Assembly: GCA_963969365.1 (NCBI GenBank) | Contig: OZ017749.1 | Coordinates: 3,720,001-3,784,000 of the forward strand | Direction: 5' to 3' | DNA from: Asterochloris sp. CNOR1 | Lineage: Eukaryota; Chlorophyta; Trebouxiophyceae; Trebouxiales; Trebouxiaceae | DNA: 64,000 bases | In this document: in pieces, positions 1 through 64,000 of the stretch | How positions within the stretch are numbered: the first letter of the stretch is position 1 | Layout: every line of letters starts with the position of its first letter | Made by a program: the position numbers and the translations under genes | Notes under the pieces: model-generated | The model's input: the letters and a program-made list of their open reading frames with translations, nothing else | Told to the model about the DNA's origin: nothing | The model's database searches: none

Positions 1-3000
1 TGACTGCCATGCAGCTGCACACAGCTCATCATGCCCAGCAGCCACTGGCATTGCTTTTAGCCAGGAGACCAGAACTGATGCCCAGGACAAAGGGCAGCGC
101 ACCTGTTTTGTCAGTGCAGATGGTGGTGGCAGTACCCATTGTCTCAGCAGCGCCCAGGTGGCGCACCAGGTTGTTGTCTGCCAGCATGCGCTTGACGCTG
201 TAGGCCAACGCGATGGTCACCGCCAGGGGAAGCCCCTCTGGGACAGCCACCACCTGCAGGCACAGACCATGGGGCCTGATGCAGGTGGGCACAGTTAATG
301 GTGCCTGATGCAGGGAAACAGCAGTTGCAGCCCAAAGGGGCGGGTCCTTAGGCACCGCCACCACCTGCAGCTACAGGGCGTGCTGCAGCAGCATGGTAGG
401 CATTTGCTCTGGCTGAGGGTAGGTGCACACCAGGGAACAGGCACCCCATGCCCTGACAGAGAGACCCGTGAAGACCCCAATATGTTGCAAATGCAAGATC
501 TCAGGGCCAACAGTCATCTGCACAAAGGGACAGGTGCTGTACGAGACACGCACAGTGACAGCCACAGGCAGCTGCTCTGCGACCGCCACAGTCTTAAACA
601 ACTAAGCACTGCTTTGCGTGAGCAGGCGGCCAGCCATGGCAATCAGAGCCACTGGCAGACGAGCACCATCTGCATAGGGGATGTCATACCGCGTCATATT
701 GCGTCAGGACTTCTCTGCCGCAGCTGCCAGTTGTGAACATGCCCAGAATGCGGGTAGGTGGATGGCACTGGCTGCCAAAACTGCCCCTAACAAGATGCAT
801 AGCAAATAGTGTCACTCAAGACCAGCAAAGCATTAGACGGGTACCACTGCACGACCCTGAGACTCACCAGGATTGTGATGGCAATGATCACGAAGTGCAG
901 GTAGTCAGAGGCAAAGCTCCAGTCCCAGCTCAGCCCGTCCACCACAAACTTCTGCCAGCTGTAGGTCCCTGCCATGGCAGCCAGGCTGAAGGCGGCCGCC
1001 CCCAGGCCAAACTTGCCAATGAGGCCAGCCAGATCCTCCAGCTTGGCCTGCAGCACGGTGCTTTCCCTGCAGGGCAAATGAGACAATGAGTCTCTTGGCA
1101 TCCCGGAAGCCATCAGCAGGGGAGCCATCATGGTCCAGATGTTCTTGGCTTGCCTCCTTGACCTACCCTCTCCCTGCACCTGTCCAGCCATCATGCCCTG
1201 CCACCTCTTTGCTCCCCATGGCGGTCAAGACAGGCCTCGCCAGCAGGCGCCATGAGGGCAGGTAACCTTGTGAGACCCAGTGCTGGCTTGCCTCATGGCA
1301 CCTTTCCACAGTTTGCACCACCCCAGCCAGCATGCACTGCTGGCTGTTGCGCCCAGCAACCGTCGGAACAGGAGGGCAAGCAACCCTTTAGGTCCCACAC
1401 ACCTTGTCCCCTGGCTTGCATCATGGGACATGAGTCTCCTCCAAAGACACTGTACCAGGCCGATGAACAAACCCTGGTGGCTACGGCGCCCCAAGCCAGT
1501 CAAGACAGGCCTCGCGAGCAGGCGCCGTGAGGGCAAGCAACCCCATTGTCGAGTCCCAGGAAATTGTTTCATGTCATTCTGGTTTTTGCGCTGCAGCTCG
1601 TGCCCTGCTACCCTAAACACGTAAGACTGACAACAAACCTCCCCAGCAGGCACCAGTAAGGCAAGCAACATGTGCTCATGTATCTATGGTGAACCCCTGA
1701 AAGGAAGCCACAATCCTGGCTTGCCTCATTGCATCATCCTCCCCCCCTCCCTGCACAAGCCCGGCAATCACGCCCTGCTGACTGTTGCTGCCCACGGCCG
1801 TCACCAGGATGCGCCCATCCCCCTCCAGCATTTTGCTGCCTGAGAACATCATGGGGTCCAGGTGGGGCTGCTTGGCGACTTCATCGGACTCCCCTGTGAG
1901 GTGACTCTCGTCCAGCCTGCAGCACAGCAGTCACTGGTTTGTCTGTCAGAAGGCCAGGCAACAACAACATCTGACTCCCCTGCGAGGTGGCTCTCGTCCA
2001 GCCTGCAGCACAGCAGTGACCGGCTCATTTCCCAAAAAGTCAAGCAACTTCATCTGTTGGGGGACAACTCCATCTGGATTCTGTGGCAGGTGGCTCTCGT
2101 CCCAGCCTGCAGCAATCAAAGTTGCCATTGGGGTGGTGGCTGGTCAGGCAGATTGAGCTGCTTGCTGAAGTGCAATGACTCCCTGTCAGGGTTCTCTCAT
2201 CTGGGCGCAGCACGGAAGGCGTTTACCCAGGAGCAGGTGCAGATCGGCAGAGCTGTCATTCTGAACATAAGCAGGCAGCTGGGGGACATCTGCTGCTCTG
2301 CAAGGGCCTCAGGCACTGCCAGAGTCAGCCTGCTGCAGCGTGAGCCAGCAGCTGCTCTCTGCCACACAGGCGCTTGGCGCCTGTCAGCAGGCAGCAGCGG
2401 CGGTGAGAGCTTTGATTGCGTGCGCATTGGTGCAGTGCTCGAGTTTCGATTCACAGCACTGTGGCAAAACCAGCGCTGATGAAAGGCATGGACTGAACTT
2501 GCCTGACATTGTTTCCCTTAAATAGGACACCGTCCGCTGCTAGGATGTCACCTGTCTCCACCTGCATGACGTCTCCCACCAGGAGGTCATACACGCTGAT
2601 CTGCTGAGTAGCACCATCCCGCGTCACTGTGACCTGCAGCAGGCAGCTGCTGCACTCAGGTACAGGGCTGGGGGCACAGGGCAGGCCAGGTGTGCCAGTG
2701 TGCAGAGCTGCAGCTGCAGCTGGCGGGCACGAATGTGACTCAATGCAGCTCTGGAGCATGTTGCTGGCTCAAGGTCCACCCTGCAGCACTGGCAGCATAT
2801 CTCATCAGACAAAGTTTGAGCAGGGGACCAGATCCAAGGCCTGCACTGCACGCGGGAATAGGTTTCTGCAATGTGTCGACAGGGAGATAACCTGTCATAT
2901 CCGTGGCCCATTCGACGGCCTAAAGCCCTTGACTGCCTGATTGCCCCCCCCCCCCCCCCCCCCCCAACCGCAAGAAACTTGCAGCGCAGAGCACATTCAG

Positions 3001-4958
3001 AAACGCTCCCTCAAAGAGGACTCGATGATCTGGGTTGTGTGGCAAGGCTCCTGAAGGGGCATCTTTGTCCTGAGCACAGCGCTGCACAAGCGCCACTGCC
3101 ACCAATGCAGATTTGTCACCTCTCTGATAAGAACATGTAACAGATCAGGTAGCTGAGCTGCTGGGACAACTTCCTGTCTGTCCTGAGCACCACAGGCAGC
3201 GCCAGCAATGCAGTCTGTTCCACTCAACAGGGCAAAGTCCCAATAAAGTCCTGCCTGAGCATCCTGGATGATGGCGCTGAGGTCCTGGAACTGCATCTCC
3301 TGAGTTTAAGGCATGATGACACAGCCCAGAGCACAGCCTGCCCTTTCAGGGAGCCGCCCCCTGGCATACAGGAACTTGCACTCCACTGCTTCTCACTGTT
3401 TTTTTTCTGGCCAAAAGGCGAGCTGATCGCAGGGCACAGCACAGCCGAGTGTACTCTTCACTCAAGTTGCTGAAAGGACAGTCACCTCCTACCTTGGCAT
3501 CCCGGGTGATGGCACTCAGCTCCTGAAACTGCCTCTCCTTCTGGTAGTCATTCACAGCCGTGACCAGCACGACGACCGCCACTGCCAGCAGGATGGCGGC
3601 CCCCTCAATCCAGCCAGCATCATCCTTGGACTCCACAGTGAGCCCCAGCACTAAGGATATTACGCCCGCCACCAGAAGTATGAGCACTGTGACGTCCTGC
3701 AGCGCGTTCCAGCACAGCTCCCAGAAGGTGACCTGCAGCCAAAGACAGGCAGCAAGAATGGCAGTGAGGCGGGAGGCCAGGTCAGCTCCATATTCTGCTC
3801 TGCAGAGAAGGCTTCCAGGCAAAGCTTCCAAGCCGAGTCCAGGACTTGGAGGCCTGCAGAGCGCTCAAGCACAGGTGCCAGAAGGTGACCTGCATAAGGA
3901 GGACCGAGGTGAGGCCGGAGCATTTGCGAGAAAAGAGGACAAGTCCCATGTTGTGAGCTGCAGAGAGGGTGACGCAAAGTGCTGTAGAGACAAGCAGTGT
4001 AAGTTGGCCTGCACGCAAACAGTTCACAAGTTGCAGCTTACAGGGTACAAAGACGCATGCATCTGCAAACATGATCGGAGGCAAAGACTCCAATGGCCTG
4101 CAGGGCGTTGCAGCAAAGCTCCCAGAAGGTGATCGGCTGGGAGGCAGCTGACAAATGGACAGGCATGCTTTTGAGGTAGTAAGAGGTCTGCCACCGTATA
4201 CCGTTCCCACAGGACATGCCTTGCAGGAGAGACTGACATGGGCTCATCTTGAGTGCAGACAAAGCTTTTGCAATCCAGCAGGGCCACCTTCTGCAGAGCC
4301 CCTATGGCCCCACCCGTGTCTCATTGAGTGCAAGGCACAGCAAGGACGGAACAACGCAAATGTCTTCACAAGCCCAAACAGCATTCCATCAAACGCGCAG
4401 GAGGTTGGCTGAGAGCAGCGCCATGATGCTCAGGGGCACAGCTTGAACGGCAAGAGAACACGCTGCAGCAGGCAGATAAATGACTGCTAAGGATGGCTTA
4501 GACTGGATCAGGCCGCCTCAAACAATCAGCCACACACCTGCTTCTTCCCTGGCAGCTGGTTCTGACCAAGAGCCTCAGCTCTGCTGGCAAACTCTGAGGC
4601 ATCAGTGCTCAGACCTCTGAGCAGGTTTGTGTTGACGCCATGTGCTAGGTCCTCCGCACTGTTGAAGCTGCCTGCAATGACGGAGACCCATCTTTACATG
4701 GGTGGGTGCAAAGCTGATCATCTGCAATGGCTACAGCAGCCAAAGCAGGCATCATGAGAGAGCTGCCAGCCACCTGTAGATCCTAAGCAAGTTGCATCCA
4801 GCACCACAGCCAGCCAGCCGAAGAGGTTGAGAATGACAAGGCAGAAGTGCTGGGCTTGCCTGTGCAGTAAAATCGGTCCTTCGGCAGTTCAGCCAGGTGC
4901 TGGAGCTCCTTGGCTGTGAAGCCATACTTCCCACGGGGGTTAGGCTCCCGGCCGGCCT
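1..4958 (-). CDS. P-type Ca2+-ATPase, PMCA/ACA type (partial, 3' end beyond the left edge)
   Basis: Pumps Ca2+ out of the cytosol at the cost of ATP; a multi-pass membrane P2B-type ATPase. Exons read on the minus strand: 4958-4860 (N-terminal region), 4671-4538 (ends [12 protein letters not shown]), 3732-3493 ([13 protein letters not shown], then the M1-M2 hairpin), 2633-2503 (actuator domain, [18 protein letters not shown]), 1916-1757 ([12 protein letters not shown], then [11 protein letters not shown]), 1066-868 ([18 protein letters not shown] plus a membrane segment), 253-103 ([13 protein letters not shown] and ICTDKTG, the phosphorylated Asp). Phases close except between 1757 and 1066, where a linker exon is probably missing, and upstream of 4958, where the first exon and start codon are unresolved. 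P- and N-domain exons after DKTG lie outside the window. Two introns start with GC (after 4860 and after 2503). Introns carry echoes of adjacent exon ends. Family identity is secure; P2B over other P2 classes rests on the PEGLPLAVT and TGES context. Confidence 0.9.
320..364 (-). repeat. Echo of Ca2+-ATPase exon head (VVAVPEG exon), copy 1
   Basis: On the minus strand a CTGCAG acceptor-like site is followed by a copy of the start of the 253-103 exon; it translates [17 protein letters not shown] against [17 protein letters not shown] in the exon. Identity drops after about 40 nt. It sits in the intron just upstream of the real acceptor. Confidence 0.75.
553..600 (-). repeat. Echo of Ca2+-ATPase exon head (VVAVPEG exon), copy 2
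   Basis: The second upstream copy of the 253-103 exon start reads [19 protein letters not shown], closely matching [19 protein letters not shown]. No good acceptor remains in front of it. Confidence 0.75.
1218..1700. repeat. Intronic repeats, including a tail echo of the TGES exon
   Basis: A unit starting near tcaagacaggcctcgc is found at about 1223 and 1498, with a weaker third copy near 1640. On the minus strand, about 1372-1308 translates as [17 protein letters not shown], a copy of the tail of the 1916-1757 exon ([17 protein letters not shown]). A linker exon between 1757 and 1066 may hide here, but I could not place its ends. Confidence 0.5.
1962..2002 (-). repeat. Echo of the TGES exon head, copy 1
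   Basis: Minus strand: a TGCTGCAG acceptor followed by [14 protein letters not shown], against [14 protein letters not shown] in the 1916-1757 exon. It lies upstream of the real exon in the same intron. Confidence 0.8.
2063..2106 (-). repeat. Echo of the TGES exon head, copy 2
   Basis: Minus strand: a TTGCTGCAG acceptor followed by [15 protein letters not shown], a more diverged copy of the same exon start with one inserted base. Confidence 0.75.
2945..2965. repeat. Homopolymer C tract
   Basis: An uninterrupted run of about 20 cytosines in a Ca2+-ATPase intron. Runs like this often vary in length and may be miscounted in the assembly. Confidence 0.9.
3246..3300 (-). repeat. Echo of Ca2+-ATPase exon tail ([13 protein letters not shown])
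   Basis: Minus strand reads [16 protein letters not shown], copying the last 13-15 codons of the 3732-3493 exon ([16 protein letters not shown]). It lies downstream of that exon, so this is a donor-side echo. Confidence 0.8.
3838..3889 (-). repeat. Echo of Ca2+-ATPase M1 exon head, copy 1
   Basis: Minus strand: TATGCAG then [17 protein letters not shown], against [17 protein letters not shown] in the real exon at 3732-3493. Confidence 0.8.
4085..4133 (-). repeat. Echo of Ca2+-ATPase M1 exon head, copy 2
   Basis: Minus strand reads [17 protein letters not shown], nearly identical to the M1 exon start for its first 11 codons and then unrelated. The acceptor AG has been lost. Confidence 0.8.
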
Positions 4959-5709
4959 CTGCAGGGGCCCGCCGCTGCTCAGTGGAGGTGGAGATGCTGT
5001 CCACAGCCCTAGGGGCTTTGCAACCCCGCTTGTGCCTACCAACAGCCCGTCTGTGTGACCAGCAGGCGCTTTTGCAGCCTGGCAAATGCTTCTGCTGCCT
5101 GGCATTGCATCTGAGGCCAGCTTGTGGCCAGCTGCAGGCTGCTGCTGGTGCCTGGGCCCTCAAACCCTGGAGGGGCCTGCCATGCAGGCCGGTGCACCTC
5201 TGAACCTGTGGATGACCTACGCCTGGCATGCCCAGGGGGCGATGCCTGTGTAGGGTGTCCTCTCTACTGTAGCTCAAAGGCAAGCTGTCCAGCAACCAAA
5301 CTCTTTGAGTCACACTCAGCCGTCCAGACTAAACTTCAGCAATGGCACGCTGTGCTGTTTCTGTAGCAGAATCAATGCAATCCCCAGTCACGCAGCCGCA
5401 AAGGCTTCCAGTGGGACGCACAGTAGCATTCAGATTCCTCTGCCCAATGTCGTGCTTACGACAGGTCTGCAAACTGGTGTTGGAAGCCAACCTGCGCTGG
5501 AAGTGGGAGCTTCGTAGATAGAGCTAAGTGCCCATGTGGTGTACATCAACTCATCTGCACAACAGCAGGGATCTGTGCGATGACCTCAGCCAGCCCAAGG
5601 CACATCCATGCACCTGAGGTTTGTGCATATGCGTGCAGCCTGTTCATCCTGCTTGAGGGCCATCAGCTCAGGCTGGTGCACTGCTTACAGGCTGCCTGGT
5701 GGGGCCCAC
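4959..5709. other. Head-to-head region between the Ca2+-ATPase and F-box genes
   Basis: The two genes diverge here. The region should hold the Ca2+-ATPase first exon(s) and both promoters. A minus-strand reading frame runs through 5313-4783 but has no recognisable domain, and I could not choose a start codon. No TATA-like motif stands out. Confidence 0.4.
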
Positions 5710-8700
5710 ATGCAGCCTGGCAGTGCAAAGGCGTCGGACAACTTGCAGAGCCTCGATGTGGACGTACAATTGCTCATCTTCGGGTCAGTCCTGCCGACTT
5801 GGCTCTCCTGCACAGCGGAACAGCCACACTGCATCAGTGAAATGCTCGCAACGCCTGAATGTAATTAGCCCTGGCAGCTGCAGTCAGCGACTCGGTTGGC
5901 ATGCGCTGCAGTTTCCTGGGACCGTGCTCCCTCGCAGCCCTGTCCTGCACCTGCCGAGCCTTTCGCCAGCTCAGCAGCTCGCCACAGGGGCAGCTGAGCC
6001 TGTGGCAGAGCTTGTGCCGTCGGCGGTGGCTGGCCCTGAACGCCCACCTCTTCCCCAGCCAGACAGCTGGGGGGACAGATTTCAAGAGGATCTATGGGGA
6101 GGGCAATGCCTGGGTGCAGAAGAAGGAAGCATACGGCACCCTCAGCCCCAGCCAAACCAGCACAGAGGTGGCGTCTGGACTCAGCGCCCCAATGGCTCAC
6201 GTTGCTGTGCTGCACAGCTCGGTAGACCCAGCCAGCCTGGGGTTTGGCGCCCTCAACGAGGGGACCACAATCCTTACAACGCTATGGGGTGACCTCAGAA
6301 CAGTCTCGCTGCCGGCAGGGGGGCAGCCCACAGTGCTGGCTGCCAGCCTCCCTCTGGATGCTGACCTGGCTGACCTGCCATTCATGAATGTCCAGAGTCT
6401 GGCAGAGAGTGGGGGCCCCACCCCTCTGGCAGCAGTTGGGCCCAAGCATGGGGCAACTCAGATTCACAGACTGCAGCAATCTGAGCCTGGCACGCTGGGC
6501 CACTGGCAGCCGGTCTGGAGCATTGCCTGCCCTCCCAGGTGGGTATCAGCAGGCGCGGCCAGCCCAGTTGATGCTGCTGCAGGGCACAGCAGGCTCCCAA
6601 AGCAAACGTCCACTGCTCTGTATCCAGGCTGTCCCTGTGGCTTGGGCTCCACTGAACATCTGCCCTCACTTGTCGTCAGGCCTGGCTGCAGATGCGGATG
6701 CCCTGCCTACTGTGAGCATTCTGTTTCTGCGGCAAAACTGCATCCAAGCAGTGTGGTCAGCACACTGCCACTTGTGGGGCTCAAATTGGCTGCCAGCCTG
6801 CTGCCAGCTCTTTACAACTGCAACTCCTGGCTTGCAGAGCGTTTCAGGGGGAGTCCCATTTTTTGAACGCTGGACATGACCTGCTGAGCCAATGGCATGA
6901 TCGCTTTTACCCGCCCAGTGGAGCACCGGGCAGCTGTCTGACGCTGCACGACCTGGAATCCCAGCAACAGGTGTCGACAATGTCGGTGAGCATCTGATTC
7001 ACAACTCAGCAATTTATCACAACATGGTGTATGGGGGCTATGCTTACAACTTTGTGGGCTGGCACCCAGATGAAGCAGAGTATCTGGCCGAGGCACCTGT
7101 TTGCATCTGGGGCGATGCAATCTTGCAATCTCCGGATCTCCAAGGCTGCCAGTTCCCAGAACGCTCTAGCTGAGCTGGTGTTCCACTGCGTGTGTGTGAC
7201 TTTGGGATCCTGAAGAAGACGCATAAGGCCATATTACATCCCTCTCCCTTCCTAAAGGCCCTTCTCAGCCGCTCAAGGATCACTGTGGCCTTGAGCGGAC
7301 TTTGACTGCTCCAGGAATTTTCCGAGGACTACACCATCCAGTGCTGTGCTGTGGTACGGGAAGAGCGGGAGGTCTGGATAGCCTCGACTGCGAGAGGTGC
7401 GCACAGTCGGCATGCATGTTCAGGAGTGCCAGGCATGTGGCTCCCTGTGACTATGCAGAAGGCTTTGCATGATTGGGCCTGTCCTGATTTCAGTCGCCCG
7501 ACAAGTGCTTGCCTGGGGACCCACACTGCCTGCTGACTGTCCACCGAGCGAATTGCAGGTCCTGCATCACATGCTGCAGACCCCTTCCTGCTGCAGCCCA
7601 TTCTTTGACTGCAGTTGTGTGACAGGCTGTCTGGCTCTGCAGCTGGACGCACGACCCAGCTAGGCGTGCTGGGGTGTGTAGATATGCGGGCCACAGACCC
7701 TCTTGTGCAGCGCTGTACTTTGGAAAGGACGACCCTGGTCCCTCACATGTGTGCTGCCAAGCAGCACTTCCTCTTTCTCAGCCAGAGAGATCAGCCTTTG
7801 ACCGTCTGGGACACCAGGTGAGGCACTCCGGCGCCAGGTTGAATTGCTCAGGTAGAATCTGTGATTGTGCTTCAGACTCAATTTGCGTGTTGCACAAGCG
7901 CCGCCCAGCTGCTTTCTATACTCAGGATATGGCAGTGCAGCAAACACGCTTTCCTTGCTGCAGAAGCTTGAGCGTGCCTGTCTGGGAGTCAACTTTCAAC
8001 CCACATCCGACACAGTTTATGGTGCTGGATGGCTTTCTCACACCTGCACAGTTTCACACGTCATGCAAAGGAGGTTCCCGTGGGCTCTATCTTGAGACTG
8101 ATGGGCAGCAGCTTGTTGGGCGCTCGCGCAGTGGTAAGCACATGACACTTTGTGCTGCTGCACTGGTCTTCCTCTGTCTGCCACTCGCACATCACATGTG
8201 CTGTCGTCCACCCCTACCTGCAGCTCGATCTTGTTTGCATGCTGTCAACCAATTTTGGTGGTCAGCCCAGCTTTCGCTATTTGCTGCAGGAGTTTCATGG
8301 ATGTGGGACCTCTCCCAATGCCTGGGATGGCAGGAAGGGCGGTTTTACAATGTGGCATCTGGATTTTGTAATGGGGCCTGGCTTCAACCAGTGGTGAGCA
8401 TGCTCGCCTTCCTGCAGTCAGTGGGATGTCGCTGCAGCAATACCCTGCCTCAATCTGTAAGAATTGTCTGGGCTTGGACCCGTTGGAGGAATGGGTGTTA
8501 GAAGGCCTCGAGCGCTGCATGTCCCTTAAAACTGCAGGAGGAGCTTCAACCAGTTGACGTGCAGTATGCAAGACCTCTGCTCGTGGGCTGGCATTCTCAC
8601 TGGCAGCATCCTCACTGGCATGAGTGCCCCACAATCAAGGTCAAGAATGGCGTGCAAAGTCAAATCCTGGTCACAACCTCAGAGGCAGACTTAAAGAACC

Positions 8701-8753
8701 GTGAAAGACTTGTTGCACTGAGCCTGAGCGCTTCCCCAGACCTTGCCCACTGA
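5710..8753 (+). CDS. F-box protein with WD-like segments (exon model incomplete)
   Basis: Probable substrate receptor of an SCF ubiquitin ligase. Exon 1 (5710-5783, start MQPGSAKAS) joins exon 2 (from 5912) in phase to give an F-box: LDVDVQLLIF, then GFLGPCSLAALSCTCRAF and SLWQSLCRRRW. Exon 2 runs on at least to about 6420 without a clear domain. Later coding blocks with good splice borders are 6838-6985 (contains SCLTLHDLESQQ), a block ending at 7818 in PLTVWDTR (a WD dipeptide at a donor), a block near 7987-8130 (QFMVLDGFLTPAQF) and about 8292-8395. The 8559-8753 frame may be the last exon. I could not close the phases between all of these, so the blade number and C-terminus are open. The F-box call is firm; the WD-repeat call rests on one clear WD motif. 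Confidence 0.6.
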
Positions 8754-8821
8754 CAGTTCCCCATACAGCCTTTGACCTGCCTGCCCTGTTGAATGACAAC
8801 TTTCATAGACGGTTGAAGCAA

Positions 8822-9017
8822 TTACTGCTTTCTCTGAGTGATTTTGTCAGCACCAGACTGGGCAGGGCCCTCCTTTGTGGGGTTGACTGGGGGGTTCACG
8901 TGCCCAGCCTTGTTTTGGGCATGCTTCTGCTCATTTGCCAGCACCTTCAGGTCATCTTTGCTCAGCTCTGGGTTGGCTGCACCATCATGCTTTGCGGGCT
9001 CAATGGGGTGGTGGTGC
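8822..9017 (-). CDS. Terminal exon of a small hydrophilic protein (unknown)
   Basis: On the minus strand a CACTGCAG acceptor opens a 65-codon frame ending in TAA at 8822. It is rich in Lys, Asp, Asn and His (HHHPIEPAKHDGAANPELS near the start, ADKITQRKQ at the end), unlike random frames nearby, which are rich in Cys, Trp and Leu. The exon enters one base into a codon, so at least one upstream exon exists at higher coordinates; I could not find it. No family is recognised. It would be read convergently with the F-box gene. Confidence 0.45.
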
Positions 9018-10037
9018 CTGCAGTGCACGCGCTGCTGAGAGAGGTGGACACATGTAGTTGAATGATGTACAAGTCCCCCGCAAGTGCATCCCCCTTGTGC
9101 CCACAGGGCACTAGAAGACGCTCTGAGCTGCCAATTGAGAGCCCCTCAAGCCACCAATCTCATCAATACAAGGACTGCTGGATCCATTCAGACCAGGAAC
9201 GAGGTTGTGGAGCAATATGGTCTTTGGTAGTCAAAATGCCACTGTGTTCAGCATGGCATGGTGTTTCTGCCCCCATATTGTGCCATGAACAACAGAGTGC
9301 TGAGGGTGTCTGCTGTACACAACAGCTCAGCAACAACATGAGGTGCAACATAGCAAGAGTGCCAGATCTGCAAAGAGCTGCAGCATGCAAGCAACACGCA
9401 TGCCTGAACACAACGGTTGCACTGTTTTGGGGATGGCCTGGCTGGTGCCAGGTAAGAGCAGCTCTTGTGGCAGTCGGGCACTGCTCACTCTGGCTGCGCT
9501 ACTGTCTTCCCCTCTGGCAGTGGGTCCTCAGTTGCTCCAATCTGGGACCTGCAGGTACAAGGGCAGCCACAGTGTTAGGGTGCTGAGAACGACCACCAAA
9601 GTGGCTCTTGTTATGCATGAACAGCTGTCTGCGACCCAAGGATAGGAGTTGGGGACCATGTCATGAGACCATCTAGTCACACCTGATCTGACGAGGCTGA
9701 GAAGGACTGGAGGCATTGATCTGCCTCTCCAGATCAGCTGCATTCGGCATGGCTGGTGTTTGCTTGAGTCTGCGAGCACACCTCACACGTTTCAGGACAT
9801 ATGCACCTAGATACTGAACAGGCCAGATGAGTCAGGTCAATGCAGTTCACCTGTAAGCAGCTTTCAGGTGGCTGCCACAAAGCTGTCGCGAGTTTCAAAA
9901 GCTGGTCTAGGTCGTTGTTCTGATTGTGCCTTCCTCGCGGCGGGCTGAGACCGGTTGACCGCACGACACCTCCCACCCTCTCGTCCTGCCGGCCCGTGAC
10001 TGATGGCCCCCGGTGAGTCACCTCCGACGCCCCCCCT
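9018..10037. other. Stretch without a supportable gene
   Basis: Short open frames on both strands have Cys/Trp/Leu-rich, low-complexity translations. The upstream exon(s) of the 8822-9017 gene may lie here. From about 9950 the base composition shifts to very high GC. Confidence 0.4.
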
Positions 10038-13000
10038 GTGACCGATGCCACCCCCTGCAGGAGCCATGACGGGGGGGACCCCCAGGCGGAGCAGGCCAGG
10101 CTGGAGGCCAGGCTCCGCAGGGTGGAGGCCAAGCTGGAGGAGGCCAGGCTGGAGGCGGCCAGGCCGGGGGCCCGGCGCCTGCTGGGGACCGCATCCGTCA
10201 GGTGGAGCGGGACCCCTTCCCCTGGGCCTGCCTGTCCCAGCCCTGCCATGCTGCCCTCCCTGCAGCCCGCCGGCTCTGCGCACGCCTCACCTCTGCACGC
10301 AACGGCAGGGGCAGGCGCTCTAGGCGCCTCTGGACAACTAGCCCATCCTGCAGCCGGTGTGGACCTGCGGCCAGCAGGCAGCCCCCGCGGGCAGCTGCGT
10401 GGGGCCCGCGGCTCCCCTGGTGGGCGGGGCCGGCGGCTACATAGGCCTGCGCAGCGGCAGGGTGGTCGGGCAGGGCGCTGCGGGCACCGCGGAGCGGGAC
10501 GAGGCACCTCCCTCTCCTAGTGGTGGACTTGCGGATGACGCAGCGCAGCCCGTCACCCCCTGGCCTTCCCGGCTGTCCTCCCTGCTACCATTCTGATGGA
10601 GGAGGTGAGGCCTTATAGCCCTGCCGGACTCCCACCGGCCTGACCAAAGCCCAGGCGCCGCGAGCAGGCCCCCGAACCCCCCCTCGCCGCCTGCAGGGCG
10701 GCAAGGAGGGCGCGGGGGACACCGTGGACGGCGCGCCGGACCCCTGCAGTGCCGAGATGCCCGCCAACCGGGAGGGCGCCCCCAGCGGGGGCAGGGCCCT
10801 GGAGACAGCCAGGTGGGCCTTCCGGTCGCGCCTGCACGCCTGCCTGACAGCCCCAGGCGCATGCGCTACGACCGAGTCAGGCCCCACCCCCCTGTGTGCT
10901 ACAGGTCCACCCCGCCGTGCGCTCTGGGTTGAGCTCAGGGCGCGCAGAGCGCGGGCTCGGAGGCCGGCCCACATCCAGACGCAGGGGCTCTGCAAATCAT
11001 AGTGCACGAGCTGCAGGGAAGCCTGTCGACAGCCCAGGCTGCCGCGCCGGCGGCGCGGCAGGAGCGCAACCGCCTAGCTGGGCAGCATGCCGCCGCCCCA
11101 GAGGAGCAGCGCGGGCGCGTCACAGAGCTGGAGGCTGCCGCCGCCACACAGCTGGAGGCTCAGCAGGCGGCGCGAGAGCGCATCGCGCAGCTGGAGGCTC
11201 AGCATGCCATGGCCGCCGCAGGGGAGGCCATGAGTGGCTGCATGCTTGCATCACGGAGCTGGAGGGGGGGGCTGGCCGCAGCCACGGCAGCTCTGCAGCA
11301 GCGCGACGTGCCCCAGGTGCCCTGCGTGACTGCAACGCAGAGCTGGAGGCCCAGCTGGGGGCTCAGGGGGCGGCCAGCCAGCCTGCCCCCCCGCCTGGGC
11401 CCCCCGCGCTCCCCTGGGAGGCAGCTGACAACGCCGAACAGCTGAGTGCTGCCGTCAGGCAGCTGGAGGAGCGTCGCAGCAGCACTTGCCCCAACATGCC
11501 CAACAGCAGTGAGATGGATCGGCTGCTGTCTGTGCTGGGACCCGCCTGCGTCCACACGCGCACTCAGCTGGGGTCAGACATGCTGGACAGGGTTGGCAGG
11601 GCACGCGAAGGCCTGCTGCCCGTCCTGCAGCAGGCCCAGGCCAGGGAGGAGGAGGTCAGCAGCCGCATTGCAGCGGCAAGGCATGCCCCCGCATTGCAGC
11701 GGCGAGGCATGCCCCCGCATCTGCGGAGCGGAGCAATGCTGCCATTGCCACAGGATCAGAGGGCTGCAGTCCCAGATCGCAGGGCTGCTGACGCAGAGGC
11801 GGACAGTTCAGGAGCAGGCGCAGGTCCAGACTCTGGTCATCGCCACCCTGCGGTGCTTTGGCCCTTCTGCTGCTCCTGGATGCACAGTGCCAGCGTGAGG
11901 CCGGACCGAGTCAGCACCTGCACATGCCTGCTGCAGGGAGACCACCAGAGCCTGTGTGGACGAATTGAGGGGAGGGCAGGCAGACGATGCAGCCCTGCGG
12001 CTACTGGCAGACAGGGCAGATGCCTTGTCAAGGGGCCAGCAGGTGAGGGGGTTGGTGCTGCGCCCTTGCGCTCTTGACACGGCACCTGCCTAGCCAGCCC
12101 CTCCCTGACGATCTGGGCTTGCCCGTGGTGCAGAACCCCGCTCCTCCGGCTGCAGCGTCCGCTGTGGGAGGGAGCCCCCCCCCCCTGCCCGCCGCCGACA
12201 CGGCGCCTGGTCACCTCAGGCTGCCTGTGCCTCACGTGATGCGCCCCTTGGCCCCCCTCTCTGGCTTGCGTGCCAGGCCGGTGCGGGCCCCCCTTGCTGA
12301 GAGGGTGGTGCAGCCGCCACCCGCCAAGCTGCTGCAGGCCTCACCAGCCTCGACTGGCGGGGCACCCTCTGCAGTGCAGGAGGCCACCGAGGAGGTGAGC
12401 CGAACCGCGGCACGTGTGCTAGACCGCTTGCTGGCCTGTGCACCCGTCCTTGCGCACGCCGACCCTGCTCCCGGCTGCAGGCCTGCGTCGTGTGCCTGGA
12501 TGGCGGCGCCCTGCTGCAGCCCTGCGGGTGTCGCCACCTATATGCGCACGCGGCCTGCCTCGTCAGATTGGCCACCGTCGGCCCCGGCGCAGGGAGATGC
12601 CCACGCTGCAGAGTGTCCTGGGTGGACAACCCCCTGATGGTGCAGGCGCTGAAGGTGTGCTCCTGGACACTCTGTGTGTCGCTGGCATACCAGGAGAACT
12701 TGCGCCTGACAGGTGCTCACGCTCGTTGCTGCAGGCTCTCGGCATCACCAGGCACACCTTGCAGGCTCAGGTGGCGGCTCGCGAGGACGAGCCCATCGAC
12801 CTGACAGATGGACTGGAGGTCCACTTGGGCAAGACAGGAGGCGCAGCCGCCTTCACCCTGGAGGTGAGCCCTCTGATGCTGTCGTGGAGGGTGCCATGGA
12901 AAAGCGCGGTGCTGCCGGCAGGCCCCAAGGGTGCTCTTGCTTCTGCTGCAGGAGGGACTACCCAGGGTGTGCTTCGAGGCGGCCGCCATGCCCTGGCAGA

Positions 13001-13449
13001 GGCCTGAGGCGGCCGCGCCGCCTGTGGTCGCGCAGCGGGGGCTTCTGGTGGACAGGCTGATTGCAGGGGAGGACCACGCTGATGCCCTCGAGCCCCTGGC
13101 CCAGGTGAGCGAGGGGGAGACGTCTGTGCGTCTCCGCACGGCCTCTCCTGGGCCTGAGGCGCCTCCTCGACTGCATGCAGGTCTTCCCAGACGGGCTGCG
13201 GGTTGGAGAGCCCACGGTGAGCACCATGCTGTTCGCCCCCTCGCTGGAGACCCTGTGGGCCAGGCGCATGGTGGACTCTGCCGTGATCACAGGCGTTGCG
13301 GCAATTTGCAACCGGTACCTGGGCCCTGTGTGCCTGAGCTGCAGGGCTTTTTGCCTGCGGGCCGCCTGTCTCAGGGTGGCCTGCTGGCAGGGGGCGTTGG
13401 CACCGTGCTGTTCCCGATCCGCATCGGGTCCACTGAGGCTGGCCACTAG
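10038..13449 (+). CDS. Coiled-coil protein with RING-CH-like zinc finger (GC-rich island)
   Basis: Likely an E3-ligase-type protein. The 5' part codes for Ala/Glu/Leu/Arg heptads (EARLRRVEAKLEEARLEAA near 10120; TELEAAAATQLEAQQAARE near 11130; then about 11320-11660), but the frame changes around 11230-11330 and the splice sites there are unclear. From 11852 the model closes: exon ending 11852, 11937-12042, 12134-12394, 12481-12654, 12735-12863, 12952-13104, 13181-13216, 13345-13449 (TAG). Exon 12481-12654 holds CVVCLDGGALLQPCGC, then HAAC and CPRC: spacing C-x2-C-x8-C-x-C-x6-H-x2-C-x15-C-x2-C, close to the C4HC3 RING-CH pattern. It follows directly on EATEE from the previous exon. The remaining ~150 residues match nothing I know. 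The same frame stays open for 158 codons past the TAG. GC content is well above the flanks, which suggests different origin or conversion history. Confidence 0.55.
11680..11735. repeat. Short tandem repeat, ~27 bp x 2
   Basis: gcattgcagcggcaaggcat followed by cccc is repeated directly with one substitution, inside the coiled-coil coding or intron region. Confidence 0.7.
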
Positions 13450-13926
13450 CTGCTGGCCAGAGGGGACCGGATTGGGCAGCGCTGGGCGCTGGGCGTCTAC
13501 AACCCTTCTCGCGGGGACTACCTTCCCGCTGACCTTACTGCTGTCTACGACCAGGCCTGGGGCTGCCGCCTGCCGCCATTGGCCCCAACCTCGCTGCGCT
13601 GCCACCTGTGCCGCGGGGCTTCAGGCAGCGCGACCAGGTCTCCTGTGGAGTGTACTGATGCTCATGGCCCTGTGGACCGCAGGCGCAGTGGGGCACTAGC
13701 TCCAGCCCCCTGTCCACATGATTGTGGAGCGTGCGCGTGCCTGGCTGGCCACCGCTCTGGGCAGCAACATCCTCCCGCTGTGGTTGACAGACAGTGCAGA
13801 ATACCAATGAAGTCCTTTGCCATGCTTATGTGCATAGTGCTACTTACTACTATGTCACCTTGCCTTGCCTGCATATGCATGCCGCTTTGCTACTATCCAT
13901 TTGACCTCATCTTGAGTAAGTAATTA
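13450..13926 (+). pseudogene. In-frame continuation past the TAG of the RING-CH-like gene
   Basis: After TAG at 13447-13449 the same frame remains open to a stop at about 13923. Its first part (GDRIGQRWALGVYNPSRGDY, then LPADLTAVYDQAW) looks like protein rather than noise; the later part becomes Cys- and Pro-rich and then hydrophobic as GC falls. It may be a nonsense-truncated tail, a readthrough extension or chance in GC-rich DNA. Confidence 0.3.
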
Positions 13927-13967
13927 GCTCAGACAAGCAGGGCATGGGGTCATTCTGCAAATGATTT

Positions 13968-14776
13968 TCAGAGCTGTCTAAGGGATTTATCTGGGCAAAG
14001 GGGCTTGTTGCTTGAGGAAAATTTGTTCAGCACCTTGAGGTATTCCTTTACTGGCCCCAAGGCGATGGCACCAATATGCACATCTGCCCACTGGATCAGC
14101 TCTGCCATGTTGGTGCTGTTGCGCTGCTGCAAGCTGCCATGCGCAGGCTCATACCGCAACTTCCTAAGGACCTTGTCAGCCTGAATCAGAGTGTTCACAG
14201 GCATGCCAGTGCTGCTTAGCACAGCCTGTGCGTGCAGCCAGCGCTCTGCCTGCTCTGGCGTCAGCTGCTGCGCTGAGTGCTTGGCAGCCAGCTGCTTCAG
14301 AGAGAGTGGCTGCAGCTCGCCAGTGGGGTGGCCTTGGTAGACATGGGCCTCCACAAGGCCAGACAGCGTGTAGGCAGCCTGTCCAAGCAGGACGGCTTGC
14401 AGCCTTTTGTCTCGCCCCTGACGCGCCCTGTCGCTCTCCTGCTGGAGGGTGCGAATGTCTCTGCGCTGAGATTGCACTTGCCCCTCCAGGACACGGATCC
14501 GCTGATCCTGCTCATCCATGTGCAGGCCAATGCCATGCACCAGCGTGCGCATCTTCCCGAGGAGTGGCGACTGCAGGGAGATCTTGCTGGTGGCACTCTC
14601 CAAACTGCTCATGAGTATGTCCACAGATCTTGCAGTTTGCCAGCTGCCACAGCAGCCTTTGCTGCGCCAATGGCCTGCGCTGACTCGGGGCCAACAGCAG
14701 TCAGGTCTGCCTCCATGTCATTGATGATCTGAAGGGCGTCAGCTGCCATGAAGGATGCCATTGGTGCCTGCAGCCA
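13968..14776 (-). CDS. Coiled-coil ORF of unknown function with an apparent frameshift
   Basis: The longest frame (218 codons, ending at 13968) begins at a non-ATG codon near 14624. The reading before it continues in another frame from MASFMAADALQIINDMEADL (ATG at 14771) through a TGCAG acceptor at about 14776. One missing base near 14625 joins the two into a ~266-residue protein. A heptad-rich middle (LHMDEQDQRIRVLEGQVQSQ and on) suggests a coiled coil; the C-terminal half is helical and Leu/Gln/Ala-rich. There is no intron across ~800 bp, unusual here, and a LINE lies just downstream of its promoter side. It may be a mobile-element ORF or a decaying gene. No family recognised. Confidence 0.4.
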
Positions 14777-15260
14777 AAAAATTGGTCTGGCAATGCATGG
14801 GCAGCACAGAAGTGCACGAAGCTGCTGGATCAGCTTTACAGGCTGCCTGAAATTGTCTGTGCAGCTGAGCCATGCCTGGCAGCTTCAGCGCAAACATGTT
14901 CACAGCTCACAGTGCTGCCAGCCTGCCCTGTGCTGCATTACAATTGCTAGATCACCTCTACAAACTGCGTGAAGTTACGTCCCCTGTCTGTGAAGCTCTG
15001 GTAGCTTGAGCTGCAGTAGGTAATGCTGTCAGGCGCCTGCAGCAACAGGCAAGAAAAGGTCTGGTCTGGCAGTGCATGGGCAGCACAGAAGTGCATGAAG
15101 CTGCCGGATTATCTTTACAGGCTGCCTAAATTGGATTGTGCAGCTGAACCGTGCCTGGCAGGCTCAGTGCAAGCATGTTTGCAGTACACAGTGCTGTCGG
15201 CCTGCCATGTGCTGCACTACATTGCTAGATTGCCTTACAAGCTGCGTGAAGATGCACCCC
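14767..15260. repeat. Direct tandem repeat, ~260 bp x 2
   Basis: 14767-15000 and about 15040-15260 match along their length: both have gtctggcaatgcatgggcag (one with a substitution), a tttacaggctgcct block and an aactgcgtgaag-type ending. They lie on the upstream side of the unknown coiled-coil ORF, and each begins with a minus-strand TGCAG, so this may be a long splice-junction echo. Confidence 0.75.
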
Positions 15261-15541
15261 TACAGGGTGAGTCTGGCACCCAGCCCTGCTGCACAGATGC
15301 CTGCACCAGACTTGCCTGCTGGCCCCCTTCTTTCTCCAAGCTCCCGGCTGTTGTCAGGCTTCCCCTGGTGCTGGAGTCTGCAGGCAGATGATGCAGTTGT
15401 GATGCCTGCGGCTACAGCTAGCAATGCAAACAGTCAACTGCAATCAAAACGCACCTGGTGCAGTCAGACCTGCCCTGCAGACGTGTTACATGCGTGCGCC
15501 GTACGTCCAGGAGCCGAATGATGATGATGATTTAAATTTAA

Positions 15542-15573
15542 AGTCCGTAGCCTCAATGCACGGGCATAGGACT
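15542..15573 (-). other. LINE 3' stem-loop
   Basis: In element orientation: AGTCC-TAT-GCC, loop, GGC-TAC-GGACT. Two paired helices (5 bp and 3 bp) are separated by a 3x3 internal loop. It matches the SINE hairpin at 18688-18719 and the second LINE's at 37655-37687, so it is the likely template-recognition site of the reverse transcriptase. Confidence 0.7.
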
Positions 15574-16076
15574 ATGATCATTTCATCCTACCAATGAACT
15601 TTGCTGAAGGTGTAGGGGTACAAAAAGAAGCAGTACAGGCATATCAAGCAGGTCACTGTACTTGGCTGGTAAAGAGGGAGCCGGCGCTCATAGCAGGCCT
15701 TGGCACTGTGCTGGGCTTCATCACCACGTTGGACTGCTAGCTGAGGTTGCTGCCCGAAATGCAAACACCCTGGATCCTGTATGGCGCAGGGGGGGGCTCA
15801 GCCCCCCTGACTGGCTTGCCACGCCCTCTCAGCTCGTAGACTTCGCAGTCATGAGAGAGTTATGCTTGGGTATGACTGTGACCAGCAGTCTTCCCCTCGC
15901 AGGGCACCAGGCTCCAAGGCGGCACACCCCAAGCAACAACTCAGCATGGGGACCTTAGGGGAAGACAATCATGTGATGAGTCTAGCGCATTGCTATCAAA
16001 TTGGGGCTCTAATCAGCAGCTGGTGAGCTGGGGACACATCACGGCACATAGAGGGGTCACCCAGGGTGTCTGTTCC

Positions 16077-18314
16077 TCATTTAGGCCCAGATGTGCCCCC
16101 AGTGATGCCCAGCATATTTGCGTGCTGGAGCAGTGCTGCCCTGATGTATGTGGCCACTCGGCTTGGTGGTTGTTCAAACAGCGTTGCCAACGACTGCTGC
16201 TGCTCCGCAAACAGGTGGCTGTGAGCAGACCGGAGGTCTGCAAGTCCTGGGCAGTGTAGCAGGATATGGCTTTCATCCTCAATCTCATTCGGTGACCCAC
16301 AGATTCGGCATGTCCGGTCCTCTCGCTTGAGCTGGGGCAATAGGTATCGCCCAGTCTGTACGCGCAGCTGGTGGCTGCTGCACCTGATGCTGGCATAGGC
16401 TCTGCGTAGCCTGAAGCCTCTGATCCTGGTCAGGTATGTCTGCATGGCATAGGCCGTGTTGGGACCCCGCATCTGCATGTAGGTGGCCACGGTGGCGGCC
16501 TGGCAGTCCCTGAAGCGCTGCTCATGCTGTTCCTTGCCAGGGGCTGTCTCTGCGCTGCCATGTGCCTGTAGTGCACAGAAGGGGGCCAAGGAGAGGTCGC
16601 GGTACAGCGGCAGGTAGCAGACGCCGTCATACATAGCCCATAGCAGGGGCTCCTTCTGAAGCTTCGGCTTGAGGTCCCAAATGCGTTGTCTGAACCTGTC
16701 CACTTGCCGCTGCCAATGCACTGCCAGGGGATATCTGCCAAACTCAGCAAGTGCAATCAGACTGTGTGTGTGGCAGTGGATGCCAAGCAATCTGCGCAAA
16801 AATTGTGCATGCAGAGACTCAAGCTGCGCTGTGGCTTGTGTGCCTGCTCTGTGGTCCCAGAACCAGACCTCACAGCCATAGCTCAATATGGGCAGCACCA
16901 AGGCATCAAACAACTTGCAGATGCGGCGCGGGCACGTCAAACTGATCTGTGCACAGCGCCTGAGCATGTTGTTCATGGTTTTACGCGCAGCTTCCAGGTG
17001 CTCGCCAATGGATTTGGCAAAGCCCTCCTTGGTGGCTTCAAACCACAGGCCCAGGTACTTGAATGAATCCGAGCGCGTCAGGGGGTGCCCACTGTATGTG
17101 AAGGTGCTGCATTCTTGGCGCTGTGTCTCAAACACCACCACTTCCGTCTTGACCAAACTGACTCTGAGCCGCCTGTTTTCACAGAATATCTGTAAAGCAT
17201 TCAGCAATCGTTGCAGTCCTTCTTCACTTGTGCTCATGAGCACCAAATCGTCTGCGAAGAGCAGCAGCGGCACATCATGAAACATGAGCGTGGGTGCATG
17301 GTTTCCTTTAACTTTGCGCATGACCTTGTCCAGCACATCGATCAGCAGTCCAAAGAGGAGTGGGCTGAGGGGGCTGCCTTGCTGCACTCCTTGCAGGCAC
17401 CTGAATGCCTCAGATATGCCCCCTCCAGCCCTGACCGCTGCCGAGTCTTGGGCGTACATGCTTTGCAGGCAGCTCATGAAGTGTCCACACACCCCCAGGT
17501 TTTGTAGGACAGCCCACAGCACCCCGCGATCCACTGTGTCAAAGGCCTTCTCAAAATCAACAAAGCAGCAGAAAAGCTTGCTGTTGTGCCGCCTATATTT
17601 TCTTACCAGAATGTTCAGTGTGCTCAGCTGTCCAGCAGTGCTGTGGCCCCTGCGGAAGCCAGCCTGCGGTGGTGCTCTGAGATTGAGCGCTTCCGCCCAC
17701 CGGGTCATGCGCTGCTCCATCACTGTGGCAAATAGCTTGGCCAGCACAGGAACGACCGTGATTGGCCGGTAGCTGTTCATGTTGAGAGGATCCCTCCGTT
17801 TTCCCTTGTATACTGCAGTGACTAGGCCAGTGCTGAGCGACGTGGGATAGGTCCCCTTGAGCATGCTGGTGAACAGCTTGGCTAGGCAGTGTTGCATGTG
17901 GAATGGCCCATGCTTCAGCAGCTCTGCACTCATGCCATCGATGCCAGCTGCTTTGCCAGCACTCAGTTTGCGCAGACCAGCCCGCACATCAGAAATGGTG
18001 CAGTCAGCATTCAGGAAAGCATCTGTGCCAATATGTACTCCTGTGATGGTGTCTTCAGGGAGCAGCTTTGGGACGGCAGCAGATGCGGGATGGCTGCCCA
18101 GCACCTTCTGCATGTGCGCAGCCTGGATGGCACTGGACAGCGGGCACCCAGGGCGCCTGCGCCACCCTGCTATGCGATGAAGATCCGGCAATGAGAGGTG
18201 ATCCATGCGGCGCATCTCGTTGGTCAGAAACTGTCGATATTTGCGGCGTCGGACAGCCCGGTGCCTGCATCTTAAACTGTTAGCAGCAGCGTGGTGGGCA
18301 GTCAGCCGAATCAT
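16077..18314 (-). CDS. LINE reverse transcriptase ORF
   Basis: Encodes a 745-residue RNA-dependent DNA polymerase for target-primed reverse transcription. All RT blocks from fingers to thumb are present, including FADD. The C-terminus has CRICGSPNEIEDESHILLHC, a C-x2-C-x10-H-x4-C arrangement seen in several LINE clades. There are no stops or frameshifts. The ATG may be internal to a longer ancestral ORF because the element is truncated. Confidence 0.9.
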   Translation of the reverse strand: MIRLTAHHAAANSLRCRHRAVRRRKYRQFLTNEMRRMDHLSLPDLHRIAGWRRRPGCPLSSAIQAAHMQKVLGSHPASAAVPKLLPEDTITGVHIGTDAFLNADCTISDVRAGLRKLSAGKAAGIDGMSAELLKHGPFHMQHCLAKLFTSMLKGTYPTSLSTGLVTAVYKGKRRDPLNMNSYRPITVVPVLAKLFATVMEQRMTRWAEALNLRAPPQAGFRRGHSTAGQLSTLNILVRKYRRHNSKLFCCFVDFEKAFDTVDRGVLWAVLQNLGVCGHFMSCLQSMYAQDSAAVRAGGGISEAFRCLQGVQQGSPLSPLLFGLLIDVLDKVMRKVKGNHAPTLMFHDVPLLLFADDLVLMSTSEEGLQRLLNALQIFCENRRLRVSLVKTEVVVFETQRQECSTFTYSGHPLTRSDSFKYLGLWFEATKEGFAKSIGEHLEAARKTMNNMLRRCAQISLTCPRRICKLFDALVLPILSYGCEVWFWDHRAGTQATAQLESLHAQFLRRLLGIHCHTHSLIALAEFGRYPLAVHWQRQVDRFRQRIWDLKPKLQKEPLLWAMYDGVCYLPLYRDLSLAPFCALQAHGSAETAPGKEQHEQRFRDCQAATVATYMQMRGPNTAYAMQTYLTRIRGFRLRRAYASIRCSSHQLRVQTGRYLLPQLKREDRTCRICGSPNEIEDESHILLHCPGLADLRSAHSHLFAEQQQSLATLFEQPPSRVATYIRAALLQHANMLGITGGTSGPK

Positions 18315-18350
18315 CGTCAGGGTTTACGATTGCCCTCGCCCATTCCTAGC

Positions 18351-18421
18351 AGCAATAGCTTAGTGGTAAAGCACCAGACTGCAAATCTGGGGACCCAGTT
18401 CCGATTCCTTGGTTGCTGCAC
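18351..18421 (+). other. tRNA-Cys-derived SINE head (degenerate tRNA)
   Basis: The acceptor stem GCAGCAA/TTGCTGC, D-stem GCTT/AAGC and anticodon stem CCAGA/TCTGG all pair, and the anticodon loop CTGCAAA gives GCA (Cys). The A box tagcttagtgg is good. The T arm is broken: an extra C enters the TTC-CGATT loop and the stem pairs poorly, so a working tRNA is unlikely while the pol III B box is partly kept. Confidence 0.7.
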
Positions 18422-18687
18422 CCCAACCCAGGGTATAAATTGGGAAGCAGGAGGAGTTGGCATGCCAAATGCGAACATGTGCTCAAGAAGGCCGCTAGTA
18501 CCATCAGATAAACTTCTTCTAACTAGACTTGACTCAGATTTCGACCAGACACCTAAGGACTTGCTCACATGAGCCAACACTTATCAGCACCGAGCTGACT
18601 GCAAGAACCTGATGCTCAAACTGAAATGAAGCTAACTAATGATGTGCTGGAGGCCAGGCACACTGATATGAAGCAAAGCCTAGTCAT

Positions 18688-18719
18688 AGTCCTAAGCCCG
18701 TTCATTGAGGCTACGGACT
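18688..18719 (+). other. SINE 3' stem-loop shared with the LINEs
   Basis: AGTCC-TAA-GCC, loop, GGC-TAC-GGACT on the plus strand: same two-helix hairpin as in the LINE tails, with identical helices and differences in the internal loop and apical loop. Confidence 0.75.
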
Positions 18720-18743
18720 CTAAATGTAGTCATCATCCTACAG

Positions 18744-19183
18744 CTTTGTTGCAGTCAGGGCCCTGGCACAACGCAGATGCTGTTCGCATGAGTCCAACAG
18801 TGATCTTGGAGCTGGTGACAGACAGGGCTGCGATCGTGGCTGCTATCTTGAAAGAGTTCCAGGCACGCCCTCGTCCGTTCCATTGGTGCCACAGCCTACA
18901 GGGCCTGAGCAAGGACCTTGTGCGGGAGGGTGTCAACCTTATGGTGATGGCATATGGCAACGACGGAAGCACCAATTGTTCACCCTGCAGCGCACCTGTC
19001 TTACACACAGACAGGATCCTGCTTATCACTGCAGCCCATGACCTGCTTGCAAATCGTTTGGTGGTGGCTGACAGAGTGGCATTTGCAGAAGCAGAGCATG
19101 CTGGCGTACATGACCGCTTTGCCAAGTCACCCACTGTAACTCATTCATCAGACGTGCTGCTCCAGTCTGTATGCCACTGACGC
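18744..19183 (+). CDS. Doubtful hypothetical ORF between the SINE and AAR2
   Basis: The frame is open from within the SINE to TGA at about 19180. The part after the SINE (VILELVTDRAAIVAAILKEF; later HTDRILLITAAHDLLANRLV) has protein-like composition, but no domain, start or splice site can be assigned. It could be an exon of a lost gene or chance. Confidence 0.2.
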
Positions 19184-19412
19184 GAAGGGCCGACCCCCAG
19201 TCTCTGACAGACAAGAGATCGTCGACAGACTCAAGGCTTGGGTGGACTTGGGATAGGGGTCTACTCCCTGTTACTCAGAGCACTCATGCAATGCCATCCC
19301 AGTCACCGTCCTGGCAGACGTGCTTTAGGTCTCGGTCAACTCGTCCCAGCCTGCCGTGACGAAATAGGGCTTCTTGCACTTACTGGTAAACAGGCTGCTG
19401 CATTCTGCAGAC

Positions 19413-22400
19413 ATGGCCTACACAGTGCGTCTGGATCAGAATAAGGCTAAAGAGTTGGCACGAACTGGGGCCAGCCTGCTACTGCTCAATGTTCCAGAAG
19501 GCACTCGCATCGGCATTGACCACCAGGTTTGGGCCTTAATGCAATTAGCAGCAAGGCTGCAATGTAAAGATCCTTAGCTAAGTGTTCAGGCTGGCTCTGG
19601 CTGCCAAGGCTGCTGCCAGTACTCAAGGCCCCACCACCTGCTCTGAGACAGTGTGACGCTGTGCAGCGCCACCTTGCTACAGACCCCTCCGCCCCTAGTA
19701 TACCTTCCCTGCAGAACTTCATGGCTGGCCCCAAGTTTCAGGGCGTGAAGATGCTGCCTCCGGGGGCTCACATGGTCTCGTACAATGCAGCTGGACAGGG
19801 CCAGCTGCGCCAGCAGGACTTTGGGCCCACCACCGCTTTTTTCCTGCACCTGGCCTCAGGGCAGGTGGAGGTGCGGCGCTGGGACGCCCAGCACGAGCTG
19901 CTGGTGGAGCTGGAAGAGGATGAGGTAGGCCCTGCATGCAGCAAGTGATGGTTGACCTGCCAAGAGGCAAGCTGAGGTCCGGTGCTGAGATACCCAGCAG
20001 GAGTAGCCGGTGACCTGGAAAAAGACGAGGTCAACTCTGCACTGCCTTGTTGGGACATGCGACTTTTGCCAGTCTGCAAGAATCTGCACCGCCTCAAGCC
20101 CTGCAGGCAAGCATTTGCGCTGCACATACCGCGCCACCCAAGCCCGCCATCCTCTGCTCTGTGCAGGCTGAGCGCTACGCTGCTGGCGTCAAGCGCTTTG
20201 ACTTTGATGCCGGGCTGGGGCCCTACGACCTGCACCGCTTTGCGCAGTGGCAGCGGCTGGCTGGCTTCATCTCAGATGGTGAGAAGTGGCTGGAGTGGGC
20301 CTCGTGGCAGCACTGGGGGCGACAGCATTGATGCCCATGCTTGTGATGCTCAATGACTGTGTCGAACGTACTCCCCAGCTTGTTCAGTTCCACAGCACCA
20401 TGCAACATGACAGTGCACGGCGTCCTCATGGAGATGGGTACCTGCATCATCATTATCATTGTTTTCTTGTCACTTGTCTGACGGCGGTTGCTCACCCCTC
20501 CATGTGCAGTCAGAGAATTGAGCTCTGCCCTGCAGACGTCATCCGCAGGCTGCAGCCTCTGCCCCGCGGCAACATGAGCATCACAGCGGAAGGGGACCCC
20601 AGCCTGCTGCAGCCAGCCACTGCTGCAGAGGAGCGCCTGTACCAGCAGCTCCGCGAGGGGAGGGAAGCAGGCGCTGCTGGTGAGACACGGTGCCCCACCA
20701 GAGCTGTGCGTAACAGGGGACGAAGGAGCTCTGGGACGGGCAAGAAACAGGCGCGCTGTACCCAGTGAAAGTTGTCTTTAGCCCAGAACTTCAGGCATGG
20801 TGGGTGACTTTCTCTATGATTGATGCAGCTGCTGCTCTGCCCTACTGGTTGCTTGCTGACGCCAGGGTCCCAGAGAGTGATCACGCGTAGAGAGTGCGTA
20901 CAGGTGGGAGGCTGCACGATCCTGACTTTGTGTTTGCTTTTGTTTGACTGTTGTGATCAAATGTTGCGTGCAGTTCCCAGCAGCATGGAGACAGACAGCA
21001 GCAGCGCACCCACAGCAGCAGCGGTGGCCGCTGGCGCTGCCTCACAGAGTCCCAGCGGCAGCATGCGTGCATCAGACCTCCCTGCCAGGGACCATGTGGG
21101 GCGAGCACGCTATACTGAGCTGCCTCGCGTTGTCAAGGTGCAGCCTGTCCCTGTCTTGTCAGGCTTAGGTTGCCCTTCAAGGCTCGCAATTGGCAAGTGA
21201 GTGTAAGACATCACAGCACATGTTTCAGCTGCATCTGTGACAGCAGTGAAGGTGCTTCACACAGTCTAAGGCAGCACCGCGGTACTTCTGTGCCACCTGA
21301 AGGTGCTGCGCACAACCTGCCACTCAGCATTGGGGGAAGTTTGTCGACACTTCAGCACCACAATTGATGCCTGACTGCCTGTGACAGAGGCGCTGCCAGT
21401 GCTGCAGGTCCCCGGAGTGACGGGCGCCCAACTGAGCGCGCTCAACCTGGACAAGAGCATGCTGCTGGAGCAGGTGCTGCAGAAGCAGTATCACAGGGAC
21501 AGCCGCCAGCTGCTGGGGGAGCTGCAATTTGCATTCCTCGCCTTTCTGAGGGGCCAGTCCCTGGAAGGTGGACCTTGTAATTTCAGCTTGAATGCTTTCA
21601 ACCAGGAGGTTTTCAGCGTGCTGGGTGTGTCAGGCCATGCCAACTGTTGGGTATCGGGACCTGCCTACCTATTTGGAGCTGTTGCTTGTGTTCAAACGCT
21701 TGTGCTTAGCAGATTTGGTGCAAGAAGTGCATTTGCCTCTCTTCCCCACCAGGCCCGGCACCAGCAAAGTCAGACAGAGGCTCCTGCATTGCTTGTTTCA
21801 GATGAAGGCATTGCCTTTGCCAGAGCCCTCTGTTATGGTCTCGCTGCATCATCCCCCAATTTCCAGCTTGGCCAAGAGAGCAGCAGGGGCTGCCTGAAAT
21901 GGAGCTAGTGTAGTTGTGACGAGAACCAGCAGGTCTCAACTGCCATGAATCGCCCCTGCATCGTGCGCCTGCAGGATTTGCTCAATGGAAGGCGCTTGTG
22001 CAGCTGCTGCTGAGCTGTGAGCAGGCCCCCCTGACAACCCAGCAGGGCCTATTTGTGAAGTTCCTGAACGCCCTACAGTCGCAGCTTGAAGTCAGCCTTC
22101 AGGAGGAGGTGAGGGGACTGTTGGTCAGCACATCCGCCCGCTTGGTGTCCGGCAAGGTAGCCTGCGCTAGCAGCACAACAGGCTGTGGCTGTCAATCCTG
22201 CAGCGCTGTGGGGCTTGCTCAAGGTGATGGCTCCTACTGCTTTGGACACTCCGCTTGTGCGAGCGCCGGACCCATGTCAAGTGCATCCCATCTGTTGCTG
22301 ATGCTGATTTTGCTGCTGAGATGCACCATGCACGCTGAGGCTGCCAGGGGCCTGCGTGTATCCAGCAGCCATGCCAAGCATTCCGTGTGTGTCTGCAGGC

Positions 22401-22686
22401 TAGCGAGCCTGAAGCAGGCAGCAGCAGCATGCCTGCTGCATTCCCTTTGGTGGAGGAGATGCTGGCTGACAGCTTCCTGCACCAGGCCTTCCAGCGCTTT
22501 TTCGAGGGGTTGCAGGATCAGGCCACCAGTGCCATGCCACCAGGGCTGGCCAAAGCCAGCCAGCAGCTGCAGGCCTGCCTGCAGCGCCGCCTTGGCTGGG
22601 ACTTTGCAGTGCAAGACCTGGGGCACCCTGACAGTGATGACGAGTACGCCCCTGTGGTGGTGGCCTTGAATGAGGTCGCGCTGTAG
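19413..22686 (+). CDS. AAR2: AAR2 splicing factor homologue (U5 snRNP assembly)
   Basis: AAR2 binds PRP8 during cytoplasmic and nuclear maturation of the U5 snRNP. Eight exons: 19413-19526, 19715-19924, 20167-20278, 20536-20679, 20974-21137, 21408-21567, 21975-22108, 22399-22686; all phases agree and give 441 residues, near the family's usual length. Diagnostic stretches: LLLLNVPEGTRIGIDHQ (exon 1), GPKFQGVKMLPPGAHMVSY and DFGPTTAFFLHL (exon 2), GPYDLHRFAQWQRLAGFISD (exon 3), ALNLDKSMLLEQVL and LLGELQFAFLAFLRGQSLE (exon 6), GFAQWKALVQLLL (exon 7). Exon 6 could also begin 18 nt earlier in the same frame. The acidic C-terminus (DSDDEYAP) is typical. Intron 2 carries an echo of the exon 2 tail. 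Confidence 0.93.
19984..20045 (+). repeat. Echo of AAR2 exon 2 tail and donor
   Basis: The last ~48 nt of exon 2 plus the start of intron 2 are repeated ~110 nt downstream: exon cgctgggacgcccagcacga against tgctgagatacccagcagga, and ctggaagaggatgag|gta against ctggaaaaagacgag|gtc. Identity is roughly 70 percent by eye. Confidence 0.8.
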
Positions 22687-23540
22687 CTACGTGAGACGAG
22701 TTGCCTGCCTGCTGGCAGGCACGGGGATGCAGGGCATCCTGGCAGGTCTAGTCAGGACGCCGGTATGTCCACGGGTCCACTGGTCGCCACTAGCAAGGTC
22801 TGGAGGAGTCTGCTGGTTTCTAAGTGTGGCTCATCTCAAGCGTTGCTTGGCAAGCCGGTTGAGTCCTCTGCCCTCAGCTGTAAGAAATCAGGGATGCAGT
22901 GAGTTGCATGGCAATCCCTAACGATTCCCAGGAAGACAAGCGCGCAGCAGGAGCCAGCAGCATTGCCCATGGGTGTGTAAGTCCTCCCAACGTAAGCAAT
23001 GGGGCAAGAGGCCCTCATGCACAGGGGTGCTGAATAATAGGCTCTCGGAAATCTGCTTGCAGCAGGTCCCTTCGCCGCATCAGGAACATGAAGCATGTGT
23101 GCAGCAGCATGCTCTGCAAGCTATGCTCCCTCCATGGCTGTGGGTGTCAGATGAAACCACTGGGTAGGCAATGTTGCTCCCAAGTCTGGCACCTGCAAGC
23201 CAGTCTCAGGGCAGTGGAGATGCCAGGAGCCACTGCAGGGGCACCCCCAAGTCAGGCTGCCAGAGTCAGTACATGCACTGCTGACTGGTGCTTGCTGCAA
23301 TATTGCGCAGCGGGCATCCGGTCAAGCAGATCACGGTGCCAGGCTGTGCCTGCTAGGTATCTGCAGCTGCCCTGTGATGCAGGGGCCAGCGTGCAGCAGC
23401 CAAGACCGCAAAGTCAGGGACACAGTCATCAACCAGGCACAAAGCTTCTAAGCAGGCAGCGGCAACCAGGTCGCAGGCCTCCAAGCACACGTGCACGCTG
23501 GACGTCAGCGCCGAGAGTCAGCCACCTGCAGAGGCCTGGA
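22687..23540. other. Intergenic stretch downstream of AAR2
   Basis: No coding exon with convincing composition and splice borders was found. It may contain the 5' exons of the SAM-like gene. Confidence 0.4.
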
Positions 23541-26500
23541 AGCTGATGCTGCACAGCCTGGCAGAGCTTGGCCTGGAGGGACTGCAGGGCCCTAGTGCGC
23601 TGCAGGTGACTGCCAACAATCTCTGCAGCTGAGATCTCGCATTGCATCCCATCAGTCCTCCTGGGACTCTCCTGGAGCAATCAGCGTCTTGCCACTGTTT
23701 GCTACTTATACCCTGGTTTGTGACCCTGTGATCTCAGTCAGCTAGCAGTGCGGCAGAGCACTGCACACCTGCACAGTCACCCCTGCACCTCTCTATCGTC
23801 AATGCTGCTGGTAGGTGCGGCTGTGGGCCCACACCTGCTGCACGCAGGTGAATGAGACCTGCTGATGTCTGAGGCTTTTGTGCGGGCCCCCTCCCGTGCC
23901 TCACATCTCAATCCCTGACCTGTTACATCAGGTGCCTGCTTGTCCAGGGCTCTGTGCTGTATCCAACAATCTGAAGCCCCTCAGATGAGTCGTATGCTTG
24001 TCTGGCACCCTGCACCAATTCAGCAGCCTGGCGCACACGTGCCCCCCTCTCTGCAGTACATTGTGCCTTCCCTGTGCAGGCTGCTGGGTCCCCCTGAGCC
24101 TCCAGGCCGGTGGCCACAGCTGTGGCAGCCAGCAGTTGAGACAGCCCTCTGCTTCAACCTCCTGACAACCACAGCCTGGCATCCTCGTCATGGGCAATGC
24201 GCTGAGCGCAGCCAGGCCGCAACTGGGGTGTCTCCCGCAACTGGGGTGTCTCCCAAACAGCTTACCCCGACTCATCACAGCAAGCAGCCACAGCTCCTGC
24301 TGCCCGCTGCGCCCTTGTCCACATGACACTTCAGCGCAGGGAGCCTACATTACGCTGATTCATCTTCAAAACAGTGCCTATGGAATGACCCAGCCTTCAG
24401 GCAGATGCTGTGGCTGCTACCCAGCCAACAAGACACCACTCACAACTGAGCACGTCTCCACATTTCTGAGCTGCTGTTCGCACTTTCAGCTCGTGGTACA
24501 CCTCAGAATCTCGCTTGGCATAGTGCTATGCTGCCACGGAGATAGCAGAGTCTGCTGACTGCCATAATGCTGATACGATTGCGGTGCTGCCAGCAAGGAA
24601 GTTGTAGCATGAGGCCCATGAGCGGGCCTTTTGAAAGCCTGCTCTGCTGTACTCTTCAAAGAGTCTCCCTCATTGCCAGGCGCAACCCTGGAGTTAAGAG
24701 GTCTGCCAGGCATGGCTTGCATGAATTTCAGCCTTGACAGACGAGCAAATGCTGCTGACCTCAGCAGCAACAAGGTCACCCACTTGATGAGCCGCTGAGC
24801 ACCTACCAGGCCCGGTGCTTCTCCACGCCTCATAGGCAAGGAGTGTCTTCAGTCCCACGAGGGGCTGGTGCACCTACCTGAGCACTGGCAGTGCTTACAG
24901 GGCTTTTCAGGCTCTCAAATTGACATCGTAGCAGCCTCAGCTGGGCAGAGGTGGACATAACTGTGCCTTAGCACCTGTGCTGCACCTGGTCATGCAGCCT
25001 TCCTGCAAATGCTGCAGGGCAGTCAGAATCGGCTTGCTGCCAACTTGGGTGGTTGCAGCTGAGACAAAAGGTTTTGCTGTTGATCAAGTGCTGACAAGCT
25101 GCGAAGTCAATCAGCTTTGTCCACAATGAGCTTGCAAGCTGCTTGTCGTGGCAGCAAAGGGAGGCTTAAGATGCTCATTTGCATGCAGGCAGTATGGAAT
25201 ACTTTGCCACTGAAGACGAGCTGCGAAACTACCTGCAGCGCTTGCACAAGGACTATGGCAACCTATATGCTGAGACTCTCTGGAGCAACGGAGTCACCGC
25301 CAGCAGCATGCTGGCTGCCAACTCTGTGGAGGTCTTGATGCACGCAGGGGTGGCCAAGGAGCTTCATGCCTGGCACATCAAGGTCGAAGCAGGCACCTCA
25401 GGTGTGGTGAAGACAGTGTTGTTGGTCACATGTCTGACCAGACCCAACCTTGACATGAGTTTTCTGTTCGCTGGGAGCCACATCTGCATCAGTTGTCACA
25501 CCAGCGGCTGTGTCTGTTGATGACCATTTAGGGCAATAAGCTGAATGTCCAATGGGCTTATGAACTTTGTGGTCAAGCCATCTCTGCATCTTGGGCTTCT
25601 GTTCTGCAAGCCTCTGTTGCTGAGGCAAGCAGGCTTCTTTCTTGTGCTGGGATTGCAGGCAGCTGCTGGGGCGGGTCCCCAGAGGGTGCAGCAGAAATCA
25701 CTGATGATTGGCTTGCTGTGCAGGCAGGGGAGCAGGCACATATGATGCACATGCTGACTTGCATGGCAAGCAAATTGTCTAAGTGTAGTTGGCGCCTTCC
25801 TCCTGCTTATGTGCTTTACAAATCATGACATTGTTGCTGTTCTGCAGAGGGCTCGTCACAGGACTCGACGGAAGATGATGGGTTTGGGCCAGGCATTGAC
25901 ATATGGTCCGATGTGGCCAAGATCCTCCACTCCATATACAAAAGGCTCACAGACAACCTCACATACAAAAGACTCAGTTCAACAAAGCCTCACTGTCAGT
26001 GATTTTGCTGGAAACCCCCTTTGCTTTGACTTTCACTTTACTGCAGAACACCCTGAACAGAATGCAGAGTGACCTTAGAGCAGATGACAAGGTATGGCTC
26101 TCTTTGTGACTTCAAAAGAGAGCCTTACCTTGTCCTCTGCTTCATGCATGCACATCATGCATCATGTGTACACTATGTATGCTGGCTCACAATGCATTGG
26201 CAGTGACTTGGTTCACCTTACCGCACAAGCTATGGTAGAAGTGTGATGGCCCTGGCATCATGCCGTTATCATGCCAGCCCCCTCACAGCTTTTGGGCAAG
26301 TGTAGTATCTTGGCAGAGAATCTGGATGTCTGGACACGAAACCCTGGCAGCCAAAAGCCCATCTGGATTCGGCCGAGTTGTGCAGCTGCAAGTTGCACGA
26401 TGGAGCAGACGAATCAACAACAAAGGCACTCGCGCAGCAAGGTCCTGGTGCTAGTCAACTGCTCCACTCAATTTGCAGCAAACAAGAATTGAAGATGACA

Positions 26501-26602
26501 TTGGCACTGCCCTTGTTGGCCTGGCAGCAAACCAGCAACACCTGACAGCCGCTATCAGCACAACACGTCTTATGAAAGAGAGACTGCCCCTCATGGCGCC
26601 TG
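23541..26602 (+). CDS. SAM-like domain/coiled-coil protein (partial exon model)
   Basis: Exons with clean borders: about 23541-23606 (AWKLMLHSLAELGLEGLQG), 25189-25401, from 25848 (EGSSQDSTEDDGFGPGIDIW, phase-compatible with 25401), 26047-26091 (NTLNRMQSDLRADDK) and 26479-26602 (TRIEDDIGTALVGLAANQQH). Exon 25189-25401 has ELRNYLQRLHKDYGNLYAET, then SMLAANSVEVLMHAGVAKEL and HAWHIKV, the spacing of a SAM domain (helix, loop, L..GV...HA..I). The later exons are helical and polar, suggesting a coiled coil. Function unknown; SAM domains usually mediate protein or RNA binding. The first and last exons, and whether 23541 belongs, are open. Confidence 0.45.
23607..25188. other. Long gap in the SAM-like gene region
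   Basis: No exon could be supported here. A 19-bp unit (caactggggtgtctcccgc) is tandemly doubled at about 24222-24256. If the exon at 23541-23606 belongs to the same gene, this is one very long intron. Confidence 0.35.
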
Positions 26603-27163
26603 GTCAGTTTGCCGCACACATCTGTCTCCCAGCTGGTCCTTGTCAAAGCAGGCAGCCTGCCCTCTGGCCCACCTGGCCTGAGGGCCCTGGGCTTCACCCT
26701 CACACTCAAGCCCAGGAGCCTGCCTGACCAGAGGCCTTACTCCAAGAATACAGGCTGCCCCTGAGGACAGGCAGCAGCGTGCTGTTCAGGACCTTCTTGG
26801 TACCTGCCTCTTGCATCTGGTGGCAGCACACAGCACCAGTGAGGTCTGCAGGACTGCGGCAGCCTTGACTTGTTGTGGTACAGGAGCCCAGGTCACAGCT
26901 GTCTACCAGACATGCTTTCGTGACAAATTCTATGAAACAGTCGTTTAGGCCCCCAGCTGTGGCTTACTAGCTATACATGTAAACATGTTATTGCAAGCTG
27001 GCTTGGCTTCTGCACAAGTTTCGTTCCTCGAGTATATATGCTATTGGCGACCCCGCCTGCAACCCTAGACAGCCCTGGGCACCTTGCCATCAGGTGGGAA
27101 AGTTCAGCAGTGGTCGCCACGGCTGAACTCCCTGTTGATCACCAGCCCCTGGCTCTGCAGGGC
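26603..27163. other. Gap between the SAM-like gene and the phosphatase
   Basis: The end of the SAM-like gene and the promoter of the phosphatase should lie here. No exon is clear. An AT-rich patch with atatatgct occurs at about 27032-27040, 120-130 bp before the phosphatase ATG. Confidence 0.35.
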
Positions 27164-27664
27164 ATGGCAGAGATTGAGGTTGATGAGGTGATTCCAGGCC
27201 TGTGGATCGGCAATGCCGCAGCTGCAGAGGGAGCCCTGGACTTCAGATACACACATGTGCTGAACATGGCTGGCAACTTGCAACCAGCAGTCAGTGATCC
27301 CGCAGACAGGCGTTATCTGCACATCAAGCTGCAGGACTTAGACAACATATCGCCATTCCTTGACCAGATCTACCAGTTCATCTCTGATGCCCTTGCTGGG
27401 GGTGGCCAGGTCCTCGTCCACTGCCAAGTGGGAGCAAACAGGAGTGCAGCAGCCTGCCTGGCTTTCCTGGCAAAGCATCAGCGCAAGCCTGTGGCGGAGG
27501 CGCTGGCCCAGCTCAAGGCAGCCCATCGAAAGTCCTTCCCAGGCCCTTGGTTCCAGGAACAAATTCGTTTTTGGTTGGGAGACATCGAGCCAAGCAATAG
27601 GCAGGATGGCCTGCTTGCAGCCGTCAAGCGCCGCCTTGCTCTGCGCAGGGAGGGGCAGCTCTGA
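27164..27664 (+). CDS. Dual-specificity protein phosphatase
   Basis: Removes phosphate from Tyr and Ser/Thr residues. One exon of 166 codons. The catalytic loop VHCQVGANRSAAACLAFL fits HC-x5-R, with Cys as nucleophile; the general-acid Asp lies in LQDLDNISPF. The N-terminus EVDEVIPGLWIGNAAAAEGA is the usual DSP start (I.PGL.IGN...A). The ATG at 27164 comes just after a TGCAG, so a 5' exon is possible, but the domain is complete from here. The C-terminal tail is basic (VKRRLALRRE). It is one of few intronless genes in the window. Confidence 0.88.
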   Translation: MAEIEVDEVIPGLWIGNAAAAEGALDFRYTHVLNMAGNLQPAVSDPADRRYLHIKLQDLDNISPFLDQIYQFISDALAGGGQVLVHCQVGANRSAAACLAFLAKHQRKPVAEALAQLKAAHRKSFPGPWFQEQIRFWLGDIEPSNRQDGLLAAVKRRLALRREGQL

Positions 27665-27921
27665 GTCCTTGCCACCTTGACTTCATCTTCAGTCCGAGAG
27701 CCCTGTGATCGCATGCAGACGCTGCCTGGGACCAGGTCGACCATGAACCTTGATGAAGCACCTCAGCACCAATTGGAGCATGGAAGAAATCTGAAGCGTG
27801 AGGTAGTTGAACATGATGACAACATTATTCAACGACTTCATCTGGGAGAGAGGCTGCCCTCCACGGCGGCAGTTCGGCTCTGTTGCAGCGCTCTCGGCCG
27901 CGTGCTGAGGCAGGATCCGAC

Positions 27922-30900
27922 ATGCCATGCATGTCAAGACCGTGGGCAGGCCTGCTAGCAGGCCTATGTTGCCTGGGCCACCTGGCTCGGGGCCAGGCTC
28001 CAGCCCCGGCCCTTGCAGCCTGCAATGCTACTGAATGTGGTCAGCCACAGTTCAATGGAACAGCTACCTCTGACCCTGAAGCACCAGTAGGCATCAGCCA
28101 GTATGATCCAGCAGTGGTGGGTCCAGCGGCCAACCACACGCCCTGGCAGATCCACCTCCTTCCAGGTCAGCTGCAATCCCTTGCAGCCCGCCTGATGCCA
28201 TGTTACCTTGGATGCCAGCATGCATGCCTGCGCTGAGCTGCCATACTCCTGCACGTCATCCACAGGGAGGGTCAGCGGCTTGTGCTTCCATGTGTCATAA
28301 TAAGCTCAGTGAGCCTGCCAGCATGCAGTCATTTGTCCTGTCAGATGCACTTACGTAACCTTCCTGCCAAGCCCTGCTGGTCTGACCTTTGCACCCAGGA
28401 GGCTTCTGGGGTGTGCAGCATGCTACAGCACGTCAGGAATACATCCATCTTGCGAGCCAAGGTGCTTCAGGGTCAGAAGTCTGGCCGCCGGCTGGACAGC
28501 GTCGGGCAGCAGCCCACCACATGTGAGCCTGCTAATGCTGTGCTTGCAGGCTCGTCAGACATGCAGTACATGACTGCGGTCTGGGCCACCGGGCAGTACA
28601 TCACGGGCCCCAGCGAGGCCGGAGGACCCTGCGAGTCCGTCACTTATCAGCAGAACAGTGGGTGCACATGCTGCATGCATTGGGGTGGCGCATCAAGTCG
28701 TGCAGCCAAGGGGCGGGCAGGCTGCGGCCTCTGACTCAAAGGCGAAGCAGCGGATCATGCTGCTTTAGCAGTCTGTGGGTGCTGGCCCAGGGGCATGTTG
28801 CACAGCCTGCTAGATGGGCAGTTTGTGCTGCTAGCCAAGAGGCAGTGCTAGCACCAAAGGGGCCGGGCTGCAGCAGCCTGCAGGATGCGCCAAGCCCACA
28901 CCTCCTGTCAGCTCGGGCTGCAGCAAGTCGAGCCGCGCCCTGCAGCACTTGGCTGCCGCTGCCCAGCACACAGCGCCCGGCTCCAACAGAGCACAGTGGA
29001 GTGCGGCGCCTCACAGCACTGTCCCTGCAGGCACAGTCACACCACTGTTCCTGCAGGTACGGACGCCAACACCTGCACCAAGCAGCCCCCAAACACGCCC
29101 AACAACGTCAGCGCTGTGGGCAGCATGCTCCTCTTCTCAACCAGCTCCAGCATGACCAACCCCCAGCGGGCCAATGGCTATGCCCAGGTCTACACTCAGG
29201 TGAGCTTCAAGCAGTCCCTTGGCATCTGGTGTCTGTCAGAGAGTGCTGGCCGGCGTGAGCCAATGCCCCTGGGAGAGGCGCACCACTACCACGCTTGCAG
29301 CAGGCTGAGGGTGTGGAGAACTTCCAGAAGCAGGAGGGGCGCCTCTCAGCTGCAGATACTGCCTCCTGCCTTTTTACAGCTTAGCATCCCTTTAGACAGC
29401 TGCTTGACCAGAGGCTGGGGGGAGGGGGAGGGGGAAGGGGGGGGGAAGGGGGGGCTTCTGTGCATTGCCAGCCAGCATCACAGGCACACCTGCCCCTGCC
29501 CCGACGCAAAACGTCAGCCTGCAACATGGAACACGCGCACAGCACAGGCATGCTGCCCCTGCACTGATAAAATGTCGAAGCAGTCCAGCGAGCAGCATGC
29601 CTACCCAGCAGGGTTCCCGCGCCTGCCTCTGCCTCAGCGGCTTGCATTCAGCTCTCAGCATGCACATGCATATGCTCAGGGCAGGGGAGCCTCCAATTGC
29701 ATACGTACAGCACAGGCACAACTGCTGCCAGTGCAGAGCCCAAGGCAGTGCAACTCTCAGGTTGCCTCCAGCGCTGGGCGTGCACGTCAACATGCTTGGC
29801 TCAATGGAGGTTCAGCGCCTGCACGCACAGGACAGGCCACATCATCACACCTCCCTTAGTCTGGGGCCGCAGCCTCAGTCAGCAGGGCAGCAGCAGGGCT
29901 TGGCTTGGCACCAGACTGGCCAGCCAGCTGACCTGCAAAGCATGCCTCACACAAGCTCCATGCATTCACTGTCACATGTCGGGAACAAGGCCCCTCCAGC
30001 TGCATTCACATACTGTCTCAGGTAGGGAGCTACAGCTCCTGCCAGCAGACAGCAGCTTGAGACCAAAGACGCCAGCCCGTGGCCTGCAAAGCCTATTCAC
30101 AACATCTGCTACAGTAGACAGCAGCTTGGCACCAAGCTACGCCAGCCAGCGGCCTGCAAAGCCTGTCTCCTCTGTGCTACACTAGACAGCAGCCTGGCAC
30201 CAAGATACGCCAGCCCGTAGCCTGCAAAGCCTGTCCCCACTGTGCTACAGCAGACAGCAGCCCGTCACCATAGGCGCCAGCCAGTGGCCTGCAGAGCCTG
30301 TCCCCATCGTGCTGCCTCACCAAGTGTTTCTTACCCTGCCTGCAGCCCCAAGGCACTGCAGACAACATCCTCTCCTCCCTCATTGGCTTGGATGTGGACC
30401 TGGACGGTGCTCAGAACGGGACAGTGACTGATGGTGATGTCAGCTATTTCAGGTGAAGGCAGTCCAGTGCCTGCAGGAGCAGCGAAGGGGGGCGGGGGTG
30501 GTTGCACTGCAAGGGAGGCATGTCTTGTGCTTGGCTAGCATGCCTAGTGAGGCAGGCAGCAGCAGTCTCCTGGTTGGTCCAGCCTGCAGGCCAGGCATTG
30601 GTCTAGGGGTTAGGTTTCAGGGGCCTGCTGCGGCACTGCTGCTCTGGCAGGCCAGGCAGGTGCTGGGCTGCCTGGGCATGGAATGCTGGATGCCAGCTTG
30701 GGCAGACAAGCAGTGCTGTGCTGGGCGTGCCGTCTGCGTTCATGTGCACAGCAAGCAGAGGGCTCTGAAACCTGTGTGCTGTTGCAGCACAGTGCTGAGC
30801 CGACCCTCCTGTCTGCCTGCAGCCCTGTCATCCACACAGCCACCTTTGGCCCATTGCAACCAGGGGTCACGTACTTTTATCAGGCAAGTCTGTCACAGGT

Positions 30901-33900
30901 TGTCCAGGCCTGTCCTCAGCTGCTTACTGGGCTTGCCTTCCACTTGGGAATGTGCTGCCTAAGGTGCAACAGGCAATGTCTGGCCTCCTTTCTGCTTGGG
31001 GCAAGATGTGTACAGGCCATTTCCTCTACCTCCTAAGCGTAGCAATCTTGCACCATCCTGCATCAACCTCAGGATGCACTCACCAACACCACCGCCCATA
31101 CTGTGCCTGCCCTGCTGCAGGTGGGCGACTCCAACCAGTCCACCACCAACACATCTGCCTACAGCTCGGTCATGAACTTCACCCACGTGGCGCCCCACGG
31201 GAACAGCTCTGACTACCCCTTTCGCTATGGTGAGCTGAGAGGGCAGCACAGCGGCACCCTGAAGGGAATCGCGCAAGCAGGGGCACGTTGAGCACCAGGC
31301 TCCCAAAAACGCCACACCATCAGCCTGTTCCTCAGCCTCTCCTTCAGCCCAGGCGTCTGCTCAGATCTAGGCCTGTGTGGTGCTGGTTTGGGCTCTTCTC
31401 CACAGCTGCAGCCAATCGCATGCCTATTGGGGCAAGTGGACTCTTGGTGCTGCCAGACACCAAACCCTGGCGGAGGCTGTGGCACAGGACTGAGGCACTT
31501 TGGCTGGCCAGCTGGCACTGGGCAGTAGCCCACCTGCCATTGCTTGGTAGCATGGCTTGCACTGACTTGGGTGGTACTGTCATGCCAGCGTGATCTCCCC
31601 TGTCTGGGGTGTGTTCTGGTGTCAGCCATGCCTTGCCAGCACTGAGCCCCATGAAGCAACTGGCAGTGCCTGCTGCCACTTTTCAACTTCATTTCAAAGC
31701 ACGCAGCCTGGATGTGCAGGTGTGACCGCTGACCTGGGGCAGACCGTCTGGTCAAACCTGACCATCCAAGGTCTAATCCAGCAAGATGCACAAGCCATCA
31801 TGCTCATTGGTGACCTAGCATATGCGGTGAGTCTGATGTCGTCCTGCTGGAATGTGAACCCTGACCTGCCTGCCTTGCTGTGCTCCAGATGCTCTGCACA
31901 GGCCGGGTCAGTGTGACGTGGCTTTGTTCTGTGTGGGGAAGCTTGACTGTGCACAGGCCGCGCATTGACCATACCCAAGGCATGGCTTCACGCGCAGTTC
32001 TGTCACACGCGGCCCTGTGGTGAGCGTCGCCTTTGGCTGCTGTCCTGCAATGACTGCTCCTTTCCATCCACAGCTTGGTACATCAGTGTTGACTGTGTGC
32101 TGGCGCCCCGCAGGATGACTACAATGGGAAGAGCACTGGCCAGAGGAATGGGTACCAGGTGAATTTGGTTCATCAATGTTACCTGCTGCCAGAAATGGAG
32201 GTCCTCTGCGTCCCTGCCTGTATTGTCCCAGTGCTGAGCATACCATCATCAGGCCTTCGTTGAGACCTGCCCCTTCCTTGCCTGCAGCCTCGCTGGGACA
32301 CATGGTGAGCTTTTAGTTTTTGCGGCTTTGGCTGCTTCCCTCAGAGGCACACAAGCTACCTGACCCGAAGTGTGGTGGGCCCTCTCAGGAGAGGGCAGGC
32401 AGCTGTCAGCATTGCTGAATGCCCCCATTGTTATCTTGTGGCCTCTCAGACAGCGCACTGGAAGGCGACCTGTCCCCTTGTGCCATCAGCCAGCATGCGA
32501 CAGCCCTTTTGGCTGGCTGCCTCTCAGAACACGCTGTCCATGTAGGTCGCAGCTCATGCAGCCCCTGCTGTCGACCAAACCGTTCTTCAGCTGCATGGGC
32601 AACCACGAGGAAGAGAGCGAGTTCCGCTATGGTGAGCTGCTGTGCAGGCTGGTGCCTTGGCTGCCTCAACGCGGCTTGCGGTCTCCAGCTTCAGCATGCA
32701 GGCATGGGTGAGTGCTCAGATGAGGAGGATCAGCATGTGCAGCCTCATTTGACATGGCCCTGGCACAGCCACTGCACCTGTGATGGCTCAAGTCTACCAC
32801 AGCGCTGCGCCTGGTGAACTTTGTGCTGGTCGCTCAAGCAAACAGATGCCAATTGCGCCACAGTGCTGCCAATTCACGATTGTGTCATGGTTCGACCGTC
32901 CTTGGGTCGCGGGTTCACTCACAGCAGCCTCCTTTCGCCTTCAGGTGATGACTACATCACATCCTTTGAATGCCAGAACAGCGTTCAGGTTCCAGCTCCC
33001 AGGGGCAAGACGCAGTGCGGGATGTCCTACCGTGCCCGCTTCCCAGCGCCCAACCAGTCCCTGTATTACTCAGGTCAGTCTAACAGGTTGTGTATAAGCC
33101 CCCTGCAGCCTGGGTCCTCATAATTGTGTGCTAGGCTCAGACGACCTAGATTGGCCTCGGGGGTGGATTGCCCAAGTGCGTCATGGGTATCAGACAGATC
33201 TCAAGAGCGTGTGATCTGCTGTGATCCTGCTGGGGCCTTGGTGCCTGTGCTGGGCAGGCGTGGCTCAGGCTCCTGCTCTTAGAGATCACAGGTCCTGTGC
33301 GTCTCAGCTCCTCATGTCCACCCCTGCACCCTGTTACTCACTTAGACTCTTGGCTCCTGCGTTCAGCAAGTCAATAAAAAATTTGCTTCTAAGATGCTGA
33401 AAGAGACCACGTGCCTGCAGTGGACGTGGGGCCAGCCCACTGGATCTGGCTCAACTCCTACTTCACCAGCGACAATAGCAGTGCCCAGTACAGCTTCCTG
33501 CTGTCAGACCTGCAGCAGTATGCCAAGCTCAACCGGAACGGCACCGACGGCCCCACACCGTGAGTGTGTTGAAAGTGCGCAGGGATGTTGAACTGCCCTG
33601 GACCTGAGTGCAGCAGGTCACTCTTGGCACCGCCTGTCAGCTCCGTGCCTGGGGCTCGATGTCCTCAATGCTTAGCACACTTTGATGTGCCTCCTCAGCC
33701 CTCAGCACTTGTACCAACCTCTGAGCGCCCTTCTAATGACATTTCTCCACATGAACTGCAGCCTTACACCATCTCTGCTTTGCACCATGTCCCCTGCACA
33801 ACCTGACCTTTGCACCAGCTTGACATCCTCTCAGCACCATGAAGCGCTGGCACCGCACCTTCTGGCAGATGGGGCCCAACGTCAGCACCAGTGCAGCAGC

Positions 33901-35975
33901 TATATGCTGCAGCCTGATGTTGAAGGCCTCCTGGACACTGCAGGTGGCTGTTTGTTGCAGTACACGAACCGTGGTACTCCAGCACCGCCCCCAGCAGCCA
34001 GGACCTCACTGGCGTCTTCACTATTGGAGAGAGCATCCTGAATGCCTTTGACAACAACACCAGCCCCCGTACAGGTGAGGCTGTCACTTGGAGCTGCTGC
34101 AGACAGCACAATCCATGTTTCTGCATTTGCTGTGTGCAACAACACCAGCTTTTGCGCAGGTGATGCTGTCACTCACAATTGCTGCAGACAGCATGAACCA
34201 TTCTGCGTTTGCTGTCTGCACCTTGTTGCTCACATTGGCATTTTGAGAGATGTTGCCAGCGGTGACTTGCTGCCTGAGATGGGTGTCTCTCGTTGATAGC
34301 CTGACATGTGTGTACCCTTGATGCTCACACAACCGACAGGAGCCTGATTGGGCTCATGCTGTTCCCCTGTGTGCAGGCTACTATGGCTATCTATTCTTCC
34401 AGCACGTCGAAGATCTCTTCTACCAGTATGGTGTGGACATGATCTTCACTGGCCATGAGCACAACTACGAGCGCACCTATCCTGTGTACCGCGACCAGGT
34501 CGACTCATGTGAGGGGCTCACCTGCATTTCCTACTCAGCTGTGCAGACCACCAGTGCTGACTTGCCTATGCAGCACAGAAGCAGGTCGAGTCATGCGAAG
34601 ACCCCACCTGCATCCTGTGCTCGGGCTGTGCAGGCAGGCTATGCTAGCATGGTGTGCGCAAAACAGATTGAGGACCCAATCTGCATCCCTAGCACGGCTT
34701 CTGCAAGCTAGGCTGGGCCTCCTGCCACCAGGGCCTGTCCATGCTGGAAGTGGCTGTGAGCTCTCCACCAGAATGAGGGTGGTAGCATCAATCTGTCAAA
34801 CCCCGAGTCAGCTCCAAATCTCCCCAGAGGGGCACGGCCTGCCAGAATCGACTCTGGGCAAGACTGGGGGACGTGCTCTGGGTGTAACCAGGCTGATCAT
34901 TGGTGGCGGCACTGGTGCTGTCCAGCACCAGCCCTGGCCCCCTACATCTGAAAGCAGCTGGATAGACTGAAGCTGAGGGTGTTGCCAGCATCAGCACCTC
35001 AGTGCAGGCCAAAGAGAGCCTCTCCAGCCAGCCCCCTCTATCACAAAAGACTGTCAATGCGCTGCAGGCGGCTTCGTGAATGTTGTCGTGGGCGATGGGG
35101 GGAATGAGGAGGGAGTCCAGAAGGACTTTCTTTCTGTGCAGCCTGCCTGGAGCGCCTACAGGGACCTGGCCTTTGGTGTAGCCTCCTTCGAGGTCCTGAA
35201 CACCACTTACGCCCATTGGCTCTGGACGGCCGACAATGGTACTCTGATTGATGAGGTGAGCCACTGACCCATGGTTGTGGGCCCCTCCCTGCACTCGGTG
35301 TTTGTTTTGATGATGATTGCAGGCCACAGCTGTGGTGCGCTGTGGTGCTCGCCTGGGCTGCCCAGCCTGCGTGGGCCTCTGTTGGATAAGACGAGTCAAT
35401 TGTATGCTGTAGCCAGAATAAACGGTCAGTGCTCGGGAGTGTGAGCTTTCAGGGCAGGTGTGCGGGATAAGCTCAACCCGTATCAGCATTGTGATCATGG
35501 TGCACAGCTCATGGCGCCTCCAAAGCATGCCGAGCTTTGGTACACAGTGTGTGCTGGTTCTCAAGGTGCTGCAGAAGGTGTTCTCTAGCTTTGATTGACA
35601 TGGTCATGCCGCTTTCCAAATGCATGAAGTCACCAAAAGTGCTGCACAGCACGCGCAGTCAGCATCTGCAGCAGGCCGCCACATGTGTCTGCCATCCAGG
35701 CTCTACAGCTTGCATCAACGGATGCACGGCAGCCGACAGGCTTCACCACAGAACTCAGAGCACGCTGCCTGAGCCGCTCCCGTGGTTCTGCCATGCAGGC
35801 CTATATCACTCGGCCAGCGCAGTGCGCCAACCACATTGCAGCCCCCTACACAGGGCCACCAGCTGCCCCTGCCCCGGCGCCGAGCGCCAGCAACTCTTCT
35901 TCAAATTCTTCCTCCAACTCCAGTGGCGGCGGCTTCATCAACGACATCGAATCGGCCTTTAACCACCTAAGATGA
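27922..35975 (+). CDS. Secreted purple acid phosphatase
   Basis: Metallophosphatase releasing phosphate from organic esters. Exons: 27922-28165, 28550-28657, 29057-29199, 30346-30452, 30823-30883, 31121-31229, 31720-31826, 32114-32158, 32288-32304, 32546-32631, 32945-33073, 33421-33559, 33944-34074, 34377-about 34498, a short uncertain exon, 35068-35255, 35799-35975. Metal-ligand blocks: ADLGQT, GDLAYA|DDY, GNHE, VAVHEPWY and GHEHNYER, in the right order, then VVVGDGGNEEG. A hydrophobic leader (WAGLLAGLCCLGHLARG) predicts secretion; many N-x-S/T sites fit this. The protein ends with a Ser/Asn-rich linker. Unusual points: exon 9 is only 17 nt; intron 5 starts GCAAGT; the junction after 34498 is ambiguous because the QVDSCEGLTC segment is duplicated. 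Length about 650 residues. Confidence 0.92.
29410..29453. repeat. G-rich tract
   Basis: A run of G-blocks separated by single A residues (gggggagggggaaggggggg pattern) in a purple acid phosphatase intron; G-quadruplex formation is possible. Confidence 0.85.
30047..30318. repeat. Intronic tandem array, ~68 bp x 4
   Basis: Units start at 30047, 30116, 30184 and 30252 with agacagcagc; each holds caccaag-, cgccagcc- and cctgcaaagcctg-like blocks. A more diverged copy lies near 29895-29960. The array ends about 30 bp before the exon 4 acceptor region of the acid phosphatase. Confidence 0.9.
34042..34220 (+). repeat. Echo of acid phosphatase exon 13 tail and donor
   Basis: The segment caacaacaccagc...acag|gtgaggctgtcact, continuing to tgcatttgctgt (34050-34133), is repeated directly at 34137-34220 with caacaacaccagc...gcag|gtgatgctgtcact. 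Both copies have a usable donor. Confidence 0.85.
34492..34632 (+). repeat. Duplicated QV(D/E)SCE segment of the acid phosphatase
   Basis: caggtcgactcatgtgaggg at 34496 and caggtcgagtcatgcgaaga at 34581 are ~85 nt apart and code for QVDSCEGLTC and QVESCEDPTC. Only one is likely to be used in the mature mRNA; sequence alone does not say which. Confidence 0.7.
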
Positions 35976-35997
35976 GCAGTTAAAGCTGTCTGCCACC

Positions 35998-36125
35998 CCG
36001 CAGGATGCCCATCACATGCCACTCTGCAGGATGCAGCTCACGAGATGGCTCACACTGCAGCAGGATGCCCATTGCATGCCGTTCTGCAGGATGCAGCTAA
36101 AAAGATAGCTCAGACTGCAGCAAAA
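35998..36125. repeat. Tandem repeat, ~63 bp x 2, 3' of the acid phosphatase
   Basis: caggatgcccatcacatgcc and caggatgcccattgcatgcc begin two units that both end in cactgcag/gactgcag. They lie just past the stop codon, probably in the 3' UTR. Confidence 0.85.
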
Positions 36126-36319
36126 CGCTCCCCATTTAAACTGTAGTCTGGGTGCCCCAAAACCAGATGAAGTACTTGCCCAAGCTCTGAAACTGTGTTC
36201 TCTCACTCTGCTCTGCAGCAATGCTTCATGTTATTTCAAGTCCTTGTGCTGTATCACTGAATGTGCCGAGTTGAGAATTAGGAAAAAGATGCCTGCTGCT
36301 CCGTTCCTGTCGGCCAGCA

Positions 36320-36745
36320 ATGCCGAACTGCTGCTCACAGGGGTACGCTCGGCATTCCCAGAGCGCCCTAAGCTTGCTCAGGGAGACCCTCCTCCAGGGC
36401 CTGCGTCTCCTGCCTGGGCAGACAGGCTGCGTGGTGTTCAGCCCAGATGGGCACCCTGTCCTGCAGTTGCCAGGCAGGGAGGCGCTGCACGATCCAGCAG
36501 TGGCCTCATGCGCGCTGAGGCTCATGCAGCATGCTGCACAACTGTCCAGCCGATCCCCAGCCTGTGCCATCCCAGCGCTGCACGTCAGGGCGCCAGACAT
36601 GCTGCTCAGCTGCTTTCGCATTGGTGGCCACTTCCTATTGCTGTCCATTGAAGCACCAGACCATACCCTGGAGCAGCTGGACACAGTCGCCCTGGAGCAG
36701 CACATGCAGCCAGCCATAAGCAAGGCCATTTTGGTCCTTGATTGA
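36320..36745 (+). CDS. Small protein, possibly roadblock/LAMTOR-like
   Basis: A 141-codon frame. The part from ETLLQGLRLLPGQTGCVVFS through DGHPVLQLPG, the Ala-rich helix LRLMQHAAQLSS and the strands MLLSCFRIGGHFLLLSIEA follows the helix-strand-strand-helix-strand order of roadblock folds, which build Ragulator or dynein light-chain scaffolds. There is no exact motif to prove it. A splice acceptor-like cag at 36340 leaves the true start open. The opposite strand also has a long frame, but with less protein-like composition. Confidence 0.35.
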   Translation: MPNCCSQGYARHSQSALSLLRETLLQGLRLLPGQTGCVVFSPDGHPVLQLPGREALHDPAVASCALRLMQHAAQLSSRSPACAIPALHVRAPDMLLSCFRIGGHFLLLSIEAPDHTLEQLDTVALEQHMQPAISKAILVLD

Positions 36746-37639
36746 GGCAAGGACAGGTGGGAGAGGCAGTACTATTCAGGCTGACCTGGCCACATAGGGA
36801 CCCCAAACTTGCAGTGAGCTGCGTGGCTGTGTGATTAGGAATTTGTCCATGTGGCTGCAGGCACCACTGTTCTGGCCTCGCAACGCTGGCAGGGGCGTGG
36901 AGCACACCAACATTGCACAAAGCTGCCAGTTTACTTGACTGGCAGCTGCTGAATGCAATCAGCATAACACCGAGCAACTCCATCAGAGGTCTACCCTCTG
37001 CTGTTGCTCATCTGCATTGCCGGGGACCAAAAGCATTTGCAGCATTGAAAGCAATCCAGCTTAGCTATTTTGACCGCAGCAGTTCAGGGCGTAGCAAAAT
37101 CCAGTAAGAAAATTGACCAAGGAAGCCATTACAGGCAGGCGCAGGGCTCAATGCACATGGGAACAGCTGCATTAAATCACACACAGCAAATCAGCCCAGA
37201 TTAGTGACTAAACGCAGCAGGCTCAGGCCCTCAAGCCCCTTGGGGCCATCAGGGTCGTGGTCAGGCACTGCGTTTGGGCATGATATGCAGAAGCTCTATT
37301 AGCTCTGTGTGCAGCAGAGCTCCAACATCTGCTCGATGGCAACGCTGCTTGGGCGTAAGAATGCCAGACCACAACCTCAGTTGACATGCTCATGTGCCAA
37401 GCCTTGGTCAAGCTTAGCATAGCAGCTGAGGCAATGGATCCTCTGCAACATGCCATGATTCTGCCGTAGTTGGCGGGATGAAGTACAAGGCTTCAGCACT
37501 TCACAACGCTTGCTTGATATACGGTGCCGAAGCTTAAGCTGTTGACCAAATCAAGTGTGGCAGTGCTGACTGGCGCATTTCTACAGATCTTACTTTGGGG
37601 CAGTTGTCATGCGATACCTCGTTTCGCTGGCCGGAAGAG
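36746..37639. other. Intergenic region upstream of LINE 2
   Basis: No exon supported. Base composition is more AT-rich than the gene bodies. Confidence 0.5.
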
Positions 37640-37654
37640 AGAGAATGGATATAA

Positions 37655-37687
37655 AGTCCGGGGGCCACAATGAACGGGCATGGGACT
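37655..37687 (-). other. LINE 2 3' stem-loop
   Basis: Element orientation: AGTCC-CAT-GCC, loop, GGC-CCC-CGGACT. Helices match those of LINE 1 and the SINE; only the internal and apical loops differ. Confidence 0.65.
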
Positions 37688-37701
37688 GACAATTCATGTA
37701 A

Positions 37702-39366
37702 TCATGGCAAAAGCAGCACTGATTGATGCATAAGCAGCGCTGCACGCACATACTTAGCAAGCAAAATTGGGGGATGGTCATCAAAGAGGTCTGTCAAAGT
37801 CTGTCCTGGCGTCTTGAATAGGTGGCTGTGGGCGTTGCGCAGGTCATCGAGCTGGGGACAGTGCAGCAAGATGTGTTGCTCGTCTTCTATGGCGGTTGCT
37901 GATGTGCAGAGGCGGCAGGTCCTCTCGTGTCTGGCTTCTGATGTGTAGCGGCCTGTCTCAACTCTCAGCCTGTGGCTGCTGCAGCGGATATGGGCCATTG
38001 ATTTGCGCATTCTGTAGCCTCTGATCTGCTGAATGTAAGGTTGCGTGGTGTACGCTGCGCTGAAGCCGCGCATCTGCTTGTACGTTGCCACGGTGCTGTC
38101 TGAGTTCTCCGCAAAGAGCCGCTCATGGCGCTCTGTGCTGGGGGCGCTGGCAGGCCTCCCGCGGGCCTGCAAGGCAGCAAATCCAGCAGGGGTACGCAGG
38201 AGCCTAAGGTTTTCCACATTGGGTGTGCCGTCAAACATCGCCCAGAACAGTGGGTTGTCAGATGCAGTGCGAGTGACATTGCAGATGCGCAGCCTGAACT
38301 TGTCAACTTGTTTTTGCCAATGCACAGCAAGCGGGTATCTGCCAAACTCAGCCAGGGCAATCAAGTGGTGCGTGGTGCGTTTCACTCCCAGCAGGCCACG
38401 TAAGAACTGGAGGTGGACGCCTTCCAGCACTTTGGTGACTGTGCTGCTGGCATCATGGTGCCAGAACCACACCTCACAGCCATAGCTGAGGATGGGCAGC
38501 ACCAATGCATTGAACAAGTTGCACATGCGCTGGGGGTGCACATAGCCAAGCTGGAAGCATCTGCGGCGCATGGCATGCATGGCTTTGCATGCAGAAGCTG
38601 CAAGACTCCCCAGAGCAAGGCGGAAGTCCCGTTGCGTGGCATGGAACCACAGGCCCAGATATTTGAAGCTGTCCTTGCGGGTGAGCACTCTCCCGCCGTA
38701 TGTGAAATCCCGGCAGGGGGTGTGCCGCAGCTCAAAGACCAGCACCTCAGTCTTTTCCAGGTTCACTGTGAGGCGCCTCTTCTTGCTAAAGACCTGCAAT
38801 GCATCAAGCATGTTCTGTAGCCCCTCTGCTCTGGTGCTTAGTATGGCAAGGTCGTCTGCGTAGAGCAGCAGCGGCACAGGCTTTTGCATCTTCCACTCGC
38901 GGCCCGCAGCTGTGAACCAGTAATCGGCAAGGCTTGGGGCGCCATTGCCTGGCACAGCTTTCAGGACCTTGTGCAAGCAGTCAAGCAGCAGCCCGAACAG
39001 CAGGGGGCTGAGGGGAATCCCCTGCTGTACCCCCTGAAAGCACCTGAAAGCCCCAGAGGTGCCCTGTGCAGTTCTCACTGCAGCAGAGTCAACACCATAG
39101 AGGCTCTGCAGACACTTCAGGAACTGCCCCCGCACTCCAATGTTGGCCAGGACAGCCCAAAGCACTTCCCTGTCCACTGTGTCAAACGCTTTCTCAAAAT
39201 CCACAAAGCAGCAGTACAATTTCTTCCCCTGTGACAGGCATTTCTTGACTATGTAATTCAAGATACTCAGTTGATCTGATGTGCCGCGATTGGCCCGGAA
39301 GCCCGCTTGCGTGGGCGCCCTGAGATTGTTCCTCTCAGTCCAGTCTGCCAGTCTGCGCGTGAGCAC
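37702..39366 (-). CDS. Truncated LINE reverse transcriptase ORF
   Basis: Keeps YCCFVDFEKAFDTVDREVLW, FQGVQQGIPLSPLLFGLLLD and LLLYADDLAILS (YADD in place of FADD in the first LINE), and CRLC...HILLHC at the C-terminus. It has a 20-residue insertion before YADD (around ADYWFTAAGREWKMQ) absent from the first copy. Lacking its N-terminus, it is probably not functional. The listed first codon is not an ATG. Confidence 0.85.
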   Translation of the reverse strand: MLTRRLADWTERNNLRAPTQAGFRANRGTSDQLSILNYIVKKCLSQGKKLYCCFVDFEKAFDTVDREVLWAVLANIGVRGQFLKCLQSLYGVDSAAVRTAQGTSGAFRCFQGVQQGIPLSPLLFGLLLDCLHKVLKAVPGNGAPSLADYWFTAAGREWKMQKPVPLLLYADDLAILSTRAEGLQNMLDALQVFSKKRRLTVNLEKTEVLVFELRHTPCRDFTYGGRVLTRKDSFKYLGLWFHATQRDFRLALGSLAASACKAMHAMRRRCFQLGYVHPQRMCNLFNALVLPILSYGCEVWFWHHDASSTVTKVLEGVHLQFLRGLLGVKRTTHHLIALAEFGRYPLAVHWQKQVDKFRLRICNVTRTASDNPLFWAMFDGTPNVENLRLLRTPAGFAALQARGRPASAPSTERHERLFAENSDSTVATYKQMRGFSAAYTTQPYIQQIRGYRMRKSMAHIRCSSHRLRVETGRYTSEARHERTCRLCTSATAIEDEQHILLHCPQLDDLRNAHSHLFKTPGQTLTDLFDDHPPILLAKYVRAALLMHQSVLLLP

Positions 39367-39568
39367 AGAGGCGAATAGCTTGGCCAGAACCGGGAAGCCC
39401 TTCCAGTCAACCCATGAGGAAGGTCAAACTTTAAGACCTATATCTTCGTTCCGTTCTCGCCTCCCACACTGTTCCAGCCTTCCTTCCAGTGCGATCCATC
39501 TAGGTGAAGTGTGGTTCCCATCGCCGAACTTCAAGCTTAGATCTCCAATTACATCAGCGAACTCGATC

Positions 39569-41961
39569 ATGTCAGGCGAAAAGAGCTACGTCGCTCAGGC
39601 TGAAGAGGCGTTGGCCGCTGCAGGTATGCTTCTGCCTTGCTTCTCATCGGTCAGCCTACTAGCCCCATGCCCTGATGCAACTTTTCCAGTGCAGCCTGCC
39701 CATTCCCGGTGTGCATTGAAGCCAGAGGCCCTCCCGCAGGCAGTACGGGGTGCCTGCTTTGCTTGCCTAGGGTTTGGCAAAGGCTAGTGTGCTGTGAGCT
39801 TCTCCTCCCTTACATCGTGGCAGAGCCGCCTGTTGCAGACTCCACCATCCATTCTCACAATTGCCCTGCTGTAGGGCCACAGGGCGCCTTACGGCGGGTT
39901 TGTCGTGGCGCGGCTTTGTCATGTTGCTCTCTGTGTCAAACCCCAGCCACCTCACACAATATTCAAAGCGTACAGGCAACACGGCTGCATTGGTGGCCTC
40001 AACCACACAGGAAGCCACCCCCTTCTCCAGGTTAACCATGCTAGGCTGCTGCCTGAGGTGTCATCCTGTGCCGCTGCTTGCAGGCCAAAAGGTTTCAGAT
40101 GCCACCAAGAGCACCTCTGACACGGTGATGGGCCAAAGCGAGTCAGCCACTCAGAGCGCCAAGGAGTCTGGGCAGGCAGCCAGCGCCAAGGTGGGCTTGT
40201 GCTGTGAATAGGCCCCTCTTTGCAATGGCAGGTCCCAAGTCTGCGACTGGTCAGTTGGCTCAGGTGGCGTCAGAGGTCCTCAATAAGCCTCCACTCCAGA
40301 GTGGGCCCACCAGCAGTCAGGTATGCTATTGGGTTGGGCTCCTCCTTGCTGCTGTGATCTGTGGCCTATTGGTTGAGGTCCAGTCCAGCAGTCATGCCAG
40401 CTCAGTTGAAACTGTAATGTGGTGGCAGGCAATTGCAAGTGACAGCATCAACATGGGGCCCTCAGGTATCTGGCAGGTTGTGCTCAGGTGCTGCCTTGTG
40501 ACAGCAGCTGTTTCTAGGTTTATGGCAGGCGCCCAGCTCACACTTAGCAGCCGATGAGCTTGGTGCTATACACTCGGCTGTAGTTGCTTCGTGTAATGCT
40601 GCAGCTTTATGACCACCTACTGGCCACGCTTGATGTCAGCAGCATTCTTAACAAGCTTTGTGCACCTGCTGCAGGCATCTGAGATGGGCCAGAGCGCCAA
40701 GGAGCCAGCGGGCCAAACCGGGCAGTCTGTCAGCAAGAAGGCTGACCAGGCCAAGCAGGTGGGCCAACAGTCTTGTCAGAGCATGAGCCAGAAGGTGTAC
40801 ATTGTGCTGTTCTTGTGTTGCTTGAGGCTGCAGTGGGGCCAGCAGGCAGCTGTCCTGTTCCCCCCAGGATGTGGTGTGGGATGGCCAGCAAACATGCCGA
40901 GGCAACCCTGTGCACAGCCAGTCCTTGCATCTGGTGCAACACACCTGGGTTTCTGCCTGTAATCCATTGTACGCTTGCTTCCCTTCTCATCAGCAGTGGG
41001 CCTGGCTCCACGGTGGCAGCCAATCCGCTCAGAAAGTATCACGCTTCCCCTGCCTGCTTTGTTCCAGCCGTGCGGGCAGTCTCTGTCTCAAGCTGTAAAT
41101 ATCTGGGTGCGTGCGGGCGTCAGTTAAGTTTTTGCAGCCTGGTCTGCACTTCCGGCGAGAACCTAACCCAGCTAGCACTTCCGCGGCCTGTGTGTTTCGT
41201 CCCAATGCCACTTTACAGTAGTCTTTGACTTCGATTTGCAGGGGGCCACGGCAGACGGTCACCTCGCCACCAAACTCCGCCTGTTCACATCGCCATCGTC
41301 ATTCCCCAACCCGCAGCGCCTGCGTCTCTTCATGCACGAAAAAGGTGTCGCCAATCACTTCGAGGAGCGCATCTATGACATGAGTCCCATCGGCGAGCAG
41401 CGGCAGTGGCGGCACCTGAAGATGAACCCCTGGGGCGAGACACCAACCCTTCAGCTGGCGGACGGCAGCTATCTTGCCGAGACCGATGCCATCGCCCGGT
41501 ATGTCGACCAAGCCTACCCGGGCCGAAAGATAATGGGCGAAGACCCAATGCAGCAGGGTCTCGACACCATGTGGAACAACCGCATCTGGGTGCACATCCT
41601 CTATGGGATCGTCACAGCCTTCCATGTGCTGCACCAAGGGCTTGGACCAAAGCTCGAGCTGACGTCCAACCCCGCATGGGGTGAGCATACCCGAAAGGGG
41701 GCGCTTGCACATGCCGGCCTGGTCAACCAGCATCTCTCAGACGGGCGCGACTGGCTGCTTGGGGGGACCGAGCCAACCTTCTCAGACATGACGCTGGCAG
41801 CCGCGATTGCCTTTTCCAAGTACCCGCTCAACGCCACCCCGCTAGATGAGCGTTTCGAGCATCTGGATGCTTACTGGAAGCGCTGGCAGCTCCGGCCTAG
41901 CTTTCAGGCAGCCTATGCAGACCGCCAAAGCGGCGTGCCTGAGCTGGATAACCGGGGCTGA
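39569..41961 (+). CDS. LEA-like repeat domain fused to glutathione S-transferase
   Basis: Exons 39569-39623, 40084-40190, 40675-40758 and 41242-41961 close in phase and give 321 residues. Residues 1-82 are hydrophilic, Ala/Ser/Lys/Gln-rich and helical (SESATQSAKESGQAASAK, SKKADQAKQ), like group-3 LEA proteins, which protect against drying. Residues 83-321 form one exon and a complete cytosolic GST: thioredoxin-like LRLFTSPSSF, NPWGETPTLQLADGSYLAET (with the cis-Pro and the E-T of the glutathione site), then an all-helical C-terminal domain with SDMTLAAAIAFSKYP. A 720-nt intronless GST exon behind three short intron-split exons suggests a retained retrocopy or a bacterial-type gene captured by a native 5' end. 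GSTs conjugate glutathione to electrophiles. Confidence 0.8.
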
Positions 41962-43069
41962 CTGCACATCCAGGAAAAAATCTATCCGAAGCCTGTCCCT
42001 GTCTGTCAATGCAGTTGAGCACATCAGGTCAAGCCCGAATATGGTGTCGCATCCTACTTCAAACTAGTTAAAACGAGCTGAGCTCTTTAGCGCCGCAGCC
42101 TCTGCTGCGACAGGCATCAGAACTGGGATTGTTCCCCATCTATGTGCGTCCCACACCATGTACAGATCATCGCCAATGCAACGACATGAACATACACTGC
42201 CCACGTGGCCACAGGGCCAGCTGCCAGGCTCCTTCCTTGTTTGCTGTTTATCCACTTGTTCACACTGTTTCACACTTGTTTCACGCTTGTCTCTGATTTC
42301 TTGTTCACCTTTGACCCACTCATTTGCCACACCTGATCGTCACTTGTTCCATCTCAAATGTCACACTTGTAATCCTCTACGTTCCCACCTTGTGCCTCAC
42401 ACAACTATAGCACTAGTTTGCTGCAACAAGAGGGAGATAAGTGTGCCCAGTTTTATCACTAGTGCCGGGCTGCTTAAATCTGGCTTTGTTGATTAATCCT
42501 GCATCTGCACCGTCGGCTGTAGCTTGGCTCGATGCATGTTGCCTCATGTCTGCCGGCCTGATGGGTGCTGTTGTGCTGTGGATCACCTCCAGATGCAGGG
42601 CACCTCCTTCAGCCTTGCTTGCAGCCAATACTAAAGCTGCAGCCCATGCCCATGTCACGGACCACTGCCTGACAACTCAAGTGTTCTGTTGGCCTGCAAC
42701 ACACCCTCCCAGTACCCTCCTGCAGGTGGAAGACACCACATCTGGCTTTGCCCTCAGCCTGTTTGTGGACCTGACCTACCAGTGGGGCAACAACAGCCTG
42801 CCGCACCCTCAGGCAAGTGAGGTGGGAGGAGTCTGCAGCCTGGTGGTCATGATAATCCACCCCAGCATGGTGCGCTGCAAAATGGCAGCCTGGCTGGGGT
42901 GGAGCCCAGCCCCAGCCTGCAGCAGGCCTTGTACAATGAATGTAGATTTTCTGAGTAGATGAATGAGAACACTTTCATAATTCGAGGCAAAAGCATTGAC
43001 ATGCCCTGGAGGGGCTGTTCCGGTGGATGCAAGTTGACAGGACGCTGCAGCCGCCACGGATCCATCCCT
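41962..43069. other. Intergenic region between GST and GT47 genes
   Basis: Relatively AT-rich around 42240-42500. A possible isolated exon at about 42726-42815 (GFALSLFVDLTYQWGNNSL) is bordered by TGCAG and a GCAAGT donor, but its phase does not join the GT47 gene. It may be part of an unrecognised gene. Confidence 0.35.
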
Positions 43070-45393
43070 ATGGCAGGTGAGGAGAAAAACTTCCACTTTG
43101 ACAATCAGGCGCTTCTTGCCAGCCGGATAAGCTGTGCACGAATACAGCATCTGTTCAAGTTTGTGAAGCTCAGGAGCCCAGCATGTGATCCCCTCCCTGT
43201 TGACCCCTCCATGCCTGCAGGGAAAAGAGCTGAGGAGCCAGCACAGCTGCAGGCAGCCTGGCAGTGGTCCCCTGGTGCAAGGATAGCACTGCTGGCCTCC
43301 TGTATACTGGTGACAGGCGCACTGGGCTGGCTGTGCTCCTTCCAGATTCCCTCACACCTGAATTTCAAAGGTCTGAGCACCTGGCTCGTTCTGGCCCTGG
43401 TTGGAGCGAAATGCTTGCACCTCTGGCATGCAGGGCACGTGACAGGCTGGACATTGCAGAGATACACTGAAAGTCTTGCAAGAATCAGCATCGATGGGAG
43501 ATTGGCACGCAAGCTGCAATGGTGAGGGCTTTGTGCAATGGGCCAGCCGTCTTTGAGCATGCTCTCAGCCATTAGCAGTCCTCACAGTCCTCCAGAGCAG
43601 CAGGCAACATGGTCACTGCAGCTCGGTGCGCAGACATGTATGAGCAGCCATCAGCATTTGCAGCCGTGCTCTCCTATCTAGGGTAGCCGCCAGCTTTTGC
43701 AGCCATGCTGACAACAGCAGAAGAGGAAAAAGCCAGAGGCAGCCAGCGCTGGCTAGCATCAAGGCGCGGCATGTCCACAGAACATTGGCAGCAGCCAAGC
43801 TCCGCCTGTGTTTGCAGGTCTCCGCACAAGCGCCACCCCAGCTGGTATGTTGCGGAGATAGCTGCAGACCTGCGCTTCCAGGGCTGGCTGGACGTCCCCA
43901 GCACCAGCAGTCAGGGCCTGGCAGCTGGCTTCACTGTACTCGGCGACATCATTGACATGGACCAGAGCGCCTGGACATCATCCTGGTTTGGTGAGCTCTT
44001 GCTGCGTGACAATGTGCGATTCGGGTGGCTTGCGGGACCTTTTGCTTCGTGAAATCATGCTGGCTCCATGGGTTGCGTAGGCTCCTTTTGTGAGACGACG
44101 CGTCTTTCAGTGCCTCAGACACTGCTGCTGGCCATGCAGCCACTGCTTACTGGGTCAGCAATCAGATGCAGCTGTCACCACATCGAACCCACAGCTCAGA
44201 CCTGGCTGATTTTGTCTGGGTACCAGCTGTCTTTTTCACTGAGGTCAGAGCCTGTGATTACCAGCTGTTCCTCTGCTACCAGTATACAGTCCACCTACAG
44301 AGACTTTTGACATGTGCAGGTGCAATGTCAAACATTCATGGACACCGCTTTAGACACACTACCTCTTCTGCAACAGAAGGCTCATCTGCTGGCCACATCA
44401 ACTCCCATGTCTGTGTTTCCAGAATGCTTGGAACACCCTAGTGCGCTCAATTTCACATTCGTGACCCCAGATCCTTGGGCAGAGCTGCCGACCTGGTCGC
44501 CCCAGCTGACCAACCTGTGTGTGGGCTGCCCCACTCTTGGACACGTGCACTGGCATGCTGGTGGGTGTCTTTCAACTGGAAGTTGCCGTGAGGCTGCCAT
44601 GCCTCTTACTCTGCGGGCACGTCCTTGAGTGGCTGACACGTCCCTGCAGGCTCTGCAGAATGGCAAAATGTCACACACCGCTTGCACAGCAACAAAAGCC
44701 AGCTTATCTTCTCGTCCTTCAACAAGCGCGACGTCATCCTGTATTCCACTGTAACCAGGAGCTCTGAGAGCTTCGGCCTCCACGACCAGTGCATGCAAGC
44801 TGAGCCTGAGGTATGCACCCACCTGGATTTTGATGCTGACACAGATAAGGGACATGCAATCATGAGCTCCCTGGAAGGCTACAAGATGGCATACTATGTT
44901 GCAATGCCCCAAGGCGATTACATGGTCAGGTGAGCCTGGTCGTTGTTTGCCTGCTGGTTTTTGGGTCTTGTGCCTGGCCTTGACATCTCAATGGGGCTTC
45001 ACCTATGCTTGCAGGATCTCATTCTGGGATGCACTTGTCATTGGCACTATACCAGTTGTGTTTAACGCCACATTTTATCAGCATCTCCCCTTCTCAGACA
45101 TTGTGCCATACCATGACTTTGTGCTCTACATAAATTACGAAGCAACTCTGGCACCTGATGCGCCAACATATGTCCAGGTGGTGCAAAAGCAGCACAATGC
45201 AACAAGGGCACAACATAAGCTTGAAGAAATTGGCAGGCTTGCTCACCTCTTCCAGTACTCTCTGAATCCAGATCACAGCCTGATCACATGGGATGCGCGG
45301 GGAACAGTCCACACACAGGATGACGCATTCACTGCAACTGTCAAAGCGGCGCTCAGGAACCTCTGCTCACGAGGCTTGTCAAAGTACTGCTGA
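43070..45393 (+). CDS. Exostosin-family glycosyltransferase (GT47), type II membrane protein
   Basis: Golgi enzyme class that builds cell-wall or glycoprotein glycans. Exons 43070-43076, 43221-43521, 43818-43990, 44119-44243, 44320-44560, 44650-44929, 45015-45393 agree in phase: 501 residues. The first coding exon is only 7 nt (M-A-G|). A signal anchor follows (RIALLASCILVTGALGWLCS), then a second hydrophobic stretch (STWLVLALVGAKCL). The exostosin domain includes SSDLADFVWVPAVFF, KRDVILYSTVTRS and the acceptor/sugar-nucleotide end region ISFWDALVIGTIPVVFNATF with PFSDIVPYHDFVLYI. Gene end at TGA 45391-45393. The precise sugar transferred cannot be told. Alternative first exons are possible because a 7-nt start exon is hard to prove. 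Confidence 0.8.
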
Positions 45394-45710
45394 TTTTCTT
45401 GCACCTTTTCATCATGAATCACTGCACAATTTCATCAGCAGCCAGTTGTTTTTTGCCAGAGTACATGTATTGAAGAACAAGTAATGACATGCACACCTTC
45501 AGCACTGAGGCCAGCTCACCGTGCACTTGTATGTCCGTCACCACCTCCAATCTGATCAGCTCTCACAGCCGCAGGGTGGGACCCCAGCACACCATCAGGC
45601 TTGACTGTCAGCAGGTGTTGAGCCAGCCATTCCTCCCGCTCCCTCTCTTGTATCTGACAGTACACATGAGCAGCAGCTGGCTAGGCAGTCCAGGCGCTGG
45701 GCTGCCAAGT

Positions 45711-47202
45711 TCAGATGCCAAGGCCCCTGATGTACCTTGTGAGGGCCCCCACAAACAGCTCACAGCTGCAGTGCAGTATAGCAGAGTCTTGAGCGGTCAG
45801 ACAAGAGCTGGCGAATCATTTGCAGGGCATAGTAAACAGCAGGGTGGCCAGCGCCCCACAAGGGCATTAGCTTGGCACCTCCAAGAGGCAAGGGTCAAAG
45901 AGGAAGCAATGCACACCCAGGGAGGCAGCTGCTGAAAGAGGCAGCCGCTTGGTTGACTGTGCCTGACAAGCCAGATGGAAGAGGTGGCTCAGCAGCAAGC
46001 CATGAGAGGCGGCAACCTGAGGAAGCTGCCACTCACAATGACAGCGGGCTGACCTGAAGGGCTGGCCTGGCACGTAGACAGGGTTCTTGGCCACAAAGTC
46101 CACATACATGGCAGAGTAGATGTAGGCCAGGTGCTCCCTCATGTCGTTCACTGTCTCATCTGTGTTGAGGACAAACTGCAGGCAGCGCAAGGGGCGACTG
46201 TCAAGGTCGCGAGGCAAACACCAAGCTTCAGTCTGCCTCCTGGCAACCTGCTCTGCCAGGCTGATTTCAAGAGCAGGGATCAAGTGAGACACATCCAGTG
46301 CTGTGCTTGTTTATAGTACTGCATGGGGCCTTGTTCAAACCTGTCTTGGCCTTGAAGCAGCAGGTTCTTCTTTCAGGCAATTGCCTGCCTCCAGCAGCAT
46401 GCAGTCATGTGACAGCCTGCTTGATGATGCCATTCCGCATCAGGTGTCAAGATGAGAGCTCCGCGCTCTGCCGTTGCGGCACAGAGGCTCCACACATGAA
46501 CAGCGTTGCAGAGAATCAAGCGGCCAACCTCCTTGCTGCCATGCTGCGGCAGGCGTGTGCTATGCTGCCCCAGGATTGCAGGCTGGGGAAACAGGCCCAG
46601 CATCAAGCCAGACACTGCTTGTGGCTGGCCCTGCAGCTGGCTGCGTGCTGCCATGACGCAAGAGACCGTGTGCTGCATGGCCCATCGTCTCAGCAGACGG
46701 GAGAGGCATGCTGCTCTGCCCGGCGACTGCCTCTGCAGCCCAGAGACCCCACCTTGAGGCCAGACAGGGTCTCCATGAAGTGCAGCTTGTAGTTGTTGGT
46801 CTTGAAGCTCTGGAAGCTGCAGGCCTCGCCAATGCGCAGCTGAGCGCCCAGCTGGGGTTTGTCATCAGACCTGCGGCGCAAACGACCTGTTGGCAATCTC
46901 AGCGCAGAGGCCATGTGAGCGCAGTGTATCCTGAGCAGCCTGGCAGGACAGTGGCAGCGCACTGCAATCAAATGAGGCCCGTGCTGCATGCTTATTCGTG
47001 CAAGGCATGCTGGCGCTCACGGACGGGGATCCATTGCTGCGGCAAACGTCTTCAGAGAAAAGAACAGCCCAAACATCATCTTCTGGTCATCGCTGAGGGA
47101 TCCAGCGCCGTGCCTCACAGACTTTGGGCGCGACCACTCATAGTAGAACAGGCAGGTGCCCTGCCTGTTGAAGATGTACATGTTGTAGCACACCTGCAAC
47201 AT
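45711..47202 (-). CDS. TRAPPC1: TRAPPC1/Bet5, TRAPP complex subunit
   Basis: Core longin-fold subunit of the TRAPP tethering complex, a Rab1/Ypt1 exchange factor in ER-Golgi traffic. Exons on the minus strand: 47202-47021, 46870-46753, 46175-46054, 45765-45711; phases agree, 158 residues (family usually ~145). Motifs: MLQVCYNMYIFNRQGTCLFY, DDQKMMFGLFFSLKTF, FKTNNYKLHFMETLSGLK, FVLNTDETVNDMREHLAYIY and SAMYVDFVAKNP, then the short C-terminal exon CELFVGALTRYIRGLGI. Its 3' end faces the GT47 gene (convergent), and its 5' end faces the CCB gene, with ~250 bp between starts for a shared promoter. Confidence 0.93.
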
Positions 47203-47455
47203 GCTGAGGGGTGGGGCTCATGGCACAATGAAGCTCTCTGATGCTGACTGCCGAAAGGCTCACCATCCTGGTCTGATGCCCGATCAAATAAAGGGCTCTG
47301 TTGCTTTGAGCTGGGCTCAGCGCCGTAACATGTCATTAACCAGGAGAGATGGCATTCGAGTCGGTCAGCTTCTTGACTGGGCTGTGATTACCAGAAAGGC
47401 CAAGGAGCCTTCAGGAACAAAAGTGTGCCTGCATGATTGGCGGCCCTCGAAGGGA
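47203..47455. promoter_or_regulatory. Compact bidirectional promoter region (TRAPPC1 / CCB)
   Basis: Only ~250 bp separate the divergent start codons. No named motif is evident, but both core promoters must lie here or within 5' exons. Confidence 0.5.
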
Positions 47456-50126
47456 ATGATTGTAAGTGACCATGTAGCTTGGCGAGATGCAGCCATCAGT
47501 GTGAGGCCACCTGGTCTCTGCTTGAGGTCCAGTAAGCCTCTTACAAGGAGACTCTCCTGGCAGCCACGTGGCAGGGCAGTGTGTCGGTGCTTGAAGCAGG
47601 AGGTGAGCCAGGCACGGACCCAACCTGGCGCTGATCATCGCTCTTGCAAGTGTTCCCAATCGTGCTCTGACCTGCCATGCCATCACTGATCTGCCAGGTG
47701 GTGCCTGATGAGGAGTTCAACTGGGCAGCGCGGTACGAGGCGCAGCTGAGAGCCCTGCCACTGGCGGCCGGCGCTACAGGCATTGCGGGGGTGCTGCTCA
47801 ACCGGCTTGCTGGAGGGGTGAGTGCTGCAGGTGCCTGCTAGTGCTGCAAAACATTCAGGCAGAGGGTCTGCCTGATAGCCTTCACGAGGTGCTTAAGACT
47901 TCAAGCAGAAGGGCTGCCCAATGCTGCAGCTGTGGGCGCTGGGGCCTTTCTGCAGCAAATTCAGAGGTCCAGTGGCCCTCAGCCGCACTCTGCCCTGGTA
48001 AGTTCAGCAGAGCTGAGAGCAAGCAGCATTGGCAGCTTGCAGGCCACTGGGTGGCTTTGTCAGTGTTTTACATGACGACAGATTTCATGATACTGCAGGC
48101 GCCAGACACAGCAGCCCACATCTTGCTGGTGCACACTGCAGTATTGCCTTGCAAGTTTACGGTTGCCCCCTGCAACTGCTGTCTAGTGCTATAGGGACAC
48201 CACAGCGCTGCACTTGGACATCGCTCTTCTCATAGTAAATCTGCTCTCCATGGGCTCAAAGCTCCCTGTGCAGGCAATGCATGTGGCTCAGGCTCTGCAG
48301 ATTGCACCCAGGCCTGGGCTCCTCCCCTGACACGTCCGTTGCTCAGGTCCATCTTCCCTGCAGGTGACTTTCGTGCTTCTGCGGCAGGGACCAACTGCTT
48401 CGTCTCTTCCAACAGACTGGCGCCTGTGTCGGACACAGGAACTGCTCACATTCCAGCTGCCTGCAGGGTGGCTTCCTACACAGTCCTTGCAGAGGGACAT
48501 CCTACATCTCACACAGCGTGGCCTCCTTGCACCTCTCATGCTGAGAGCATGTGACCCCGCCTGCAGGTGGCACCTGTGGTGGATGCAAGCTCGTCTCAGT
48601 CCCGGGCAGATGTGGTGGTCATCCTGCTGTCAGCCGTGCTGACACTGACCGGGCTGCAGTGGCTCTCCCTGAGGCCAGTGGAGAAGGAGCCAGTGAGTCT
48701 GCTGCACAAGCAGGGCAAAGGGCTGCTCTGGCTGGCTCTTGTGGGCTTTTGGAATGCTGCCCCTGAGGCTGTGCATGGTGATTTGGCAGGTTAGCTGCTG
48801 GCCTGCTGTGTGGCAGTCTCCACACTGATACCATGACAGCAGCGGCTGACCATCAGTCATCGCATGCATGGCTGTGGGCTGTTGCCCTGTGACCGTGTTC
48901 CTTTTGGGCTGAGGCCAGCAATGAGCTACCTGCAAACAACTGCCTGCAGGTAGCCCTCAATGGCACGCAGCTGACCTTCCTGGACGCTCAGCTTCCAGCT
49001 GCCGTGGCACAGGAGCTGCAGTGGTGAGCAAAAGCTCTGCGCCCTGGCACGGCGTCCACCCTGTGCTCAGCTGCATGCTCCTTCGTGGTGGACCTCAGGC
49101 GGCGTGCCTCTGCATTAAGAAGCTGCTCTGGTTGCAAGGGCAACCCTCCCTGTGGACTTGATCAGTGCAGCCTGCCGTATGTCAGGCCTGCCACTGGAAC
49201 TTTCTACTGGCATACAATGCTGGCACCCACAGTGCTATGAACTCAGGTCTAACTTCCATGAGGCAGCCCTGCCGCTGTGACACCAGCTCCGAAGTTAAGT
49301 GATTGTTCTCTCCTGCAGGGCCTGGGGAGCCTTGGGCAGCTGTACACGCTGCAGCAGCCTGGTCGTCTTTCTTGGCGGCCGCTGTGTGTGCCTGCTGGGG
49401 GCAGCCGCGAACCAGGATGCAGCCCAGAGGGCAGCGCCTGGGGCCATCTGCAAGCAGGCTGTAGCGTCGGGGCGCGGCAACTACCTGGCCAACCTCGTGC
49501 TCTACCCCGGCAGGTGAGCTTCCTAACTTCCCCTGGGAGGAAGGTTTTGAAACACTGAGAAGATACTCATTCATGGAACAAACCACTGTAGATATAGCTT
49601 GTATGGTAGCACCAACTCGCGTAAACTTTCTTCTGGTATTGGGAAGGACAAGGTCTTTTACCTGGCGTTGCTTGCTGTGAGCGGCTGGCGTGCAGGCTTG
49701 CTGCCGCAGTGCAGGCCTCGGTGCAGGCTTACCTCCACACCTTGCACCTTTGGTTGAGTCACCGGGCAATGGTGCCTTGCATAACAAATGCGCTATGGCT
49801 CACTCAGACAACAGAGGTCTATGCTGGTGTCTGCAGGGTTGAATTTGAGCAGTATCTGCCAGACAACACCCAGGGTGTGATCGTGCAACCCATTGGGGAT
49901 CAGGGCGTACTCATTGCAGCCACAGACACTCAGAGGGGCTTTGGCAAGCTTGACCAGGTGTGCGGCTGCTTTAGCTGAAGCCGCCCACAGTCAAGCTTTG
50001 ACACTGAATGCCATTGCTGGTATGCTGCAGGCGTGGATCGCCACCATTGCAGACAAGCTGGACTCCAATTTTGAGCAGGGCCAAGTTGCCCAGCAGGAAA
50101 CACAGGGGGCAGCATCCCAACGTTAG
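47456..50126 (+). CDS. Cofactor assembly of complex C protein, CCB2/CCB4 type
   Basis: Thylakoid factor for covalent attachment of haem c(i) to cytochrome b6. Exons 47456-47602, 47698-47817, 48567-48692, 48950-49023, 49319-49513, 49837-49957, 50031-50126; phases agree, 292 residues. The first exon is Arg/Ser-rich with few acids (VRPPGLCLRSSKPLTRRLSW), fitting a chloroplast transit peptide. Membrane segments: LPLAAGATGIAGVLLNRLAG and ADVVVILLSAVLTLTGLQWL; between them VAPVVDASSSQSR. C-terminal stromal domain: LPDNTQGVIVQPIGDQGVLI and QRGFGKLDQ|AWIATIADKLD. CCB2 and CCB4 are paralogues and I cannot choose safely between them. The 749-nt intron 2 is the longest in the gene. Confidence 0.85.
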
Positions 50127-50292
50127 CGCAGGCCTATGTGGCACGAAAGTGCCTGATATACCTGTGTGCTCCTTACAGCAATGCAGCACACAGGGTGAAG
50201 GAGGAATGCTGCGACAATATGCATGCCGTCATGAACTCATGAGCTGGCCCTGAATGCAAGGGCCTTCATGCTACATACAGATTGCCTGTCAT

Positions 50293-50423
50293 ATGCCTAG
50301 ATATATGCCTAGATATATGCCTAGATAGATGTTTAAGTCAGTCCAAGATGATCAAAGATGCGAACACAGCATGATGCTTTTGCATTTCTAATCATCTTGG
50401 ACTGGACTTGAACATCTAGGCAT
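50293..50423. repeat. Foldback (inverted-repeat) element with 12-bp direct repeats
   Basis: Arms 50317-50352 and 50391-50423 pair almost fully: atgcctagat...cagtccaagatgat against atcatcttggactg...atctaggcat. Pairing continues weakly inward to a ~20-nt loop. The left end is preceded by two more copies of atgcctagatat. It may be a MITE-like element or a 3'-end structure between the CCB and gamma-TMT genes. Confidence 0.85.
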
Positions 50424-50471
50424 AGCCCATCTGATAGGCGGTGACTTCTTGCCTTCTTGCATCTCTTTGGG

Positions 50472-53400
50472 ATGCAGCCAATCCAATGCACACATTTGAA
50501 CCTCGATCATGGCAGTAGTAAGTCTGCATGGTGTTGTGGGAGCCGCCGAGGCAGCTTGAGCTCCCGGCGTGGTCACCATTCCAGCACCAGGAGACAGGGG
50601 GCCTGCAGGGTGCAGGCCAAGCTTGCTGAGGAGATCAAGCCCATGTCTGAGCAGGTCTGGTCAACCTGCCATGCAATCCAACAGCCTTGCCTGCTCTTCG
50701 TCTCTGCATTTTCACCGTGTCATTGTCCTGCAGTTTGCCACATTGAACAAGGGCATTGCCGGCTTCTATGATGAGAGCTCAGCACTGTGGGAGCGCATGT
50801 GGGGTGAGCTGGACTTGGCTCCATCTACAAAATCAATCATCAACAAATTTAATTTGTAAGAGCAGTCCTCTCCACCAGCCACCCAAGTTTTTGCCATGGT
50901 CCTTTACTGTGCAGGCGAGCACATGCACCATGGCTACTACCCTCAGGGTGCTCCGCCTAAGTCCAATGCCCAGGCTCAGATTGATATGATTGAGGAGACC
51001 CTGCGGTGGGCTGGAGCCACGTCTGCCACCAGTGTGAGTATGGCACCTTCCACTCTTGCAGTTGTGCCAGCCTGGAAGCATCATGTGCAGTCCTGTGCCA
51101 TGATTACAAGTGCCCATTGCCGCCACCTGACGACTTAGTGCCTGCCAGCCAACTTCTGGTTCAAAATCCAGCCAGTGTGCCTGCAGATGGTGGACGTGGG
51201 CTGCGGCATAGGCGGGAGCAGCCGTCACATTGCCCGCAAGTTTGGCTGCACCGCCAAGGGGATCACCTTGTCCCCAGTTCAGGTGGGTCTGCACCAGACC
51301 TGGTTGGTCACACCAAGAGCCGTTTGGCAGAAGTCTGTTTGCTGGCCATCATAGGCAGCTGCTGTCCACAGCTTGCAGCACGGCCTGTGCTGTTGTCAGG
51401 GCAATGACATCATGTGCTGCACTGTCGAGGCGCTGCTCAGACCTGCCAACAGCATGAGGAGAGGCCGCCATCGAGCAATGTTGCCACAGCTGTGCTGTCT
51501 GGCCCAAGGGGAATGCCAAGCCCCAGCCCCTGCAATCCCCTGCTGCACTTCTTTGCCTGCACCTCACAGCCTTTTCATGTGCTGGCAAGACATCCCCACC
51601 TGTCCTGCCATCTGCCGGCATGCATCAGTGGCACAAGCAAGCAGGAAGGGCACTTCGTGCCTCTCACTTCACCGACAACACAGCCTAGCAACATGCACTC
51701 TTGTAGGCTGCCTGGACCATGGCATGCATGAGCTGTTGCAGAGTCCCATGTCACAAAAGGGGTCTGCAGGCTGCTTGGGGCAACAGGCTGGCTCAGGTGT
51801 GGAAGCTGGGCAATTCATATGTAACATCAAAAGGTTCATGTCGGATGTTGTCTCCAGGCTGCTTCAGGGCAACAAGCTGGCCCAGGCGAAGAGGCTGGGC
51901 AAGCCATGTGTAGCATCTAAACATGCATATCAGTCGGGGTCTGCAGGCCGTTTCGGGGCAGTCAGCTGGCCCAGGGCAGCCCAGGCAAGAAGCTGGGCAA
52001 GCCATATGAAACACCAACAGACCCGTGTCGTCTGGTGTCTGCAGGCTGCTCGGGGTAACGAGCTGGCCCAGGCGCAGGGACTGGGAGACCGAGTCAGCTT
52101 TCAGGTGGCAGACGCCTTGCACCAGCCCTTTGAGGGCGGGCAGTTTGACCTTGTCTGGTCCATGGAGAGCGGGGAGCACATGCCCGACAAGGCGCAGTTC
52201 GTGGGGGAGCTGGCGCGCGTGTGCAAGCCGGGGGGCCGCATCATTGTGGTCACCTGGTGCCACAGGTGGGTGGCCTGGTGCCTCTGCCTGCAGCAATCTG
52301 GTTCCTGAGGAGCAGGCCCTGCAGGCCTTCTTGAGCCAGATGAGCTGACTGCCTCTGCCTGCGGGGGTGGGGCCTGAGGAGCAGGCCCTGCGGCCCTGCT
52401 GGACCAGATAAATTGCCTAAAGCATGCCTCTGCCTACAGGAATCTGGAGCCTGAGGAGCAGGCCCTGCAGGCCCTGCTGGACCAGATAAATTGCCTAAAG
52501 CATGCCTCTGCTTACAGGAATCTGGGGCCTGAGGAGCAGGCCCTGCAGGCAGATGAGCAGGCCCTGCTGAACCAGATCTGCAAGGCCTACTACCTGCCCC
52601 AGTGGTGCTCCATCAACGACTACGAGCGACTCATGGAGGCCAAGGGCCTCCAAGACATAAGAACAGCTGACTGGTCGGAGGAGGTGGCCCCCTTCTGGGG
52701 AGCTGTGATCCGCTCAGCGCTGTCTGTGGAGGGCTTCAAGGGCTTGTTCACAGCTGGGCTGAAGACCATTAAGGTGACCCCATCTAGCAGGGTCTCAGTC
52801 AAGGCATCATGCAGGACTGCAGCCGTGTGGTGTATGGAGGCTGTTCACGTCTGGGCTGAAGACAATAACAGCAGGTCAGGCTGTTGGCCGTTCATGTGAG
52901 TCACTGGGAATGTCTGCAGAAGAGCGAAGGCAGACAGCGGCCGCTTGCCACTGGGTTGGGAGACCATTGAGGTGGGCCTCCCTGTGCAGACTCGCCTCCG
53001 CCATTGTGAATGGCTCCTCTCTGGGTGTCAGCAAGGTCCCAGCTTTCTGCTGCATTTGGGCCGGTATGGGGATCAAGCGCTGGTGTTAACATCAGCTGAG
53101 AGACACCATGACAGTGGCCTGCAGCTTTCTGAAGGCAGGACAAAGCTGCCCTGTGGGTGAATTGGACATGGCTGCATTCTTACAGGTGGCTCTGCTTCAC
53201 AGAGGTGATGCAAGGCTGCATGCGAGGTTGCTGATGCAGCCTGCAATGTCTTTTGGACGACTGTCACAGTGTTGCAGTGCACAGAGGACGGGGACTGCAT
53301 TGCTGCGTGGCAAGCTCAGCTTCTGCAGGCTAGCCACGATGCTTGCTTGATGCAGAGGACGCGAAGCAGAGCTGTGCTGCAACGCCCCAATCAGCTAGGC

Positions 53401-53506
53401 CTGTGGCTGCCTGCAGGGTGCGCTTGTCATGCCCTTGATGTCGCGTGGCTTCAAGAAGGGCGTCGTGAAGTTCAATTTGATCACAGCCCAGAAGCCTCTG
53501 GAGTGA
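50472..53506 (+). CDS. VTE4: Gamma-tocopherol C-methyltransferase (vitamin E synthesis)
   Basis: Transfers a methyl group from S-adenosylmethionine to gamma- (and delta-) tocopherol, giving alpha-tocopherol in the plastid. Exons 50472-50654, 50734-50803, 50915-51033, 51187-51282, 52045-52265, 52518-52773, 53417-53506; phases agree, 344 residues. N-terminus is Ser/Arg-rich (SRRGSLSSRRGHHSSTRRQG), a transit peptide. Domain signs: GIAGFYDESSALWERMWGEH, HMHHGYYPQG, SAM motif I VDVGCGIGGSSRHIARKFG, FDLVWSMESGEHMPDK, CKPGGRIIVVTWCHR, QICKAYYLPQWCSINDY, DWSEEVAPFWGAVIRSAL and GALVMPLMSRGFKKGVVKFN. Introns 4 to 6 are filled with echoes of exons 5 and 6. An in-frame alternative acceptor for exon 6 at about 52440 would add 26 residues. 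Confidence 0.92.
51770..52005 (+). repeat. Three echoes of gamma-TMT exon 5 head
   Basis: Copies at about 51770, 51858 and 51947 each start after (g)tctgcag or tctccag and repeat gctgctcggggtaacgagct with changes, then ctggcccaggcg...ctgggcaa. Period ~88 nt. The true exon begins at 52045. Copies keep a usable AG but lose the frame after ~50 nt. Confidence 0.9.
52294..52517 (+). repeat. Three echoes of gamma-TMT exon 6 head (~78 bp)
   Basis: Copies begin near 52294, 52362 and 52440 with aatctgg..cctgaggagca and end with ctggaccagataaattgcct plus aaagcatgcctctgc. The last unit is exactly 78 nt before the listed exon start, has its own tacag acceptor, and is fully open in frame. Confidence 0.9.
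52838..52980 (+). repeat. Echoes of gamma-TMT exon 6 tail
   Basis: ggctgttcacgtctgggctg (from 52848) and a weaker tgggttgggagaccattgag (52952) copy the exon end ggcttgttcacagctgggct plus gaagaccattaag|gtgacc. The second copy is followed by gtggg, a possible donor. Confidence 0.65.
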
Positions 53507-53794
53507 GACCTGCCAGCAATTGACTTCAGATGCTGCTGATATCAGCAGTCTGATTGATGAAATGATGAAATGGCTGCCTTCCTCTCAGAAGCAGCATTCG
53601 CAATCAAATGGACAATTGTCTGTGTCGCCACCCGCCCCCACTTTCAGCTCCTCAGTAGTGTAGATTGGCAGCCCCTCCTCATCGTTTCTACAGCAAAACA
53701 TGCACAATTCGTTGTGATGCTCAGAAGTCAGCACACATCAGCGCTCACTCCAGCAGCTGCTGAGCACTGACTGATCTTTCATTCTGGCAGCCTA
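53507..53794. other. Short convergent intergenic region
   Basis: It separates the 3' ends of the gamma-TMT (+) and DUF1764 (-) genes. No coding sequence seen; it presumably holds both poly(A) sites. Confidence 0.5.
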
Positions 53795-54408
53795 TCAGGG
53801 GGCGCAAAAACCTCTGGCTTTCTCTGCCTGTCGGCCCTGAAGCACTTGCCTGCGTGTTTTCTCAGGGCCTGTGCCGAAGATATCATTCTTGCTGCCCTTG
53901 ATCTTCTCCTTCTTAGGCTGGACCTTCTCCGGCGGCTTCTCAGCTGCTGCAGATGTCTGCATGCAGATGACAGAGTTGCATGATGGGCCGCTGGCCTGCC
54001 ACTGCTCCAAGGCTGAAGAGGCCTGCCTTTGCTTTAGAGCCTTTGCCTTTCTGGAAGATATCGTCTATGTCTGTGGCTTTGCTGATCTGCAAACAGCATA
54101 GAAGTCCGGGTTTGGCACAGCAGGATGGCTCATCATTTCGCTGCAGCGCCTTGCACCTTTTGTTTTGCCTTCCCTTGACGCTGCAGAGTCGTGGCATCAG
54201 TTGTGTTCCTGCCATTTGCTGTGTCTGACTCAGGCTGCTTTCCTCTCTTATGCTTTTTGCTCTGTTGATCAGCTGAATCCCTCTCTGCCTGAGTGCTGGG
54301 ACCATCAGCAGCTTTCTTGCTGTGTTGAGGCTGTGAAGCGCCTCTAGTGACAGACTTGCTGGCAGTGCCATCAGTAGCAGCACCCTCAATCCTTCTGCGC
54401 TTTGGCAT
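53795..54408 (-). CDS. DUF1764-family small basic nuclear-type protein
   Basis: Exons on the minus strand: 54408-54157, 54086-54027, 53956-53795; phases agree, 157 residues. Both introns are exactly 70 nt. The first exon is Lys/Arg-rich with a possible nuclear signal (MPKRRR; KKHKRGK). Exon 2 gives ATDIDDIFQKGKGSK and exon 3 KKEKIKGSKNDIFGTGPEKT: the IDDIF ... K.KIFG pattern of the eukaryotic DUF1764 family, whose role is not established. The usual C-terminal acidic end (EEL) is not seen; instead translation runs into QGRQAEKARGFCAP. Intron 2 begins with GC (AAG|GCAGGC). Confidence 0.7.
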
Positions 54409-54783
54409 CGTGCTGTGTAGCCTGAGTGGGAAGATGCACAGTTAGGTCAGCAAAGTTGCGTGCCCCATTCTCCTGGGGCTGACAAAGTCAAACAAGCAGA
54501 TTCTGCCTCTTTCTCCTCTCAAGAGTTCATTAAGCGTTCAAATCCATGATCATTGCCTGCCAAGCTCATTTTGCATCACTCCCTGTCTCCACATTGCTGG
54601 GTGGCTTTCATGGCAGCCACTTCCCCTGCCTCCACTTGTGCTCATCTTGTGTGCCACCTGGCGCCTAGATCAACTCTCCCACTTCCCAAGCCAAGTCTGC
54701 ACCTCTGCAACTCCCCCATGCCACCACACATCTGTGTGTGGCCAGGACCATGCTTGAAATGCTGCCTGCAAAGTGTACTGCTG

Positions 54784-57700
54784 TCAGCGCCCAGGGTCAA
54801 AGGCGTCGCCAAATCTGTCGGCGGCCCGCTGTGCCATCTTGACCACGCGAGACTCGTCATCATCAGCCTCCACCCGCCTGCAGCATGAGACAAACAATTG
54901 CATGACAGCCACGATCATATCCAGCCAATGTGCGGCATTTCTGGGGTGTGAGCCTTGCCACTACAGGGCAGACACCAAGGAGCCTGATGCCAGCTTTGCT
55001 TTGTCCACACCCTGAACCTGTTCACTCTGAACTATGAAAGAGCACACTCCAGACTCATGGCCAGGCACTGTGCACCCATTCATATCTGTAACTGCGGCCC
55101 AGTCCATGGATCAACCTGTTGAGACAGCCCAAAAATTATCAACCATGAACCCGTGCTCTATCTGCACTGACTCACCACTTGTGAGTTCGGGACCCCTCTG
55201 TGTCTGCATCATGAGCAGACCGGAACTTGGGCATCTCAGCGGGCTGCACAGGCAGTGGGGCCTCTTGAAACCAGCGGTGGCGAAGGGCCCGGCGTGCAGT
55301 CAAGCGCTTGCTGGGGTCATAGGTCAGCAGCCCATTCAACAGTTCGAGGCCTGCCTTGCCCAAGCGGGGGAAGGACTGCAGGCATCAGATCGGAGGTGCG
55401 TCAGCGGCTGCCTGTCAGCTTGATGCTGATGTGGACAAGCTTGGGAAAGGCCAAGGCAAAAACTCAGTGTCAGCAGCCTATGTAGGAGCCCCAGGCCTGT
55501 ATTGCCCAGGCAGGGGAAGGCACACAGGGCCCAATGCAGCAGTGCGTCAAGAGCCTGTTAAGAAGATGGCCAGCCTGAGCAGGGAAGTTGCATAGCCTCC
55601 CCCAAGTCAGCAGTATCTGCTGATTCAGGCGCCCTGCCCAGCTGGCGATGCTTGAGCTGTGAGGTCAGGGAAGCCAGGAGACTAGGTGTAGCAATGGCTC
55701 TTCTCACAGGCTGCTCAGCGGAAGCATACAGTCCTGGTGGCTCAGGTGCATGCTCTGGCATTGCAGAAGCTGTGTGAAGGAGTGCCTGTGGCATGGAACT
55801 GCTGCCGGCCCATCTCACCTGCTGTGTCAGATTGTAGGGCTGCGCTGGAAATTTGAACCCCGCAGCATTGGGGAGGGACGAGAAAGCCTGCAGCAGGCAG
55901 GACAGGGATCAGCAACGGCAGCACGGCCAGCTGCAGCTTGATCTGACACCTGGCAGGTCAGAGTTCCCGCATGCTATGGCCCCGGATACTGTCCGAAGCT
56001 TTTGGGCCTCCAGTGGTCTGCAGTGGCGCCACCCCCACTCTATCAGCAACAGCATCGGCTACCTCTAGCCTGGCTGGTCCTGACACCAGATAGGGTGTGA
56101 TGGCGCTTTTGATTGGGCAGTGGATACCCTATGTCTCACTGTGGCATACTTTAGCAAACTGGACACGCCTCACCGGCCAGATGTGGTCGTTGGGGGCCCC
56201 CAGCAGGCGGCTCATGGCCTCCAGCGTCTGGATGTCGGTCCGTGTCGGGAACAGGGGCTCATGCTTCAGCAGCTCCCCCATGATGCACCCGCAAGCCCAC
56301 ATGTCAATGGCTTCAGTGTAGGCTTCCATGCCCAGCAAAACCTCAGGCGCCCTGCAGCAGCACACCGATACTGCAAGGGGGTAATGCTACTGCATATGTA
56401 GCAGTGATTTCCCCATAGGCTGATGGGTTCAGTGTAGGCGTCCATTTTCCAGCAGCACCTCAGGCGCCCTTCACCAGAATACTGAACTTGCATGGCCTGC
56501 AAGGCAGCAGAGTGCTGCTGCTGTGACTGACGGCTGTGCCAAGCGAGAATGGTTGCCCACTTGTACAATGTCAAGACCACATTCAAACCACTTCAGGACG
56601 TCATGGTCCCCTAACAGCCTAGGCTGCCCACCTGTACCAGAGGGTGACCACTCTGGGAGTCATGGGCTCCTCATAGGCTCGGAAGTATCGCGCGAGGCCA
56701 AAGTCGCACAGCTTCAGGCGCCCATCCGAGGTGAGCAGCAGGTTGGACAGCTTGAGGTCGCGGTGCACCACCCAGTTCTGGTGCAGGTAGGCCACAGCCG
56801 ACAGCAGCTGCGGGGAGGGGACCGAGGTTGATGAGACGTAGGTGCCATTTTGCACACAACCCCGATTGACAGGTACACCACAGACCGCTGTCAGACTGCA
56901 AGCAGACACCTGCAGGCCGACCCAGACTTGGCAGTGTGAGCCATCCTCAACATGTCCATGTGCTGCTCTGATGCACATGGTGTCCCCCACCTGCAGCATG
57001 AGGCACTTGACCTCTGGCTCACTGAAGGGCTTGCGCATCGTGTCCAGCAGGCGCCCCAGGTCGTGGGCGCAGTACTCAAACACGAGGAAGACGCTGCAGC
57101 CGGCAGCACACACGTCAGCACAGCAAACTCCAGCCCTGGGAGGTGGCTGGGCAAGCCTGCCTGACTGGATGAACTGCAGGAGCTGGTCGGCGCATCCCCA
57201 GCTCAGTGCGCCCAACGCAGGGGTGCCACAACGCTCCTAAACCCCGCTTGCCCTTCAGCAGACGCAATTTCAAATACCTTATGTGCACCCAGGCAGGCTG
57301 CTGTGACGCCGCACCTGTCCAGCTTGCTGCCTGTCACGACCTTGAGAAGGTTGACCAGGTTGGGGTGCTTGCAGCTCTGGAGCACACGCAGCTCTCGAAC
57401 TGACGTGACGGGCAGTCCTGCGGGGCACACAGACACTCGGCTTCGCAAAAGCAATCAAGCCTGTGTCGAAAGGCATCGCGGCCTGCTCACGCTCATGTCT
57501 GCTTGTCAATGCAAGCCCTCTGGTGCACACAAACACACTCTGCGTTGCACTTGCAGACAAGCCTCTGCAATGCAGTCCTGTGTGTTGCAGGGCAGCGCCG
57601 CCGGCCAGGACACACACATTCCTGTCACAGGTAGCCCTGTGGTGCACACGAACGCCCTCTGCATTGCAACTGCAAGCATCTGTCTGCAGCGCTGTGTATT

Positions 57701-58489
57701 GAGAGGTGGTGCAGCCTGCCATGGCACACAGCTGCCTGTCACGGGGAGCCCAGTTGGGACACACACACACATGCTCTGCTTTGCGGGTCAACATCGCTCT
57801 ACATTTGCAGACCAGCGTCATGGAAAAGGCGGTGCGGCTTGCCAGGGCCACAGCTTCTTTAACATGTGTGGCATGCTGCCTGCGCGAGTGCTCTGAGAAG
57901 GGCCTGGAATTGGCACTGGCGGAGCACGACAGTGCAAGCGCTTAGCCGACATGAACTCTTGCGACAGGCCCGGCTAAGAAGCAGATGTGCCCATGGCAGC
58001 AGGCAGAGCGCTCAAGTGCAGGGGCATGCGCTGCGCTCACAGCGCTTGCAGGTGTCTTGAGCCCTGGGAACATTCAGTTGGCTGCATCGTGCAGTCATCA
58101 TGCAAGTCCAGAAGCTTCGAGGTGTGCAGGCTCACCATCACGCTCCCTGTCCATTCTCAGGGCTTTCAGAGCAACTATCTCGCCGGTGTTCCGGTTGCGG
58201 GCTTTGTCTGCGGGCCAAGCAAGTGCACAATACAGAGCAGCGTCTCCAGAGCCTCTCCAGAGGCACAGTACAAGGTGCAGAGAGCGAGCCATGGGAATGT
58301 TCCCTTTCACACATGGCAGCAAAAACACAGAGACCAGAGACACTCACAGCAGACGCCGTACGTGCCCTCTCCGATGCGTTTGATCTTCTCAAAGTCTGTC
58401 ACTGCATCCACCACAGGCAGCACTGGCTCTGAGGTGCCGGGGCTGCCAGATCTGGAGGCAACGCTGTGACGCGCGCCGCGTCCGCTCAT
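54784..58489 (-). CDS. CDK10: CDK10-like cyclin-dependent kinase
   Basis: Ser/Thr kinase of the CDK10/PISSLRE group. Exons on the minus strand: 58489-58348, 58207-58136, 57417-57315, 57093-56991, 56807-56632, 56351-56174, 55887-55819, 55375-55176, 54877-54784; phases agree, 378 residues (human ~360). Motifs: [20 protein letters not shown] (Gly loop), [10 protein letters not shown] (VAIK-type Lys), [14 protein letters not shown] in the PISSLRE position, [29 protein letters not shown] (catalytic), [10 protein letters not shown] (DFG), [35 protein letters not shown] and [12 protein letters not shown]. The PVTSVRE replaces the PISSLRE signature. The C-terminal tail is charged. CDK10 pairs with cyclin M in animals; partner here unknown. 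Introns 2 and 5 carry exon-head echoes. Confidence 0.9.
56415..56468 (-). repeat. Echo of CDK10 exon 6 head (APE segment)
   Basis: Minus strand gcgcctgaggtgctgctgga, then atggacgcctacactgaacc, copies the true exon start gcgcctgaggttttgctggg plus catggaagcctacactgaag ~115 nt upstream of it. The acceptor AG has been lost (ggtgaag in place of ctgcag). Confidence 0.85.
57490..57780 (-). repeat. Three echoes of CDK10 exon 3 head (GLPVTS)
   Basis: Minus-strand copies start near 57518, 57636 and 57750, upstream of the true exon at 57417, at 101-118 nt spacing. The two better ones read [12 protein letters not shown] and [12 protein letters not shown] against [12 protein letters not shown]. Each follows a CAG- or CTG-type junction and is separated by a shared gtgtgtgcaccac-like spacer. 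Confidence 0.8.
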
Positions 58490-60316
58490 GTCAGCTCCTG
58501 CTATCAAGCCTTAGGCTCAGTCAAAGCCCCTGGTTCCGAGGCATCAGCTGAGCAGCAACATGTCAAACTTCAATGAAGGCAGATGAAGCAAGTTGTAAGC
58601 ATGCAGTGCTCAGATGCTTGTGAAAGGCTCGAATTTGTGACACAGTGTCAGCTTCTTGTTTTAGAATGTGTTGCCAGGCTGGGCTGGGTCTGTCTGATGT
58701 CTTCCCCTCCGGCCTTCTATCCTGTCTCAACCTTGAAGCAGTGCGTCACGCTCTTAAAGCAAGCTGGTGCCTGGGGCAATCAACAGAACAATCCCCGCAG
58801 GCGACATTGCCAGCTGCAGGTGTTTTAGAGAGAGCAGCTTCCTGATAAGATCACCGGTGAGCTGCTCTTGGCAGCTGGTTCGAGTAACCCAGATCACGGT
58901 GCAACTATGTTCTGCATGTTGGCACTTGTTCCCAATGCAAGCGACCCAGATGCTGCACAGACAGGGCGTGTGTGCACCTTGGTTTCTCAGGTGGGGCTGC
59001 GTGCTGATGGTCTCATTGCTCATTGCAGCGTGGCTCAACCCTTGCATGCCGCTGCGCCTGGCCGGTGACACACGCCAGCATTCGGAGCCTCAGTCACAGG
59101 GCTCAAGCGGCAACTAGGTACACCAGGCACCTTGGGTCTGCATTCACGGCCTGCTGCGGTCTGTCGCTACGTTACACAATGCCCATGCTTCGAACTCTCT
59201 GTCCAGCAGCAGACATGTCATTGCCGGTCGACCTACTTTGGCACGCATCAGCTGACGAGCACTGGGGCCTGCTGAGAATCGTTCACACAGTGCTGGCGCA
59301 GTGGCAGTGCAGCCTGTAGCCCATGCCAACCTGGTCAAATGTGATGACGACTCTCACACGCTGCAGGCTTCAGCGCACAGCCTTGACTCGCTGCAGGTTA
59401 CAGCAACTCGCTGCAGGCAGTGAGCTGCCACAGGGCACGGCACTGACACCCACCCAGGGGCAGCAGCTGGCGTTGCACGGCTCACTGCAGCCAAGAAAGC
59501 GACACAGGGGGCCAAGGACAGGCAGCAGGCGCCCGCTGACCAGACCTAGCAGCAGCAGGGAGCTCCGGGGGAGGCAGGCCCGCCTCTGGCAGCAGCAGCA
59601 TGCGCCCGCTGTCCCACGGCCTGGGCCATGGGGCAGCCACTGCTGAAAGGGCGCTCGCCCGCCACTCACTCGCCAGGCTTGCCAGCCACAGCGGCAGCGC
59701 TCCACCCCACGTTCTGGCGCACAGCACGGACCCAGCAGGGCGCTGGCAGGCACGCCACACCAGCGATGCCTGTGTGCTGGCAGGCCGTCTCCATCAAGGG
59801 AGCCACCTGGCAGCCAGGTGCAGGCACATCGCCAATGTCGGAGCATCTTCCCTGCAACAGTGAGTGCTGCACAGGCACACCAGCTCACTCTGGGCAGGGG
59901 CAGCTGCTGAACCTGCTCCCCCTGCACGCTGCCTTTTGGCAGCTCCGGGGCCCTCAGGATTGACTGCTTTGCTGGCATGAGCAGAAAGGGGTGCTGCTTG
60001 CACACTCGCACAGGGCGGGCGCAGACTGTCCCTCGGTCGGCCCAAAGCCTCTGGTGACTCCAGTGCGCACATCAAAGCTGCCAGCACTAGCTGCCAGCTG
60101 TGACTGCCCGCACGCTGTCAGACCTTTGCAGGTGTTTACGGCCGCAATGTGTATGTTTGGTGCTGAAGGGCACTGCTGCCACAGCAGGGGGCATAGCTTG
60201 TCTCGACTGAGTGTCAGCTGATCTCCAAGAGGCGTATTGGTTGACCGCTACATGGTCAAAACCATGTGCTTGCCTGTAGCTGTGAGCATCAGCCAACCAC
60301 GCTTATTCCCCCAGCC
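58490..60316. other. Gene-poor region between CDK10 and PP2C genes
   Basis: Divergent promoters of the two genes lie at its ends. A plus-strand frame at about 59400-59646 (ELPQGTALTPTQGQQLALHG) is protein-like but isolated. The 213-codon minus-strand frame at 60011-59370 is Cys/Trp/Arg-rich and probably spurious. An 18-24 bp ctgcaggcttcag/ctgcaggttacag pattern repeats at 59361-59420. Confidence 0.4.
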
Positions 60317-63300
60317 ATGGGTGACAGCAGCACCATCCTGCAGGATGCTGTCAGGAAACTGCTGGTGCTGTGCAGGGCGCCTGTGCCAGGCAAGAAAACA
60401 AGAAGGCTCCAGCCAGTGATCCGCCTGCATGCATCTTCAGCCACGCAGGCAGCCCTGAACAGTCATGGGCAGATCGCAGATCCCTCTCAGCATCGGATGG
60501 CCTCCAACGGAGCTGAGGTCCCCACTAGTGGTGCTGAGCAGCCCCCGGACCAGTCTGCTGAGGACACTTTGGACAATGACGAAGTGGACGCCAGAGCTGA
60601 TGACGGGCCCAGCCCGCCTGACAATGCGCAGCCGGTGAGGCTGCAGCATTTTGATGGCCTGCTCTGAGCTGGGAGCAGGCTGCCAAGGGGCTGCATTAGC
60701 AGTGATGTAGAGTTAGCCACAGTCATTCTCATGGCAGTCCTTCATGGCAGCCTTCATTCTCATGACAGCCTCATGCACCAGTTCTGCGCCAGCTGAGCTC
60801 AGGCCAACAGCTTGCATCCCAAGGGGGTTTCAATCTGTGTGTGTCCGCTCTGAGTACACAACTAATCCCTTTTGTGGTGCTGCAGAGCGCCACTTCTGCG
60901 CAAGCTAGTGATTGGCACCGCCAGCGTCTGCCTGACACCTTGTGAACTGCCTGGCTGCGGCCTGACCGTCCAGGGGTACTGGTCACCTGCAAAGCTCCAG
61001 ACAGCTGATGATTCAAACTGTAGAAAGTGATATAGGGTGTTCACCAGATCCTTGACCAGGCCAAAATGCACCCTGTCTGATGGCTGGGTCTGCTGAAGGT
61101 TGCCACACAGCCCATCCCTGACATCAGTGATGTCAGGGCGGCAGCTGGGTTTGACCCAGACCGCCGACCGGTCCGCACCAGCAGAGAAGACTACAGAGGG
61201 CCTAGGGTTGCACCCAGTAGGCGCTGGGATTTGAAAAATGTAGCCCTCTGCAGGAGGCCATGTACCTTCACCATGTCATGCTGTAGGGCTGCTCACGTTT
61301 CCCGTGTGTCCCCACTGTGCAGCTCTACTTGCCGGAGGTAGTGGCAGCCTGGGATCGGGAGGCTTACAACAAGCCCCCGGGCTTTGACTCCTCAGAGAGC
61401 GGCCCAGCGCTGGGCGGCTTTTTGGATGTGGCCGCGCATTCGGTGGGCGGGCGCTTGCAGGGGAAGTGGAAGCGAGTAAGTCTGGGCGGCTGAGGGGAAG
61501 TAGCGCTCCCTAAACGCTGTCTGCATGAGGCGTGGCTGTAAGGTGGCACGCAGGCGCAGAAGCGGGTAACCCTGGGTGGTTGTTGTGAGATTGTGCTCCC
61601 TAGGCGCTTCTGCATGAGGCGTGGCTGCAAGTCGGCACGCAGGCGCCTGCACGGGAAAGTGAAAATGGGCGAGTTACTCAGGGGCTGCCAAATGGCCTGC
61701 AGGGGTGAGTCTTAGCAGGGCAGCAGAGTGTCTGTGAGGTCATTTTGGCAGTGCTGGGACACACTGCTGCACAGTCTGGGGGAGGCCGTGTGCAGAGATG
61801 TGGAAGGCGATGCACGGTCAGACGCAATCTGCAGCCACATGCACAGCAGTTCCCAACGTCACACAACGTGCCGCCCAAACAGTCAATGCTGAGGGGATGC
61901 GCAGGCGTCAACAATGAAGCCGGGCAACGAACACTGACAGCTGCCAGGCAGCTGTAGAACAGCCTGCGCGCCTGTGCAGGGGCCCAGATGGCTGTGGGTC
62001 CCAACACGACATTGCCCTCCTAAGAGGTCATCTCCAGCCACCCTGGGACCCGGAGATTGATGTGGGTTGTGTATTCTTACAGCAGTGCTGACTCTGAGGT
62101 GGTTGCGCTGCAGGAGAACCAGGACTGCTACCTGCTCCAGCTGGACCGCCCTGATGAGTGGTGCGTGATGGGAGTCTTTGACGGGCATGGAGTCTACGGC
62201 GGCAAGGTCTCCTCGCACGTGCGCAATGCCTTCGCAGAGGTCCTCGGCTCTATGGATGGGCGCAGGGTGGGGCAGGACCCCCGCAAGGTAGAAACAGCGT
62301 TTTTTGGGGGCTGCAGGAGGCCGCTGCAACGAGTAAAGATGGCGAGCCTGGACCTCTGCAAAGTACTGCTGTTTACTTGATCACCGCAACGAGAAATTGT
62401 GTGCAAAGGCTGCACACAAAGAGGTGCTCAGCACTGTGAGCGCGCGCAGGATGGCACGACAAACCCTGAACCCTGCCAGACAGGTGCTCCTCATGGGATC
62501 GGACTCAGGTGCGCGTCCTGGCAGGAGGGCGAGCACCTCTGCATGTCCTGCGTGCTGCTCAGGGCAGGGCAGCCGTAGGATGACAGGGCATGACCGTTGC
62601 AGGGTCTGGCACCAACCGTGGCATGGCAAATAGTGACTGTGGCGCACCCTGGCAGGGCAGTGGGCATGCTCTCTCTGTCCTGCTTCACCAGCCTGACTGG
62701 TCTGCAGCTATTTCGGTGGCTGCTCAGGACATGGTGTCTGCAAGACAATGCAAGATGATGTTCCTCTCGTGAGCCAGCCAGAGGGGTCCACCCAGGCTCC
62801 GTCAGGGCTGACCCTGGCCGCCTGTGATTTGGCCAGTCAACCTATCATCTGCAGGCTCCCCTGCTGGCCCCTGCAGGCGCTGTGGACAGCCTTCCGTGAT
62901 GTGCACGAGTCGCTGTCGGCCCTGCCCTACAACTTGGCTCGCAGCGGAACAACGGCTGTGGTCTGCATCGTCACTAAGAAATGGTGAGGATGGCGACTGC
63001 TTGTTTGTTGCAGATCCAGGGACTGTGGGTGTTAGGGCGTGTGTTGGTGTGTTCCTCGCCCCGGCACTGATGGGCAGGGCAGTCACTGCTTGCTTCAGAG
63101 TGCGGGCTGCCAGTTGCTCAGTCTTGAAGCGCTGATGATCAGTCAGCTAGCCCCCGCCTCACAGCACAGGCCCATGTATGCATACTTCTTGAGCCCTGCA
63201 ATCACAGCTAGTTTGCGCTCGGGAGTGCACATGGCATGGCTGCATTGTCATGAGGCAACGCTGGCGGCAGCTGTGGCTCCCAAACAACACAGGTAGCCAC

Positions 63301-64000
63301 AGCTGGGGCCAGTAGCAATGCAGCGAGCAGCTGCTGTGCACCTCACTTTTTCTGGCAGGCTGCCAGCGTCACTTGTTGAGGCTGCCTCTGAGGGGACCAC
63401 AGCCTGCCATGCCTGGCTCCTCTGCACCGCAGGCAACAGGAAGTTGCAGGCATTGTAAGTAGATCAGTCAGGCAGGGAGGAGCTGTGGCACAGGTCCTGC
63501 TAGGGCACCAGCATTGTGTTTGAAGACCTGCACCTACTGCCCCTGTAGGGTGGCCACAGCCTGGGCGGGCGACTCCCGCGCGGTGTTAGGTCGCCACACA
63601 GGCGCTGCCGACCCCTTCAGCCAGACGGTGGACTCGGCCGACGGGGCGGTGCTGACCACCACCCCTGGCCACGGCTCTCGGGAGGGGTCCCGAGAGGTTT
63701 CTCGGATTCCGCCCCGGACGCGCTCTGCAGAAAGCGTCTCCACCCACCTGGAGAGCGCTGTGCAGGAGGTCAGCCGCATGGCAGGTTGCCCACACGCCCT
63801 GGCTGCTGCAGCATGGTGTGGGGGTGCAGCATGCATTGAAGGGGGTGTGCTGGTAAGGCAGCTCCTGCCAGCCACGTCCACCAAGTTCAGGAGCGCAACG
63901 TCAGTCGTACCCTTCAGCACTTCCTGTCTTGCCACACAGAAGGCATCAGAATCTGGCGCAGGCAGCAGTGCAAAAACAGTTTCCAGGATTTGGGAGCTAA
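60317..64000 (+). CDS. PP2C-type protein phosphatase (partial, 3' end beyond the right edge)
   Basis: Mg2+/Mn2+-dependent Ser/Thr phosphatase. Exons 60317-60634, 61323-61475, 62114-62287, 62877-62983, 63549-63768, 63940 onward; phases agree. The first ~155 residues are a non-catalytic acidic extension (SAEDTLDNDEVDARADDGPS). The catalytic core begins KRENQDCYLLQ, then VMGVFDGHGVYGGKVSSHV (metal-binding DGHG), ARSGTTAVVCIV and WAGDSRAVLGRH. After GDSRAV there is a Ser/Arg-rich insert (REGSREVSRIPPRTRSAESV) longer than usual. The last metal-binding motifs (DG..D, GDN) fall outside. Exon 1's link to exon 2 rests on matching phase and composition. Intron 2 has tail echoes of exon 2. Confidence 0.85.
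61450..61690 (+). repeat. Echoes of PP2C exon 2 tail (~100 bp x 3)
   Basis: The exon end ggcgcttgcaggggaagtgg (61449) is followed by a unit holding gtctgcatgaggcgtggctg...ggcacgcaggcgc. The unit is repeated as ttctgcatgaggcgtggctg at about 61609, ending in a ggcgcctgcacgggaaagtg copy of the exon end at 61643. A shorter copy, ggcgcagaagcgggtaaccc, lies at 61551. Confidence 0.8.

Follow-up and report, generated by a model that had tools for sequence, protein, structure and literature searches.

Diverged direct copies of splice junctions are a real feature of the DNA of the green alga Asterochloris sp. CNOR1. These echoes are very probably the scars of ordinary small tandem duplications, mostly of ~60-200 bp, a known class of mutation that selection has filtered. 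The copies, their controls, their direction and size, the decay by codon position, the coding filter and the local origin of the searched stretches are all observed in the data. The copies are not specific to splice junctions, and the idea of a new splicing-linked phenomenon does not hold up.

The stretch analysed covers 264 kb, consisting of the window of 64,000 nucleotides in which the echoes were noticed and 200 kb of flanking DNA that played no part in that first reading. Gene models were predicted from sequence alone by a joint two-strand gene finder; earlier versions, which decoded the strands separately, over-split or entirely merged the genes depending on whether the intron cost was weak or strong, and were dropped. 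The finder was seeded with author-chosen consensus sites, already biased to TGCAG and GTRAG, and training sharpened them to CTGCAG/G for acceptors and AG/GTGAG for donors. With 29 of the 93 predicted genes excluded as weak, 64 confident genes provide 490 introns and 980 junctions; across the 264 kb the median predicted exon is ~107 nt and the median intron ~190 nt. The main test drew on 682 junctions, those where the exon is no shorter than 30 nt and the intron no shorter than 100 nt, while a looser set (25 nt of exon, 60 nt of intron) supplied the 45 events used for codon-position counts. Once extended, two of these 45 align only within the intron and leave the exon counts unchanged, and several more contain probably false small exons, which were left in.

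About 1 in 17 tested junctions carries an echo (40 of 682, ~6%). A diverged direct copy of the exon head lies in its own upstream intron in 23 of 344 cases, and a copy of the exon tail in its own downstream intron in 17 of 338. As the original prediction expected, these frequencies stand far above those for unrelated introns (3/1720 heads, 0/1690 tails) and shuffled introns (0/344 heads); reverse-complement controls gave 0/344 heads and 0/338 tails. The flanks alone yield 18/274 heads and 14/272 tails, or 32/546 pooled against 4/5460 in controls (Fisher p ~8e-30, with controls taken as independent), and the window alone yields 5/70 and 3/66. Placement of the echo on the intron side had been described as a consistent rule. 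It survives as a tendency rather than an absolute rule, since heads are copied downstream in 5/247 cases against the 23/344 upstream (Fisher p 0.01), and tails show 5/247 against 17/338 on the intron side (p 0.08).

Copies adjoin junctions in all six genes in which echoes were first reported. Four of them, Ca2+-ATPase, AAR2, methyltransferase and CDK, hold exon-bearing copies that pass the exon-probe threshold; the acid phosphatase and PP2C-like genes hold mostly intronic pairs only, with little exon in the copy (~13-23 nt and ~7 nt). The methyltransferase and CDK genes, initially labelled gamma-TMT and CDK10, have MitM methyltransferase and CDK11B as their best PDB matches. Pfam supports five of the six (Ca-ATPase, AAR2, acid phosphatase, methyltransferase and kinase). 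The PP2C-like gene has no match in Pfam or PDB, and we take its name from a DGHG motif.

In the Ca2+-ATPase gene, on the minus strand, the exon at 1676-1916 has its true acceptor at 1916, as indicated by the gene model, Pfam PF00122 and the PMCA2 alignment, which resumes here. The first acceptor echo of this junction lies at 1968-2048 (86 nt away, 81% identity, TGCTGCAG intact), and alignment places a second at 2064-2114. A predicted 27-nt exon at 1976-2002 is part of the first echo, miscalled by the gene finder; model residues 229-253, encoded by it and the end of the preceding exon, have no PMCA2 counterpart. The 3732 acceptor is echoed at 3853-3894 (88% over 42 nt), with a third copy of its region aligned at 4097-4137, and the donor junction at 3492/3493 is echoed at 3221-3301, 238 nt away. 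The CDK gene, also on the minus strand and identified as a kinase by Pfam and PDB, has acceptor echoes of junction 56351 at 56412-56495 (116 nt away) and of junction 55375 at 55469-55549 (146 nt away, AG lost).

The remaining genes lie on the plus strand. AAR2, assigned by Pfam, has a donor echo of junction 19924 at 19966-20041 (106 nt away, GT retained). The acid phosphatase gene has two sub-threshold donor echoes, of junction 34074 at 34137-34220 (85 nt away, ~19-23 nt of exon) and of junction 34508 at 34582-34633 (86 nt away, ~13 nt of exon). Its model also contains an intron-only tandem array at 30043-30313 (period 68, four copies), which is the same duplication process without any junction. 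A copy at 61559-61646 adjoins the PP2C-like donor 61475 (90 nt away) and comprises ~7 nt of exon, the rest being intron. Upstream of methyltransferase junction 52045, acceptor echoes form a tandem array at 51759-52034 with a period of 88-89, and TRF extends the repeat over 51759-52074; a predicted 27-nt exon at 51770-51796 is probably false, as two PDB matches have a nine-residue gap there. Further along, 52294-52517 holds three copies (at 52294, 52363 and 52440) of the acceptor region upstream of 52518 (TRF period 78, 96% matches). Among the four, AG is intact at 52294, 52440 and 52518 and lost at 52363. The gene model took 52440; judging from plant relatives, 52518 is presumably the main acceptor.

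The copies have the head-to-tail geometry of small tandem duplications. Local repeat pairs scoring at least 22 number 288 direct and 17 inverted, against 0 direct and 10 inverted after dinucleotide shuffling. The ratio of aligned length to spacing has a median of 1.01 in intron-only clusters (12/18 at 0.8 or more) and 0.73 in exon-intron clusters (29/64 at 0.8 or more), the latter fitting decay and giving weaker support. Median spacings are 87 for intron and 113 for exon-intron clusters, with 10-90% ranges of 66-226 and 74-342. Units are thus mostly 50-200 bp, as for small tandem duplications made by break repair, with a soft lower edge because BLAST probably under-reports spacings below ~50. 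In 17 near-full cases, aligned length minus spacing lies between -21 and +7, apart from a single +62; the ends have decayed, which blurs any breakpoint microhomology. Eight of 9 exon-exon clusters have a spacing divisible by three (binomial p 0.001), against 21 of 64 exon-intron clusters (binomial p 1.0), which traces the intron-side placement to coding constraint.

Decay differs by codon position. Mismatches pooled over the 45 events number 139/700, 115/700 and 188/694 at positions 1, 2 and 3, which fits an echo that drifted at every position and an exon that drifted mainly at the third. The first cause originally put forward, in which local tandem duplications recur across junctions and the copy in the intron decays, is supported. 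In straddling pairs from the same events, identity is 75.9% in intron columns versus 78.0% in exon columns. Neutral decay of both copies predicts roughly double divergence in the intron; local-alignment trimming may mask part of this. Young copies are scarcer than a steady duplication rate predicts, and a scan of the best 50 nt makes them more even, with 23/119 at 90% or more. The paucity of young copies raised the idea that copies are born diverged through error-prone copying; the third-position excess in exons argues for real age.

The searched stretches are of local origin. A search of the 56.4-Mb genome, in which only the best candidates were scored and very common words were skipped, used five duplicated stretches, all but one of them adjoining named junctions. 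Four matched only their own locus; the fifth also matched a different contig in part, over 70 nt. These five stretches therefore lack the signature of introners or mobile introns, which recur in similar form at many unrelated loci. Nor do the echoes behave as tandem duplicated, mutually exclusive exons: the second copy is not kept as coding, its codon positions 1 and 2 having decayed.

Under the duplication reading, short tandem duplications would arise anywhere, with no junction required, and many would touch a junction because the exons and introns of these genes are short and closely packed. Those altering the protein would mostly be removed. For a duplication to be harmless, splicing would have to use the downstream copy of a duplicated acceptor or the upstream copy of a duplicated donor, so that the spare copy would be left inside the intron. 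There it would decay neutrally while selection maintains the exon copy. The molecular cause may be that staggered breaks or neighbouring nicks are filled in and rejoined, a process described for plants and mammalian cells.

Small tandem duplications in rice were reportedly treated by Vaughn and Bennetzen in 2014. The echoes had been put forward as a pattern not described before, and no genome-wide survey of junction-spanning copies stood among the matches listed in full-text searches; the mutation class itself is described in PMC7971508 and PMC8355091, and one acceptor duplication in potato in PMC4974935. In rice (PMC7971508), small tandem duplications figure among structural mutations of >50 bp and are recent and outgroup-polarised, whereas those here are old, decayed and drawn from one genome, so their breakpoints are blurred. 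PMC8355091 describes human and mouse cells in which Pol alpha-primase/CST fill-in at broken ends, followed by end-joining, creates small tandem duplications; the demonstration there used breaks made by Cas9 in mammalian cells. The account of the potato RdRp gene (PMC4974935) reports a tandem duplication across an intron-exon boundary whose unit, the 3' side of an intron plus the 5' side of an exon, resembles the acceptor echoes. Unlike the potato gene, which gained a new intron, the alga appears to have absorbed the spare copy into an existing one.

Copies also occur away from junctions. Overlapping intron-interior probes have them in 45/1046 and 38/1046 cases, CDS ends (few genes) at 2/50 stop codons and 1/39 starts, and coding repeats are not rare, since 47 of 570 probes within long exons match upstream exon. 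The 99 duplication clusters comprise 64 exon-intron (54.4 expected under random placement), 18 intron (20.2), 9 exon-exon (8.4) and 8 outside (16.0). The original argument that consistent placement speaks against random repetition thus fails, because random duplication under protein constraint yields the same rule. Among single pairs, intron-intron (29 vs 50.6) and intergenic (2 vs 17.3) fall below random and exon-exon (50 vs 22.6) lies above it. An initial count of 3/649 intergenic probes suggested strong depletion, which is largely an artefact of repeats labelled weak genes: probes anywhere outside confident genes score 33/1368, and a twofold depletion remains among clusters. It is quite unlikely that splicing or transcription, for example through R-loops or nicking near exon ends, directs duplication to exon-intron borders. 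Such targeting would fit the matched test, in which acceptors (13/133) and donors (9/130) together give 22/263 against 83/2092 for interior probes, a 2.1-fold difference (Fisher p 0.002, overstated because overlapping probes are taken as independent), as well as the surplus of exon-intron clusters and the deficit of intron-intron pairs. Yet this excess is modest, and some of it is expected because exon-containing pairs decay more slowly (detection ratio 1.57 in simulation). In a further simulation, which combined random duplication with a coding filter and decay and took unit lengths set by hand, the junction-to-interior ratio is 0.12-0.13 with uniform ages and 0.16 or 0.22-0.23 with older ones, against an observed 0.29 for acceptors and 0.24 for donors, and the like copies in intron interiors and at stop codons also argue against targeting. 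The excess at junctions may reach about twofold.

Retention of echoes as decoy or alternative splice sites, the other cause originally suggested, is very unlikely. Of 20 acceptor echoes, 16 retain AG (12.6 expected from flanking columns), 12 retain it and also outscore the 5th percentile of real sites, and the methyltransferase acceptors at 52440 and 52518 are both intact, 78 nt apart, in frame and stop-free between. However, the rate at which acceptors are retained is not clearly different from flanking identity and donors go the opposite way (GT in 5/11, 6.6 expected), so that no clear selection on splice sites emerges from these 20 acceptor and 11 donor echoes. The decayed codon positions 1 and 2 show that the echoes are not maintained coding alternatives, and exon-like echo segments in two genes, methyltransferase and Ca2+-ATPase, encode residues absent from aligned homologues. 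TGCAG within a copy is weak evidence alone, since the motif is frequent throughout this DNA (6.1 per kb in intron interiors, 5.4 in intergenic DNA and 4.9 in CDS, where intron base composition predicts 1.0). A reading in which introns are born when AGGT-bearing segments of the genome are duplicated in tandem, with the intron as one unit, likewise involves tandem duplication interacting with splice sites, but its probability is close to nil. It requires donor and acceptor regions to lie in register at a distance of one unit, which a single doubtful intron of 490 offers at a score of at least 16, against 2/9800 in control pairing. That case, at about -46641 to -46526 in window coordinates, is better taken as a threefold donor echo array; a second look-alike depends on a predicted 3-nt exon, and register 0 shows no excess over other shifts. 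Equally improbable is a source in assembly error, collapsed haplotypes or faulty gene models. In three or more places the gene finder did read echoes as small exons that are probably false, but the repeats are present in the DNA under any gene model, and Pfam supports most of the named genes. A divergence of ~20-30% is far too high for haplotypes, and collapsed haplotypes, once named as a possible refutation, are not the source because the best pair reaches 90% identity in just 1 of 99 clusters.

It is unlikely, though conceivable, that junction-crossing duplications keep near-functional second splice sites in standing supply, some of them in use (such as the 78-nt methyltransferase pair), and that duplication is slightly more frequent at exon borders. 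Echoes mislead gene finders, and they are natural decoy splice sites that can be used to test splice-site choice. Those anchored in an exon can be dated, as the exon preserves much of the starting sequence. Comparing echo with exon therefore records neutral substitution and indel patterns, together with the rate of small duplications, from one genome and with no outgroup.

The analysed stretch comprises 264 kb (the window, C4:3720001-3784000, plus 100 kb per side) of a 56.4-Mb genome in 21 contigs, probably that of a green alga to judge by its methyltransferase gene and the original prediction. A two-strand gene model trained on these 264 kb retained 64 confident genes and 490 introns (median 192.5 nt), with the splice consensus CTGCAG|G at acceptors and AG|GTGAG at donors. 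Pfam supports five of the six genes named in the original prediction; for the sixth, the PP2C-like gene, Pfam and PDB searches gave no match. Echoes, meaning diverged partial direct copies of a splice junction in the neighbouring intron, had been claimed for all six. Copies do adjoin junctions in each, although those of the acid phosphatase and PP2C-like genes are mostly intronic, with ~7-23 nt of exon each.

The proposed comparison of exon ends with flanking introns bears the observation out. Across the 264 kb, 23/344 exon heads have a match in the intron directly upstream of them and 17/338 tails in the intron directly downstream, against 3/1720 and 0/1690 for unrelated introns of similar length, 0/344 for shuffled introns, and 0/344 and 0/338 for reverse complements. 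The flanks alone, outside the view of the original prediction, give 18/274 heads and 14/272 tails versus 1/2740 and 3/2720 in controls. The wrong-side intron is matched in 5/247 and 5/247 cases, and mid-exon probes match in 0/45 and 1/41. Under the same test as exon heads and tails, random probes inside introns match in 7/167 and 7/165 cases and intergenic probes in 4/358. Compared with itself at an E-value limit of 1e-3, the window yields 23 repeat pairs in direct and 3 in inverted orientation; two of those in direct orientation are far-apart reverse-transcriptase copies. The reverse-transcriptase ORFs (16077-18264 and 37750-39352, minus strand; ~65% identical to each other in DNA) are presumably of the non-LTR retrotransposon kind. 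The window also holds a GC-rich island at 10001-14000 (72% and 66% GC versus ~53-61% elsewhere), where a 12-exon gene with eleven short introns of 65-115 nt is predicted; we take its cysteine pattern to be RING-finger-like.

The duplicated copies are not specific to junctions. With a fixed 300-nt target for every probe class, matches were found for 13/133 acceptors and 9/130 donors, 45/1046 and 38/1046 intron interiors, 2/50 stop codons, 1/39 start codons, 47/570 exon interiors against the upstream exon, and 0/2568 unrelated introns. Strong local pairs in the 264 kb number 288 direct and 17 inverted, versus 0 and 10 after shuffling. Grouped per duplication, the direct pairs collapse into 99 clusters, of which 64 are exon-intron, 18 are intron-intron, 9 are exon-exon and 8 lie outside; random placement expects 54.4, 20.2, 8.4 and 16.0. 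The fit is looser by pairs, which are not independent within one array: 29 intron-intron versus 50.6 at random, 64 versus 56.4 for a straddling copy paired with a non-exonic one, 50 versus 22.6 exon-exon, and 2 versus 17.3 intergenic. Confident genes carry 980 junctions within ~213 kb, one per ~217 nt, so a duplication with both copies covering ~200 nt often meets a junction. Junction probes match at 2.1 times the rate of interior probes (22/263 versus 83/2092). In a simulation, a pair remains recognisable for longer when one of its copies is under constraint, by a ratio of 1.57. A fuller simulation, with unit lengths set by hand and a coding filter assumed, gives junction-to-interior match ratios of 0.12-0.13 for uniform ages and 0.16 or 0.22-0.23 for older ages, compared with 0.29 and 0.24 observed. 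The residual junction excess, which rests on 22 junction matches, may lie anywhere between none and about twofold.

The consistent placement of echoes, upstream of acceptors and downstream of donors, had been read as a sign of non-random repetition; selection on the protein alone gives this rule on both strands. If a unit across an acceptor were doubled, the protein would stay unchanged only with use of the downstream acceptor, and the upstream copy would turn into intron; across a donor the reverse would hold. The coding filter is visible in spacing divisible by three, found in 8/9 exon-exon clusters as against 21/64 exon-intron ones. Exon and echo differ at 139/700, 115/700 and 188/694 first, second and third codon positions (45 events pooled). 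Second positions measure mainly echo decay, and the third-position excess implies that the exon altered mostly where change is tolerated, a pattern that speaks against a second exon kept by selection and equally against copies diverged from birth. In the same pairs, intron columns are 75.9% and exon columns 78.0% identical, a smaller gap than expected that carries little weight because local alignment trims the worst parts. Identity reaches at least 90% in 1/99 clusters by best pair and 23/119 by best 50-nt window; both counts rule out a haplotype artefact, and duplication may formerly have run at a higher rate.

The five duplicated stretches searched in the whole genome are not mobile introns: four match their own locus only, and the fifth, away from the named junctions, is matched over part of its length (70 nt) on another contig. 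At 14783-15260 lies a 200-nt duplication, 279 nt apart and 84-85% identical, 70 nt of whose unit recurs on contig C6 at 87% identity. Intron birth by tandem duplication should leave donor and acceptor regions in register, as in 1/490 introns; on inspection this one is a donor-echo array. This array, at C4 ~3673359-3673474 (window coordinates -46641 to -46526), holds the donor region CAAGCAG|GTG three times and mimics an intron born in this way. Selection for decoy or alternative sites had also been proposed. AG is kept in 16/20 aligned acceptor echoes versus 12.6 expected from the identity of each pair, and GT in 5/11 donor echoes versus 6.6; neither departs clearly from neutral at these sample sizes. 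In 12/20 acceptor and 4/11 donor echoes the dinucleotide is kept and the site outscores the lowest 5% of real sites. TGCAG is about six times as frequent in intron interiors as base composition predicts (6.1 versus 1.0 per kb, 264 kb), reaches 7.4 per kb on their other strand, and is also frequent in intergenic DNA and CDS.

The methyltransferase acceptor region stands in four copies at 52294-52550, with AG intact in three (52294, 52440, 52518), and offers a natural test of acceptor choice. Acceptors 52440 and 52518 (plus strand) are both intact, 78 nt apart and in frame with no stop between, making the pair the best candidate for real use of an echo site; from plant relatives, we take 52518 to be the main acceptor. 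In two genes the gene finder mistook an echo for a small exon. In the methyltransferase, two PDB matches among those listed show a gap of nine residues at this place, as long as the exon itself; in the Ca2+-ATPase, model residues 229-253, which cover the last part of one exon and the false exon after it, are missing from PMCA2. Within 3696-4137 (minus strand) of the Ca2+-ATPase, another predicted 27-nt exon, 4071-4097, adjoins the third copy of the acceptor region at 3732 and coincides with a nine-residue gap in PMCA2. It is probably another false exon built from duplicated DNA.

Published sources describe small tandem duplications in rice (PMC7971508), a break-repair mechanism for small tandem duplications in human and mouse cells (PMC8355091), a single duplication across an intron-exon boundary that made an intron in potato (PMC4974935), intron gain via tandem duplication in a review (PMC3443670), and direct repeats at the splice sites of novel Drosophila introns (PMC2809761). 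No genome-wide survey of junction-spanning copies is among the matches listed in a full-text literature search, with most subscription journals outside its coverage. The echo observation is correct and sharp and its cause ordinary, and echoes are not a new kind of system. They are useful as a clock, and they are a warning for gene finders.
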